A model generated the notes under the pieces. The model was not told the origin of the DNA, did not search any database, and was given only the letters and a program-made list of their open reading frames with translations. DNA of 64,000 bases, taken from assembly GCA_036874045.1 (NCBI GenBank), contig CM072347.1, positions 1,366,501-1,430,500 on the forward strand. The letters are read 5' to 3'. Both the position numbers and the translations under genes were made by a program. Positions 1 through 64,000 of this stretch are shown in pieces; within the stretch, counting starts at the first letter, position 1; each line of letters opens with the position of its first letter. Source of the DNA: Cymodocea nodosa (Eukaryota > Streptophyta > Magnoliopsida > Alismatales > Cymodoceaceae).

Positions 1-45
1 TTTGTTTAATTAATAAACGTTAAATCTACTACCACTACTTTGCAG

Positions 46-3000
46 ATTACTCATTTGCCATAAACTGTGGTGGTGTTGCAATTATATCATCTGATGGCAC
101 AAACTATGAGGCCGACAATCACAACTTAATTACTGCATCATATTTTGTAAGAGACACTAAAAGGTGGGCAGTTAGTAGCACTGGAAGATTTATTGAATCT
201 CAAAATCCTGAATACAAACAGAGCAGTTCGTCCTATGCTACAAATACTTCAGATCCAAGTCTATTTCAGACTGTAAGGTTATCACCATCTTCACTGAGAT
301 ATTATGGTCTAGGGATGGAAAATGGACCATACAATGTGGAACTTCAATTTACAGAAATTGCTTTTACCGATGACCATAGCTTAGAGAAGAGTTCTGGGAG
401 ACGGATATTTGACATTTATATTCAGGTATGCATGTGACTACAAGAATTGGTATGAAAAAAAGTTATTGAATGGAATGGTTATATGGACATCCATGCAATG
501 TATGGTAATAGAGACCCCTGAATTTCTCTTTGACAGTTTCTTCCTTCTCTTCCCTTCTGCCATGACAACCACCAAGCCCAAGGGAGCTTTTTGTCATGGC
601 CGTCATCTCCTAAGGTTCTTTTAGTTGGTGCTGCCAACCCCTAGAAGGTACTCCACCACTACTGTCAGCCTATATGGGCTCTTGACACCACCAACAACCT
701 ATAACCAATAATAAGAACAAGACCCCATCTCCCAGTTACCACCTAAGAAATTTCTTAAGCTCCACCACTTTCATTGTTGATTTTTTATGAATAGGCAATC
801 CTCATACTTGCACCTAACTATCTGCTTACCATTTCAGTCACTACTCTCACATCAACATCATTGGATTCTTTCATTGTTGGGCACATTTGGTCTCATCCAT
901 GCAAAAAGGGCTTCCTCCTCTACCACAAATGTGTCAGATGCTACATGGACTCTGAATTACACATTAATAAAACTAAATAGATGGCCCTTGTATTTGGACT
1001 TTTTGATTGTCTCTTATTGTTGATATTGATTAGTGAGGTCCATTTCTTTAACTCCAGCATTGAAAACAAAATGGAGGGTCAGATTTAAGGCTTATTTGGA
1101 AACTTTGAATCGCAATTAAATCATATCTAACTCTCTATCTATAATAACAAGAAAGATATTAAAGACACTTCTGGGATTCTATGAAATAGGCATTAACAAT
1201 ATATTAATTGAATTCACTTTGTTAGTGTAAGAGTATCATATAGGCAATCGGATGAATGACTAAATGGATATCCAATTACATTAGGGGTCCATTACACATC
1301 CACTCTCTCTATATATAAATGGACAATTTTTTTCACATACAAGAGGAGTATCACCATTTTCATTCTCTTAACAGGAGATATTATGCATCTACTGTCACAT
1401 TTTTTGAATCACAATCTCAGTCTAATGAGATACCACCTAAAAAGCCTTCCCAACCAATTGTTGTACCAATTAATAGTAATTTTGAGGTTGTGAACAACCA
1501 AGCTTATCATTCATTGTAGGTATATCATTGTTGATAGTGGGAATCAACTCTCCCTTTGGTAGAATTACCCTCAACCATGAATGCAAGCCTAGGCACATCA
1601 ATTCCCATCACCTCAAAGCTTGGGGACCCAATTGCATTGTCAATGAATAAAAGATCTTGCACAATCTATCTTATTTCTAATTTTATATTCTGTGTTAAAC
1701 TTCACCCTACATTTCACAATTTTACCCTATCTATTTCTTTTAAGTCTATACTATTTAAACTTATTTCTAATTTTACCTTATATTTCTTTTGTGTTAAACT
1801 TGCTAGTCATGTACTATTTAAATTTTAAACCAGTAAGAGTGAATTTCTTACGCATATTAAGACTTTTCTTGCTATAATGCTCTAGGGGAATCTCATGGTT
1901 AGAGACTTCAATATTAAAAAGGAAGCTGGTGGAGTTCCCTTCAGAGCAATCAAAAGGCAGTACAAAGCTAGGGTCATCAATAATTTTCTTCAAATCCACT
2001 TCTTTTGGGCAGGAAAGGGTACTTGTTGTCTTCCCACACAAGGTTACTATGGACCATTAATATCAGCCATTAGTGTTACCCCAGGTATGCTGAGTTGGTG
2101 ATATCCAGAACTTGTTTACATTTTTATTGGGTTATGCAATTTTTTCACAAGAATGATTGGTTTAGTCTTTAGTCAAAATGTAAGGACTATGTTCTTTTTT
2201 CAGATTTCAAACCATCTGTTAGCAACAAGCCACCAAATGATACCTCAACAAGGAAGAAAACTGCCTTAATTGTTGGAATTACAATGGGTATTGTATCTCT
2301 TTTCTCACTGTATGTTATTGGAGTTTGTGTACGAAGACAAAAGAGGCAACTAAATATGGATGAGGATGAAGGTAATTCTTGATGACACTAAATAAAATAT
2401 TTTTAGTTGATGTGGTTTGACATGTACACAAAGATGTTCATTGCAAAGTGTTAGCTTCAGCTTGATATGGTTTTCTTGAAAATGTAGAATTACATGGATT
2501 GGCTACAGTTCCAAATTGTTTCAGCTATGCTGAATTGAAAAGTGCTACGGAAAACTTTAACGAAGCAAGTAAACTTGGTGCAGGAGGATTTGGAACCGTC
2601 TTTAAGGTGATTCTTATAACAAAAATGTGATCAATTACTCTTAGGACCATAAAATTGCATGTTTGAATTTTGCACCTCCCTTGATCCCATTTCTTACTGA
2701 TTTGCTACTTACAAATACTCATATCCTAGTTTAGTTCAAAGAGGAATTCACATAATAAAAGGTAACCATAAAAATTCCAATGTAGAAATTGTTATCAAAA
2801 CTCTAACTATATTTTTTGGACTAGCTTTTTGAGCATATTGCAACAAAAGATCATAAGTTCACTTATAGCATAAAATTTCTAGGCTATTTGGTTGCTATTT
2901 CCTAGAAAGTGGATGCTAACCATATGCACATGTTGATGTTACCAATTAGTCATGCATCTCCAATTAAATTTCAAAGTATTGATAACCTTATCAAAGTGAG

Positions 3001-4861
3001 TTTTGTCAATAAAGAGTCTATACAAATCATTGACAGTCAATAGACCTAGACCTGAATGCAGGCACAAACATTGCCATTATAGAAAAACTCAATACAAATC
3101 TAACACAAATTGTTCTGAATCTTGGATTTCTTAAACATTTTAATTATATGCTGAATTTCTATCATTTGAAATATGCAAGCTTATTAGAATAACTTGCATA
3201 ACTGGATTTTATAATTAGTGTGGTGCCACTTTGGACAACATCTGTATGTGTTTTATATGAACCATTTCTCTTTGTTCCAATTTCATGCACATGGATGAAT
3301 CCATTGATTTTTACATAAACAAGTTAACTTTATTTAATTATTTACACTACTTCAAATTAATTATTCACTTCTATCTGTGAGAATCATTTTGCAAGTTTTT
3401 AAGTTACATAGCAATCTGCTAAATTAAACATTGTAAATTAAGTTGATATTTAATCTTCATAGTTTATAGTCATAGTTTCCATTTTCATATTGTTTTCATG
3501 GAGTTTGACTACCATGATCTAAAAAAAATTCTTGTTCACCTGAGGGTGTGCCATTTTTTTTAGGGCATACTTAATGATGGAACCCTAGTAGCTGTGAAGC
3601 AACTCTCAGCATCCTCACTTCAAGGGAAAAAACAGTTTGTCACTAAGGTCACTACCATATCGGCGGTGAAACATCGAAATCTTGTGAAATTGCTTGGCTG
3701 CTGCCTCGAAGAAAACAAGAGGCTCTTAGTCTACGAATACCTGAAAAATGGGAGTCTTAATAGATTTCTTTTTGGTATGTAGCCAAAGACATGCATACTC
3801 CAATTGCTAGCCTTTTCTAGGATGGTAGAAATTCATCACAACCATTAATCACCACCATGCTACTCCTGTACGTCGAAATTATAGAGGATTAAATTAAAAT
3901 GGATAAATTGGAGAAACGCTTGTAGAGTATTATCTGATAGGAAGATACTAAAATTAAGACAAAAAAGTTGCTGTTTTTGTGGGCACAGGTAAGGATAGTT
4001 TGCACCTGGATTGGGCAACGCGTTTCAGGATCTGCTTAGACACAGCCAGGGGTCTGGCTTATCTCCACGAGGAATCCAACGCTCGCATCATCCACAGGGA
4101 CATCAAGGCCAGCAACATTCTCCTAGACGCCGACCTCAACCCTAAGATATCCAACTTCGGCCTCGCCAAGCTCTTTGACGATCGCATGACCCACATCAGC
4201 ACTAGGGTTGCCGGCACGGTGTACGCATCTAATATATGATTAAATTCAATCAACCTTCTAATTATTTAATCAATCGACCACCACCTACATGGATTTCCAT
4301 TGCAGCGGTTACGTCGCACCCGAGTATGCAATGAGAGGACATCTGACGGAAAAGGCCGACGTCTACGCATTTGGGGTTGTTGCCCTCGAGATCGTAAGTG
4401 GGAGGGCGAGCACCAACACCGACTTGGACGAAGAGAGGAAGTATCTCCTGGAATGGGTATGTTACACACACACATATACATGTATATATATAGTCATGTC
4501 AAAACCACCAATATAAGTAGTGATGCCCTCACAACACTTGTACTTTTGTTGATCGAAGGCTTGGCAACTCCATGAGGAAGACCGCGACATGGAGCTGATA
4601 GACCCAAGGCTTTCTTCTTATGAGGAAGAAGAGGTTCACAGAGTGATGGTGGTTGCTTTCTTGTGCACCCAACTCAACTCACTTCTCCGCCCATCCATGT
4701 CTCGTGTGGTGGCGATGCTTGTGGGCGACGCCAAGCTTGGAGAAATCCCCTCCAAACCAACCCACCTGTCAGAAGAAATGGCCAATACCAGCTCCGCTTC
4801 CGTCACTTATGGAGGAGGCTCCCTGTCCACCACCGACCTTTTCGAAGAAGGGGGGAGATGA
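46..4861 (+). CDS. Gene A: LRR-malectin receptor kinase, 3' part, predicted pseudokinase
   Basis: The window opens inside intron 16, so signal peptide and LRRs are missing. Exons read from splice sites and phase: 46-425, 1886-2084 (malectin-like domain), 2204-2371 (membrane helix, with [20 protein letters not shown]), 2488-2606 (glycine loop GAGGFG), 3564-3774 (VAVK lysine), 3989-4220 (HRD), 4306-4456, 4559-4861. Their lengths (380, 199, 168, 119, 211, 232, 151) equal those of gene B, and all are open. The frame is intact to a TGA at 4859-4861. Two catalytic positions are changed: the helix-C Glu is Lys (FVTKVTTIS, codon 3645-3647), and DFG is NFG (codon 4153-4155). HRD and the ATP lysine remain. 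The product is therefore probably a membrane receptor with little or no phosphotransfer activity; this is inferred. The last exon is 8 codons shorter than in B, lacking the DWHFDELKE-type linker. Introns 17 (1,460 bp) and 20 (957 bp) are long and AT-rich. Confidence 0.9.
1219..1795 (+). mobile_element. Fossil Ty1/copia fragment in intron 17 of gene A
   Basis: Homology between introns 17 of genes A and B breaks off near 1219 and resumes near 1796. The A insert starts with a TG-led stretch (TGTTAGTGTAAGAGTATCAT) that resembles a copia LTR, with a TATATATAA box near 1312. A conceptual translation around 1380-1740 resembles the pol linker between integrase and reverse transcriptase (VTFFESQS; later [12 protein letters not shown]). 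It is strongly truncated and broken, with most of the element missing, and looks old. Family assignment rests on motif resemblance only. Confidence 0.55.
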
Positions 4862-5067
4862 GAATGTTAAGAATTACTTATCATCGTTATGCACTTTTAC
4901 CATTCGATTCCCAAGTCTTTACTTACCAGCTCCGCTTCCGTCACTTATGGAGGAGGCTCCCTGTCCACCACCGACCTTTTCGAAGAAGGGGGGAGATGAG
5001 AATGTTAAGAATTACTTATCATCGTTATGCACTTTTACCATTCGATTCCCAAGTCTTTACTTACCAG
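4786..5067 (+). repeat. 138-bp tandem duplication over the stop codon of gene A
   Basis: The sequence from 4786 to 4923 is repeated at 4924-5061, plus six bases of a third unit (5062-5067), with a period of 138 bp and no difference that I can see. The unit holds the last 76 bases of the CDS, including the TGA, and the start of the 3' UTR. The first copy's stop ends translation, so the second copy is predicted to be a 3' UTR extension with a duplicated C-terminal coding remnant. The perfect match points to a very recent event. Confidence 0.95.
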
Positions 5068-5339
5068 ACTTCCTGCTCACTCACTGTATTCGGTCTTTTC
5101 GTTAAACATCATAAATACTGTAATGCTTGTTTTACGACAGAAGCCATTGGAACATGAATGTTCGTTTACTTCTCCTGAACGTAGATATGTTTAGACCTTG
5201 GTTTATTATCACATTTTCTCTAACTTAATTACCAGTTCTTCATATGGTCTTTTCCTTTCTCAACCAACAATCAAACGATGCGAACGAATTGCCTCATCGG
5301 TGTTTTGGTTTGCAAATCAAACTCCTCACTCAGAGAAAG
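5068..5339. other. Intergenic, no gene seen
   Basis: Probable rest of the 3' UTR and downstream flank of gene A. No open frame with family resemblance, RNA gene or clear repeat is visible here. Confidence 0.5.
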
Positions 5340-5517
5340 TGTTAAGGTAAACGCCATTGAACGGTACAATTGAATGACAAGGAAGTTTATTTTTTTCGTC
5401 GCAAGTTTAAAATCGATCTATGAAAAAAAATCTTGCAAAAAAAGAAGAAGTATTTACGTAAGTCACATTTATTTACAATAAATGTTATCGGCCACATGAA
5501 CTTTGAGAGGTCTCTTC
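5340..5517 (+). repeat. Intergenic module R2, copy upstream of kinase fragment
   Basis: It starts with GTTAAGGTAAACGCCATTGA and runs through an A-rich stretch to GAGAGGTCTCTTCTG. The same module, diverged, occurs at 9424-9770 (upstream of B), 35340-35690 (upstream of D) and 48604-48950 (upstream of E). Weaker copies lie at 7381-7680 and 8094-8135. Here the module stops abruptly at about 5517, where receptor-kinase sequence begins. That marks a recombination junction between promoter-type DNA and a gene body. Confidence 0.75.
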
Positions 5518-6130
5518 TGGCATTGTGTACGCATTCAATTGACATTCTGGTTATTTGATCAATCAGGGATGTATATTGTTTGTTTCATCTCCTTGCAGCA
5601 GTTATCTTGCGCCAGAGTATGTGATGAGAGGTCGTCTGACGGAAAAGGCGGATATATTCGCATTCGGGATTGTTGCTCTTGAGATCATATCTGGGAGGCC
5701 GAGCACCTGTGCTTGCTTGGAGGAAGAGAAGTTTTATCTCCTGGAACAGGTACGTTGCATGGACTTGTATGACATACAAAAGTGATGCCAATACCAATAT
5801 CTAAGTACTAATGTATACAGCACTTGGACGTCTTCGTTGAAGGCCTGGCGACTCCACGAGGAGGACCGCGACATGGAGCTGATAGACCCAACACGTTCGT
5901 CTTACGAGGAAGAAGAGGTTCGCAATCCAATCCTTCTCCCATCCATGTCTCGTGTGGTGGCAATGCTTGTGGGCAATGTCGAGCTTGGAGAAATCCCCAC
6001 CAAACAAGCCTACATGTCGGAGTGGTATTTCGACAAGCTCGAAAAGATGATGCCCACCATCTCTGCTTCCGTTACTTATGGAGGAGGCATCTTGCCTACA
6101 ACCGACATTGCCAAAGAAGTGGGGATGACA
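5518..6130 (+). pseudogene. Orphan 3' kinase fragment (exons 23-24) of an array gene
   Basis: It begins at the very end of exon 22 or the start of intron 22 (GTGTACGCATTCAATTGAC is recognisable at 5526). It continues with exon 23 (5599-5749, 151 nt, open, reading [20 protein letters not shown]) and exon 24 from 5842. Exon 24 lacks 36 nt around the usual [11 protein letters not shown] segment, an in-frame loss. A 2-nt loss at the usual stop (GTGGGGATGACA against GTGGGGAGATGA) lets the frame run on to about 6190. No exons 1-21 lie upstream; module R2 lies there instead. It cannot encode a kinase and is best read as the 3' stump of a deleted array gene, closest to the C/D/E type ([20 protein letters not shown]). 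Confidence 0.88.
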
Positions 6131-6989
6131 TGCTTCTTCACCCATTCTTACATGACGTGCACTCTTTCTTTTTTCATTTGTAAAACCTAGATACCAATCT
6201 CTTCCACCTTAGATTAGGTTTTATATACATTAGAAATCATTTCCGACGTGGTCTTCCACATTGCATGGGATTAAGTAAAATCAAGCTTCCTTCCATACGT
6301 GCAGCCAAATTGTCTATGTTTTTGCTTCCACCCAATATACCTTTTGTTGAGGAGAAGTTTTCCATCCATCCATCCATCCATCCATCCTTTTGTTGCAAAA
6401 ATGTAGCTCCAAATTAATTAAACTCACTAGCAAAGACAAAAAAAAAAAAAACTTAACAAATTTTAAAAGTCTTGTATTTTGCTTAAATAAATCGTAACAG
6501 ATTTTAAAGAAAATCGAAAGGAATTCTGATAGTTTGCAGTCACTCGTTTTTCTAAAAACGTAAAATTGAAAAGAAGTTAAATTTCAAATGTTTTTTATTC
6601 AAATTTTTACGTAATTTTCCAAATCCTATTTTAAAATGGAAACAAAGATTTCGAAACCGTGGTCCAAAATCTCGTGCTCGATCTTTCGTTAATTAGACCG
6701 AAGTAGACAACACTGTTGATTTTATCAAAACCGAAGACTTTTTAAAATGATTCCAAACCAATTAATATATTAATTAATTCGATTGATGCTTATCATCGCT
6801 TCACTTGATTAAATATTTCAACGACATTGATGAATCGATTGATACCGTAGCGCACAGGGTTGGAAATTAATGTTGACGTTTTCACATGTATATGAATGTG
6901 AAACCAAAGAAGATAAAATTACATCCGTGGTTGCTTGACTCCCATTTCATCCACGGATATATATATATATTATCATCTTTCTATATTTA
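6131..6989. other. Intergenic, AT-rich, downstream of kinase stump
   Basis: The first 200 bp match the 3' flanks of C, D and E (CCACCTTAGATTAGG, then CATTGCATGGGATTAAG), so they are old 3' UTR or flank sequence. The rest is AT-rich without a credible gene. Some of it (about 6420-6780) is shared with 33790-34140 and 47050-47400 upstream of D and E. Confidence 0.6.
6361..6387. repeat. (CCAT)n microsatellite
   Basis: About seven CCAT/TCCA units in the 3' flank of the kinase stump. Shorter forms of the same run occur at 32775-32783 and 61046-61058, so the tract differs in length between array copies. Confidence 0.9.
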
Positions 6990-7130
6990 TATTATTATTA
7001 TTTGAAAGCGAAATAAATATTTGTGCAATAAAAAATTATTATCTAAAGGTACCTACGTAGAGTAAATTTTCAATGGAATATTGTGAAATCAACAACCAAC
7101 GGTTAATTAACCACACACATATATATATCC
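6990..7130 (+). repeat. Intergenic module R1, diverged copy
   Basis: It carries the module R1 hallmarks: ATTATTTGAAAGCGAAATAA, then ATTATCTAAAGGTACCTACG, then an AAATC..CAACCAACGGTTAATTAACC variant of the usual GGTTGCAAAACCAA block. It is more diverged than the copies nearer gene B. Confidence 0.6.
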
Positions 7131-8194
7131 TTATCCTACATAATCAGAATCCACAAGAAATAAACTCTATGTAGATATTTTAAATCAGCCAAAAACTGAT
7201 CAACAAATTTTAATTCTTAGATTATAACCCTTTGATTCAAATCTTTGACAAAAAAAATTTAATATTGTAATGACCTAACCAATAATCAACTAAACTTTGA
7301 GATTTTCCTTTTCGAAATAAAATATAAAATTTGATAATAAAAAAAAACAAATGATAAGCTACTTAACGAGACGAAAATACTCAGATAAACACCACTGAAT
7401 GATATACGAGGACGAGAAGGAAGTTTATTCTTTTCATCGCAAGTTCGAAATCGATCTATGAAAAACAATATTGTAAAAAAATAAATGTTCTTTGCTTAAG
7501 TCTCGTTTATTTACAGATGCTCTCACTACATGAATTTCAAGATCAAAAACTCTTCTATCTATTTTTAATCTTTATTCTAATCTGAATTTCAAACTTTTCA
7601 ATTATAATTAGCATCAATGTAAGTTGAATTTTGCGACACATTAATTGTTTGGGGATTCAAAGTAAAACAAAAGAAATTTGTGTTAGACTTTTCTTGGTTT
7701 ATTGACATTATTATATATTTGAAAATAGCATGCATAAATTGTCATGCATAGATGACATTGAAAATTCAAAGAAAATAAATTCACTTCTCTGAAACTTGTC
7801 GACTGACTTTTGAAAGTTGGATACCGTACGTGTTGATTTTTGTAACGTACAAATGATAACATAAAAGTCGAAAATCTCAATTAAAGAAAATAAATTCACA
7901 AAATGTAGCTCCAAATTAATCTCTGGTAATAAATAAATCCTAGAATATATTTCAATGTCAAAAAAGGACTTTGTTATTGCAATGACCTAACTTAATAATC
8001 AAGTAAACTTTAAGATTTTCTTTCTTGCAATAAAATATAAAAGTCGATAAAAAATATAAAATTATAAGCAACTCGACGAGTGGAAAATGTTAAGGTAAAC
8101 ACCATTGAACGGGGTACAACTGGACGATAAAAAGTCAAATAAATATTATAATATATACATATATTATAATCTTTCTATATCTATATTTTTATTT
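7131..8194. other. Intergenic, degenerate R2-type modules, no gene
   Basis: Two broken R2 copies can be followed (7381-7680 and 8094-8135). At 7760-7850 there is a further module, AAATAAATTCACTTCTCTG..GAAAGTTGGATACC, that recurs near 10650-10710 just upstream of the start of gene B. Short open frames here have no family resemblance. Confidence 0.5.
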
Positions 8195-10515
8195 TTATTA
8201 TTTAAAAGTAAAATAAATATTTGTGTAATAAAAATTTATTATCTAAAGGTACCTACGTCGAATAAAATTTTATATAATAAAAAATATAATTTAAAGGTAA
8301 AATAAATTTTCATTTAGTTGCAAAACCAACTACCAATAACACTAACCAAATACATTTACATCTACTACTAAACACCTACTTTTGTAATAACTTTAAAATT
8401 AATTATGTTTGAACAGAAGTAAAATCAAAATGACAAATTGTAATTATCACAAAAAAAAAAATAATAATAACATAAAAAATTACCACTAACCAATTTTTAT
8501 ATCATAGAAAATCCGCAAGAAATAACTTAAACATGAGTTGAAATATAACAAAAATACCAAAGATACCCATTCTTGTAATTTCCTCTCACGCGAAAAGAAA
8601 AATAAATAAATAAATTGTTAACTTCAATGGCAGCTAGATTTTTTGACAATATATAAAAGTTAAACAACGCGAATCCCTGTCACGAGGACTTCTTTAGATG
8701 GTCTTTGTCATTTTTGCTCAAAGCATTATTATTTGAAAGTGAAATAAATCTTTATTACATTAAAATTTCTTACCTAAAGGTAAAATTAATTAATTTTCAT
8801 TCGGTTGCAAAACCTTAATCAATTTTTTTTTAGTCTTGCAAAATCTACGAGAGAGATAGGACATGTTGACTTCAGCGATAACTGCAGAAACACAATAAAT
8901 TAATTAATAGACCTTAATTTGCTATTGACGCAGTTGCATATATATTCCAAAGAAATCAAATGTTAATATTAATGCAAATTGAAATTTCTCACACGTATTG
9001 TGACCAGTAGTTTCATGAAGACAATGAAAGCCAAACAAAACAAATTCATTTTCATATTTTTATATCTATTACTTGTTAATATCAATGCTGGTTGGTTGGA
9101 CCTTTTCAACTATATATCCTAAGTGATTTCAAGGAAATGACAAGAAAAATAAGATAATGATAAATTAGAATGTGAATAATGACTGAAAAAGAGCACAAAT
9201 GTAGCTGCAAAATAATCTCTAGTGATAAATAAACTTATTGACAAAGACCAAAAAACCGCTTACGTTTCGTCTGAGGCAAATTTTAAAAATGCTAGATTAT
9301 ATTTCAATGTCAAAAAAGAACTTTGTTATTGCAATGACCTTCTAACTAATAAATAATCAAGTAAACTTTAGGTTTTTCTTTCTTGCAATAAAATAAAAAA
9401 TATAAAATTATAAGCAACTCGACGAGTGTAAACACCATTGAACGGGGTACAACTGGACGATAAGGAAGTTTATATTTTTCATCGCAAGTTTAAAATCGGT
9501 CTATGAAAATAAATCTTGCAAAAAAAAAAAAAATATTTACATAAGTCAGTCACATTTATTTACAATAAATATTATCGACCACATGAAGTTTGAGAGGTCT
9601 CTTCTGTCTATTTCTAATCTAAATCTGAATATCAAACTTTTCAAATCCTTTTGATTATAATTAGTATTAGTGTAAGTTGAATTTTGTGACACATTAATTG
9701 TTTGGGGATTCATGACAAGTGGCAAAGCAAAACAATATAAATTTGCGTTAGACTTTTCTTGATCCACATTATTATTTGAAAGTAGCGTAGACTGTCACGT
9801 ACAAATGACAAACAAAATAAATTCATTTCTCGGAAACTTCTCGAGTAGCCGTAGCAGTGTCGACTTCTCTCTGAGTTTAAAACCAGTCAATAAACTTTTC
9901 TTATCATACAAAATATATAAGAGAAAAAATTAATTTCAAATCATACAAAACCACAACAAAAATCCGTTCATCTCCTCTTGCACAGGGTGCAAAGGTTGCC
10001 CTTGTCCCTCATCGAAGAAATCAATCGTCAATAGTACCAATTCTAGTTGGACTTTTTAAACACACGGCAAATGGCTTCAAGGAAAACGACGTTGAAAATG
10101 AAACATATGTAATGCGTTGTATGAAGCTTTTAAAATAGAAAATGTTAAAAAGTTACATTTAAGAGCTTTTAAAACAAACGCGTCTAGCGTCTTCTCTCCG
10201 AGAAGTAGAACTGACCCAGCTGAAGGTACGGCACACGTACATGTATGGATGCTGTTTAATTAAAAAGAATGTTGAGGATCTTGATATTTAGGAAGTGGAA
10301 TATCGCATCCACCATGTCCAACCTACCTTCGAATAATTTAGCTAGTCTTCATCATTTTTGCTGAAAACATTATTATTTGAAACTGAAATAAATTTCTTAC
10401 CTAAAGGTAAAATTAATTAATAAATTCATTCAGTTGCAAAACCTTAATCAAATTTTTTTATCTTGCAAAACCCATAAGGGAGATAGAAAATGTTTTGCAG
10501 AAGCACAATAAATTA
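8195..10515 (+). repeat. Promoter block of gene B built from R1/R2 modules
   Basis: Three R1 copies (about 8195-8330, 8724-8885, 10368-10515) share ATTATTTGAAAGTGAAATAA, a TAAAGGTAAAATTAATT block and GGTTGCAAAACCTTAATCAA. The last two also share a CTTGCAAAA..GAGATAG tail. An R2 copy lies at 9424-9770. Almost the same block stands upstream of D (34240-36710) and E (47504-49974), and its last 950 bp stand upstream of F. Its steady position before gene starts suggests it travels with the promoter. No promoter function is shown by sequence alone. Confidence 0.65.
10187..10335 (+). pseudogene. Relic of exons 1-2 in the promoter of gene B
   Basis: GCGTCTTCTCTCCGAGAAG..ACTGACCCAGCTGAAGGTAC matches the end of exon 1 (GTCTTCCCCCAGAAGAACTG..CCAACTGAAGGTAT). 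About 50 bp on, TTGAGGATCTTGATATTTAG..GGAAGTGGAATATCGC..ATGTCCAACCTACCTT matches the start of exon 2. Intron 1 is shrunken and no open frame survives. It is therefore the stump of an older array gene whose body was lost. The same stump precedes D, E and F. Confidence 0.85.
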
Positions 10516-10528
10516 GTTAATAGACCTT

Positions 10529-10541
10529 AATATATATATAT
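10529..10541 (+). promoter_or_regulatory. Possible TATA element of gene B
   Basis: A TATATATATATAT run about 255 bp before the ATG, followed by TTGGTCCCC. The same run stands at the same distance before D (36445), E (49708) and F (63550) but not before C. This is the best TATA candidate by position and conservation, although simple TA runs are common in this AT-rich DNA. Confidence 0.3.
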
Positions 10542-10796
10542 TGGTCCCCATTCCAAAGAAATCAAACGCTAATATTAATGCAAATCGAATTTTACCACAC
10601 ATATCGCGATCGGTAGTTTCACGATAAAACTAAAACAATGAAAGTCAAACAAAATTAATAAATCCATTTCCTGGTAACTTCTCGACTGCCTTTCGAAAGT
10701 TGGAAGCGGTGTTGATGTTTGTAATTTCCATATACTTCTTATTTTTATGTTTGCTTTCGTTTAAGTGTTGTTCTATCTATTAAAGGTGTAGCAGTG

Positions 10797-13700
10797 ATGG
10801 ATTCAACTCCTCGTTCCTTAGCGTTCTCCCTCCTTCCTTCTTGTACATCTCCAGAGATGATGAGGAAGAAGAGTATTGCAGGAAAAACAGCAACTCCACC
10901 ACGCATGTGTTCCTTAGCCTTAATAATCTTCAATATTGCTGCCACTCTCTTTCTCCACCACCACCATGCAATTGCCCAGAGCAGCCCACCGTCTTCCCCC
11001 AGAAGAACTGACCCAACTGAAGGTATGAATATTCATTCACTACTTCTTCCTCCTCCGGACCTTTTCAGATCAACCAGTCATGTATGTACCATATATATAT
11101 GTGTACGAGTGTATGTGTGTGTGTATATACATGCACACGTTATTGTTTAATTTGCAAGAGTTTTGGAGAATAATTGCTAACAAGCTCCGATCCTCTTATA
11201 TATTGTGCAGTTGAGGCGTTGAACTCCATATTCAGGAAGTGGAACATCTCATCCACCATGTCCAACCTACCTTGGAATCACACTGGCAACGGTAATCCTT
11301 GCACGGGCTACGCCATAACAGCCGACGACAAAATTTGGGATGACTACGTGAGATTCAATCCATCCATCTTGTGCGATTGTAGCAGCAACAATGGCTCTAC
11401 TTGCCATATCATCAGACTGTCAGTCACCACCCATCTTTTCCTTTAACAACTTTGCTATTTATCCATCAAAAAGGTTTTTTTATGTTTTTGAAAGTCAATT
11501 TTATTTTGTAAATAAATATATATATATATAAGAAGAACAATTTCTATTTATAATAGATAATTTTGTGAAGATATACACCTCTCTTTCATGCTATATATCT
11601 TATCTTGTTCCTCACAGATCTTATTGTTTCTAATTAGGACTGCGTATGAATTAAATATCACGGGGACTATTCCGGATGAGCTCAAGAATTTATCAAAACT
11701 GGATAACCTGTAAGTCTTATTGATTACACCCCTTCAAATTTGAAGTGAAAGCTCACAAAAATGGCATGTGTTGTATTCAATAAATTCATTCTAGTTCTCT
11801 TCGATGATTTAGTGTGGTAATCCCACTCCGTTTCTTGGTTATTTGGATCTTGATTTGTTAACCATCTTCATTCTAGTAAGATAAATGAGGTTCTAAGTTA
11901 TGGGGGCGTAACTTCCTTTCCCTATTTCAATAAAAAGGGATACAATATGCAACTTCTATTTCTCAACAAATAATATGTTTTTGTTACTTTTAGCGAAAAA
12001 TATGCTTTCCAAAAATTTATCAAGCTCGTTCCAATATATTTTAAATTTTTCTAAATTGCAGACAAATTGCTGGTAATTACTTGGTCGGTCCTCTGCCAGC
12101 ATTCATCGGAAACTTTTCAGAAATGAAATACTTGTAAGTTTTATACATAAATAAATGTAGTACTAACATGAATGGTTGGTTTCATTTTTGTATCTACGGA
12201 TTAATATTTTACTTCTTTATGCTAAAGGAGCATAGGTAAAAATGCATTATCAGGAGTTATACCAAAGGAGCTTGGAAAACTTCCAGAACTTATTTCACTG
12301 TGAGATAAATAAATTATCCTTTAATTGTGGGCACAGCATACATTCTGATAGTAGTGTGCGCACATTTTACTATGACAAAGGCACTTAATGTTTGATGAGT
12401 ATTTTCTATTTGCAGAGGTATGGGGATGAATAACTTCAATGGTTCGCTTCCACCCGAGCTTGGGAACTTGAAAAGCCTAGAGCAAATGCAAGTGTCTAGA
12501 AATTTCTATCACGGAACTTGTTAACATTTTGTGGTAAATCCATAAAAGGGAAATCATCATCTAACTTTTTTCTTTTTCAACAGTTATATAGACAGTATGG
12601 GAGTCAGTGGAGAAATTCCACCAACATTTGCAAAGCTTAAGAAGTTGAAGATCATGTAAATTTTTAACATTTAACCAAGTCATAAAGACAAGGCTACTCA
12701 AGGCTTTTACATGAAAATATGAATGATTGTCTATATTATTCTCACTACAGGTGGGCATCTGACAATAATTTTGGAGGAAAAGTTCCAGAGTTTCTAGGAA
12801 ATTTGACAAATCTTGAAACCATGTAAGAAGAAATTTATACGATATTGCTTGTTATAGTTGTCTTATGTTTTATTGTCATTCCATGTAAATTATACAATGG
12901 CTAACTACTCACTTACCTTTACACCTACTGTAGGAGGCTTCAAGGCAATTCCTTTCAAGGTCCTATTCCTTCAGGTCTTGGTAACCTTCAAGGTCTTAAA
13001 GAACTGTAAGTATGCTTACTTTTGAAATACATGGGTTCCCAGTATTACATGGTAAACAATTATTTGTAGTGGTTGTAGTATCATAAAGGAAAGCAAGAAT
13101 TAAATATTCCCCATGTTCATTTTGAAGTTAGTTGCTCCTCCCTTTTTCATTTGATGCATTGATTTAGGCGTCTTGGTGACCTCTCAAATGGAACCTCGTC
13201 TTTGGCATTTATTGCAAATATGAAGTCGTTGTCCACCTTGTAAGATTATCAAAAATTTGCTCTCTATTATTCTGTTTTGTAAAATATCAATATTCGATTT
13301 TACAAATTACTAGAATGTTATTCGTGTTTTAACAGAGTCTTGAGAAATGCTAAGATTTCTGATACCATTCCAACTTACATTGGGAATTTTCAAAATATGA
13401 AACATCTGTGAGTGTTGTTTATTTCATTTTATTTTCTTTTACATCAAACTACGAAACAAAGTTTCTCCTTATCTTAATCTTTCGATCATTTCAGGGATTT
13501 AAGCTTCAATAATCTCAAAGGCTTGCTTCCACCTGATCTTTTTAATATGAAGTCACTTGAATACTTGTGAGTGAATTAACTTTTAAGTTCCTAATTGAAA
13601 GGTCTTCTTTGTGTTGCTAATAATTTCATATCGCGCTACAGATTTCTTGGAAATAATAGCATATCTGGTAATGTACCAAGAAAGAAGTCTGGAACTCTTT

Positions 13701-16700
13701 TAAATATGTATGACATGCCATCTCACCTTTTATTTGTGTATCTTTACTTAGTGTTTGATAGAGAAACATGATATTCTCTACTGTTTGCAGTGATCTATCC
13801 TACAACGAACTATCGGGAAGTATTCCTCCTTGGGCTGGTCAAAAGAATCTTCAATTGTAATGTGTTTACTTGCTGCTTTTTTATTTTATTGCTATTGCTA
13901 ACATCTTCTGTAACAAACGGTAAGAAACTTCATTCCATAAATAAAATGGATCCCTGAATTTTTGTAAAGCTAATCCTACTAGTCGATTATTTAATTGTAC
14001 AATTTATAAAAAAAACTACTTCATAAAATAAAATAATGAAACTTTGTGCTTCATATTCATGTTCTTGCATTACAGTAGAATAAATACAAAATACTTGTAA
14101 ACTCTAATTTCTTATAAACAAGATTGAAATTCACCACATGTTCATGTTAAAGCACCGCAATAAATTTTCAAATGCCAATTTCTATATTAACCCTACAACA
14201 TGCACATTTTAGGTGAAAATGCCATTTTACATGTCATTTTCGTTGTTCTTTTATATTTTTTTCTTCAACCTGTGCTCAGCAAAACTTTTCTTTTATTTAC
14301 TACAACCTTTTTTGTTATTTTCCGTACAGGAATTTGGTTGCCAACAACTTTGACACTGATGATTCCGACAAGTGCTTACCTGCACCCATTCTACCTTTAT
14401 GTGAATGAAATTACAAAATTTTTATGCAATATTTATGTGCTTAACATATCCTATTCTTGTATTTTTAGTGTCATGCCAAAGGGTTTGAAGTGCTTGCAAC
14501 GAAATTTCCCATGCTATCGTAATAATCCAAGATGTAAGTATCTTTTCATTGTTTGTACAAGAATATTACCAATTCATGGGAACATGGAGAATTTCTACCA
14601 TTATTTGTTTAATTCATAAACGTTAAATCTACTACCACTGCTTTGCAGATTACTCCTTTGCCATAAATTGTGGTGGTGCTGCAATTATATCATCTAATGA
14701 TACAAACTATGAGGCGGACAATCACAGCTTAACTACTGCATCATATTTTGTAAGAGACACTAAAAGGTGGGCAGTTAGTAGCACTGGAAGATTTATTGAA
14801 TCTCAAAATCCTGAATACGAACAAAGTAGTTCGTCCAAGATCATGAACACTTCAGATCTAGGTCTATTTCAGACTGTAAGGTTATCACCATCTTCACTGA
14901 GATATTATGGTCTAGGGATGGAAAACGGACCATACAATGTGGAACTTCAATTTGCAGAAATTGCTTTTACTGATGACCATGGCTTAAAGAAGAGCTCTGG
15001 GAGACGGATATTTGACATTTATATTCAGGTATGTATGTGACTAGATGAATTGATATGGAAAAAACTTATTAAATAGACTAATGGTTATATGAATATTCAT
15101 ATAATGTAAGGTAATAGAAATCCCTGAATACATACAAATGCAGACACAAATTGCATGGAGCTTGTGGACCCCTTAGTGGGGCCCACAAACTGCAACTGAA
15201 ATGCTATGTGTATATGAAATTCCTATTGATTGGTGATCATAATCTCAATTTTCTTTTCTTTCACCTACCACCAATAGCCACGATTTCACCACCTAACAAA
15301 CATCTTTGACAGTCTCTTCCTCCTCTTCCTCCTCTTCCTCCTCTTTATCTACCATAGCTGTTAGCTTCTAAGGTTCAACCTACTACTACTGTCAGCCTCT
15401 AGGTAGCACTCCAACACTACTCTTAGCCCATAAGGGCTCTTTAGATGCCACCAAAGGGAATTTCATACCTTGTCCTACAACATGCAACAAGGATGAGACC
15501 CCAACAACTCCCTACTACCACCTAAGAAATTTCTCAGGCTTTACCGTCTACATTGTTGTATGTTTTAAAGACTGACGGTCCCAATACTAGTACCTAACTA
15601 CTTGCCTATTGTTTCTTTCACCACTCTCACATCAACATTATTGGATTCTCTCATTGTTGGAGACATTAGGTCTGATCCTTACAAAAATGGCTTCCTCCTC
15701 TACCACAAATGCATTAAACATTACATGAACGATCAATAATACCTTAATAAAGCTGGATAGATGACCAATGTATCTAGCCTTTTCGATTGTTTCTTATTGT
15801 TAAATATGGATTAGTGAGGTCCATTTCTTCTGCTCCACCCTTGAAAATAACTTGGAGGACCAGATTTAAGGCATATGTGGCATATCTGAGCTGCAATTAA
15901 ATCTTACCTCTCTATCTATAGTGGCAACAAAGATACTAAGGGTTCATCTAGGATTCTATGAAATATGAATTAACAATATATTAAATGAATTCACTTTATC
16001 AAAGATGTTAATACATTAATGTTAACTCCTTTTCTTAATTCATTAATAACGTTGCCTCCTTTTCTACCTTTATCAATTTTTTGCATTGTCACGACAATAT
16101 TTTCACAAATCAATCTTTCCCTAAGGAATGTCCCATGCTCTAAAGAGATTCTTTTCTTGACAACACAATAATTTTCTTGAGAATTGGATGCCCAATTAAT
16201 GCCCCTTTAGAAATAATTTTTTCTATTACTTTGTACAACACCTTGCATAAACTAATGGAGTTGAAATAATTAACCTATGCAAATAGCCTTCTCAACCAAT
16301 TCATACATGAGTCGAGAAGATTTCATTGGAAGGGAGTTGTCTATTTTCTTTTCTTGCTTATGTTAAGAATGCACTTAGAAGGGACCATGTACGTAGTGGA
16401 CAGGACCACCTAAGAATTGAGGTGCACTTTGATTCTAATTATGCAGGTAACGAAGGTGATAGAAAATTGACTTTTAGGTTCTACACCTATGTTGGAAGGA
16501 ATCTTTTTACTTGGGAAAGTCAAAAGTAGAATATGAGTTATTCCAGAATTAAGTCATTGTATATATTACAAATTAGTATATAAATTATTTTATATTATAA
16601 TCTAATTACTCCAAATTAAGTCATTAAAGTTTCTTTCACAAATATCAAAAACTGGTACTAAAATTACAAAATTATGACATATCTTCTCAAAATTAAACAA

Positions 16701-19700
16701 ACTTGCTAGCCATGTGGTTAAATTTTAAACCAGTAAGAGTGAATTTCTCATGCATACTATGACTTTTCTTGCTGTAATGTGCCTTAGGGGAATCTCACGG
16801 TTAGAGACTTTGATATAAAAAAGGAAGCTAGTGGAGTTCCCTTCGCAGCAATCAAAAGGCAGTACAAAGCTACTGTCATTCATAATTTTCTTGAAATCCA
16901 CTTGTTTTGGGCGGGAAAGGGAACTTGTTGTCTTCCCACACAAGGTTACTATGGACCGTTAATATCAGCTATTAATGTTACCCCAGGTATGCTGAGTTGG
17001 TGACGTCCAGAACTTGCTTTCATTTTTATTGGGTTATGCATTTCAAACCATCAGTTATTCGGATTAGGCTGCAGTCAAAATGTAAGGACTACGTTCTTTT
17101 TTCAGATTTCAAACCATCTGTTAGCAACCAGCCACCAAACGATACTTCAACAAGGAAGGAAATTGCTTTAATTGTTGGAATTACAGTTGGTATTGTATCT
17201 TGTTTCTCACTATGTATTATTGGAGTTAGTCTATGGAGACGAAAGAGACAACTAAATATGGATGAGGAGGAAGGTAATTCTTGATGATGCTAAATAAAAT
17301 ATTTTTAGTTGACATGGTTTGGCATGTACACAAAGATGTTCATTGTGAAGTGATGGCTTATGCTTGATATGGTTTTCCTGAAAATGCAGAATTACATGGA
17401 TTGGCTGCAGTTCCAAATAGTTTCAGCTATGCTGAATTGAAAAGTGCTACAGAAAACTTTAATGAAGCAAGTAAACTCGGTGTGGGAGGATTTGGAACTG
17501 TCTTTAAGGTGATCCTTATAACAAAAATGTGATCAATTACTCTTAGAAACATCAAATTGCATATTTGAATTTTGCACCTTCCTTCGTCATTTTTGTTACC
17601 GATACTTATGATTGGTGACATCCTAGTTTTAATTAAAAGAGGAATTCATGTAATAAAAGGCAACCTTAAAAAAATCCAGTGGTGAAATTATTGTCACAAG
17701 TCTCAACTAAATTTTATGGACTAGTTTTTAGAGCATATTGCATCAAAAGATCAGAATATCACTTATGGCATAAAATTACCAGTCTCTTTGGTTGGTATTT
17801 TCTGGAAAGTGCATGTTTATCACGTGCTCATGTTGATGTTACCAATTAGTCATGAATCTCCAATTCTACAATTAAATTTCAAAGTATTGGCAACCTTATT
17901 AAAGTGAGATTTTCCTTGCCAACAACTATAATTAAAAGTCAATAAACATCTAATCGACTAGGAGTGTAGACGTAGGCCTGAATGCAGGCACATACATTAC
18001 CATTAAAGAAAAGGTCAATACAAATCTAACACAAATTATCCTGAATCTTGGATTTCTTAAACATTTTAATATGCTGAATTTGTATCATTTGAAATATGCA
18101 GGCTTGTTAGAATAACCTGTATAACTGGATTTTATAATTAATGTAGTGCCACTTTGGGCAACATCTTTATTACTTTCATATGAATCATTTCTCTTTGTTC
18201 CAATTTCATGTATGTAGGTGAATTCACTGATTCTTACATAAACAAGTTAACTTTATTTAATTATGCACTTTATCTGTGAGAATCCTTTTCTAAGTTTTTA
18301 AGTTTCATAGCAATCCGCAAAATTAAACATTGTAAATTAAGTTGATATTTCATATTCATAATTTCCTTTTCCGTACTATGACCATGGAGTTCTAACTATA
18401 AAGTCACTAGTTCCAGATATGATCTAAAAATATTCGATGCTCATGATGTGAGGATGTGTCAATTTTGTCTATCAGGGAATACTTAATGATGGAAGCCCAG
18501 TGGCTGTAAAGCAACTCTCGATGTCTTCACTTCAAGGAAAAGAACAGTTTGTCACTGAGGTTGCTACCATATCAGCAGTGAAACATCGAAATCTAGTAAA
18601 ATTGATTGGTAGCTGCCTTGAAGAAAGTAGGAGGCTCGTGGTTTATGAATACCTGGAAAATGGGAGTCTTGATAGAGTTCTTTTTGGTATGTAGCCAAAG
18701 ACATACATACTCCAATTTCTAGCTTTTTTAGGATGGTAGAAATCCATCACAACATCTAATCAACACTATGCTACTCCTATAATTCAAAGTTACAAAGGTT
18801 GTTATTTCTAAGATTAAAGTAGAATGAAGAAATACTTTTAGAGAATCATGTTGCAGGAATATATCATTAAAATTAAATTATAAAATTATTATTTGCTTGG
18901 TTATACTTTATAGCTCCAAATGCTGAACCATAAAGCATGATTATACGTAAAAAGTTAATTTTACTGAAATTCATATTTTAGATGGATGAGCAAGATAGAA
19001 TCAAAAAATTCATGGTAAATTTGCAAATAGAAAGTTTGCTTACCGTAGTGATGATGTTTTGTTGAATGGGATATATGGTGGAATAGAGGAATGAAGCAGT
19101 GGCTGCTGCTGTTGTGGGCACAGGTAAGAGTGGCTTGCACCTAGACTGGGCAACGCGTTTTAGGATCTGCTTGGACACGGCCAGGGGATTAGCTTATCTG
19201 CACGAGGAATCGAATGTTCGCATCATCCATCGGGACATCAAGGCCAGCAACATCCTTTTGGATGCCGACCTCAACCCCAAGATCTCTGACTTCGGCCTCG
19301 CCAAGCTGTACGACGAACGCAAGACCCACATCAGCACTAGGGTTGCTGGCACCGTGTACGCTTTCAATCAACCCTCTAGTTATTTGATCAATCGACCACC
19401 ACCGATATGGATGTGTATTGTTTCGTCTTCCTGCAGTGGCTACCTCGCGCCGGAGTATGCGATGAGAGGTCATTTGACGGAAAAGACGGACATCTATGCA
19501 TTCGGGGTTGTTGCCCTCGAGATCATAAGTGGGAGGCCCAACACCAGCGATGCCTTCGACGAGGAGAAAAAGTATCTCCTTGAATGGGTAAGTTGTGCCA
19601 ATACCTACGCAAGTAGTGACGTACACAACACTAATGCTTTTGTTGATTGAAGGCCTGGCAGCTCCACGAGGAGGGCCGCAGTATGAAGCTGATAGACCCA

Positions 19701-19979
19701 ACGCTTTCATCTTACGAGGAAGAAGAGGTTCGCAGAGTGATGGTGGTGGCTTTCCTGTGCACCCAACTCAACCCACTCCTCCGCCCATCGATGTCACGTG
19801 TGGTGGCGATGCTCGTGGGCGACGTCGAGCTTGGAGAAGTCCCCACCAAACCAACCTTCTTGTCGGACTGGCATTTCGATGAGCTCAAGGAAATGACCAC
19901 CACCAGCTCTTCTTCAGCTACTTATCATGGACAAGGCTCCTTGTCCGCAAACGACATTGTCGAAGAAGGGGGTAGATAG
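10797..19979 (+). CDS. Gene B: complete LRR-malectin receptor-like Ser/Thr kinase
   Basis: 24 exons: 10797-11022, 11211-11418, 11638-11709, 12062-12133, 12228-12299, 12416-12487, 12584-12655, 12751-12822, 12934-13005, 13168-13239, 13336-13407, 13495-13566, 13642-13707, 13791-13856, 14330-14371, 14469-14533, 14649-15028, 16788-16986, 17106-17273, 17390-17508, 18476-18686, 19124-19355, 19437-19587, 19653-19979. They sum to 3,180 nt, one open frame of 1,059 residues. Signal helix about 38-57 ([16 protein letters not shown]); cap with [10 protein letters not shown]; ten 24-residue LRRs plus two of 22 (about 145-428); malectin-like domain about 465-656; membrane helix about 678-700; kinase about 735-1010. 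Kinase motifs: GVGGFG 744-749, Lys765, Glu781, HRD 859-861, DFG 879-881, APE 905-907, all canonical for an active RD kinase. It should be a plasma-membrane receptor with cytosolic kinase; ligand unknown. Intron 6 starts with GC. The ATG chosen is conserved in E and F. Confidence 0.95.
12488..12583 (+). other. GC-AG intron 6 of gene B
   Basis: LRR exon 6 must end at 12487 to keep its 72-nt, phase-2 form, and the next bases are GCAAGT. The acceptor is CAACAG before 12584. The same GC donor is present in D (38875) and E (53956). GC-AG introns are a known minority class that favours the GCAAGT consensus seen here. Confidence 0.85.
15029..16787 (+). other. Intron 17 of gene B (1.76 kb)
   Basis: The first about 970 bp match intron 17 of gene A over most of its length, including the pyrimidine-rich stretch near 15305-15350 (repeats of TCCTCCTCT). 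The middle holds a copia fossil. The last 90 bp match A again up to the acceptor at 16787. This places A and B in one lineage, apart from C, D and E, whose intron 17 is only about 660 bp and unrelated. Confidence 0.75.
16000..16690 (+). mobile_element. Fossil Ty1/copia fragment in intron 17 of gene B
   Basis: The insert sits at the same intron point as the one in gene A. Between about 16250 and 16550, conceptual translation resembles the RNase H end of copia pol: a [12 protein letters not shown] segment followed by [16 protein letters not shown], compare the usual DWAGD..DRKST..G..FF.G..ISW.SKKQ. It is a broken fragment with no recognisable full LTR pair. Different parts of pol survive in A and B, so both may stem from one insertion in their shared ancestor followed by separate losses. 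That is inference. Confidence 0.6.
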
Positions 19980-20399
19980 ATGGTAGTGTGCTCTGTTTCT
20001 TCTGTCATTCGAAGTTTCGATACTGAACTTTTCCACGGTACAGGAACGATGAATACTCGTCGAGTAAGTAGTCTTATTTATGATCTTTGTTAAATTATCA
20101 AGTTTACTTACGTGTACAAATGTTGAAATGTATTGGGTTTGGGATTTTAGATGATCTAACCTTAAAATTTAGACATTAATGATTAATTACCTTGTATTAA
20201 TATGATCAATTAATACTGGTTGGGTTTAGTAACCTGACAATGAATCCTAGGTGGTTCCCTGGAATGATGGAAAACGACAATGAAGGCCGAACAAATTAAA
20301 CCAATCTTCGCTTTATTATCTAAAGGTAAAATAAATTTTTGTGTGTCCTCATTTTATACGCTAGACAAATTATGATCGTTTCTGCATCGGTTCCTTTTT
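19980..20399. other. 3' flank of gene B
   Basis: Probable 3' UTR and flank. A short R1 fragment (TTATCTAAAGGTAAAATAAATTTTTG) stands at about 20318-20343, and a weak copy of the ACTGGTTGG..GGTGGTTCC module precedes it. No gene is seen. Confidence 0.5.
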
Positions 20400-21335
20400 T
20401 TTCTTTTAATTTGAAATATTATTTACTTTAGGTATTAATGTTTTTACCTCTAGGATTTTATTGAATATTTCCATTTTTTTTTCCATTAAAGGCATTTTGA
20501 ACTTTATCTTAAATGTTTATATTTCATAAAGGTTCCCTTCCGTCTTCTTTTTTCTTCTCTTTTTTCAGATATTATATATTTTTCTATCTAAAATATTTGG
20601 TTCTATTTAAGTATTATATATATATTTTTTATGTCTCGTTAAAATTGTTTCTCATTTTCTCTTTCCAATTTTCATCTCCTTTATATTATTTTATTTATTT
20701 CTCTCCTTCTTCTTCTTCTTCTTCTTCTTTCTAAAGAAAACAACATGAAAATACAAATGAACTGTACTTAGGTCGGACATAGAAAGATCGAACTTTCTTT
20801 TCCACCCTTTTTTTTTAATTTTTTTTTTACTTTGATTGATTTTATTTTTTTTAAATTACATTTTATAGTTTCGTCTAATATGTTTGATTATTTCTTCTTT
20901 TTAACTTCATTTTAAATACTTCTATCTTGTATTCTAAAACATTTTGGTTTTCAATTTCAATATTTGGATTTCATTCTAGATATTTATTTATCATTTTGTT
21001 TTATTTTAATTTTATTTATTTATTTTAAAGGGCTTTCCCCTTTTACTTTAGATATTTATATTCTCCCCCTTTTTCTTGCATATTTATATGTAAAGTATTT
21101 TAACATTTTTTATTTACAAAATACCCTAATTTCATATGTATTTCTAACTAAAATATTTTCTTACATTTTTTATGTCTAAAATAGAATATTATTTTTGGGG
21201 TATTTACCTTTAGATATTTACATTTAATTATATTTCAGATATAAAATATTCCATCTTCTATTTTTTTGATACTTATATTTTATATCCGAAATATTTAACC
21301 TTATATTTACTTATATATATATAATTAAATTTCCC
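20400..21335 (+). repeat. T-rich degenerate periodic array between B and C
   Basis: The + strand is extremely T-rich. A loose unit of about 50-60 bp recurs, roughly TAGATATTTATATT then TCTAAAATATTT then a T-rich spacer. Examples start near 20569, 20980, 21045 and 21213. A CTT run stands at 20707-20731. Apparent open frames (20513-20734, 20964-21179) are low-complexity Phe/Tyr/Leu/Ser strings and are not genes. A similar array lies in intron 3 of gene E. Confidence 0.6.
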
Positions 21336-22473
21336 CTTATTTTTTTTTTAATAGTTTGTCTCCGACCGCAATAAGTCGATTTTCCTAATAGTGACTTTCC
21401 AGGAAAACAAATGTATTTTCAACTCACCGTTGCTAATAATCTGAACTCATAGGAGAAGTACGGTGAATAGTCCTTCATCAACTGTCATTGTAGTTCGATC
21501 CAAAATTTTTCTCATTCTTTTAATGTTAGAATGTCTCTTAATGTTACACTAACAATGCAAGCCTTGAATGATCATCTTTTTAACACGTAAAAATAACAAT
21601 CAATGTTAGTAGGATTTTTTTTGACCTACCTATTGTGGGTGGTTAATCAATTTTTTATCCAAAGGTAAAATAAAATTTCAAGCAATTGCAAAGCCAACAA
21701 CCAATGGTTGATCATTCTTTTGTCTTATAAAATTTACGAGAAAGAAAATCTTGTTAATACCAATACTAGTTCAATATGACCTATTCTGGGCGATTACATG
21801 GAATGAGACAATAGAAGTGACATAAAACAAAGAAAATCTTGAGACTTCCTTACCCATGATCGAAGAAACCGTAATCTGTGATGTATGTGTGGTAGCTCTG
21901 ACTTTTGACTTGGATAACGAGAAGACTTGTTCAATTATTACAAAGAAATTAAATAAGAGATTGTATTAGAATCGTTTTCTTTATGTCGCAAAATATACAA
22001 GAGAGAGACATATTAATCTCACAGAAAAGAAATCAATTGTTAATATTAGTGCTGGTTGGATCTTGCAGGTGATTTCATGGAACAAAAACAAAACAGGTCT
22101 GTGTTTCGGGTGATTTAATAAACTTCTTTTTGTCATACAAAATATATGAGGAAAAATCTTGATTTCAAGTCATACAAAACCAGGACAAAAATCCGTTCAT
22201 CTCCTCTTGCACAACGTTCAGAGTGTTGCATTGGTTCCACATCGAAGAAATCAATTCTAGTTGGACTTTTCAAACTGTTGCAACAAATTTCAAGAAAAAT
22301 GGCTTGAAAGTGAAATCACACCTACCTTAATGCGCATGGCATAAAGTAAAAAAGTAAACGTTTACATTTGTGGAGATGAAAGCATTACAAATAAAAAACG
22401 TAATATTGTACTTTCAAACTTTGACTTACACGTATTGACTTCTGTAACTTACGGATACTAAGCTTTATTTTTA
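21336..22473 (+). repeat. Intergenic modules upstream of gene C
   Basis: R1-like parts lie at about 21655-21760 (CCAAAGGTAAAATAAAATTT, GCAATTGCAAAGCCAACAAC, CTTATAAAATTTACGAG). A module with GAAATCAATTGTTAATA..GTGCTGGTTGG recurs around 21755, 22030 and 22245 and is shared with 9075-9140, 10006-10090 and 61870-61950. This promoter lacks the exon 1-2 relic and the TA run found before B, D, E and F, so gene C has a distinct upstream region. Confidence 0.6.
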
Positions 22474-22560
22474 ATGTTTGTTTTCGTTGGAGATAAAGAG
22501 TTGTTCATTACTTACGGTACCAGCTCCTTGTTCCTCCTTCCTTCTTGTACATCTCCAGAG

Positions 22561-25500
22561 ATGATGAGGAAGAAGAATAATGCAGGAAAAACAGCAACTC
22601 CACCACGCATGTGTTCCTTAACCTTAATAATCTTCAATATTGCTGCCACTCTCTTCCTCCACCACCACCATGCAATTGCCCAGAGCAGCCAACCGTCTTC
22701 TCCCAGAAGAACTGACCCAACTGAAGGTATGAATATTCATTCACTACTTCTTCCTCCTCCGGACCTTTTCAGATCAACCAGTCATGTATGTACCATATAC
22801 ATATATATATATATATGTGTGTATGTGTGTTTTGTGTACACACACACACATGTATATATATATACATGCCCACGTTATTGTTTAATTTGCAAGAGTTTTG
22901 GGGAATAATAGCTAACAAGCTCCGATCCTCTTATATATTGTGCAGTTGAGGCGTTGAACTCCATATTCTGGAAGTGGAACATCTCGTCCACCATGTCCAA
23001 GCTACCTTGGAATCACACTGGCAATGGTGATCCTTGCACTGGGTACGCGAGAACGGCAGATGACAAAATTAGGGATAACTATGATTTATTCAATCCATCC
23101 ATCTTGTGTGATTGTAGCAGCAACAACGGTTCTACTTGTCATATCATCAGACTGTGAGTTATTTATAACAACTTTGCTAATCATCCATCATACAGGTTTT
23201 TAATTTTTTGAGGAATTTCCATTTGCAATAGAGTTTGTGAAGATGTACTTGTACCTCTCTTTTCTATTATCTTATATTGAACCTCACGGATCTTATTGTT
23301 TCTAATTAGGACTGCATTTAAATTAAATATCACGGGGACTATTCCAGATGAGCTCAAGACTTTTTCAAAGCTAGATAACCTGTAAGTCGTTTTGATTATA
23401 CTCCTTTAAATTTCAAGTACTGCAAGCTCGCAAATATGGTCTGTGTTGTATTCAACATTCATACGTGTAGATAAATCCACTTCTCTTCAATGATTTAGTG
23501 TAGTAATCCATATATGCTTACAAAAATGGTATGCGTTGTTTAAAGTCACATATATGCTCTAAAATTAAGTCTAAAAGTTGACTGCCATAATCATAATTAT
23601 GCGTATAATACTATGAATTGACCCATGTAGTCGAATTCATTAGTCATACCATAATTATCTAATTATGCAAAAGTTACATTCACAAAGCACATGTCAATAA
23701 ATGGTTGCATGATATCAAATAATGCAATTCTTACAATTTAAGTAAAACATGCATTTTTTAACATCTATATGCATGTTTCACCGTAAGCATATGGTTTCTA
23801 TTAATTTACACCATAATACAAATGCTAAAGTATATCTCATGGGTCATTCAAAATAAACAAAATATGCGCCACATTGCTTCGTATACTGGCACAACATGTA
23901 TCAACCAATCTTATTTATGTTGATATATAACATAATCCATTATTCAATCATAATCAAAATAAAATTTATACTAAGAATCAACAATAAATATACAACGATC
24001 AATAAAATACAAATTTTAAAGTAGTAATAAATTGAAAAACTTACCAAAAAGAAATACTCAAAATTTCAAGGCATGTTGTTGCAGGTCCAACCCAACCTCT
24101 TTCTTGAAGAAGCATTGAGAGAGTGAAGTGGGAGACGTCTCTAAGTTAGACGCCGACCACTCCCGCCTTGAAAACTAATGCAGTGGATAATAACCCCTTC
24201 TTAAGGTATTTAGGAGACGTCTTTAGGTTAGAGACCGACCACTCCCACCTTTAAAACTAATAAAACCAATGGTGGGAATATTTTTGCCACCAATCATACA
24301 TTTGTGTAAATACTCTTGTGGGGACTAATTCTGTCACCCTCGCGTCATCGCCACCCTTCCGACATTATAAGTGACACTTGTATAAGTGATGAAAATGATA
24401 CAACCTCTAGCTCTACGAATAAAATGTACATAGAGCCACAAATTTGGTCTCTATAGTAAGCAAATCGCCAAAATATTAAATTATTAAAATGGGGGCACAA
24501 ATTATGTTTGGTTTCGTTAGATTCTCTTTATAAGTAGAATATTATTTTCAAATATTTTGAAATATAAAATTAATATTATTACACTAATCTATGTAGAAGG
24601 TAATTATTATTTTTAAATCATTATAAAGTTAATCACATTAATATTTAAGTAAATTCATATTTCAATCTCCTAATTTTTATCAATTTCAACATCTATATAA
24701 AATACATAAATTTCAATTTCTATCTATTTTACGCAAGCACAGCTACAAAACTATATTTTTCCATCATTTTCATTTCCCTTGATTTTTAAATTTCTCACAA
24801 CTTCCTTTCTCACCGTTTCTAATTACAGTTTTTCATGACATAATCTCCTTATACGAGGTTAACTCTATGAATCCCTCTTTTGAAAAGCATTTCTGTCTAA
24901 GGTTAAATTTTTAATTAAATTACATAAATTTAAATCCCTTTTTATACACCAATCAAGTAGTTTTAAACATACCTCTACTTTTTAAAATATTTTTTACGTT
25001 AATTTATACATCTTAAGGATATGATCAAATTACCTAAACTGATTTTTTCTTATCTTATGTTTATTTCCTCCTCTCATTGCAGTTTTTAACTTCCGTGAAA
25101 TATCTGCTCTCTAGTGAAAAGTATACTTTTCAAAAATTTATCAAGCTCATTCCAATATATGTTAAACTTTTCTGAATTCCAGACAAATTGCTGATAATTA
25201 CTTCGTTGGCCCTCTGCCAGCATTCATTGGAAATTTTTCGGCAATGAAATACTTGTAAGTTTTATATATAAATAATTGTAGTACTACTATGAATGGCTGG
25301 TTTCATTTTTGTATCTACGGATTAATATTTTACTTCTTTACGCTAAAGGAGCATAGGTAAAAATGCATTATCAGGAGATATACCAAAGGAGCTTGGAAAT
25401 CTTCAAGAACTTATTTCACTGTGAGATAAATAAATTATCCTTTAATTGTGGACACAGCATATATTCTGACAGTACTCTATAGTGTGCACACATTTTTCTA

Positions 25501-28500
25501 TGGCAAAGACACTTAGGGCTTGATGGGTATTTTCTATTTGTAGAGGCATGGGGATGAATAACTTCAGTGGTTCCCTTCCACCGGAGCTTGGGAACTTGAA
25601 AAGCCTAGAGCAAATGAAAGTGTCTAGAAATTTCTATCACGGAACTTGTTAACATTTTGTGGTAAATCCATAAATGGGAAATCATCATCTAACTTTTTTC
25701 TTTTTCAACAGTTATATAGACAGTATGGGAGTCAATGGAGAAATTCCACCAACATTTGCAAAGCTTAAGAAGTTGAAGATCATGTAAATTTTTAACATTT
25801 ATCAAAGTCATAACGACAAGGCTACTCAAGGCTTTTACATGAAAATATAAATGATTGTCTATGTTATTCTCACTACAGGTGGGCATCTGACAATGATTTT
25901 GGAGGAAAAGTTCCAGAGTTTCTTGGAAATTTAACAAACCTTCGATCCTTGTAAGAAGAAATTTTTACGACATTACTTGTTATACCCGTCTTATGTTATA
26001 TTGTCATTCCATTTAAATTATACAATGGCTAACTACTCACTTAGCTTTACACGTGCTGTAGGAGGCTTCAAGGCAATTCCTTTCAAGGTCCTATTCCTTC
26101 ACGTCTTGGTAATCTTCAAGGTCTTCAAGAACTGTAAGTATGCTTACTATAAGGTCTTGAATAACTATTTGTAGTGGTTGTAGTATCATAAAGGAAAGCA
26201 AGTAAATTCCTAACAAGCATTAAATATTCCCTATGTTTATTTTGAAGTTAGGTGCTCCATTTTTCATTTGATGCATTATTGATTTAGGCGTATTGGTGAC
26301 CTGTCAAATGGCACCTCATCTTTGGCATTTATTGCAAATATGAAATCGTTGTCCACCTTGTAAGATTATCAAAAATTCGCTCTCTCTTATTCTCTTTTGT
26401 AAAATATCAATATTCGATTTTGAGGATATCACGAATTACTAGAATCCTATTCATGTTTTAATAGGATCTTGAGAAATGCTAAGATTTCTGATGTCATTCC
26501 AACTGACATCGGGAAGTTTCAAAAAATGGAACATCTGTGAGTGTTGTTTATTTCATTTTATTTTACTTCACATCAAACAGCAAATCAAAGTTTCTTGTTA
26601 TCTTGAGTTTTTGATCATTTTAGGGATCTGAGCTTCAATAATCTCACAGGCACACTTCCACCTTCTCTTTTTAATATAAAGTCACTTGAATACCTGTGAG
26701 TAGATTCAACTGGAGTATATTAACTTCCAAATTCCTGATTAAAAGATTTTTTTTATGCTTCTAATAATTTCATGTTGTGCTATAGATTTCTTGGAAATAA
26801 TAGCATATCTGGTAACATACCAAGGAAGAAGTCTGGAAATCTCTTAAATATGTATGTCATGCCATCTGACTTTTTATTTATATATTTTTACTCGGTGTTT
26901 GAAAGATACATGATTTTTTCCATTTTCTACAGTGACTTATCTTACAATGAGCTCTCAGGACGTATTCCTCCTTGGGCTAGTGAAGAGAATCTTCAATTGT
27001 AATGTGTTTACTAAAGATATATATATATTTTTATCTTGTTGCTAATGCAAACATATATTATAACAAACAATCAGAAACTTTATTCCAAGATGAAAATGGA
27101 TCCTTGAACTTTTGCAATGCTAACCGTGCTAGTTGATTATTTAATTGTAATTTTTATAAAAAACTACTGTGTAAAATTAATAATGAACACCCATTATTGA
27201 ATTCTTGAAACCAATCAAACTTCGGTCATGTGGGTAACTTTCTTCATTGATTAAATGAATCAACGTGCTACATATTCATATTCTTGCGTTACAACAAAAT
27301 ATACACAAAATACTTATAAACTTCAATTTCTTATAAAAAAGATTGAAATTCATCACATGTTATAAACACCGCAATAAAATTTTCAAATGCCAATTTCTAT
27401 ATTATCCTTACAAGTACATTTTAGGTGAGAATGCTATTTTACATGTCATTGTCGTTGTTCTTTTATAATTCCTTTTGAGATTGTGCTCCTCAAGATCGAC
27501 CGATTCTTTTATTTATTTTGCCCTTTTTCGTTCTTCTCGGTACAGGAACTTGGTTGCCAACAACATTGTTATCGATGATTTTGACAGGTGCTTAGCCATG
27601 CCCCCTTCTACCTTTATGCAAATGAAATTTCAAAAGTTTGATGTCATATACATGAATATAACATATGCTATTCTTGTATTTTCAGTGCTATGCCAAAGGG
27701 TTTAGAGTGTTTGCAACGAAATTTTCCATGCTATCGTAATAGTCCAAGATGTAAGTATTTTTTCATTTTTTTACAAGAATATTGCTAATTAACAGGAACA
27801 TGGTGGGAACTTCTACCATTATTTCTTTAATTCATAAACGTTAAATCTACTACCACTGCTTTGCAGATTACTCCTTTGCCATAAACTGTGGTGGTCCTTC
27901 GAGTGGATCAGCTGACAAGACGTTGTATGAGGCTGACAATCACAGTGTCATCACTACTGCATCTTATTATGTGATGGATAACAAAAGGTGGGCAGTCAGT
28001 AGCACTGGAAGCTTTGTAGGATCTCCAAATCCTCAATACGATCAGAGCCGTCCGTCCAATGTTACAAATACTTTAGATCCAAATCTGTTTCAGACTGTAA
28101 GGTTATCACCATCTTCTTTGAGATATTATGGTCTTGGGATGGAAAATGGAATGTATACTGTAGAACTCCATTTTGTAGAAATTGCATTTCCCAGTGATGA
28201 CAGCCCAACGAAGAGCTTGGGGAGACGGGTATTTGACATTTACATTCAGGTACGCATATGACTAGAAAATAATGTATTAGGGTTTTAAGCCTGTGTATAT
28301 GGGTTTAGCTCCACATTGATAAAGTTGTACTAGTTATATTTACGTGACCTCTATACATAGAAGTCTTACATTTGCTTATGAAATCCTTATACTTTCACCA
28401 ATATTCCTTTCTTCCAACAATAAATAGTTATATATCTACAAATATAGCATACATAATTACATGTACATTCCTTATATGATATAATATACATTACTTTAAA

Positions 28501-31500
28501 TATTTATGTTTTTAAACGTAAAATATGTGATATAACATAACAATTTATTTATAATGTACAAATATAAAGTATTTATATATGTTATAAAATATATTTATTA
28601 TATCATATAAGTATAATATATGTTCTAAATAATATAAAAGATAGATCTTAGAATATATTTTGTATGTTTTGAATGAATCAATAGATTTAGTTTGAAATAA
28701 TCCAATTATTTTAGAAATAAGTCATTAAAAGTTTCCTTGCACATATATCAAAAAATGATGCTAAAATTACAAGTCAGATTAAAAATTATGGTGAATCTTT
28801 TCTTGCAAAATTCGACGAACCTACTACTCATGTACTAGTTAAGTTTTAAAGCAGCAAGAGTGAGTTTCTCATGCATATTATGACTTTTCTTGTTGTAACG
28901 TGCCTTAGGGGAATCTCACGGTTAAAGACTTCGATATAAAAAAGGAAGCTGGTGGAGTTCCCTTCGTAGCAATCAAGAGGTGTTTCAATGCTACAGTCGT
29001 CAGTAATGTTCTCGAAATCCACTTGTTTTGGGCGGGAAAGGGAACTTGTTGTATTCCCACGAAAGGTTACTATGGACCGTCAATATCAGCTATTCGTGTT
29101 ACCCCAGGTATGTATATTTTACTGCTATATGCCTTTTCCCGTCGGAATGAGTGGTTTAGCCTTTGTTAGTCAAAATGTAAGGCCTATTGTTACTTGTTTG
29201 AGCAAAATTTTTACATAAAAAAAGAAGAAGAGCCGGATGCTGTTGTGGGCACCTACAACAGCATGGTCTTATGTATGTATTCAATTATCTAAAAAAAATA
29301 TATTTATATTTTTAGATAGAAGTTTCAAATTTTTAAAATATAAAAATGTTACGTTACTTCTAAATATAAGCTTAAAATTATTCACAATAAAAAATATTAT
29401 TATGCTCTAAGTTTAAAAAATGTCTGCAACATAAAATACCACACTACTTCTACGTATGAACTTCAAATTGTATGCAATGTAGAGTATCACACTATTCTTA
29501 GATAAAATTTAAAATTATTTAAATTTTCAATATATTTGGATATGATATATAAATATTTTCCATATCATATGTATTTGATGCAATTAATATGATGCAAATG
29601 AGACATCTTCTTTTTAAAATGTGTAATGTACAAAATTATTGGTTAATTTTTGAAAAATCTTACTTATTACAAATATATATCATCTTTTAATATCATTTAA
29701 TATTTATAATATGAGAAAAATCCACTTATGCTGTTTTTTCAGATTTCAAGCCAACTGTCCGCAATCAACCACCAAACAATACTTCAGAAAGGAAGAAAAC
29801 TGCTTTAATTGTTGGAATTATAGTTGGTATTGTATCTTGTTTTTCACTCTGTATCATAGGAGTTTGTGTATGGAGAAGAAAGAGGGAAGTGAACATGGAT
29901 GAGGGCGAAGGTAATTATATTCTTGATGATGCTAAATAAATTATTTTTAGTCGACATGGTTAGACATGCAACACAATGATGTTCATTGCAAAGTGTTAGC
30001 TTCTACTTGACATGGCCTTTTTGAAAATGCAGAGTTATATGGATTGGCTACAATTCCAAAGAGTTTCAGCTATGCTGAATTGAAAAGAGCTACAAAAAAA
30101 TTTAATGAAGCAAATAAACTTGGCGTGGGGGGATTTGGAGTTGTCTTTAAGGTGATCCTTATAGAAAAACATTACCAATTACTCTTAGAACTAGTAAAGT
30201 GTATATTTAAAATTTGTACTTTCCTTGATCGTATTTCTTACCAATTCTCTATTTATGATTGGTGGCATCCAAGCTTTAATTCAATAATAAAAGGAAAACC
30301 TTAAAAATTCCAACGGAGGAATTGTTGCCACAACTCTCAACTAAATTTTATGGACTAGTTTTTAGAACATATTGCATTCAGAAGATCACCTATAGCATAA
30401 AATTTCTTAGTCTCTTTGGTTTGTATTTTCTAGAAAGTGCATGTTTATCATGTGCATCTATATGCTGATGCTACCAATTAGCCATGAACCTCCAATTCTG
30501 CAATTAAATTCCAAAGTACCGTAACCTTATTAAAGTGAGTTTTCTCTTTCCAGCAAATGTAGTTAACAATCAATAAACGTCTAATCCAATTATCCTGAAT
30601 CTTGGATTTCTTAAGCAGTTTAATTTGCTGAATTTCTTCCATTTGAAATATGCAGGCCTGTTAAAATAATTTGTATAACTAATGTAGCGCCACTTTAGAC
30701 GTCATATGAATCATTTCTCTTTGTTCCAATTTCATGTACGTGGATGAATCCATTGATTCTTACGTAAACAACTCAAAATTTTTTAATTATTTACGCAACT
30801 TTCAAAGTAGCGGTGCACTTGTATCTGTGAGAATCGTTTCCCAAGTTTCCAAGTTTCATCACAGTCTGCTAAATTAAAGCACTGCAAATTAAGCTGATAT
30901 TTCATATTCATGGTTTCCATAGTTTCCATGCCCTACCTGCCACCAGTTCCAAATATGAGGGATCTAAAAATATTCTATGCTGATGTGTGGATGTGTCAAA
31001 TTTTTCTTTATCAGGGCATAGTTAATGATGGAACCCCAGTGGCTGTGAAGCAACTCTCATTTTCTTCACTTCAAGGGAAAAAACAGTTTGTCACCGAGGC
31101 TGCCACCATATCAGCAATCAAACATCGAAATCTTGTAAAATTGCTTGGTTGCTGCGTTGAAAAAGACAACAGTCTCCTAGTCTATGAATACATGGAAAAT
31201 GGAAGTCTTAATAGATTTCTTTTTGGTATGCAGCCAAAGTAGACATACATACTCCGATTCCTGGTCTTTTTTTTGGGACGGTATCACAACCACTGATCAC
31301 CCCCATGCCACTCCTATACTTCCAAAATTATAAAGGATGCTATTGATAGAATTAAAGTATAATGGATAAAGTGGAGTGATACTTTTAGAATATTATGTAA
31401 TAACAAGCTACCATTAAAATTAAAAGAAAAATTCTATAAAACCATTATTTGATTAGTTATTTCTTTATAGTTCAAAAATGCTAGATTGTAAGATTGTCTA

Positions 31501-32564
31501 TATAATATATATATATATCTATATATTATATATCTTGCTATTAAATAAAAATCTTCATAAATTTGAAGATAGAATGTTAAATTATCGTACCAAAGATGTT
31601 TTGTAGAATGGGATTTATGTTGGAATAGAGGAATGAAATAGTGCATATTTTTGTTGTGTCGATGATGGTCACAGGTAAGAACGGTTCGCACCTAGATTGG
31701 GCGACACGCTTCAAGATTTGCTTGGGCACAGCTAGAGGCTTGGCTTACTTGCACGAGGAATCAAACATACGCATCATCCACAGGGACATCAAGGCTAGCA
31801 ACATCCTCCTTGATGTCGAACTCAACCCCAAGATATCTGACTTCGGCCTCGCAAAGCTCTACGACGATCGCATGACCCACATCAGCACTGGGGTTGCCGG
31901 CACCATGTACGCATCCAGTGATTAAATTAAATCGACCTTGTAGTTATATAATCAATCGACCACCACCAACATGGTGTTTTGTTGTTTTTATCTTTTTACA
32001 GTGGTTATCTTGCGCCAGAGTATGCAATGAGAGGTCGTTTGACAGAAAAGGCCGATACATTCGCTTTCGGGGTTGTTGCTTTTGAGATCATATCTGGGAG
32101 GCCGAGCACCAACGCCTGCTTGGAGGAAGAGAAGCAGTATCTCCTAGAATGGGTACTTTCCATGTACTTGTATGTACAAGTGATGCCAGTACCAATATAT
32201 AAGTAGTAATGTTTACAACACTTGGATGTCTTTGTTGAAGGCCTGGCGACTCCATGAGGAGGACCACGACATGGAATTGATAGACCCAACACTTTCGTCA
32301 TATGAGGAAGAAGAGGTTCGCAGAATGATGGGGGTGGCTCTCTTGTGCACCCAACTTAAACCACACCTCCGCCCGTCCATGTCTCATGTGGTGGCGATGC
32401 TTGTGGGCAACACTGAGCTTGGAGAAATCCCCACCAAACAAGCCTACATGTCAGATTGGTATTTCAATGAGCTCGAAAAGATGAGGCCGACCATTCCTGC
32501 TTCTGTTACTTATGGAGGAGGTATCTTGCCTACAACCGACATTACCAAAGAAGTGGGGAGATGA
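22561..32564 (+). CDS. Gene C: LRR-malectin receptor-like kinase, one non-canonical splice site
   Basis: 24 exons: 22561-22726, 22946-23153, 23310-23381, 25183-25254, 25349-25420, 25544-25615, 25712-25783, 25879-25950, 26062-26133, 26288-26359, 26465-26536, 26624-26695, 26786-26851, 26933-26998, 27546-27587, 27686-27750, 27867-28249, 28909-29107, 29743-29910, 30033-30151, 31015-31225, 31675-31906, 32002-32152, 32241-32564. They sum to 3,120 nt, 1,039 residues. The ATG at 22561 aligns with internal Met21 of gene B. An in-frame ATG at 22474 would add 29 residues of former 5' leader. Either start leaves the hydrophobic signal segment. Kinase motifs GVGGFG, VAVK, TEAATIS, HRD, DFG and APE are all present. 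Exon 17 has one codon more than in B. The activation segment reads ISTGVAGT where A and B have ISTRVAGT. The donor of intron 6 is GA, so normal joining of exons 6 and 7 is doubtful. Function as for B, with lower confidence in a full-length product. Confidence 0.88.
23480..25085. other. Insertion in intron 3 of gene C
   Basis: Intron 3 is 1.8 kb here but about 350 bp in gene B. The added sequence is AT-rich. Inside, two copies of a roughly 49-bp segment (24131-24179 and 24213-24261) share GGAGACGTCT, a TTAGA..GACCACTCCC stretch and AAAACTAAT, with an 82-bp period. This could be the subterminal repeat region of an old DNA transposon, but I find no terminal inverted repeats, target duplication or coding remnant, so the class is left open. 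Confidence 0.4.
25616..25711 (+). other. Intron 6 of gene C with a GA donor
   Basis: The exon/intron border reads CAAAT then GAAAGT, where B, D and E have CAAAT then GCAAGT. The acceptor is normal. GA donors are almost unknown. A GT four bases downstream would shift the frame. Skipping exon 6 (72 nt, phase 2 at both ends) would keep it. Confidence 0.85.
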
Positions 32565-34239
32565 TGCTCTCTTTCTTTTTGATCCGTAAAATATGGATAC
32601 TGATCTCTTCCACCTTAGATTAGGCTTTATATACATTAGAATGCATTTCTAATGTGGTCTTCCACGTTGCATAGAATTAAGTAAAATCAAGCTTCCATCC
32701 ATATGTGCAGGCAAATTGTTTGTGTTTTTGCTTCAACCAATATATCTCCCATTGAGGAGAATTTTAATTTCCATCCATCCATGTTACCTTTCATTCCATG
32801 GAAATGTTATCATCTGGCGAAATCCATATTATCATCTAATGTAAAATAAATTTTCTTGTAATAAAAATTTATTATCTAGATGTAAAATAAATTTCCAATC
32901 GATTGCAAAACCAATAATTAAATATTAACTTCAAGTATATGCAATTCCATTACTTTTTAAGCATCATATCATGTAAAAATACTACCCTCAAAAGTAAAAT
33001 TTATTTAAACTTGCATGGCATGATTTCTAGTATGTTCTATAGATTTAATTTCATAAATAACCAAGTGCTTATTTAAATAATTAATACCACCAAAAGATCT
33101 ACAAAATTTATATTACAGGTAAACTCTCTTCTTTATAGTGTCACTGTAGTAAAATTTGACCATATTCCAACTCTTCTATAATTGGTCGATGAAGCTCCTC
33201 TAAGGAATGCCATAGTTTCTATGAGCTACAATACTACGAGAATTCCTAGTAGCTATGGAATATCTTGGTTGTTTAAGTTTGTTTAAGTATGCCATAATTC
33301 AATATGCCGTTTTTAAGAATACCCACTCGTATTCTGTTGACTTAGGTGCTCAAATTGGACGATGTTAGTACAAGCTAGTTCTATCAAACAACAGCTTAAC
33401 ATGTTCTAGTTCTATCAAATAATGGTTCTAACATAATCTAAAAAATTCATGTTAAACCGATCAACAATACAATTTAATCATATTACATCAGGCTATCATA
33501 GTTTGACCTAGTTCAATTGACAACTCGACAAGAAAGAAAACTTTGATTTCAATTCTAACAAAATCTTATATATTTATTTATATATCTATCTATTTATTTG
33601 TATTATCAGTCAATAAATTTTGATCAAGACAACCTACGTATTCTAAGTAAATTGAATAAAATAAAAATAAATTTCCAACCCATGGCCAACCTGACCCAGT
33701 CTGTACAAACTCAAGTTATAAATCGAACCAATACTTTTTGAACCAGACCGACCTGTCCTAGCTTATTGGCATCTCTAACTTCAAATTAATTGAACTCACT
33801 GGCAAATGAAAAAAAAAAGGCTTAACAAGTTTTAAAAGTTTTGGATTTTGCTTAAATAAATCGTAACAGATTTTAAGGAAAATCAAAAGGAATCCTGACA
33901 GTTTGCAGTCACTCGTTTTTCTAAAGACGTAAAATTTAAAAGAAGTTAAATTGCGAATGATTTTTGTTCAGATTTTTACGTAATTTTTCAAAATCCGATT
34001 TTAAAATCGAAACAAAGATTTCGAATCCCTGGTCTCGTGCTTGATCTTTCGTTAATTAGACCGAAGACTTTTTAACAACATTCCAAACCAATTAACGTTG
34101 GTTGTCAAACTTCAAATTAATTAATTCGATTGATGCTTATCATCGCTTCACTTAGAACAAATATTCCAACGACTTATCGATTGGGGGCCGTTTGACTCCC
34201 ATTTCATCCATGAATATATACATATTATCATCTTTCTAT
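32565..34239. other. Intergenic C-D, proximal part
   Basis: The 3' flank of C includes a short CCATCCATCC run near 32775 and an R1 fragment at about 32832-32915. From 32920 to 33780 there is AT-rich DNA without gene signals, with a small internal repeat (CTAGTTCTATCAAA at 33378 and again near 33406). The same stretch occurs after D (45829-47503) and, up to about 61842, after E. Confidence 0.6.
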
Positions 34240-36710
34240 ATTTATATTATTATTATTATTATTGAAAAGTAAAATAAATATTTGTGCAATAAAAATTTCT
34301 TATCTAAAGGTACCTACGTCGAATAAAATTTTATATAATAAAAAATATAATTTAAAGGTAAAAAACATTCTCATTTGGTTGCGAAACCAACTACCAATGC
34401 CACTAACCAATTTTTATATCATAGAAAATCCGCAAGAAATAACTTAAACATGAGTTGAAATATAACAAAAATACCAAAGATACCCATTCTTGTAATTTAC
34501 TCTCACGCAAAAAGAAAAATAAATAAATAAATTGTTAACTTCAATGGCAGCTACATTTTTTGACAATATATAAAAGTTAAACAACACGAATCCCTGTCAC
34601 GAGGACTTCTTTAGATGGTCTTTGTCATTTTTGCTCAAAGCATTATTTATTTGAAAGTGAAATAAATCTTTATTACATTAAAATTTCTTACCTAAAGGTA
34701 AAATTAATTAATTTTCATTCGGTTGCAAAACCTTAATCAATTTTTTTTTAGTCTTGCAAAATCTACGAGAGAGATAGAACATGTTGACTTCAGCGATAAC
34801 TGCAGAAACACAATAAATTAATTAATAGACCTTAATTTGCTATTGACGCAGTTGCATATATATTCCAAAGAAATCAAATGTTAATATTAATGCAAATTGA
34901 AATTTCTCACACGTATTGTGACCAGTAGTTTCATGAAGACAATGAAAGCCAAACAAAACAAATTCATTTTCATATTTTTATATCTATTACTTGTTAATAT
35001 CAATGCTGGTTGGTTGGACCTTTTCAACTATATATCCTAAGTGATTTCAAGGAAATGACAAGAAAAATAAGATAATGATAAATTAGAATGTGAATAATGA
35101 CTGAAAAAGAGCACAAATGTAGCTGCAAAATAATCTCTAGTGATAAATAAACTTATTGACAAAGACCAAAAAACCGCTTACGTTTCGTCTGAGGCAAATT
35201 TTAAAAATGCTAGATTATATTTCAATGTCAAAAAAGAACTTTGTTATTGCAATGACCTTCTAACTAATAATCAAGTAAACTTTAGGTTTTTCTTTCTTGC
35301 AATAAAATAAAAAATATAAAATTATAATCAACTCGACGAGTGTAAACACCATTGAACGGGGTACAACTGGACGATAAGGAAGTTTATATTTTTCATCGCA
35401 AGTTTAAAATCGGTCTATGAAAATAAATCTTGCAAAAAAAAAAAAAATATTTACATAAGTCAGTCACATTTATTTACAATAAATATTATCGACCACATGA
35501 AGTTTGAGAGGTCTCTTCTGTCTATTTCTAATCTAAATCTGAATATCAAACTTTTCAAATCCTTTTGATTATAATTAGTATTAGTGTAAGTTGAATTTTG
35601 TGACACATTAATTGTTTGGGGATTCATGACAAGTGGCAAAGCAAAACAATATAAATTTGCGTTAGACTTTTCTTGATCCACATTATTATTTGAAAGTAGC
35701 GTAGACTGTCACGTACAAATGACAAACAAAATAAATTCATTTCTCGGAAACTTCTCGAGTAGCCGTAGCAGTGTCGACTTCTCTCTGAGTTTAAAACCAG
35801 TCAATAAACTTTTCTTATCATACAAAATATATAAGAGAAAAAATTAATTTCAAATCATACAAAACCACAACAAAAATCCGTTCATCTCCTCTTGCACAGG
35901 GTGCAAAGGTTGCCCTTGTCCCTCATCCAAGAAATCAATCGTCAATAGTACCAATTCTAGTTGGACTTTTTAAACACACGGCAAATGGCTTCAAGGAAAA
36001 CGACGTTGAAAATGAAACATATGTAATGCGTTGTATGAAGCTTTTAAAATAGAAAATGTTAAAAAGTTACATTTAAGAGCTTTTAAAACAAACGCGTCTA
36101 GCGTCTTCTCTCCGAGAAGTAGAACTGACCCAGCTGAAGGTACGGCACACGTACATGTATGGATGCTGTTTAATTAAAAAGAATGTTGAGGATCTTGATA
36201 TTTAGGAAGGGGAATATCGCATCCATTATGTCCAACCTACCTTGGAATAATTTAGCTAGTCTTCATCATTTTTGCTGAAAACATTATTATTTGAAACTGA
36301 AATAAATTTCTTACCTAAAGGTAAAATTAATTAATAAATTCATTCAGTTGCAAAACCTTAATCAAATTTTTTTATCTTGCAAAACCCATAAGGGAGATAG
36401 AAAATGTTTTGCAGAAGCACAATAAATTAGTTAATAGACCTTAATATATATATATTGGTCCCCATTCCAAAGAAATCAAACGCTAATATTAATGCAGATC
36501 GAATTTTACCACACATATCGCGATCGGTAGTTTCACGATAAAACTAAAACAATGAAAGTCAAACAAAATTAATAAATCCATTTCCTGGTAACTTCTCGAC
36601 TGCCTTTCGAAAGTTGGAAGCGGTGTTGATGTTTGTAATTTCCATATACTTCTTATTTTTATGTTTGCTTTCGTTGAAGTGTTGTTCTATCTATTAAAGG
36701 TGTAGCAGTG
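34240..36710 (+). repeat. Promoter block of gene D
   Basis: This block corresponds to the one before gene B: R1 copies at about 34240-34400, 34643-34800 and 36282-36435, and R2 at 35340-35690. It differs from the E promoter by only a few bases. A TA run stands at 36445-36455. The minus-strand open frame in R2 (35460-35681; also at 9546 and 48724) is a repeat by-product. Confidence 0.7.
36101..36250 (+). pseudogene. Relic of exons 1-2 in the promoter of gene D
   Basis: Same stump as before gene B, with slightly different bases (AGGAAGGGGAATATC, CCATTATGTCC). It keeps CCTTGGAAT as in intact exon 2, whereas the B, E and F stumps have CCTTCGAAT. Position relative to the ATG is the same, about 610 bp upstream. 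Confidence 0.85.
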
Positions 36711-39700
36711 ATGGATTCAACTCCTCGTTCCTTAGCCTTCTTCCTTGCTCGTCGTTCCTCTTCGAAGATGACGATGATGATGATGGAGATGAAGAGTACT
36801 GCAGGAACAACAGTAGCTGCAGCAGCCAGCTTTTCTCCACTACGTCTGTGCTCCTTAGCCTTCGTAATGTTCAATTTGGCTGCCACTCTATTCCTCCACC
36901 ATGCAGGTGCCCAGAGCAGCCAATCGTCTTCTCCCAGAACGGACCCAACTGAAGGTATGAATATTCATTCATCACAGGTTCTTTCTTCCTCCTTCTCCTC
37001 TCACTCCTTATTAGGAGCTATTCTGATTTTCTCTCTACCTTTCTTCCCACCCCGTTTGTGTGTGTGTGTGTGTGTGCACGTGTGGCTTTGTAGGTGATTT
37101 TTCAGGGAATATATGTGTATGTATTTGTATATGTACATGTCTATTTATATGTGTATGTATGTGTGAATACGCACACATATGTACATGAACATGTATGTGT
37201 ACGTGTACGTATATATATATATATGTATTTACGTTGTAGTTTAAAAAGAGTTTTGAGCAATAACAAACTACTTCTGTTGAATATGTATATTCTCTATTGT
37301 TGAAAAGAGTTTTGAACACAACAAACTCCTTCTGTTGTGTAGTTGAGGCGTTGAACTCCATATTCAGGAAGTGGAACATCTCATCCACCATGTCCAAGCT
37401 ACCTTGGAATCACACTGGCAACGGTGATCCTTGCACGGGCTACGCCATAACAGCAGATGACAAAATTTGGTATGACTACGTGAGATTCAATCCATCAATC
37501 TTGTGTGATTGTAGCAGCAACAACGGTTCTACTTGCCACATCATCGGACTGTGAGTTATTTATAACAACTTTGCTAATTATCCATCATACAGGTTTTTAA
37601 TTTTTTGAGGAATTTCCATTTGCAATAGAGTTTGTGAAGATGTACTTGTACCTCTCTTTTCTGTTATCTTGTATTGTTCCTCACGGATCTTATTGTTTAT
37701 AATTAGGACTGCATTTAAATTAAATATCACGGGGACTATTCCAGATGAGCTCAAGACTTTTTCAAAGCTAGATAACCTGTAAGTCCTATTGATTATACCC
37801 CTTTAAATTTAAAGTACTGCAAGCTCACAAAAACAGTATGTGTTGTATTCCACGTTCATGCACATAGACAATTTTAAGAACAAATTCATCTAGTTTTCTT
37901 CAATGATTTAGTGTAAAGGGTTTTAAGGGATTGCATGATCTCTGATGCTTTTCCATCAAATATTGGACAGTATAAGAAGTTGAAATATTTGTAAGTGAAT
38001 TTTATCCATCAGCATTCAATGCCTCCTCTGCCACCCTAAATTTTGTTAAAATTTCTTTTTTCTTCATTTTCAACCATGTAGGGATATGAGCTTCAATAAT
38101 ATTAGGGGCCAGCTGCCAGCATCACTTTTCAACTTGGTAATAATTGGAAGCCTGTGAGAAACCTAATACCTAGGCACTTAAATCCAAGCTCTATAGACTT
38201 GAAGAGGACCCCTAGTGTAAACCTATGTTTATTGGAAATTTTTTAATTTCTCTTCTTATAATTTTAATATTAATAATTGCTCCTACACACTTGTCCCTTG
38301 TAATATCAATATTACCTATGAGTACTCTTTTTCTTTTTAAAACTAATTACAAAAGGATTTTAGGTGCTTCTAGTGAAAAACATTATTTTCAAAAATTTAT
38401 TGGGCTCATTCCAATATATGTTAAATTTTTCTAAATTGCAGACTAATTGTTGATAATTACTTGGTTGGTCCTCTGCCAGCATTCATTGGAAACTTTTCGG
38501 CAATGAAATACTTGTAAGTTTTATATATAAATAAATGTAGTACTACCGTGAATGGCTGGTTTCATTTTTGTATCTACGGATTAATATTTTACTTCTTTAC
38601 GCTAAAGGAGCATAGGTAGAAATGCATTATCAGGAGATATACCAAAGGAGCTTGGAAATCTTCAAGAACTTATTATACTGTGAGATAAATAAATTATCCT
38701 TTAATTGTGGACACAACATATATTATGACAGTACTCTATAGTGTGCACACATTTTTCTATGGCAAAGACACTTAGGGCTTGATGGGTATTTTCTATTTGT
38801 AGAGGTATGGGGACGAATAACTTCAGTGGTTCGCTTCCACCAGAGCTTGGGAACTTGAAAAGCCTAGAGCAAATGCAAGTGTCTAGAAATTTCTATCATG
38901 GGACTTGTTAACATTTTCTGGTAAATCCATAAAAGGGAAATCATCATCTAACTTTTTTCTTTTTCAACAGTTATATAGACAGTATCGGAGTCAGTGGAGA
39001 AATTCCACCAACATTTGCAAAGCTTAAGAAGTTGAAGATCATGTAAATTTTTAACATTTATCAAAGTCATAACGACAAGGCTACTCAAGGCTTTTACATG
39101 AAAATATAAATGATTGTCTATGTTATTCTCACTACAGGTGGGCATCTGACAATGATTTTGGAGGAAAAGTTCCAGAGTTTCTTGGAAATTTAACAAACCT
39201 TCGATCCTTGTAAGAAGAAATTTTTACGACATTACTTGTTATACCCGTCTTATGTTATATTGTCATTCCATTTAAATTATACAATGGCTAACTACTCACT
39301 TAGCTTTACACGTGTTGTAGGAGGCTTCAAGGCAATTCCTTTCAAGGTCCTATTCCTTCACGTCTTGGTAATCTTCAAGGTCTTCAAGAACTGTAAGTAT
39401 GCTTACTATAAGGTCTTGAATAACTATTTGTAGTGGTTGTAGTATCATAAAGGAAAGCAAGTAAATTCCTAACAAGCATTAAATATTCCCTATGTTTATT
39501 TTGAAGTTAGTTGCTCCTCAATTTTTCATTTGATGCATTATTGATTTAGGCATATTGGTGACCTGTCAAATGGAACCTCTTCTTCGGCATTTACTGCGAA
39601 TATGAAGTCGTTGACCACCTTGTAAGATTATTAAAAATTTGTTCTCTATTATTCTCTTTTGTAAAATATTAATATTCGATTTTGTGGATTTCACAAATTA

Positions 39701-42700
39701 CTAGAATGCTATTCATGTTTTAACAGGATCTTGAGAAATGCTAAGATTTCTGATGTCATTCCAACTGACATTGTGAAGTTTCAATATTTGCAACATTTGT
39801 GAGTATTGTTTATCTCATTTTATTTTCCTTTACATCAAACTGCAAAGCAAAGCCTCTCGTTATCTTGAGTTTTTGATCATTTCAGGGATCTGAGCTTCAA
39901 TAATCTCACAGGCACGCTTCCACCTGATCTTTTTAATATGAAGTCACTTGAATACCTGTGAGCGGATTTAGCCAGAGTATTTTAACTTTTAAGTTCACGA
40001 TTGAAAGGTCTTTTTTATGATTCTAATAATTTCATGTTGTGCTATAGATATCTTGGAAATAATAGCATATCTGGTAACGTACCAAGGAAGAAGTCTGGAA
40101 ATCTCTTAAATATGTATGTCATGCCATCTGACTTTTTATTTGTATATTTTTACTCGGTGTTTGAAAGATACATGATTTTTTCCATTTTCTACAGTGACTT
40201 ATCTTACAATGAGCTCTCAGGACGTATTCCTCCTTGGGCTAGTGAAGAGAATCTTCAATTGTAATGTGTTTACTAAAGATATATATATATATTTTTATCT
40301 TGTTGCTAATGCAAACATATATTATAACAAACAATCAGAAACTTTATTCCAAGATGAAAATGGATCCTTGAACTTTTGCAATGCTAACCGTGCTAGTTGA
40401 TTATTTAATTGTAATTTTTATAAAAAACTACTGTGTAAAATTAATAATGAACACCCATTATTGAATTCTTGAAACCAATCAAACTTCGGTCATGTGGGTA
40501 ACTTTCTTCATTGATTAAATGAATCAACTTGCTACATATTCATATTCTTGTGTTACAACAAAATATACACAAAATACTTATAAACTTCAATTTCTTATAA
40601 AAAAGATTGAAATTCAGCACATGTTATAAACACCGCAATAAAATTTTCAAATGCCAATTTCTATATTATCCTTACAAGTACATTTTAGGTGAGAATGCTA
40701 TTTTACATGTCATTGTCGTTGTTCTTTTATAATTCCTTTTGAGATTGTGCTCCTCAAGATCGACCGATTCTTTTATTTATTTTGCCCTTTTTCGTTCTTC
40801 TCGGTACAGGAACTTGGTTGCCAACAACATTGTTATCGATGATTTTGACAGGTGCTTAGCCATGCCCCCTTCTACCTTTATGCAAATGAAATTTCAAAAG
40901 TTTGATGTCATATACATGAATATAACATATGCTATTCTTGTATTTTCAGTGCTATGCCAAAGGGTTTAGAGTGTTTGCAACGAAATTTTCCATGCTATCG
41001 TAATAGTCCAAGATGTAAGTATTTTTTCATTTTTTTACAAGAATATTGCTAATTAACAGGAACATGGTGGGAACTTCTACCATTATTTCTTTAATTCATA
41101 AACGTTAAATCTACTACCACTGCTTTGCAGATTACTCCTTTGCCATAAACTGTGGTGGTCCTTCGAGTGGATCAGCTGACAAGACGTTGTATGAGGCTGA
41201 CAATCACAGTGTCATCACTACTGCATCTTATTATGTGATGGATAACAAAAGGTGGGCAGTCAGTAGCACTGGAAGCTTTGTAGGATCTCCAAATCCTCAA
41301 TACGATCAGAGCCGTCCGTCCAATGTTACAAATACTTTAGATCCAAATCTGTTTCAGACTGTAAGGTTATCACCATCTTCTTTGAGATATTATGGTCTTG
41401 GGATGGAAAATGGAATGTATACTGTAGAACTCCATTTTGTAGAAATTGCATTTCCCAGTGATGACAGCCCAACGAAGAGCTTGGGGAGACGGGTATTTGA
41501 CATTTACATTCAGGTACGCATATGACTAGAAAATAATGTATTAGGGTTTTAAGCCTGTGTATATGGGTTTAGCTCCACATTGATAAAGTTGTACTAGTTA
41601 TATTTACGTGACCTCTATACATAGAAGTCTTACATTTGCTTATGAAATCCTTATACTTTCACCAATATTCCTTTCTTCCAACAATAAATAGTTATATATC
41701 TACAAATATAGCATACATAATTACATGTACATTCCTTATATGATATAATATACATTACTTTAAATATTTATGTTTTTAAACGTAAAATATGTGATATAAC
41801 ATAACAATTTATTTATAATGTACAAATATAAAGTATTTATATATGTTATAAAATATATTTATTATATCATATAAGTATAATATATGTTCTAAATAATATA
41901 AAAGATAGATCTTAGAATATATTTTGTATGTTTTGAATGAATCAATAGATTTAGTTTGAAATAATCCAATTATTTTAGAAATAAGTCATTAAAAGTTTCC
42001 TTGCACATATATCAAAAAATGATGCTAAAATTACAAGTCAGATTAAAAATTATGGTGAATCTTTTCTTGCAAAATTCGACGAACCTACTACTCATGTACT
42101 AGTTAAGTTTTAAAGCAGCAAGAGTGAGTTTCTCATGCATATTATGACTTTTCTTGTTGTAACGTGCCTTAGGGGAATCTCACGGTTAAAGACTTCGATA
42201 TAAAAAAGGAAGCTGGTGGAGTTCCCTTCGTAGCAATCAAGAGGTGTTTCAATGCTACAGTCGTCAGTAATGTTCTCGAAATCCACTTGTTTTGGGCGGG
42301 AAAGGGAACTTGTTGTATTCCCACGAAAGGTTACTATGGACCGTCAATATCAGCTATTCGTGTTACCCCAGGTATGTATATTTTACTGCTATATGCCTTT
42401 TCCCGTCGGAATGAGTGGTTTAGCCTTTGTTAGTCAAAATGTAAGGCCTATTGTTACTTGTTTGAGCAAAATTTTTACATAAAAAAAGAAGAAGAGCCGG
42501 ATGCTGTTGTGGGCACCTACAACAGCATGGTCTTATGTATGTATTCAATTATCTAAAAAAAATATATTTATATTTTTAGATAGAAGTTTCAAATTTTTAA
42601 AATATAAAAATGTTACGTTACTTCTAAATATAAGCTTAAAATTATTCACAATAAAAAATATTATTATGCTCTAAGTTTAAAAAATGTCTGCAACATAAAA

Positions 42701-45700
42701 TACCACACTACTTCTACGTATGAACTTCAAATTGTATGCAATGTAGAGTATCACACTATTCTTAGATAAAATTTAAAATTATTTAAATTTTCAATATATT
42801 TGGATATGATATATAAATATTTTCCATATCATATGTATTTGATGCAATTAATATGATGCAAATGAGACATCTTCTTTTTAAAATGTGTAATGTACAAAAT
42901 TATTGGTTAATTTTTGAAAAATCTTACTTATTACAAATATATATCATCTTTTAATATCATTTAATATTTATAATAGGAGAAAAAACCACTTATGCTGTTT
43001 TTTCAGATTTCAAGCCAACTGTCAGCAATCAACCACCAAACAATACTTCAGAAAGGAAGAAAACTGCTTTAATTGTTGGAATTATAGTTGGTATTGTATC
43101 TTGTTTTTCACTCTGTATCATAGGAGTTTGTGTATGGAGAAGAAAGAGGGAAGTGAACATGGATGAGGGCGAAGGTAATTATATTCTTGATGATGCTAAA
43201 TAAATTATTTTTAGTCGACATGGTTAGACATGCAACACAATGATGTTCATTGCAAAGTGTTAGCTTCTACTTGACATGGCCTTTTTGAAAATGCAGAGTT
43301 ATATGGATTGGCTACAATTCCAAAGAGTTTCAGCTATGCTGAATTGAAAAGAGCTACAAAAAAATTTAATGAAGCAAATAAACTTGGCGTGGGGGGATTT
43401 GGAGTTGTCTTTAAGGTGATCCTTATAGAAAAACATTACCAATTACTCTTAGAACTAGTAAAGTGTATATTTAAAATTTGTACTTTCCTTGATCGTATTT
43501 CTTACCAATTCTCTATTTATGATTGGTGGCATCCAAGCTTTAATTCAATAATAAAAGGAAAACCTTAAAAATTCCAACGGAGGAATTGTTGCCACAACTC
43601 TCAACTAAATTTTATGGACTAGTTTTTAGAACATATTGCATTCAGAAGATCACCTATAGCATAAAATTTCTTAGTCTCTTTGGTTTGTATTTTCTAGAAA
43701 GTGCATGTTTATCATGTGCATCTATATGCTGATGCTACCAATTAGCCATGAACCTCCAATTCTGCAATTAAATTCCAAAGTACCGTAACCTTATTAAAGT
43801 GAGTTTTCTCTTTCCAGCAAATGTAGTTAACAATCAATAAACGTCTAATCCAATTATCCTGAATCTTGGATTTCTTAAGCAGTTTAATTTGCTGAATTTC
43901 TTCCATTTGAAATATGCAGGCCTGTTAAAATAATTTGTATAACTAATGTAGCGCCACTTTAGACGTCATATGAATCATTTCTCTTTGTTCCAATTTCATG
44001 TACGTGGATGAATCCATTGATTCTTACGTAAACAACTCAAAATTTTTTAATTATTTACGCAACTTTCAAAGTAGCGGTGCACTTGTATCTGTGAGAATCG
44101 TTTCCCAAGTTTCCAAGTTTCATCACAGTCTGCTAAATTAAAGCACTGCAAATTAAGCTGATATTTCATATTCATGGTTTCCATAGTTTCCATGCCCTAC
44201 CTGCCACCAGTTCCAAATATGAGGGATCTAAAAATATTCTATGCTGATGTGTGGATGTGTCAAATTTTTCTTTATCAGGGCATAGTTAATGATGGAACCC
44301 CAGTGGCTGTGAAGCAACTCTCATTTTCTTCACTTCAAGGGAAAAAACAGTTTGTCACCGAGGCTGCCACCATATCAGCAATCAAACATCGAAATCTTGT
44401 AAAATTGCTTGGTTGCTGCGTTGAAAAAGACAACAGTCTCCTAGTCTATGAATACATGGAAAATGGAAGTCTTAATAGATTTCTTTTTGGTATGCAGCCA
44501 AAGTAGACATACATACTCCGATTCCTGGTCTTTTTTTTGGGACGGTATCACAACCACTGATCACCCCCATGCCACTCCTATACTTCCAAAATTATAAAGG
44601 ATGCTATTGATAGAATTAAAGTATAATGGATAAAGTGGAGTGATACTTTTAGAATATTATGTAATAACAAGCTACCATTAAAATTAAAAGAAAAATTCTA
44701 TAAAACCATTATTTGATTAGTTATTTCTTTATAGTTCAAAAATGCTAGATTGTAAGATTGTCTATATAATATATATATATATCTATATATTATATATCTT
44801 GCTATTAAATAAAAATCTTCATAAATTTGAAGATAGAATGTTAAATTATCGTACCAAAGATGTTTTGTAGAATGGGATTTATGTTGGAATAGAGGAATGA
44901 AATAGTGCATATTTTTGTTGTGTCGATGATGGTCACAGGTAAGAACGGTTCGCACCTAGATTGGGCGACACGCTTCAAGATTTGCTTGGGCACAGCTAGA
45001 GGCTTGGCTTACTTGCACGAGGAATCAAACATACGCATCATCCACAGGGACATCAAGGCTAGCAACATCCTCCTTGATGTCGAACTCAACCCCAAGATAT
45101 CTGACTTCGGCCTCGCAAAGCTCTACGACGATCGCATGACCCACATCAGCACTGGGGTTGCCGGCACCATGTACGCATCCAGTGATTAAATTAAATCGAC
45201 CTTGTAGTTATATAATCAATCGACCACCACCAACATGGTGTTTTGTTGTTTTTATCTTTTTACAGTGGTTATCTTGCGCCAGAGTATGCAATGAGAGGTC
45301 GTTTGACAGAAAAGGCCGATACATTCGCTTTCGGGGTTGTTGCTTTTGAGATCATATCTGGGAGGCCGAGCACCAACGCCTGCTTGGAGGAAGAGAAGCA
45401 GTATCTCCTAGAATGGGTACTTTCCATGTACTTGTATGTACAAGTGATGCCAGTACCAATATATAAGTAGTAATGTTTACAACACTTGGATGTCTTTGTT
45501 GAAGGCCTGGCGACTCCATGAGGAGGACCACGACATGGAATTGATAGACCCAACACTTTCGTCATATGAGGAAGAAGAGGTTCGCAGAATGATGGGGGTG
45601 GCTCTCTTGTGCACCCAACTTAAACCACACCTCCGCCCGTCCATGTCTCATGTGGTGGCGATGCTTGTGGGCAACACTGAGCTTGGAGAAATCCCCACCA

Positions 45701-45828
45701 AACAAGCCTACATGTCAGATTGGTATTTCAATGAGCTCGAAAAGATGAGGCCGACCATTCCTGCTTCTGTTACTTATGGAGGAGGTATCTTGCCTACAAC
45801 CGACATTACCAAAGAAGTGGGGAGATGA
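36711..45828 (+). CDS. Gene D: LRR-malectin receptor-like kinase with two extra LRR exons
   Basis: Exons: 36711-36954, 37343-37550, 37707-37778, [37919-37990, 38082-38153 extra], 38442-38513, 38608-38679, 38803-38874, 38971-39042, 39138-39209, 39321-39392, 39550-39621, 39727-39798, 39886-39957, 40048-40113, 40195-40260, 40810-40851, 40950-41014, 41131-41513, 42173-42371, 43007-43174, 43297-43415, 44279-44489, 44939-45170, 45266-45416, 45505-45828. Without the extra pair the frame gives 1,065 residues; with it, 1,113. Both read through in frame. Exon 1 is unlike the others after [10 protein letters not shown], with a Met-rich stretch (MTMMMMEM) before the signal helix ([17 protein letters not shown]). 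Kinase motifs are complete. From exon 15 on, the protein is practically the same as gene C, because the region lies in the recent duplication. Intron 6 uses a GC donor. Expected role: plasma-membrane receptor kinase. Confidence 0.92.
37057..37076. repeat. (TG)n microsatellite in intron 1 of gene D
   Basis: A TG dinucleotide run, followed to about 37230 by imperfect GTATGT/ACATGT repeats. Open frames across it on both strands are artefacts of the repeat. The same intron has shorter TA/TG tracts in B, C and E. Confidence 0.9.
37919..38153 (+). other. Extra LRR exon pair inside intron 3 of gene D
   Basis: Two stretches have exact 72-nt, phase-2 LRR form: 37919-37990 (acceptor AAAG, donor GTAAGT) reads [17 protein letters not shown] and on to KYL, and 38082-38153 (acceptor ATGTAG, donor GTGAGA) reads [19 protein letters not shown]. 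They resemble exons 11-12 of the family, with a short intron between, but are clearly more diverged from this array's own exons 11-12 than those are from one another. The source is probably a different paralogue. Left junction is near 37914, within array-type intron 3 sequence. Confidence 0.8.
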
Positions 45829-47503
45829 TGCTCTCTTTCTTTTTGATCCGTAAAATATGGATACTGATCTCTTCCACCTTAGATTAGGCTTTATATACAT
45901 TAGAATGCATTTCTAATGTGGTCTTCCACGTTGCATAGAATTAAGTAAAATCAAGCTTCCATCCATATGTGCAGGCAAATTGTTTGTGTTTTTGCTTCAA
46001 CCAATATATCTCCCATTGAGGAGAATTTTAATTTCCATCCATCCATGTTACCTTTCATTCCATGGAAATGTTATCATCTGGCGAAATCCATATTATCATC
46101 TAATGTAAAATAAATTTTCTTGTAATAAAAATTTATTATCTAGATGTAAAATAAATTTCCAATCGATTGCAAAACCAATAATTAAATATTAACTTCAAGT
46201 ATATGCAATTCCATTACTTTTTAAGCATCATATCATGTAAAAATACTACCCTCAAAAGTAAAATTTATTTAAACTTGCATGGCATGATTTCTAGTATGTT
46301 CTATAGATTTAATTTCATAAATAACCAAGTGCTTATTTAAATAATTAATACCACCAAAAGATCTACAAAATTTATATTACAGGTAAACTCTCTTCTTTAT
46401 AGTGTCACTGTAGTAAAATTTGACCATATTCCAACTCTTCTATAATTGGTCGATGAAGCTCCTCTAAGGAATGCCATAGTTTCTATGAGCTACAATACTA
46501 CGAGAATTCCTAGTAGCTATGGAATATCTTGGTTGTTTAAGTTTGTTTAAGTATGCCATAATTCAATATGCCGTTTTTAAGAATACCCACTCGTATTCTG
46601 TTGACTTAGGTGCTCAAATTGGACGATGTTAGTACAAGCTAGTTCTATCAAACAACAGCTTAACATGTTCTAGTTCTATCAAATAATGGTTCTAACATAA
46701 TCTAAAAAATTCATGTTAAACCGATCAACAATACAATTTAATCATATTACATCAGGCTATCATAGTTTGACCTAGTTCAATTGACAACTCGACAAGAAAG
46801 AAAACTTTGATTTCAATTCTAACAAAATCTTATATATTTATTTATATATCTATCTATTTATTTGTATTATCAGTCAATAAATTTTGATCAAGACAACCTA
46901 CGTATTCTAAGTAAATTGAATAAAATAAAAATAAATTTCCAACCCATGGCCAACCTGACCCAGTCTGTACAAACTCAAGTTATAAATCGAACCAATACTT
47001 TATGAACCAGACCGACCTGTCCTAGCTTATTGGCATCTCTAACTTCAAATTAATTGAACTCACTGGCAAATGAAAAAAAAAAGGCTTAACAAGTTTTAAA
47101 AGTTTTGGATTTTGCTTAAATAAATCGTAACAGATTTTAAGGAAAATCAAAAGGAATCCTGACAGTTTGCAGTCACTCGTTTTTCTAAAGACGTAAAATT
47201 TAAAAGAAGTTAAATTGCGAATGATTTTTGTTCAGATTTTTACGTAATTTTTCAAAATCCGATTTTAAAATCGAAACAAAGATTTCGAATCCCTGGTCTC
47301 GTGCTTGATCTTTCGTTAATTAGACCGAAGACTTTTTAACAACATTCCAAACCAATTAACGTTGGTTGTCAAACTTCAAATTAATTAATTCGATTGATGC
47401 TTATCATCGCTTCACTTAGAACAAATATTCCAACGACTTATCGATTGGGGGCCGTTTGACTCCCATTTCATCCATGAATATATACATATTATCATCTTTC
47501 TAT
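45829..47503. other. Intergenic D-E, proximal part
   Basis: Copy of the C-D interval, with only an occasional base change (for example TTTATGAACC near 47002 against TTTTTGAACC). No additional element is visible. Confidence 0.6.
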
Positions 47504-49974
47504 ATTTATATTATTATTATTATTATTGAAAAGTAAAATAAATATTTGTGCAATAAAAATTTCTTATCTAAAGGTACCTACGTCGAATAAAATTTTATAT
47601 AATAAAAAATATAATTTAAAGGTAAAAAACATTCTCATTTGGTTGCGAAACCAACTACCAATGCCACTAACCAATTTTTATATCATAGAAAATCCGCAAG
47701 AAATAACTTAAACATGAGTTGAAATATAACAAAAATACCAAAGATACCCATTCTTGTAATTTACTCTCACGCAAAAAGAAAAATAAATAAATAAATTGTT
47801 AACTTCAATGGCAGCTACATTTTTTGACAATATATAAAAGTTAAACAACACGAATCCCTGTCACGAGGACTTCTTTAGATGGTCTTTGTCATTTTTGCTC
47901 AAAGCATTATTTATTTGAAAGTGAAATAAATCTTTATTACATTAAAATTTCTTACCTAAAGGTAAAATTAATTAATTTTCATTCGGTTGCAAAACCTTAA
48001 TCAATTTTTTTTTAGTCTTGCAAAATCTACGAGAGAGATAGAACATGTTGACTTCAGCGATAACTGCAGAAACACAATAAATTAATTAATAGACCTTAAT
48101 TTGCTATTGACGCAGTTGCATATATATTCCAAAGAAATCAAATGTTAATATTAATGCAAATTGAAATTTCTCACACGTATTGTGACCAGTAGTTTCATGA
48201 AGACAATGAAAGCCAAACAAAACAAATTCATTTTCATATTTTTATATCTATTACTTGTTAATATCAATGCTGGTTGGTTGGACCTTTTCAACTATATATC
48301 CTAAGTGATTTCAAGGAAATGACAAGAAAAATAAGATAATGATAAATTAGAATGTGAATAATGACTGAAAAAGAGCACAAATGTAGCTGCAAAATAATCT
48401 CTAGTGATAAATAAACTTATTGACAAAGACCAAAAAACCGCTTACGTTTCGTCTGAGGCAAATTTTAAAAATGCTAGATTATATTTCAATGTCAAAAAAG
48501 AACTTTGTTATTGCAATGACCTTCTAACTAATAATCAAGTAAACTTTAGGTTTTTCTTTCTTGCAATAAAATAAAAAATATAAAATTATAATCAACTCGA
48601 CGAGTGTAAACACCATTGAACGGGGTACAACTGGACGATAAGGAAGTTTATATTTTTCATCGCAAGTTTAAAATCGGTCTATGAAAATAAATCTTGCAAA
48701 AAAAAAAAAAATATTTACATAAGTCAGTCACATTTATTTACAATAAATATTATCGACCACATGAAGTTTGAGAGGTCTCTTCTGTCTATTTCTAATCTAA
48801 ATCTGAATATCAAACTTTTCAAATCCTTTTGATTATAATTAGTATTAGTGTAAGTTGAATTTTGTGACACATTAATTGTTTGGGGATTCATGACAAGTGG
48901 CAAAGCAAAACAATATAAATTTGCGTTAGACTTTTCTTGATCCACATTATTATTTGAAAGTAGCGTAGACTGTCACGTACAAATGACAAACAAAATAAAT
49001 TCATTTCTCGGAAACTTCTCGAGTAGCCGTAGCAGTGTCGACTTCTCTCTGAGTTTAAAACCAGTCAATAAACTTTTCTTATCATACAAAATATATAAGA
49101 GAAAAAATTAATTTCAAATCATACAAAACCACAACAAAAATCCGTTCATCTCCTCTTGCACAGGGTGCAAAGGTTGCCCTTGTCCCTCATCCAAGAAATC
49201 AATCGTCAATAGTACCAATTCTAGTTGGACTTTTTAAACACACGGCAAATGGCTTCAAGGAAAACGACGTTGAAAATGAAACATATGTAATGCGTTGTAT
49301 GAAGCTTTTAAAATAGAAAATGTTAAAAAGTTACATTTAAGAGCTTTTAAAACAAACGCGTCTAGCGTCTTCTCTCCGAGAAGTAGAACTGACCCAGCTG
49401 AAGGTACGGCACACGTACATGTATGGATGCTGTTTAATTAAAAAGAATGTTGAGGATCTTGATATTTAGGAAGGGGAATATCGCATCCATTATGTCCAAC
49501 CTACCTTCGAATAATTTAGCTAGTCTTCATCATTTTTGCTGAAAACATTATTATTTGAAACTGAAATAAATTTCTTACCTAAAGGTAAAATTAATTAATA
49601 AATTCATTCAGTTGCAAAACCTTAATCAAATTTTTTTATCTTGCAAAACCCATAAGGGAGATAGAAAATGTTTTGCAGAAGCACAATAAATTAGTTAATA
49701 GACCTTAATATATATATATTGGTCCCCATTCCAAAGAAATCAAACGCTAATATTAATGCAAATCGAATTTTACCACACATATCGCGATCGGTAGTTTCAC
49801 GATAAAACTAAAACAATGAAAGTCAAACAAAATTAATAAATCCATTTCCTGGTAACTTCTCGACTGCCTTTCGAAAGTTGGAAGCGGTGTTGATGTTTGT
49901 AATTTCCATATACTTCTTATTTTTATGTTTGCTTTCGTTTAAGTGTTGTTCTATCTATTAAAGGTGTAGCAGTG
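47504..49974 (+). repeat. Promoter block of gene E
   Basis: Essentially the D promoter again, with R1 at about 47504-47664, 47907-48064 and 49546-49699, R2 at 48604-48950 and a TA run at 49708-49720. Close to the ATG it switches to B-like bases (TTTCGTTTAAGTG rather than the TTTCGTTGAAGTG of D). Confidence 0.7.
49365..49513 (+). pseudogene. Relic of exons 1-2 in the promoter of gene E
   Basis: Mixed type: it has the D-like AGGAAGGGGAATATC and CCATTATG, but the B-like CCTTCGAATAA at its end. That suggests a crossover or conversion end within or just after the stump. Confidence 0.85.
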
Positions 49975-52900
49975 ATGGATTCAACTCCTCGTTCCTTAGC
50001 GTTCTCCCTCCTTCCTTCTTGTACATCTCCAGAGATGATGAGGAAGAAGAGTATTGCAGGAAAAACAGCAACTCCACCACGCATGTGTTCCTTAGCCTTA
50101 ATAATCTTCAATATTGCTGCCACTCTCTTCCTCAACCACCACCATGTAATTGCCCAGAGCAGCCCACCGTCTTCTCCAAGAAGAACTGACCCAACTGAAG
50201 GTATGAACATTCATTCACTACTTCTTCCTCCTCCGGACCTTTTCAGATCAACCAGTCATGTATGTACCATATATATATGTGTACGAGTGTATGTGTGTGT
50301 GTATATACATACACACGTTATTGTTTAATTTGCAAGAGTTTTGGAGAATAATTGCTAACAAGCTCCGATCCTCTTATATATTGTGCAGTTGAGGCGTTGA
50401 ACTCCATTTTCAGGAAGTGGAACATCTCATCCACCATGTCCAACCTACCTTGGAATCACACTGGCAACGGTGATCCTTGCACGGGCTTCGCCATAACAGC
50501 CGACGACAAAATTAGGGATGACAAAGACAGATTCAATCCATCCATCTTGTGTGATTGTAGCAGCAACAACGGTTCTACTTGCCATATCATCAGACTGTGA
50601 GTCATCACCCATCTTTTCCTTTAGCAACTTTGCTAATTATCCATCTAAAAGGTTTTTAATTTCTTGAAAGTCAATTTTATTTTGCAATATATATAAGAGG
50701 AATAATTTCCATTTGTAATAGATAATTTTGTGAAGATGTACACCTCTCTTTCATGTTATATATCTTGTCTTGTTCCTCACAGATCTTATTGTTTCTAATT
50801 AGGACTGCATTTAAATTAAATATCACGGGGACTATTCCAGATGAGCTCAAGACTTTTTCAAAGCTAGATAACCTGTAAGTCGTTTTGATTATACTCCTTT
50901 AAATTTCAAGTACTACAAGCTCACAAAAATGGTATGCGTTGTATTCAACGTTCATGCATGTAGATAATTTGAAGAACAAATTCATCTACTTCTCTTCAAT
51001 GATTTAGTGTGGTAATCCAATTGAGTTAAATGAATCTTGATTTGAATGATCAAAATTCAAACTCTTACTTTGCATCTGATCCAATAATGTTCATCACAAA
51101 AAATTTTAGTAAATAAGACACTTTACCTGATTGACGGTTGTGCATCATGACAATCCATCAATCGAATGGGATTGACTGAATAAATTTTAATGCCCATGAT
51201 TTGCATCCAAAACATTTGGATAATTTCTCAAATACTTATATCTTCATTTTTAAGATGTTAGATTTCATTTTAGATACATTTTATCTTGTATTTAGAACAT
51301 TTTAATTTTAATTCCTTGGATCTTTATATTTCTATATCTAAGACAACTATCTAATTTTATTGTTAATATATTTTTCTTTATATCCAAAATATTTTAATTT
51401 TTTCATTTCTTAGATATTCATATTTCTATATCTAAGATATTTAATTTTATTTTTGATACTAATATTTTGTGTCTAAAACATTTTTTATTTTTACTTTATA
51501 TACTTATATGTCGTATCTAAAGAACTTTGGTTTAATTTCTTAGATCTTTATATTTTATATCTAAGAAATTTAATAATTTCTTATTTTAAACACTTAAATT
51601 CAACATCTAAATATTTTGATTCTAATTTTTTATATATTTTATATTTAAGATATTTAATTATATTTTTAAGTAGTTGTATTTTATCGAAAATATGTTTTTA
51701 AAACCTTACGAATTAAATCTATCAGATTAGTTAACTTTACAAACCTTGCATAAATATAACAAATTAATTGTTTTTGGATAAATATAATTTTAATAAATTT
51801 TGAAGGAAAATTTCAATTTGACTAAATTTCTCCTTCTTTTTAATAGATATATTTTTAAAACTTGATCAAATTGAAGAAACATTTCGATTTGATCAAATTT
51901 TATCTATAAATTATTATTATTTTATTCATTCATTTTTTTTTTAATTTTTTATTCATTTATTTTTTTTATCAAGAGTCCTTTGGTCAAATTGAAATTATTA
52001 TTTATACCTCACAATTTTTAAGTCTTTCAATTTTGGTTCAATCGAAATTTGAATATATATATACTATTATTTATCAAAAATTTTATAACTTGCGAATTTA
52101 CGAAAATTACGAAAAAATTTTATAACATTTCGTTTAGAAATTACGGAAAATAGTAACTTGATCAGTGTTTCTCTTTCGTATATCATATGTAGGAAAGGTA
52201 ATATTAAAAAATAATAACCCAAATGGTGTTTATCTTTCTGTATTTTATAAAAGAAAAGCTATAAAAAATATATAAAATATTGAGAGATAACAACTACAAG
52301 GACGTCTATCTTCTTTATATTTTACAAAAGAAGAATTATAAATAATAGGTTAAAAATTAGAAGATAAGAATCTAGTTATTTGGATCTTGATTTGAATGAC
52401 CAAAATTCAAACTCTTATTTTGCATCTGATCCAATAATGTTCATCACAAAAAATTTTAGTAAATAAGACACTTTACCTGATTGACGGTTGTGCATCATGA
52501 CAATCCATCAATCGAATGGCGTTCACTGGATCGATTACCCAATTCAAGATACAAAAACATGGGGAACTGGGGTTTAGCTTGGACAATCATGAGTCTCACG
52601 TTTTTATTGTCAAGCAGATGACCAACCATACAACTATACAAGCATAGGCCTAATCATACATTGCATGTTCATCATTTGACATGCCAACCTACTTGCCATG
52701 TCATTTGTGGGCCCCACGAATCCATGACAACTCAGACACATCTCCTAGAATTAATGTGTGTCGATTTGTTTCCTTGAATGCCAGTCTCAAGTAAGTTTGG
52801 GTCAATACGTTTTAGTTCCAGATGGAATCAAGTATGGATTGGATGTATGACTTGCCATACCCATATTTGTTTTTATTTTTAGAATATGAACACTAATATA

Positions 52901-55900
52901 AATGCATGCCAGATATGAAAAATTAAAATGATCGAATAAATTATAATTCAAGAATGATTAAAAACGAACTAATGTCAAGCATTATACTATTGTTATTCGT
53001 TTCCAATTCTTAAATATTTATAAGATAAATACAAATTAGGATGTGGCTATATTATTTTTGTATAAATAAAAATAAGGTACGGATCACGTTTAACTGGGTA
53101 TTTGACAACATAAATAAAATTTATTTTCGCATTTATTATCTTCACATTTTAAATCCTTTGAACCGTAAAATATCTCTCTATTATTTTAATTTAGGACTAA
53201 TTCTTAACTTACTTAGCAAATGATATACGTTAGGATATTTCTCTTACATTTCTTTAGTTATTTCATGCACAATTAAATACAGACTTGAAGAGGACCCCTA
53301 GTGTAAACCTATGATTTTTGGAAATTTTTTAATTTCTCTTCTTATAATTTTAATATTAATAATTGCTCCTTCACACTTATCCCTTGTAAAATATCAATAT
53401 AACCTATGAGTACTCTTTTTCTTTTTAAAACTAATTACAAAAGGTTTTTAGGTGCTTCTAGTGAAAAACATTATTTTCAAAAATTTATTGGGCTCATTCC
53501 AATATATGTTAAATTTTTCTAAATTGCAGACAAATTGCTCAAAATTACTTGGTTGGTCCTCTGCCAGCATTCATTGGAAACTTTTCGGCAATGAAATACT
53601 TGTAAGTTTTATATATAAATAAATGTAGTACTACCGTGAATGGCTGGTTTCATTTTTGTATCTACGGATTAATATTTTACTTCTTTATGCTAAAGGAGCA
53701 TAGGTAAAAATGCATTATCAGGAGTTATACCAAAGGAGCTTGGAAAACTTCCAGAACTTATTTCACTGTGAGATAAATAAATTATCCTTTAATTGTGGGC
53801 ACAGCATACATTCTGATAGTAGTGTGCGCACATTTTACTATGACAAAGGCACTTAATGTTTGATGAGTATTTTCTATTTGCAGAGGTATGGGGATGAATA
53901 ACTTCAGTGGTTCACTTCCACCCGAGCTTGGGAACTTGAAAAGCCTAGAGCAAATGCAAGTGTCTAGAAATTTCTATCACGGAACTTGTTAACATTTTGT
54001 GGTAAATCCATAAAAGGGAAATCATCATCTAACTTTTTTCTTTTTCAACAGTTATATAGACAGTATGGGAGTCAGTGGAGAAATTCCACCAACATTTGCA
54101 AAGCTTAAGAAGTTGAAGATCATGTAAATTTTTAACATTTAACCAAATCATAAAGACAAGGCTACTCAAGGCTTTTACATGAAAATATGAATGATTGTCT
54201 ACATTGTTCTCACTACAGGATTGCATCTGACAACAATTTTGGAGGAAAAGTTCCTGAGTTTCTTGGAAATTTGACAAATCTTCAAACCCTGTAAGAAGAA
54301 ATTTCTACGACATTACTTGTTATATTGTCATGAAAGGCTAACTACTCACTTAGCTTCACACCTATTGTAGGAGGCTTCAAGGCAATTCCTTTCAAGGTCC
54401 TATTCCTTCAAGTCTTGCTAATCTTCAAGGTCTGATCGATCTGTGAGTATGCTTACTTTTGAATTGCATAGGTTTCCACATGATGAATAACTATTTGTAG
54501 TCGATGTTGTGGCATGAAGGAAAGCAAGTAAATTCCTAACAAGCATTAAATATTCCCCATGTTTATTTTGAAGTTAGTTGCTCCTCCCTTTTTCATTTGA
54601 CGCATTGATTTAGGCGTCTTGGTGACCTCTCAAATGGAACCTCGTCTTTGGCATTTATTGCAAATATGAAGTCGTTGTCCACCTTGTAAGATTATCAAAA
54701 ATTCTCTCTATTATTTTGTTTTGTAAAATATCAATATTGGATTTTACAAATTACTAGAATGCCATTTTAACATAATCTTGAGAATGCTAAGATTTCTTAT
54801 GCCATTCCAATTGACATTGTGAAGTTTCAAGATTTGCAACATTTGTGAGTATTGTTTATCTCATTTTATTCTACTTTACATCAAACTGCAAATCAAAGCC
54901 TCTCGTTATCTTGAGTTTTTGATCATTTCAGGGATCTGAGCTTCAATAATCTCACAGGCACGCTTCCACCTGATCTTTTTAATATGAAGTCACTTGAATA
55001 CCTGTGAGTGAATTAAACTTTTAATTTCCTAATTGAAAGGTCTTCTTTGTGTTGCTAATAATTTCATATCGTGCTACAGATTTCTTGGAAATAATAGCAT
55101 ATCTGGTAATGTACCAAGAAAGAAGACTGAAAAGCTTTTAAATATGTATGGCATGCCATCTCACCATTTATTTGTATATTTTTACGTAGTGTTTGATAGA
55201 GAAACATGATATTCTCTACTGTTTGCAGTGATCTATCCTACAACGAACTATCGGGAAGTATTCCTCCTTGGGCTGCTCAAAAGAATCTTCAATTGTAATG
55301 TGTTTACTTGCTGCTTTTTTATTTTGTTGCTATTGCTAACATCTTCTGTAACAAACGGTAAGAAACTTCATTCCATAAATAAAATGGATCCCTGAATTTT
55401 TGTAAAGCTAATCCTACTAGTCGATTATTTAATTGTACAATTTATAAAAAAAACTACTTCATAAAATAAAATAATGAAACTTTGTGCTTCATATTCATGT
55501 TCTTGCATTACAGTAGAATAAATACAAAATACTTGTAAACTCTAATTTCTTATAAACAAGATTGAAATTCACCACATGTTCATGTTAAAGCACCGCAATA
55601 AATTTTCAAATGCCAATTTCTATATTAACCCTACAACATGCACATTTTAGGTGAAAATGCCATTTTACATGTCATTTTCGTTGTTCTTTTATATTTTTTT
55701 CTTCAACCTGTGCTTAGCAAAACTTATTCTTTTATTTACTACAACCTTTTTTGTTATTTTCCGTACAGGAATTTGGTTGCCAACAACTTTGACACTGATG
55801 ATTCCGACAAGTGCTTACCTGCACCCATTCTACCTTTATGTGAATGAAATTACAAAATTTTTATGCAATATTTATGTGCTTAACATATCCTATTCTTGTA

Positions 55901-58900
55901 TTTTTAGTGTCATGCCAAAGGGTTTGAAGTGCTTGCAACGAAATTTCCCATGCTATCGTAATAATCCAAGATGTAAGTATCTTTTCATTGTTTGTACAAG
56001 AATATTACCAATTCATGGGAACATGGAGAATTTCTATCATTATTTGTTTAATTCATAAACGTTAAATCTACTACCACTGCTTTGCAGATTACTCCTTTGC
56101 CATAAATTGTGGTGGTGCTGCAATTATATCATCTAATGATACAAACTATGAGGCGGACAATCACAGCTTAACTACTGCATCGTATTTTGTAAGAGACACT
56201 AAAAGGTGGGCAGTCAGTAGCACTGGAAGATTTGTAGAATCTCCAAATCCTCAATACGAACAGAGCAGTTCGTCCTATGCTACAAATACTTTAGATCCAG
56301 GTCTATTTCAAACTGCAAGGTTATCACCATCTTCACTGAGATATTATGGTCTAGGGATGGAAAATGGACCATACAATGTGGAACTTCAATTTGCAGAAAT
56401 TGCTTTTACTAATGACCATGGCTTAAAGAAGAGCTCTGGGAGACGGATATTCGACATTTACATTCAAGTATGCATATGACTAGAAAATAATGTATTAGGG
56501 ATTTAAGTTTGTATATATGGGTTTAGCTCCACATTGATATTGTTGTACTAGTTATATTTACGTAACCTCCTATATATAGAAGTCTTATATTTGCTTAAGA
56601 AATCCTTATACTTTCACCAATATTCCTTTCTTCCAACAATAAATAGTTATATATCTATAAATATAACATATATAATTACATGTACATTCCTTATATGATA
56701 TAATATAGATTATTTTAAATATTTATGTTTTTAAACGTAAAATATGTGATATAACATAATAATTTATTTATAATATACAAATATAAAATATTTACATATG
56801 TTATAAAATATATTTATTATATCATATAAATATAATATATGTTTTAAATAATATAAAAGATAGATCTTAGAATATATTTTATATGTTTTGAATGAATCAA
56901 TGATTTAGTTTGAAATAATCCAATTATTTTAGAACTAAGTCATGAAAAGTTTCCTTGCACATATATCAAAAAATGATGCTAAAATTACAAGTCAGATTAA
57001 AAATTATGGCGAATCTTTTCTTGCAAAATTCGACAAACCTACTACTCATGTACTATTTAAGTTTTAAAGCAGCAAGAGTGAGTTTCTCATGCATATTATG
57101 ACTTTTCTTACTGTAATGTGCCTTAGGGGAATCTCACGGTTAGAGACTTCGATATTAAAAAGGAAGCTGGTGGAGTTCCCTTCAGAGCAATCAAGAGGCA
57201 GTACAAAGCTAGGGTCATCAATAATTTTCTTGAAATCCACTTCTTTTGGGCAGGAAAGGGTACTTGTTGTCTTCCCACACAAGGTTACTATGGACCATTA
57301 ATATCAGCTATTAGTGTCACCCCAGGTATGTATTTTTTACTGCTTTATGCCTTTTCCCGTCAGAATGAGTGGTTTAGCCTTTGTTAATCAAAATGTAAGG
57401 CCTATTTTTACTTGTTTGCGCAAAATTTTTACATAAAAAAAAAAAAACTTTACATTTAAAAAAAAAGAGAGCTAGATGCTGTTGTGGGCACCTACAGCAG
57501 CATTGTCTTATGTACGTATATATGTATGTATTCAATTATCTAAAATAATATATTTATATTTTTAGATAGAAGTTTCAAATTTTTAAAATATAAAAATGTT
57601 ACGTTACTTCTAAATATAAGCTTAAAATTATTCACAATAAAAAATATTATTATGCTCTAAGTTTAGAAAATGTTTGCAACATAAAATACCACACTACTTC
57701 TACGTATGAACTTCAAATTGTATGTAATGTAAAGTATCGCACTGTTCTTAGATAAAATTTAAAATTATTTAAATTTTCAATATATTTGGATATGATATAT
57801 AAATATTTTCCATATCATATGTATTTGATGCAATTAATATGATGCAAATGAGACATCTTCTTTTTAAAATGTGTAAGGTACAAAATTATTGGTTAATTTT
57901 TGAAAAATCTTACTTATTACAAATATATATCATCTTTTAATATCATTTAATATTTATAATATGAGAAAAATCCACTTATGCTGTTTTTTCAGATTTCAAG
58001 CCAACTGTCAGCAATCAACCACCAAACAATACTTCAGAAAGGAATAAAACTGCTTTAATTGTTGGAATTATAGTTGGTGTTGTTGGAATTATATTTGGTA
58101 TTGTATCTTGTATTTCACTCTGTATCATAGGAGTTTGTGTATGGAGAAGAAAGAGGGAAGTGAACATGGATGAGGGCGAAGGTAATTATATTCTTGATGA
58201 TGCTAAATAAATTATTTTTAGTCGACATGGTTAGACATGCAACACAATGATGTTCATTGCAAAGTGTTAGCTTCTACTTGACATGGCCTTTTCGAAAATG
58301 CAGAGTTATATGGATTGGCTACAATTCCAAAGAGTTTCAGCTATGCTGAATTGAAAAGAGCTACAAAAAAATTTAATGAAGCAAATAAACTTGGCGTGGG
58401 AGGATTTGGAGGTGTCTTTAAGGTGATCCTTATAGAAAAACATTACCAATTACTCTTAGAAGTAGTAAAGTGTATATTTAAAATTTGTATTTTCCTTGAT
58501 CGTATTTCTTACCAATTCTCTATTTATGATTGGTGGCATCCAAGCTTTAATTCAATAATAAAAGGAAAACCTTAAAAATTCCAACGGAGGAATTGTTGCC
58601 ACAACTCTCAACTAAATTTTATGGACTAGTTTTTAGAGCATATTGCATTCAGAAGATCACCTATAGCATAAAATTTCTTAGTCTCTTCAGTTTGTATTTT
58701 CTAGAAAGTGCATGTTTATCATGTGCATCTATATGCTGATGCTACCAATTAGCCATGAACCTCCAATTCTGCAATTAAATTCCAAAGTACCGTAACCTTA
58801 TTAAAGTGAGTTTTCTCTTTCCAACAAATGTAGTTAACAATCAATAAACGTCTAATCCAATTATCCTGAATCTTGGATTTCTTAAGCAGTTTAATTTGCT

Positions 58901-60837
58901 GAATTTCTTCCATTTGAAATATGCAGGCCTGTTAAAATAATTTGTATAACTAATGTAGCGCCACTTTAGACGTCATATGAATCATTTCTCTTTGTTCCAA
59001 TTTCATGTACGTGGATGAATCCATTGATTCTTACGTAAACAACTCAAAATTTTTTAATTATTTATGCAACTTTCAAAGTAGCGGTGCACTTGTATATGTG
59101 AGAATCGTTTCCCAAGTTTCCAAGTCTCATCACAGTCTGCTAAATTAAAGCACTGCAAATTAAGCTGATATTTCATATTCATGGTTTCCATAGTTTCCAT
59201 GCCCTACCTGTAGAGCCACTAGTTCCAAATATGAGGGATCTAAAAATATTCTATGCTAATGTGTGGATGTGTCAAATTTTTCTTTATCAGGGCATAGTTA
59301 ATGATGGAACCCCAGTGGCTGTGAAGCAACTCTCGTTTTCTTCACTTCAAGGGAAAAAACAGTTTGTCACCGAGGCTGCCACCATATCAGCAATCAAACA
59401 TCGAAATCTTGTAAAATTGCTTGGTTGCTGCGTTGAAAAAGACAACAGGCTCCTAGTCTATGAATACATGGAAAATGGAAGTCTTAATAGATTTCTTTTT
59501 GGTATGCAGCCAAAGTAGACATACATACTCCGATTCCTAGTTTTTTTTTGGGACGGTAGAAATTCATCACAACCACTGATCACCCCCATGCCACTCCTAT
59601 ACTTCCAAAATTATAAAGGATGTTATTGATAGAATTAAAGTATAATGGATAAAGTGGAGTGATACTTTTAGAATATTATGTAATAACAAGATACCATTAA
59701 AATTAAAAGAAAAATTCTATAAAACCATTATTTGATTAGTTATTTCTTTATAGTTCAAAAATGCTAGATTGTAAGATTGTCTATCTATAATATATATATT
59801 ATATATCTTGTTATTAAAGAAAAATCTTCATAAATTTGAAGATAGAATGTTAGATTATTGTACCAAAGATGTTTTGTAGAATGGGATTTATGTTGGAATA
59901 GAGGAATGAAATAGTGCATACTGTTGTTGTGTGGATGATGATCACAGGCAAGAATGGTTTGCACTTGGATTGGGCGACACGCTTCAAGATTTGCTTGGGC
60001 ACGGCCAAGGGCTTGGCTTACTTGCACGAGGAATCGAACATTCGCATCATCCACAGGGACATCAAAGCTAGCAACATCCTCCTTGATGCCGACCTGAACC
60101 CCAAGATATCTGACTTCGGCCTCGCGAAGCTCTACAACGATCACATGACCCACATCAGCACTGGGGTTGCCGGCACCATGTACGCATCCAGTGATTAAAT
60201 TAAATCGACCTTGTAGTTATATAATCAATCGACCACCACCAACATGGTGTTCTATTGTTTTTATCTTTTTACAGTGGTTATCTTGCGCCGGAGTATGCAA
60301 TGATAGGTCATTTGATAGAAAAGGCCGATACATTCGCTTTTGGGGTTGTTGCTTTTGAGATCATATCTGGGAGGCCGAGCACCAACGCCTGCTTGGAGGA
60401 AGAGAAGCAGTATCTCTTAGAATGGGTACTTTCCATGTCCTTGTATGTACAAGTGATGCCAATACCAATATATAAGTAGTAATGTTTACAACACTTGGAT
60501 GTCTTTGTTGAAGGCCTGGCGACTCCATGAGGAGGACCACGACATGGAATTGATAGACCCAACACTTTCGTCATATGAAGAAGAAGAGGTTCGCAGAATG
60601 ATGGGGGTGGCTCTCTTGTGCACCCAACTTAAACCACACCTCCGCCCGTCCATGTCTCGTGTGGTGGCGATGCTTGTGGGCAACGCTGAGCTTGGAGAAA
60701 TCCCCACCAAACAAGCCTACATGTCAGATTGGTATTTCAATGAGCTCGAAAAGATGAGGCCGACCATTCCTGCTTCTGTTACTTATGGAGGAGGCATCTT
60801 GCCTACAACCGACATTACCAAAGAAGTGGGGAGATGA
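49975..60837 (+). CDS. Gene E: mosaic LRR-malectin receptor-like kinase, exon 11 damaged
   Basis: Exons: 49975-50200, 50389-50596, 50803-50874, 53530-53601, 53696-53767, 53884-53955, 54052-54123, 54219-54290, 54371-54442, 54614-54685, [exon 11 lost], 54932-55003, 55080-55145, 55229-55294, 55769-55810, 55908-55972, 56088-56467, 57127-57325, 57993-58181, 58304-58422, 59291-59501, 59948-60179, 60275-60425, 60514-60837. If exon 11 is skipped, the frame stays open for 1,041 residues. Exons 1-2 and 12-17 are close to B, exon 18 is close to A, and exons 19-24 with their introns are close to C/D. The membrane-helix exon carries a 21-nt duplication. Kinase motifs GVGGFG, VAVK, TEAATIS, HRD, DFG and APE are present. 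After APE it reads [11 protein letters not shown] where the others have AMRG.LTEKAD, which may weaken the fold. A receptor kinase, probably still expressed but uncertain in function. Confidence 0.88.
51034..52519 (+). repeat. Pair of 136-bp direct repeats, 1,350 bp apart
   Basis: 51034-51169 and 52384-52519 match with only a few changes (ATCTTGATTTGAATGA at the start, CAATCCATCAATCGAATGG at the end), and weaker similarity continues for about 15 bp. They enclose AT-rich DNA with the periodic array. I see no primer-binding site, polypurine tract or inverted ends, so a small LTR-type element is possible but not supported. A segmental duplication within the intron explains them equally well. Confidence 0.8.
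51235..51690 (+). repeat. T-rich periodic array in intron 3 of gene E
   Basis: A loose unit of about 50-60 bp, roughly CTTAGATATTTATATTTC, TATATCTAAGATATTTAATT and a T-rich spacer, occurs seven or eight times with much variation. It resembles the 20400-21335 array. Confidence 0.6.
54774..54844 (+). pseudogene. Damaged LRR exon 11 of gene E
   Basis: It aligns with exon 11 of B, C and D (ATCTTGAGAATGCTAAGATT). The acceptor is gone: AACATAATC stands where the others have AACAGGATC. One A is missing in GAGAAATGC, so the exon is 71 nt. The nearest AG inside the exon would put the frame into a stop. The donor (GTGAGT) is intact. Leaving the exon out keeps the reading frame. Confidence 0.88.
57105..57325 (+). 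other. A-like conversion tract covering exon 18 of gene E
   Basis: Exon 18 of E shares with gene A, against B, C and D, such runs as GTACAAAGCTAGGGTCATCA, CTTCTTTTGGGCAGGAAAGG and GGACCATTAATATCAGC. Introns 17 and 18 on both sides are of the C/D type. The tract is therefore about 200 bp long. Confidence 0.8.
58061..58102 (+). repeat. 21-nt in-frame duplication in the membrane helix of gene E
   Basis: Two units, 58061-58081 and 58082-58102, differ by two bases. They add seven residues, giving VGIIVGV then VGIIFGI. The hydrophobic segment grows from about 23 to about 30 residues. Confidence 0.9.
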
Positions 60838-62056
60838 TGCTCTCTTTCTTTTTGATCCGTAAAATATGGATATTGATCTCTTCCACCTTAGATTAGGCTT
60901 TATATACATTAGAATGCATTTCTAATGTGGTCTTCCACGTTGCATAGAATTAAGTAAAATCAATCTTCCATCCATATGTGCACGCAAATTGTTTGTGTTT
61001 TTGCTTCAGCCAATATATCTCCCATTGAGGAGAATTTTAATTTCCATCCATCCATCCATGTTACCTTTCATTCCATGGAAATGTTATCATCTGGGGAAAT
61101 CCATATTATCATCTAATGTAAAATAAATTTTCTTGCAATAAAAATTTATTATCTAGATGTAAAATAAATTTCCAATCGATTGCAAAACCAATAATTAAAT
61201 ATTAACTTCAAGTATATGCAATTCCATTACTTTTTAAGCATCATATCATGTAAAAATACTACCCTCAAAAGTAAAATTTATTTAAACTTGCATGGCATGA
61301 TTTCTAGTATGTTCTATAGATTTAATTTCATAAATAACCAAGTGCTTATTTAAATAATTAATACCACCAATAGATCTACAAAATTTATATTACAGGTAAA
61401 CTCTCTTCTCTATAGTGTCACTGTAGTAAAATTTGACCATATTCCAACTCTTCTATAATTGGTCGATGAAGCTCCTCTAAGGAATGCCATAGTTTCTATG
61501 AGCTACAATACTACGAGAATTCCTAGTAGCTATGTAATATCTTGGTTGTTTAAGTTTGTTTAAGTATGCCATAATTCAATATGCCGTTTTTAAGAATACC
61601 CACTCGTATTCTATTGACTTAGGTGCTCAAATTGAATGATGTTAGTACAAGCTAGTTCTATCAAACAACAGCTTAACATGTTCTAGTTCTATCAAATAAT
61701 GGTTCAACATAATCTAAAAAATTCATTTTAAACCGATCAACGATACAATTTAATTATATTACATCAGGCTATCATAGTTTGACCTAGTTCAATTGACAAC
61801 TCGACAAGAAATAAAACTTTGATTTCAATTCTAACAAAATCTTTTGCACAACCTACAAAAGTTAGATTGGTTCCACATCAAAGAAATAAATTGTTAATAT
61901 CAAAGCTAGTTAATTAAATTCTATGACTTATTTTAGGTGGTTCCATGAAAAATGAGAAAGTCATAAATATAAATTCTCAACATACAAATGTTCAAATATT
62001 ATAATATAATAGTATTACAAAGTTACATATAAAATAATTTAAAAGTCATGTACATC
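60838..62056. other. Intergenic E-F, proximal part
   Basis: As far as about 61842 it matches the flanks of C and D (CCATCCATCC run near 61046, R1 fragment at 61105-61190, CTAGTTCTATCAAA repeat near 61653). It then switches to other DNA, with a module like that at 21990-22090 (TTGGTTCCACATC, AATTGTTAATATCAAAGC). Confidence 0.6.
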
Positions 62057-62263
62057 TTACATAACAATCTTCATGTTGCCATACATTTCATCTACTATTT
62101 GTTTTCTTCGTTCTTGCGTCATTTCTAATGTATTATCTATATGTGAAATAATTCCAATTTCTTCATTTTCTAAATCAAATTTAACTAATTCATCTTTTAG
62201 ATCTTTTAATAAATCTACCATGTCAGTTCTACATATAAAATTGTGAAGTAAAAAATAAACCAT
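62057..62263 (-). other. Short open frame of unknown identity
   Basis: 68 codons on the minus strand, in DNA found nowhere else in this window. The composition looks more protein-like than other intergenic frames: acidic and charged, with LLKDLKDELVKFDLENEE and MTQERRKQIVDEMYGN, possibly helical. I do not recognise it. It could be an exon fragment of an unrelated gene, a transposon remnant or chance. No splice partners were identified. Confidence 0.2.
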
Positions 62264-62866
62264 CAGTCACAAAGCCTATTTAGTAACTTTCAGTTAAATA
62301 TTGTTATTCACAAAGAAATTCAGTCATCCATTAGACAGTTCCATAGAATGTAAATAACATCAATTAAACTTTTTAATGTTAATTAATATGAGATTTATCA
62401 TTGATGAACACTAACATTCAGATATTTCGAATATTAATCATTAAGATATTTTTTTTCGTATTCTACACGAATCAATTTCAATGATCTATAAAACTATTTT
62501 TTATTTTCTGAATCAACTAAACATAAAACATTCATAATACTAACAATGATAATATTAATCACGATACAAAATAAACAATATAACATATATAATGAAATAC
62601 GATTTTTATTAAAAATTACAAGAATTGAAATCAGCTAAAACAAATTTATGTCTTAGAAATTTCTCTAGACACGTTAGACATTATTATTTGAAAGTAAAAT
62701 AACTTTTTATATAATAAAAAATATAATTTAAAGGTAAAATAAATTTCCATTTGATTGCCAAACGAACTACCAAACAGACGATATATTTTATGTTTGTTTT
62801 CGTTAAAGTGTTGTTTATTTATTAACCAAATTACATTAGTTCTTCTTCCGTCTATATATCAAACAG
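62264..62866. other. Intergenic with R1 fragment and stray 5'-leader relic
   Basis: AT-rich unique DNA to about 62675, then an R1-type stretch (62685-62775). At 62786-62826, TTTTATGTTTGTTTTCGTTA and AAGTGTTGTTTATTTATTAA match the leader that stands directly before the ATG of B, D, E and F. Here no exon 1 follows; from about 62867 the standard promoter block begins. This looks like the scar of a deleted gene copy. Confidence 0.6.
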
Positions 62867-63817
62867 TAGCCGTAGCAGTGTCGACTTCTCTCTGAGTTTA
62901 AAACCAGTCAATAAACTTTTCTTATCATACAAAATATATAAGAGAAAAAATTAATTTCAAATCATACAAAACCACAACAAAAATCCGTTCATCTCCTCTT
63001 GCACAGGGTGCAAAGGTTGCCCTTGTCCCTCATCGAAGAAATCAATCGTCAATAGTACCAATTCTAGTTGGACTTTTTAAACACACGGCAAATGGCTTCA
63101 AGGAAAACGACGTTGAAAATGAAACATATGTAATGCGTTGTATGAAGCTTTTAAAATAGAAAATGTTAAAAAGTTACATTTAAGAGCTTTTAAAACAAAC
63201 GCGTCTAGCGTCTTCTCTCCGAGAAGTAGAACTGACCCAGCTGAAGGTACGGCACACGTACATGTATGGATGCTGTTTAATTAAAAAGAATGTTGAGGAA
63301 CTTGATATTTAGGAAGTGGAATATCGCATCCACCATGTCCAACCTACCTTCGAATAATTTAGCTAGTCTTCATCATTTTTGCTGAAAACATTATTATTTG
63401 AAACTGAAATAAATTTCTTACCTAAAGGTAAAATTAATTAATAAATTCATTCAGTTGCAAAACCTTAATCAAATTTTTTTATCTTGCAAAACCCATAAGG
63501 GAGATAGAAAATGTTTTGCAGAAGCACAATAAATTAGTTAATAGACCTTAATATATATATATTGGTCCCCATTCCAAAGAAATCAAACGCTAATATTAAT
63601 GCAAATCGAATTTTACCACACATATCGCGATCGGTAGTTTCACGATAAAACTAAAACAATGAAAGTCAAACAAAATTAATAAATCCATTTCCTGGTAACT
63701 TCTCGACTGCCTTTCGAAAGTTGGAAGCGGTGTTGATGTTTGTAATTTCCATATACTTCTTATTTTTATGTTTGCTTTCGTTTAAGTGTTGTTCTATCTA
63801 TTAAAGGTGTAGCAGTG
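62867..63817 (+). repeat. Promoter block of gene F (shortened)
   Basis: It joins the standard block at AGTAGCCGTAGCAGTGTCGA (equivalent to B 9844) and follows it to the ATG. It carries one R1 copy (63391-63545) and a TA run at 63550-63561. The upstream 1.6 kb with R2 is missing. Confidence 0.7.
63208..63357 (+). pseudogene. Relic of exons 1-2 in the promoter of gene F
   Basis: B-type stump (AGGAAGTGGAATATCGC, CCACCATGTCC, CCTTCGAATAA), with one private change (GAGGAACTTGAT for GAGGATCTTGAT). Confidence 0.85.
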
Positions 63818-64000
63818 ATGGATTCAACTCCTCGTTCCTTAGCGTTCTCCCTCCTTCCTTCTTGTACATCTCCAGAGATGATGAGGAAGAAGAGTATTGC
63901 AGGAAAAACAGCAACTCCACCACGCATGTGTTCCTTAGCCTTAATAATCTTCAATATTGCTGCCACTCTCTTCCTCAACCACCACCATGTAATTGCCCAG
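63818..64000 (+). CDS. Gene F: start of a further LRR-malectin receptor kinase (exon 1, cut by window end)
   Basis: The ATG at 63818 opens [20 protein letters not shown] and runs on through the signal helix ([15 protein letters not shown]) to HVIAQ at the window edge. As far as visible it matches exon 1 of gene E, including the NHHHVIAQ end that differs from B (HHHHAIAQ). It should be the next complete array member, but only 61 codons are seen. Confidence 0.85.
   Translation, partial: MDSTPRSLAFSLLPSCTSPEMMRKKSIAGKTATPPRMCSLALIIFNIAATLFLNHHHVIAQ

Follow-up and report, generated by a model that had tools for sequence, protein, structure and literature searches.

Probable exposed-face and recombinational diversification around a ten-repeat LRR array in a tandem cluster of predicted LRR-malectin receptor kinases

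The window, by which we mean the whole 64,000-nucleotide stretch of Cymodocea nodosa DNA analysed, holds a predicted tandem cluster of plant LRR-malectin receptor kinases of the LRR-VIII-2 type, in the order end of gene A, then B, C, D and E, then the start of F. We think it probable that ten repeats were the ancestral state of these genes, that the copies diversified by substitutions on the exposed face of the repeats and by recombination, and that E lacks repeat 11, with C and D as further variants. The exon sizes and phases, lesions, homology, open frames and substitution pattern on which we draw are established observations.

10857–19979, + strand: gene B, the reference copy; 24 exons, 1039 aa, with LRRs, malectin, hydrophobic stretch and kinase
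11638–13566, + strand: B exons 3–12, ten 72-nt phase-2 LRR exons; the exon 6 donor is GC at 12488
22561–32564, + strand: gene C, open with exon 6 (1039 aa) or without it (1015 aa)
36780–45828, + strand: gene D, 1042 aa if both extra exons are left out and 1090 aa if they are kept
50035–60837, + strand: gene E, a 1021 aa open reading frame when exon 11 is omitted

The LRR-VIII-2 group is defined by several LRRs, a malectin domain (PF11721), a transmembrane segment and a kinase (PMC7783096, excerpt). The same domain order is found in B, where Pfam detects LRR models, malectin (E 4.8e-42) and kinase (E 1.2e-45), and where the transmembrane segment is the hydrophobic stretch in exon 19, judged by eye. 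The B ectodomain is homologous to PDB chain 9hhu_A through both the LRRs and the malectin domain (residues 2–582 of the 582-residue query, E 4e-183); we take 9hhu to be the ectodomain of CORK1 (AT1G56145), an identity that fits its Phe spacing. Receptors of the CORK1 type, which bind cellooligomers, are marked by two conserved malectin Phe (F520 and F539 in CORK1) and by a response to cellotriose. Like CORK1, B has the LRR–malectin–TM–kinase order. B and C each have two Phe at places that would fit F520/F539, a match that rests on a spacing of 19 in 9hhu_A: these lie in QFAEI and RRIFDIY in B, the pair aligned to 9hhu_A, and in LHFVEI and RRVFDIY in C. As every malectin RLK of Arabidopsis shares these conserved Phe (PMC9563578), the pair does not single out CORK1. 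Unlike CORK1, the copies here are tandem and mosaic, C and E having a damaged LRR exon and D two extra exon-like sequences.

Exons 3–12 of B had been described in the initial annotation as a run of 72-nt exons, phase 2 at both ends, any of which could be lost without breaking the frame, and both statements hold: all ten are exactly 72 nt and phase 2 at both ends, with AG acceptors and with GT donors except at exon 6, and skipping any one of them leaves the reading frame intact as far as the normal stop. Altogether 14/22 internal exons of B share this property (3–12, 13, 14, 15 and 19). Across B–E, 39/40 of these LRR exons are 72 nt, the sole exception being exon 11 of E (71 nt), and the genes show the three features of phase-2 72-nt LRR exon genes, namely exon length, phase and a split Leu. 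Every one of the 40 exons is most similar to the same-numbered exons of the other genes, and recent tandem growth of the array was rejected on this grouping by number (40/40). The LRR region of B aligns to 9hhu_A over 292 residues with no gap, 148 of them identical (51% identity). Repeat number is thus otherwise conserved across the four genes and one solved relative, and on this sample of four related genes and one relative, ten 72-nt phase-2 repeats, one LRR per exon of the main array, would be the older, conserved state, with a modular design that tolerates accidents of single-exon loss or gain.

A different account would have repeat number itself selected or relaxed, the neighbours having diversified by loss and gain of LRR exons to nine, ten and twelve. 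The frame-neutral design of the exons and the GC donor of exon 6 in three genes (B, D and E) speak for it, but each of the ten repeats has its counterpart in all four genes and in a relative that is 51% identical, and the design is not peculiar to this cluster. In rice LRR kinases, 72-nt exons lie between phase-2 introns, each of which interrupts the codon of the first Leu in xxLxLxx, and most LRR-region exons of the complex members are of this kind; exon duplication and shuffling have been proposed for them (PMC3050792, excerpt). With the same exons and split Leu in that source, the design calls for no local explanation; unlike the rice genes it describes, neighbours in one cluster here are set apart by single exons that have been damaged or inserted.

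Two LRR exons in the cluster are damaged.

25544–25615, + strand: C exon 6, whose donor reads GA against GC in B, D and E; a cryptic GT that keeps the frame lies 6 nt downstream (25622)
54774–54844, + strand: E exon 11, with AT in place of the AG acceptor and a 1-nt deletion (71 nt)

The broken splice site proposed for E is confirmed, the acceptor being AT, and to it we add the 1-nt deletion, which had been missed. Of the E models tested, only the one that leaves out exon 11 is open, the remaining 23 exons then reading through for 1021 aa, whilst the frame was rescued neither by any of five alternative acceptor AGs between 40 nt into intron 10 and the exon end nor by retention of intron 10. 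Because exon 11 is unreadable and skipping it keeps the gene open, the likeliest product of E is a receptor from which repeat 11 is missing, the skipping itself being predicted. In C, the splice site of exon 6 is likewise broken as claimed, but skipping is not required, as other in-frame sites exist: the GT 6 nt downstream, which gives a 78-nt exon, and two GC sites within the exon. With GC already in B, D and E, the C lesion hit a donor that was non-canonical beforehand, and C would either skip repeat 6 or use the cryptic donor. U1 duplex energies (−3.3 and −3.5 for the exon 6 GC and GA donors, −10.3 to −0.7 for ordinary donors) were discarded as evidence, since the summed energy gives no special weight to positions +1 and +2 and so fails to separate the exon 6 donors.

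Damage to frame-neutral exons had been read as a sign of relaxed selection on repeat number or of selection for new ectodomains, but the placement of the lesions does not support this: with 14/22 internal exons frame-neutral, two of two lesions are expected there by chance at 0.40. The same figure suits the proposal that C and E have only recently become pseudogenes, with the splice lesions as their first disabling mutations and no working protein changed in repeat number; that LRR exons were hit would reflect their share of about half of all exons. Retention of intron 6, which leads to an early stop in all four genes, also fits, as does the near-identity of C and D in exons 17–24 (17–18 and 20–24 identical in coding sequence, exon 19 different at 1/168 sites), which means that the C gene body has existed too briefly for its own constraint to be visible; in their kinase exons C and D are identical, and E is close to both. 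Decay sits poorly, however, with more than 1000 codons of C, and of E without exon 11, that are free of stops and frameshifts beyond the named lesions, and with the placement of both disabling changes of E in one exon, since a splice lesion and a frameshift would coincide in one frame-neutral exon at ~0.015 under simple random placement. The private changes of E outside the LRRs are strongly synonymous (8 N:16 S codons, p = 7.7e-6 vs neutral), a purifying signal that may be older than the lesion, and those of C are 12 N:12 S (p = 0.004 vs neutral). We consider pseudogenes unlikely, though well worth keeping in view, and retain the reading of E as a receptor gene without repeat 11.

For D, the suggestion of twelve repeats stands in part: two 72-nt exon-like sequences are present in intron 3, and D is open with either or both, but their inclusion is a prediction.

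37919–37990, + strand: X1, 72-nt phase-2 LRR exon-like sequence in D intron 3, AG...GT, open, homologous to exon 11
38082–38153, + strand: X2, 72-nt phase-2 LRR exon-like sequence in D intron 3, AG...GT, open, homologous to exon 12

X1 matches B exon 11 at 45/72 nt, the top unannotated place in the window (next best 40/72), X2 matches exon 12 at 47/72, and X1 precedes X2 in the same order as 11–12. Scored with an LRR profile derived from 39 of the B–E exons, X2 reaches 18.8 bits (best of 40 dinucleotide-shuffled windows 7.5). Opinion could be evenly divided on whether the pair is a dead fossil, an old pair brought in by recombination and never spliced in, which would be compatible with our overall explanation. 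X1 scores only 1.8 on the profile, within the shuffle range; an AG 7 nt upstream outscores its acceptor (4.0 against 2.6) and would give a 79-nt exon that shifts the frame; and nothing similar to the pair was found in intron 3 of B, C or E. Yet some annotated acceptors score below 2, and the acceptor scores (2.6 and 5.4) and donor energies (−6.2 and −4.4) of X1 and X2 all lie inside the annotated range. Both are exactly 72 nt and stop-free (weak evidence, as 3102/20000 neutral simulations were also stop-free), no length change has occurred over the 144 exonic nt whilst the intron between has three gaps against intron 11, and dN (0.36–0.41) is well under dS (1.2–2.3), a constraint that may stem from the source gene.

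At this dS the pair is far older than the divergence between the genes of the cluster. An origin as a recent duplicate of exons 11–12 of D itself was rejected (dS >1 vs pS 0.07–0.13 between genes), as was transposon cargo flanked by the 9-nt direct repeat TAGTGTAAA, which is uninformative: among six other largely non-coding stretches, five have 9-mer repeats at such spacing at 3.0–9.6 per kb, and the sixth has none. Five residues of the pair are common to 9hhu_A but to none of B, C and D, and five to B, C and D but not to 9hhu_A, a split that makes any assignment of its lineage tentative. D would carry an old exon 11–12 pair that probably came from a different LRR-malectin lineage and now sits behind exon 3, where it could be either spliced in or left out. 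With both extras included, Pfam places LRR_8 at 20–79, across the joints, and LRR_14 at 16–131, slightly below cut-off.

Intron 3 also contains the 5' boundary of a near-identical unit.

23382–25182, + strand: C intron 3 (1801 nt), which for the most part has no relation to its counterparts in B, D and E
50875–53529, + strand: E intron 3 (2655 nt), inside which 146 nt are directly repeated (51024–51169 and 52374–52519)
25105–36971, + strand: near-identical unit, counterpart at 38365–50217, its 5' boundary inside intron 3

The two copies of the unit differ mostly in LRR exons 4–14 and in the last 0.4 kb, and an LRR profile scan and comparison found no LRR exons hidden in intron 3 of C or E. Across exons 1–13 and their introns, a recombination test gave 14 pattern switches vs 25.1 expected (0/10000 permutations as low), although 342/356 informative sites support the grouping BE|CD, so that the mosaic rests on 14 sites. 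The stretch from exon 11 to exon 12 of E is D-like between B-like flanks.

Within the repeats, nonsynonymous changes are in excess at the exposed residues of xxLxLxx, where N:S is 25:2 vs 31:30 elsewhere in the repeat (Fisher p = 8.9e-5). Among 23 rotations, the true exposed-site mask captures the most changes, and pN exceeds pS at these sites in 6/6 gene pairs; against neutrality on its own, the exposed-site nonsynonymous excess is not significant (p = 0.07). LRR exons 4–12 overall have dN/dS of 0.35–0.77 across the six pairs. Positive selection across the LRRs of D as a whole was rejected, its 11 N:1 S private changes giving p = 0.19 vs neutral. Selection for new ectodomains, as first suggested, is better supported by exposed residues than by repeat number. 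That E is open with nine repeats, and D with both extras and Pfam LRR models spanning the joints, would suit change in repeat number as the object of selection or relaxation, but lesion placement is not significant and diversification is visible in the exposed residues, and we judge that account improbable. Very improbable, in our view, is that this land-plant cluster works by LRR cassettes: a foreign 11–12 pair, captured from another LRR-malectin lineage, would be spliced into D, repeat 6 would be optional owing to its conserved GC donor, and repeat 11 would be permanently missing from E, giving nine to twelve repeats on the same malectin–kinase chassis. Under our preferred explanation, the copies would diversify mainly by substitutions of exposed residues on the concave face and through exchange between neighbours, by recombination or gene conversion, differences that may be relevant to ligand binding. 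Both point to a receptor cluster under diversifying pressure, such as is reported for expanded LRR-RLK groups.

Loss of single LRR exons has parallels elsewhere. MtSERK3 has splice variants without exon 3, the first LRR (PMC3061892, excerpt), and so resembles E as a plant LRR receptor kinase without one LRR exon; there alternative splicing was seen in RNA, whereas here a genomic lesion is known from DNA. Brown-algal LRR-ROCO genes also have one LRR per 72-bp phase-2 exon, with exon shuffling and alternatively spliced LRR exons (PMC11378527, excerpt), but are an unrelated family, and the arrays here keep order and number except for the pair in D. Similarly, human NLRP3, an animal NLR, has frame-preserving modular LRR exons, of 171 bp rather than the 72 nt of these plant genes, whose single-exon skipping was likewise seen in RNA (PMC6642158, excerpt). 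In our cluster, splicing outcome, the origin of the D pair and function are predictions from sequence. If E indeed lacks repeat 11 and D carries a captured pair, the cluster would offer a natural nine-, ten- and twelve-repeat series of one receptor, and such a series would be a direct probe of the roles of single LRRs in LRR-malectin receptors.

The window carries tandemly arranged plant LRR-malectin receptor kinase genes, with repeated units visible in self-comparison (25105-36971 vs. 38365-50217, 98.5%). Models of 24 exons each were built from splice sites and alignment for the four whole genes, B, C, D and E. The B product, the one scanned whole against Pfam, is 1039 aa long with LRRs, malectin and kinase domains, and its 582-residue ectodomain hits PDB 9hhu_A over residues 2-582 (E 4e-183), an entry listed as a serine/threonine protein kinase and which we take to be CORK1 or a close relative. 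Gene A is cut by the window start and present from the malectin exon onward, whilst the window end falls inside the first exon of gene F; as F begins at the right edge, the cluster extends past the window. The 5' regions 62865-64000 and 9844-10979 are 99.6% identical, and an exon-2-like fragment (63299-63358) lies upstream of F exon 1. The gene A kinase (3991-4218) reads NFG where B-E have DFG, and so may be catalytically dead. A 138-nt unit occurs twice without change at the A 3' end (4786-5067), spanning the last codons and beyond, and downstream lies a gene remnant, a second and internally deleted version of the final two kinase exons (23-24; 5603-6124).

B exons 3-12 were confirmed as ten exons of 72 nt and phase 2, exons 13, 14, 15 and 19 being likewise frame-neutral. 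Exon 19 is 168 nt in B, C and D vs. 189 nt in E, where a 21-nt tandem repeat within the hydrophobic segment (58058-58104) leaves the frame intact. In rice LRR kinases with complex structure, LRR exons are reported as mostly 72-nt and phase-2 (PMC3050792). For all 40 LRR exons compared, the three nearest relatives are the same-numbered exons of the other genes, with identity never below 60/72 between same-numbered and never above 43/72 between different-numbered exons. The LRR region of B aligns to 9hhu_A over 292 residues ungapped with 148 identities, each repeat of 24 contributing 9 to 15. Judged from four genes that are related to each other and from 9hhu_A as the single outsider, repeat number looks old and conserved, and C, D and E deviate from it locally.

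The initial annotation reported broken splice sites in C exon 6 and E exon 11, which is right, and somewhat understated for both genes: the C donor is GA, the E acceptor AG is gone, and E exon 11 additionally lacks one base. The exon 6 donors are:

12488, + strand, B exon 6 GC 5' splice site (GCAAGT after T)
38875, + strand, D exon 6 GC 5' splice site (GCAAGT after T)
53956, + strand, E exon 6 GC 5' splice site (GCAAGT after T)
25616, + strand, C exon 6 donor GA

GT-AG is given as 97.9% of splice pairs in plants, with minor types jointly about 0.09%, and GC-AG as <1% in model organisms (PMC7072748). The GC donor of B, D and E being a rare type, this site was already unusual before the change in C. 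With all 24 exons used, B, C and D are open and E is not. E is open without exon 11 (1021 aa), the frame being kept by skipping exon 11 or exons 11 and 12, and not by intron 10 retention or by any of the five other AGs tried between 40 nt into intron 10 and the end of exon 11. C exon 6 has three frame-keeping alternative donors, one GT at +6 and, inside the exon, two GC sites, giving exons of 78, 42 and 66 nt respectively; intron 6 retention does not keep the frame.

That both lesions fall on frame-neutral exons had been read as telling, an argument which fails, as 14 of 22 internal exons are frame-neutral and two lesions would both land there with P = 0.40. Under random placement, the E splice lesion and frameshift share one frame-neutral exon with P about 0.015, and any one exon with P 0.043. 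E-private codon changes outside the LRRs (8 nonsynonymous:16 synonymous) imply that, for a large part of the time since it split from the other copies, E was a working gene; the lesion may postdate that period, and E probably lives with nine repeats.

The two extra exons proposed for D intron 3 are present as sequences, X1 (37919..37990) and X2 (38082..38153), and the frame is kept with X1, X2 or both, leaving twelve repeats as a candidate. X1 is similar to exon 11 (45/72 nt in B and in D, 44 in C, the 71-nt E exon unscored; other-numbered exons ≤37) and X2 to exon 12 (45/72 with B; 47 with C, D and E), separated by an intron similar in length to that between exons 11 and 12. The X2 LRR profile score exceeded 40/40 shuffled windows; that of X1 was not above them (n=40). 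Acceptor scores, from a small matrix made from the B-E genes themselves, were 2.6 for X1 (competing AG 4.0) and 5.4 for X2, within the annotated range of -0.7 to 13.2, which excludes the broken E exon 11 (-2.9). Against exons 11-12 of B, C and D the pair shows dN 0.36-0.41 and a near-saturated dS of 1.2-2.3, resting on about 29 synonymous sites, vs. pS of 0.13 (B-C) and 0.07 (B-D). We take X1-X2 to be an old pair of exons whose coding sequence was under constraint during most of its existence. Of the 48 residues that the pair would encode, 23 are shared with each of B, C and 9hhu_A and 21 with D; five are found in 9hhu_A while absent from B, C and D, and a further five are found in B, C and D alike while absent from 9hhu_A. 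The source was probably another LRR-malectin lineage, judging from sequence comparison; the pair may instead be an ancient duplicate that B, C and E have since lost.

Recombination was examined by site patterns in aligned exons 1-23 and introns, minus introns 3, 17 and 18. The 356 informative 2+2 sites comprise 342 BE/CD, 11 BC/DE and three grouping B with D, with fewer pattern switches than in every one of 10000 permutations. Exon 11 and intron 11 hold 7 of the 14 minority sites, all BC/DE, and exon 12 is identical in D and E, placing E exon 11 within D-like sequence. C and D differ at 27, 8, 35 and 24 positions per 500 aligned columns across 25105-27105, then at 0-3 per 500 over the following 9.5 kb, with 44/339 in the last piece. 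Between 27606-36605 and its D counterpart only 6 sites differ over about 9 kb, reflecting very recent duplication, conversion or an assembly artefact. D exon 1 and intron 1 (36780-37342) are an outlier among the four genes (~0.85 and 0.65-0.68 identity to the other three), which the D 3' half is not.

In LRR exons 4-12, dN/dS is <1 in all six pairs (0.35-0.77). Within repeats, counted without E exon 11, exposed xxLxLxx residues carry 25 nonsynonymous:2 synonymous changes vs. 31:30 in the rest (Fisher p=8.9e-5), the exposed class against neutrality alone giving p=0.07. The true mask holds the most changes of 23 rotations, equalled by 6/2000 random masks. Private amino-acid changes fall at exposed sites in 7/12 cases in D (p=0.005), 3/12 in B, 0/4 in C and 2/3 in E. 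In recent LRR-RLK paralogues, positive selection is reported to have acted most on the LRR domain, with four positions predominantly hit (PMC5380761, citing Fischer 2016), and in expanded clusters LRR is named as one of the most frequent domains to contain selected codons (PMC4049390).

LRR-exon modularity is described for brown-algal ROCO (PMC11378527) and NLRP3 (PMC6642158), and MtSERK3 has variants without one LRR exon (PMC3061892). Among the literature matches listed, no title concerns variation in LRR-exon number between tandem LRR-malectin kinases; an earlier report may exist. The interpretation that neighbours vary repeat number through such exons is half right: the modular exons tolerate loss and gain, yet repeat number is conserved overall. 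As a route to new ectodomains here, residue change together with recombination is better documented than change in repeat number.
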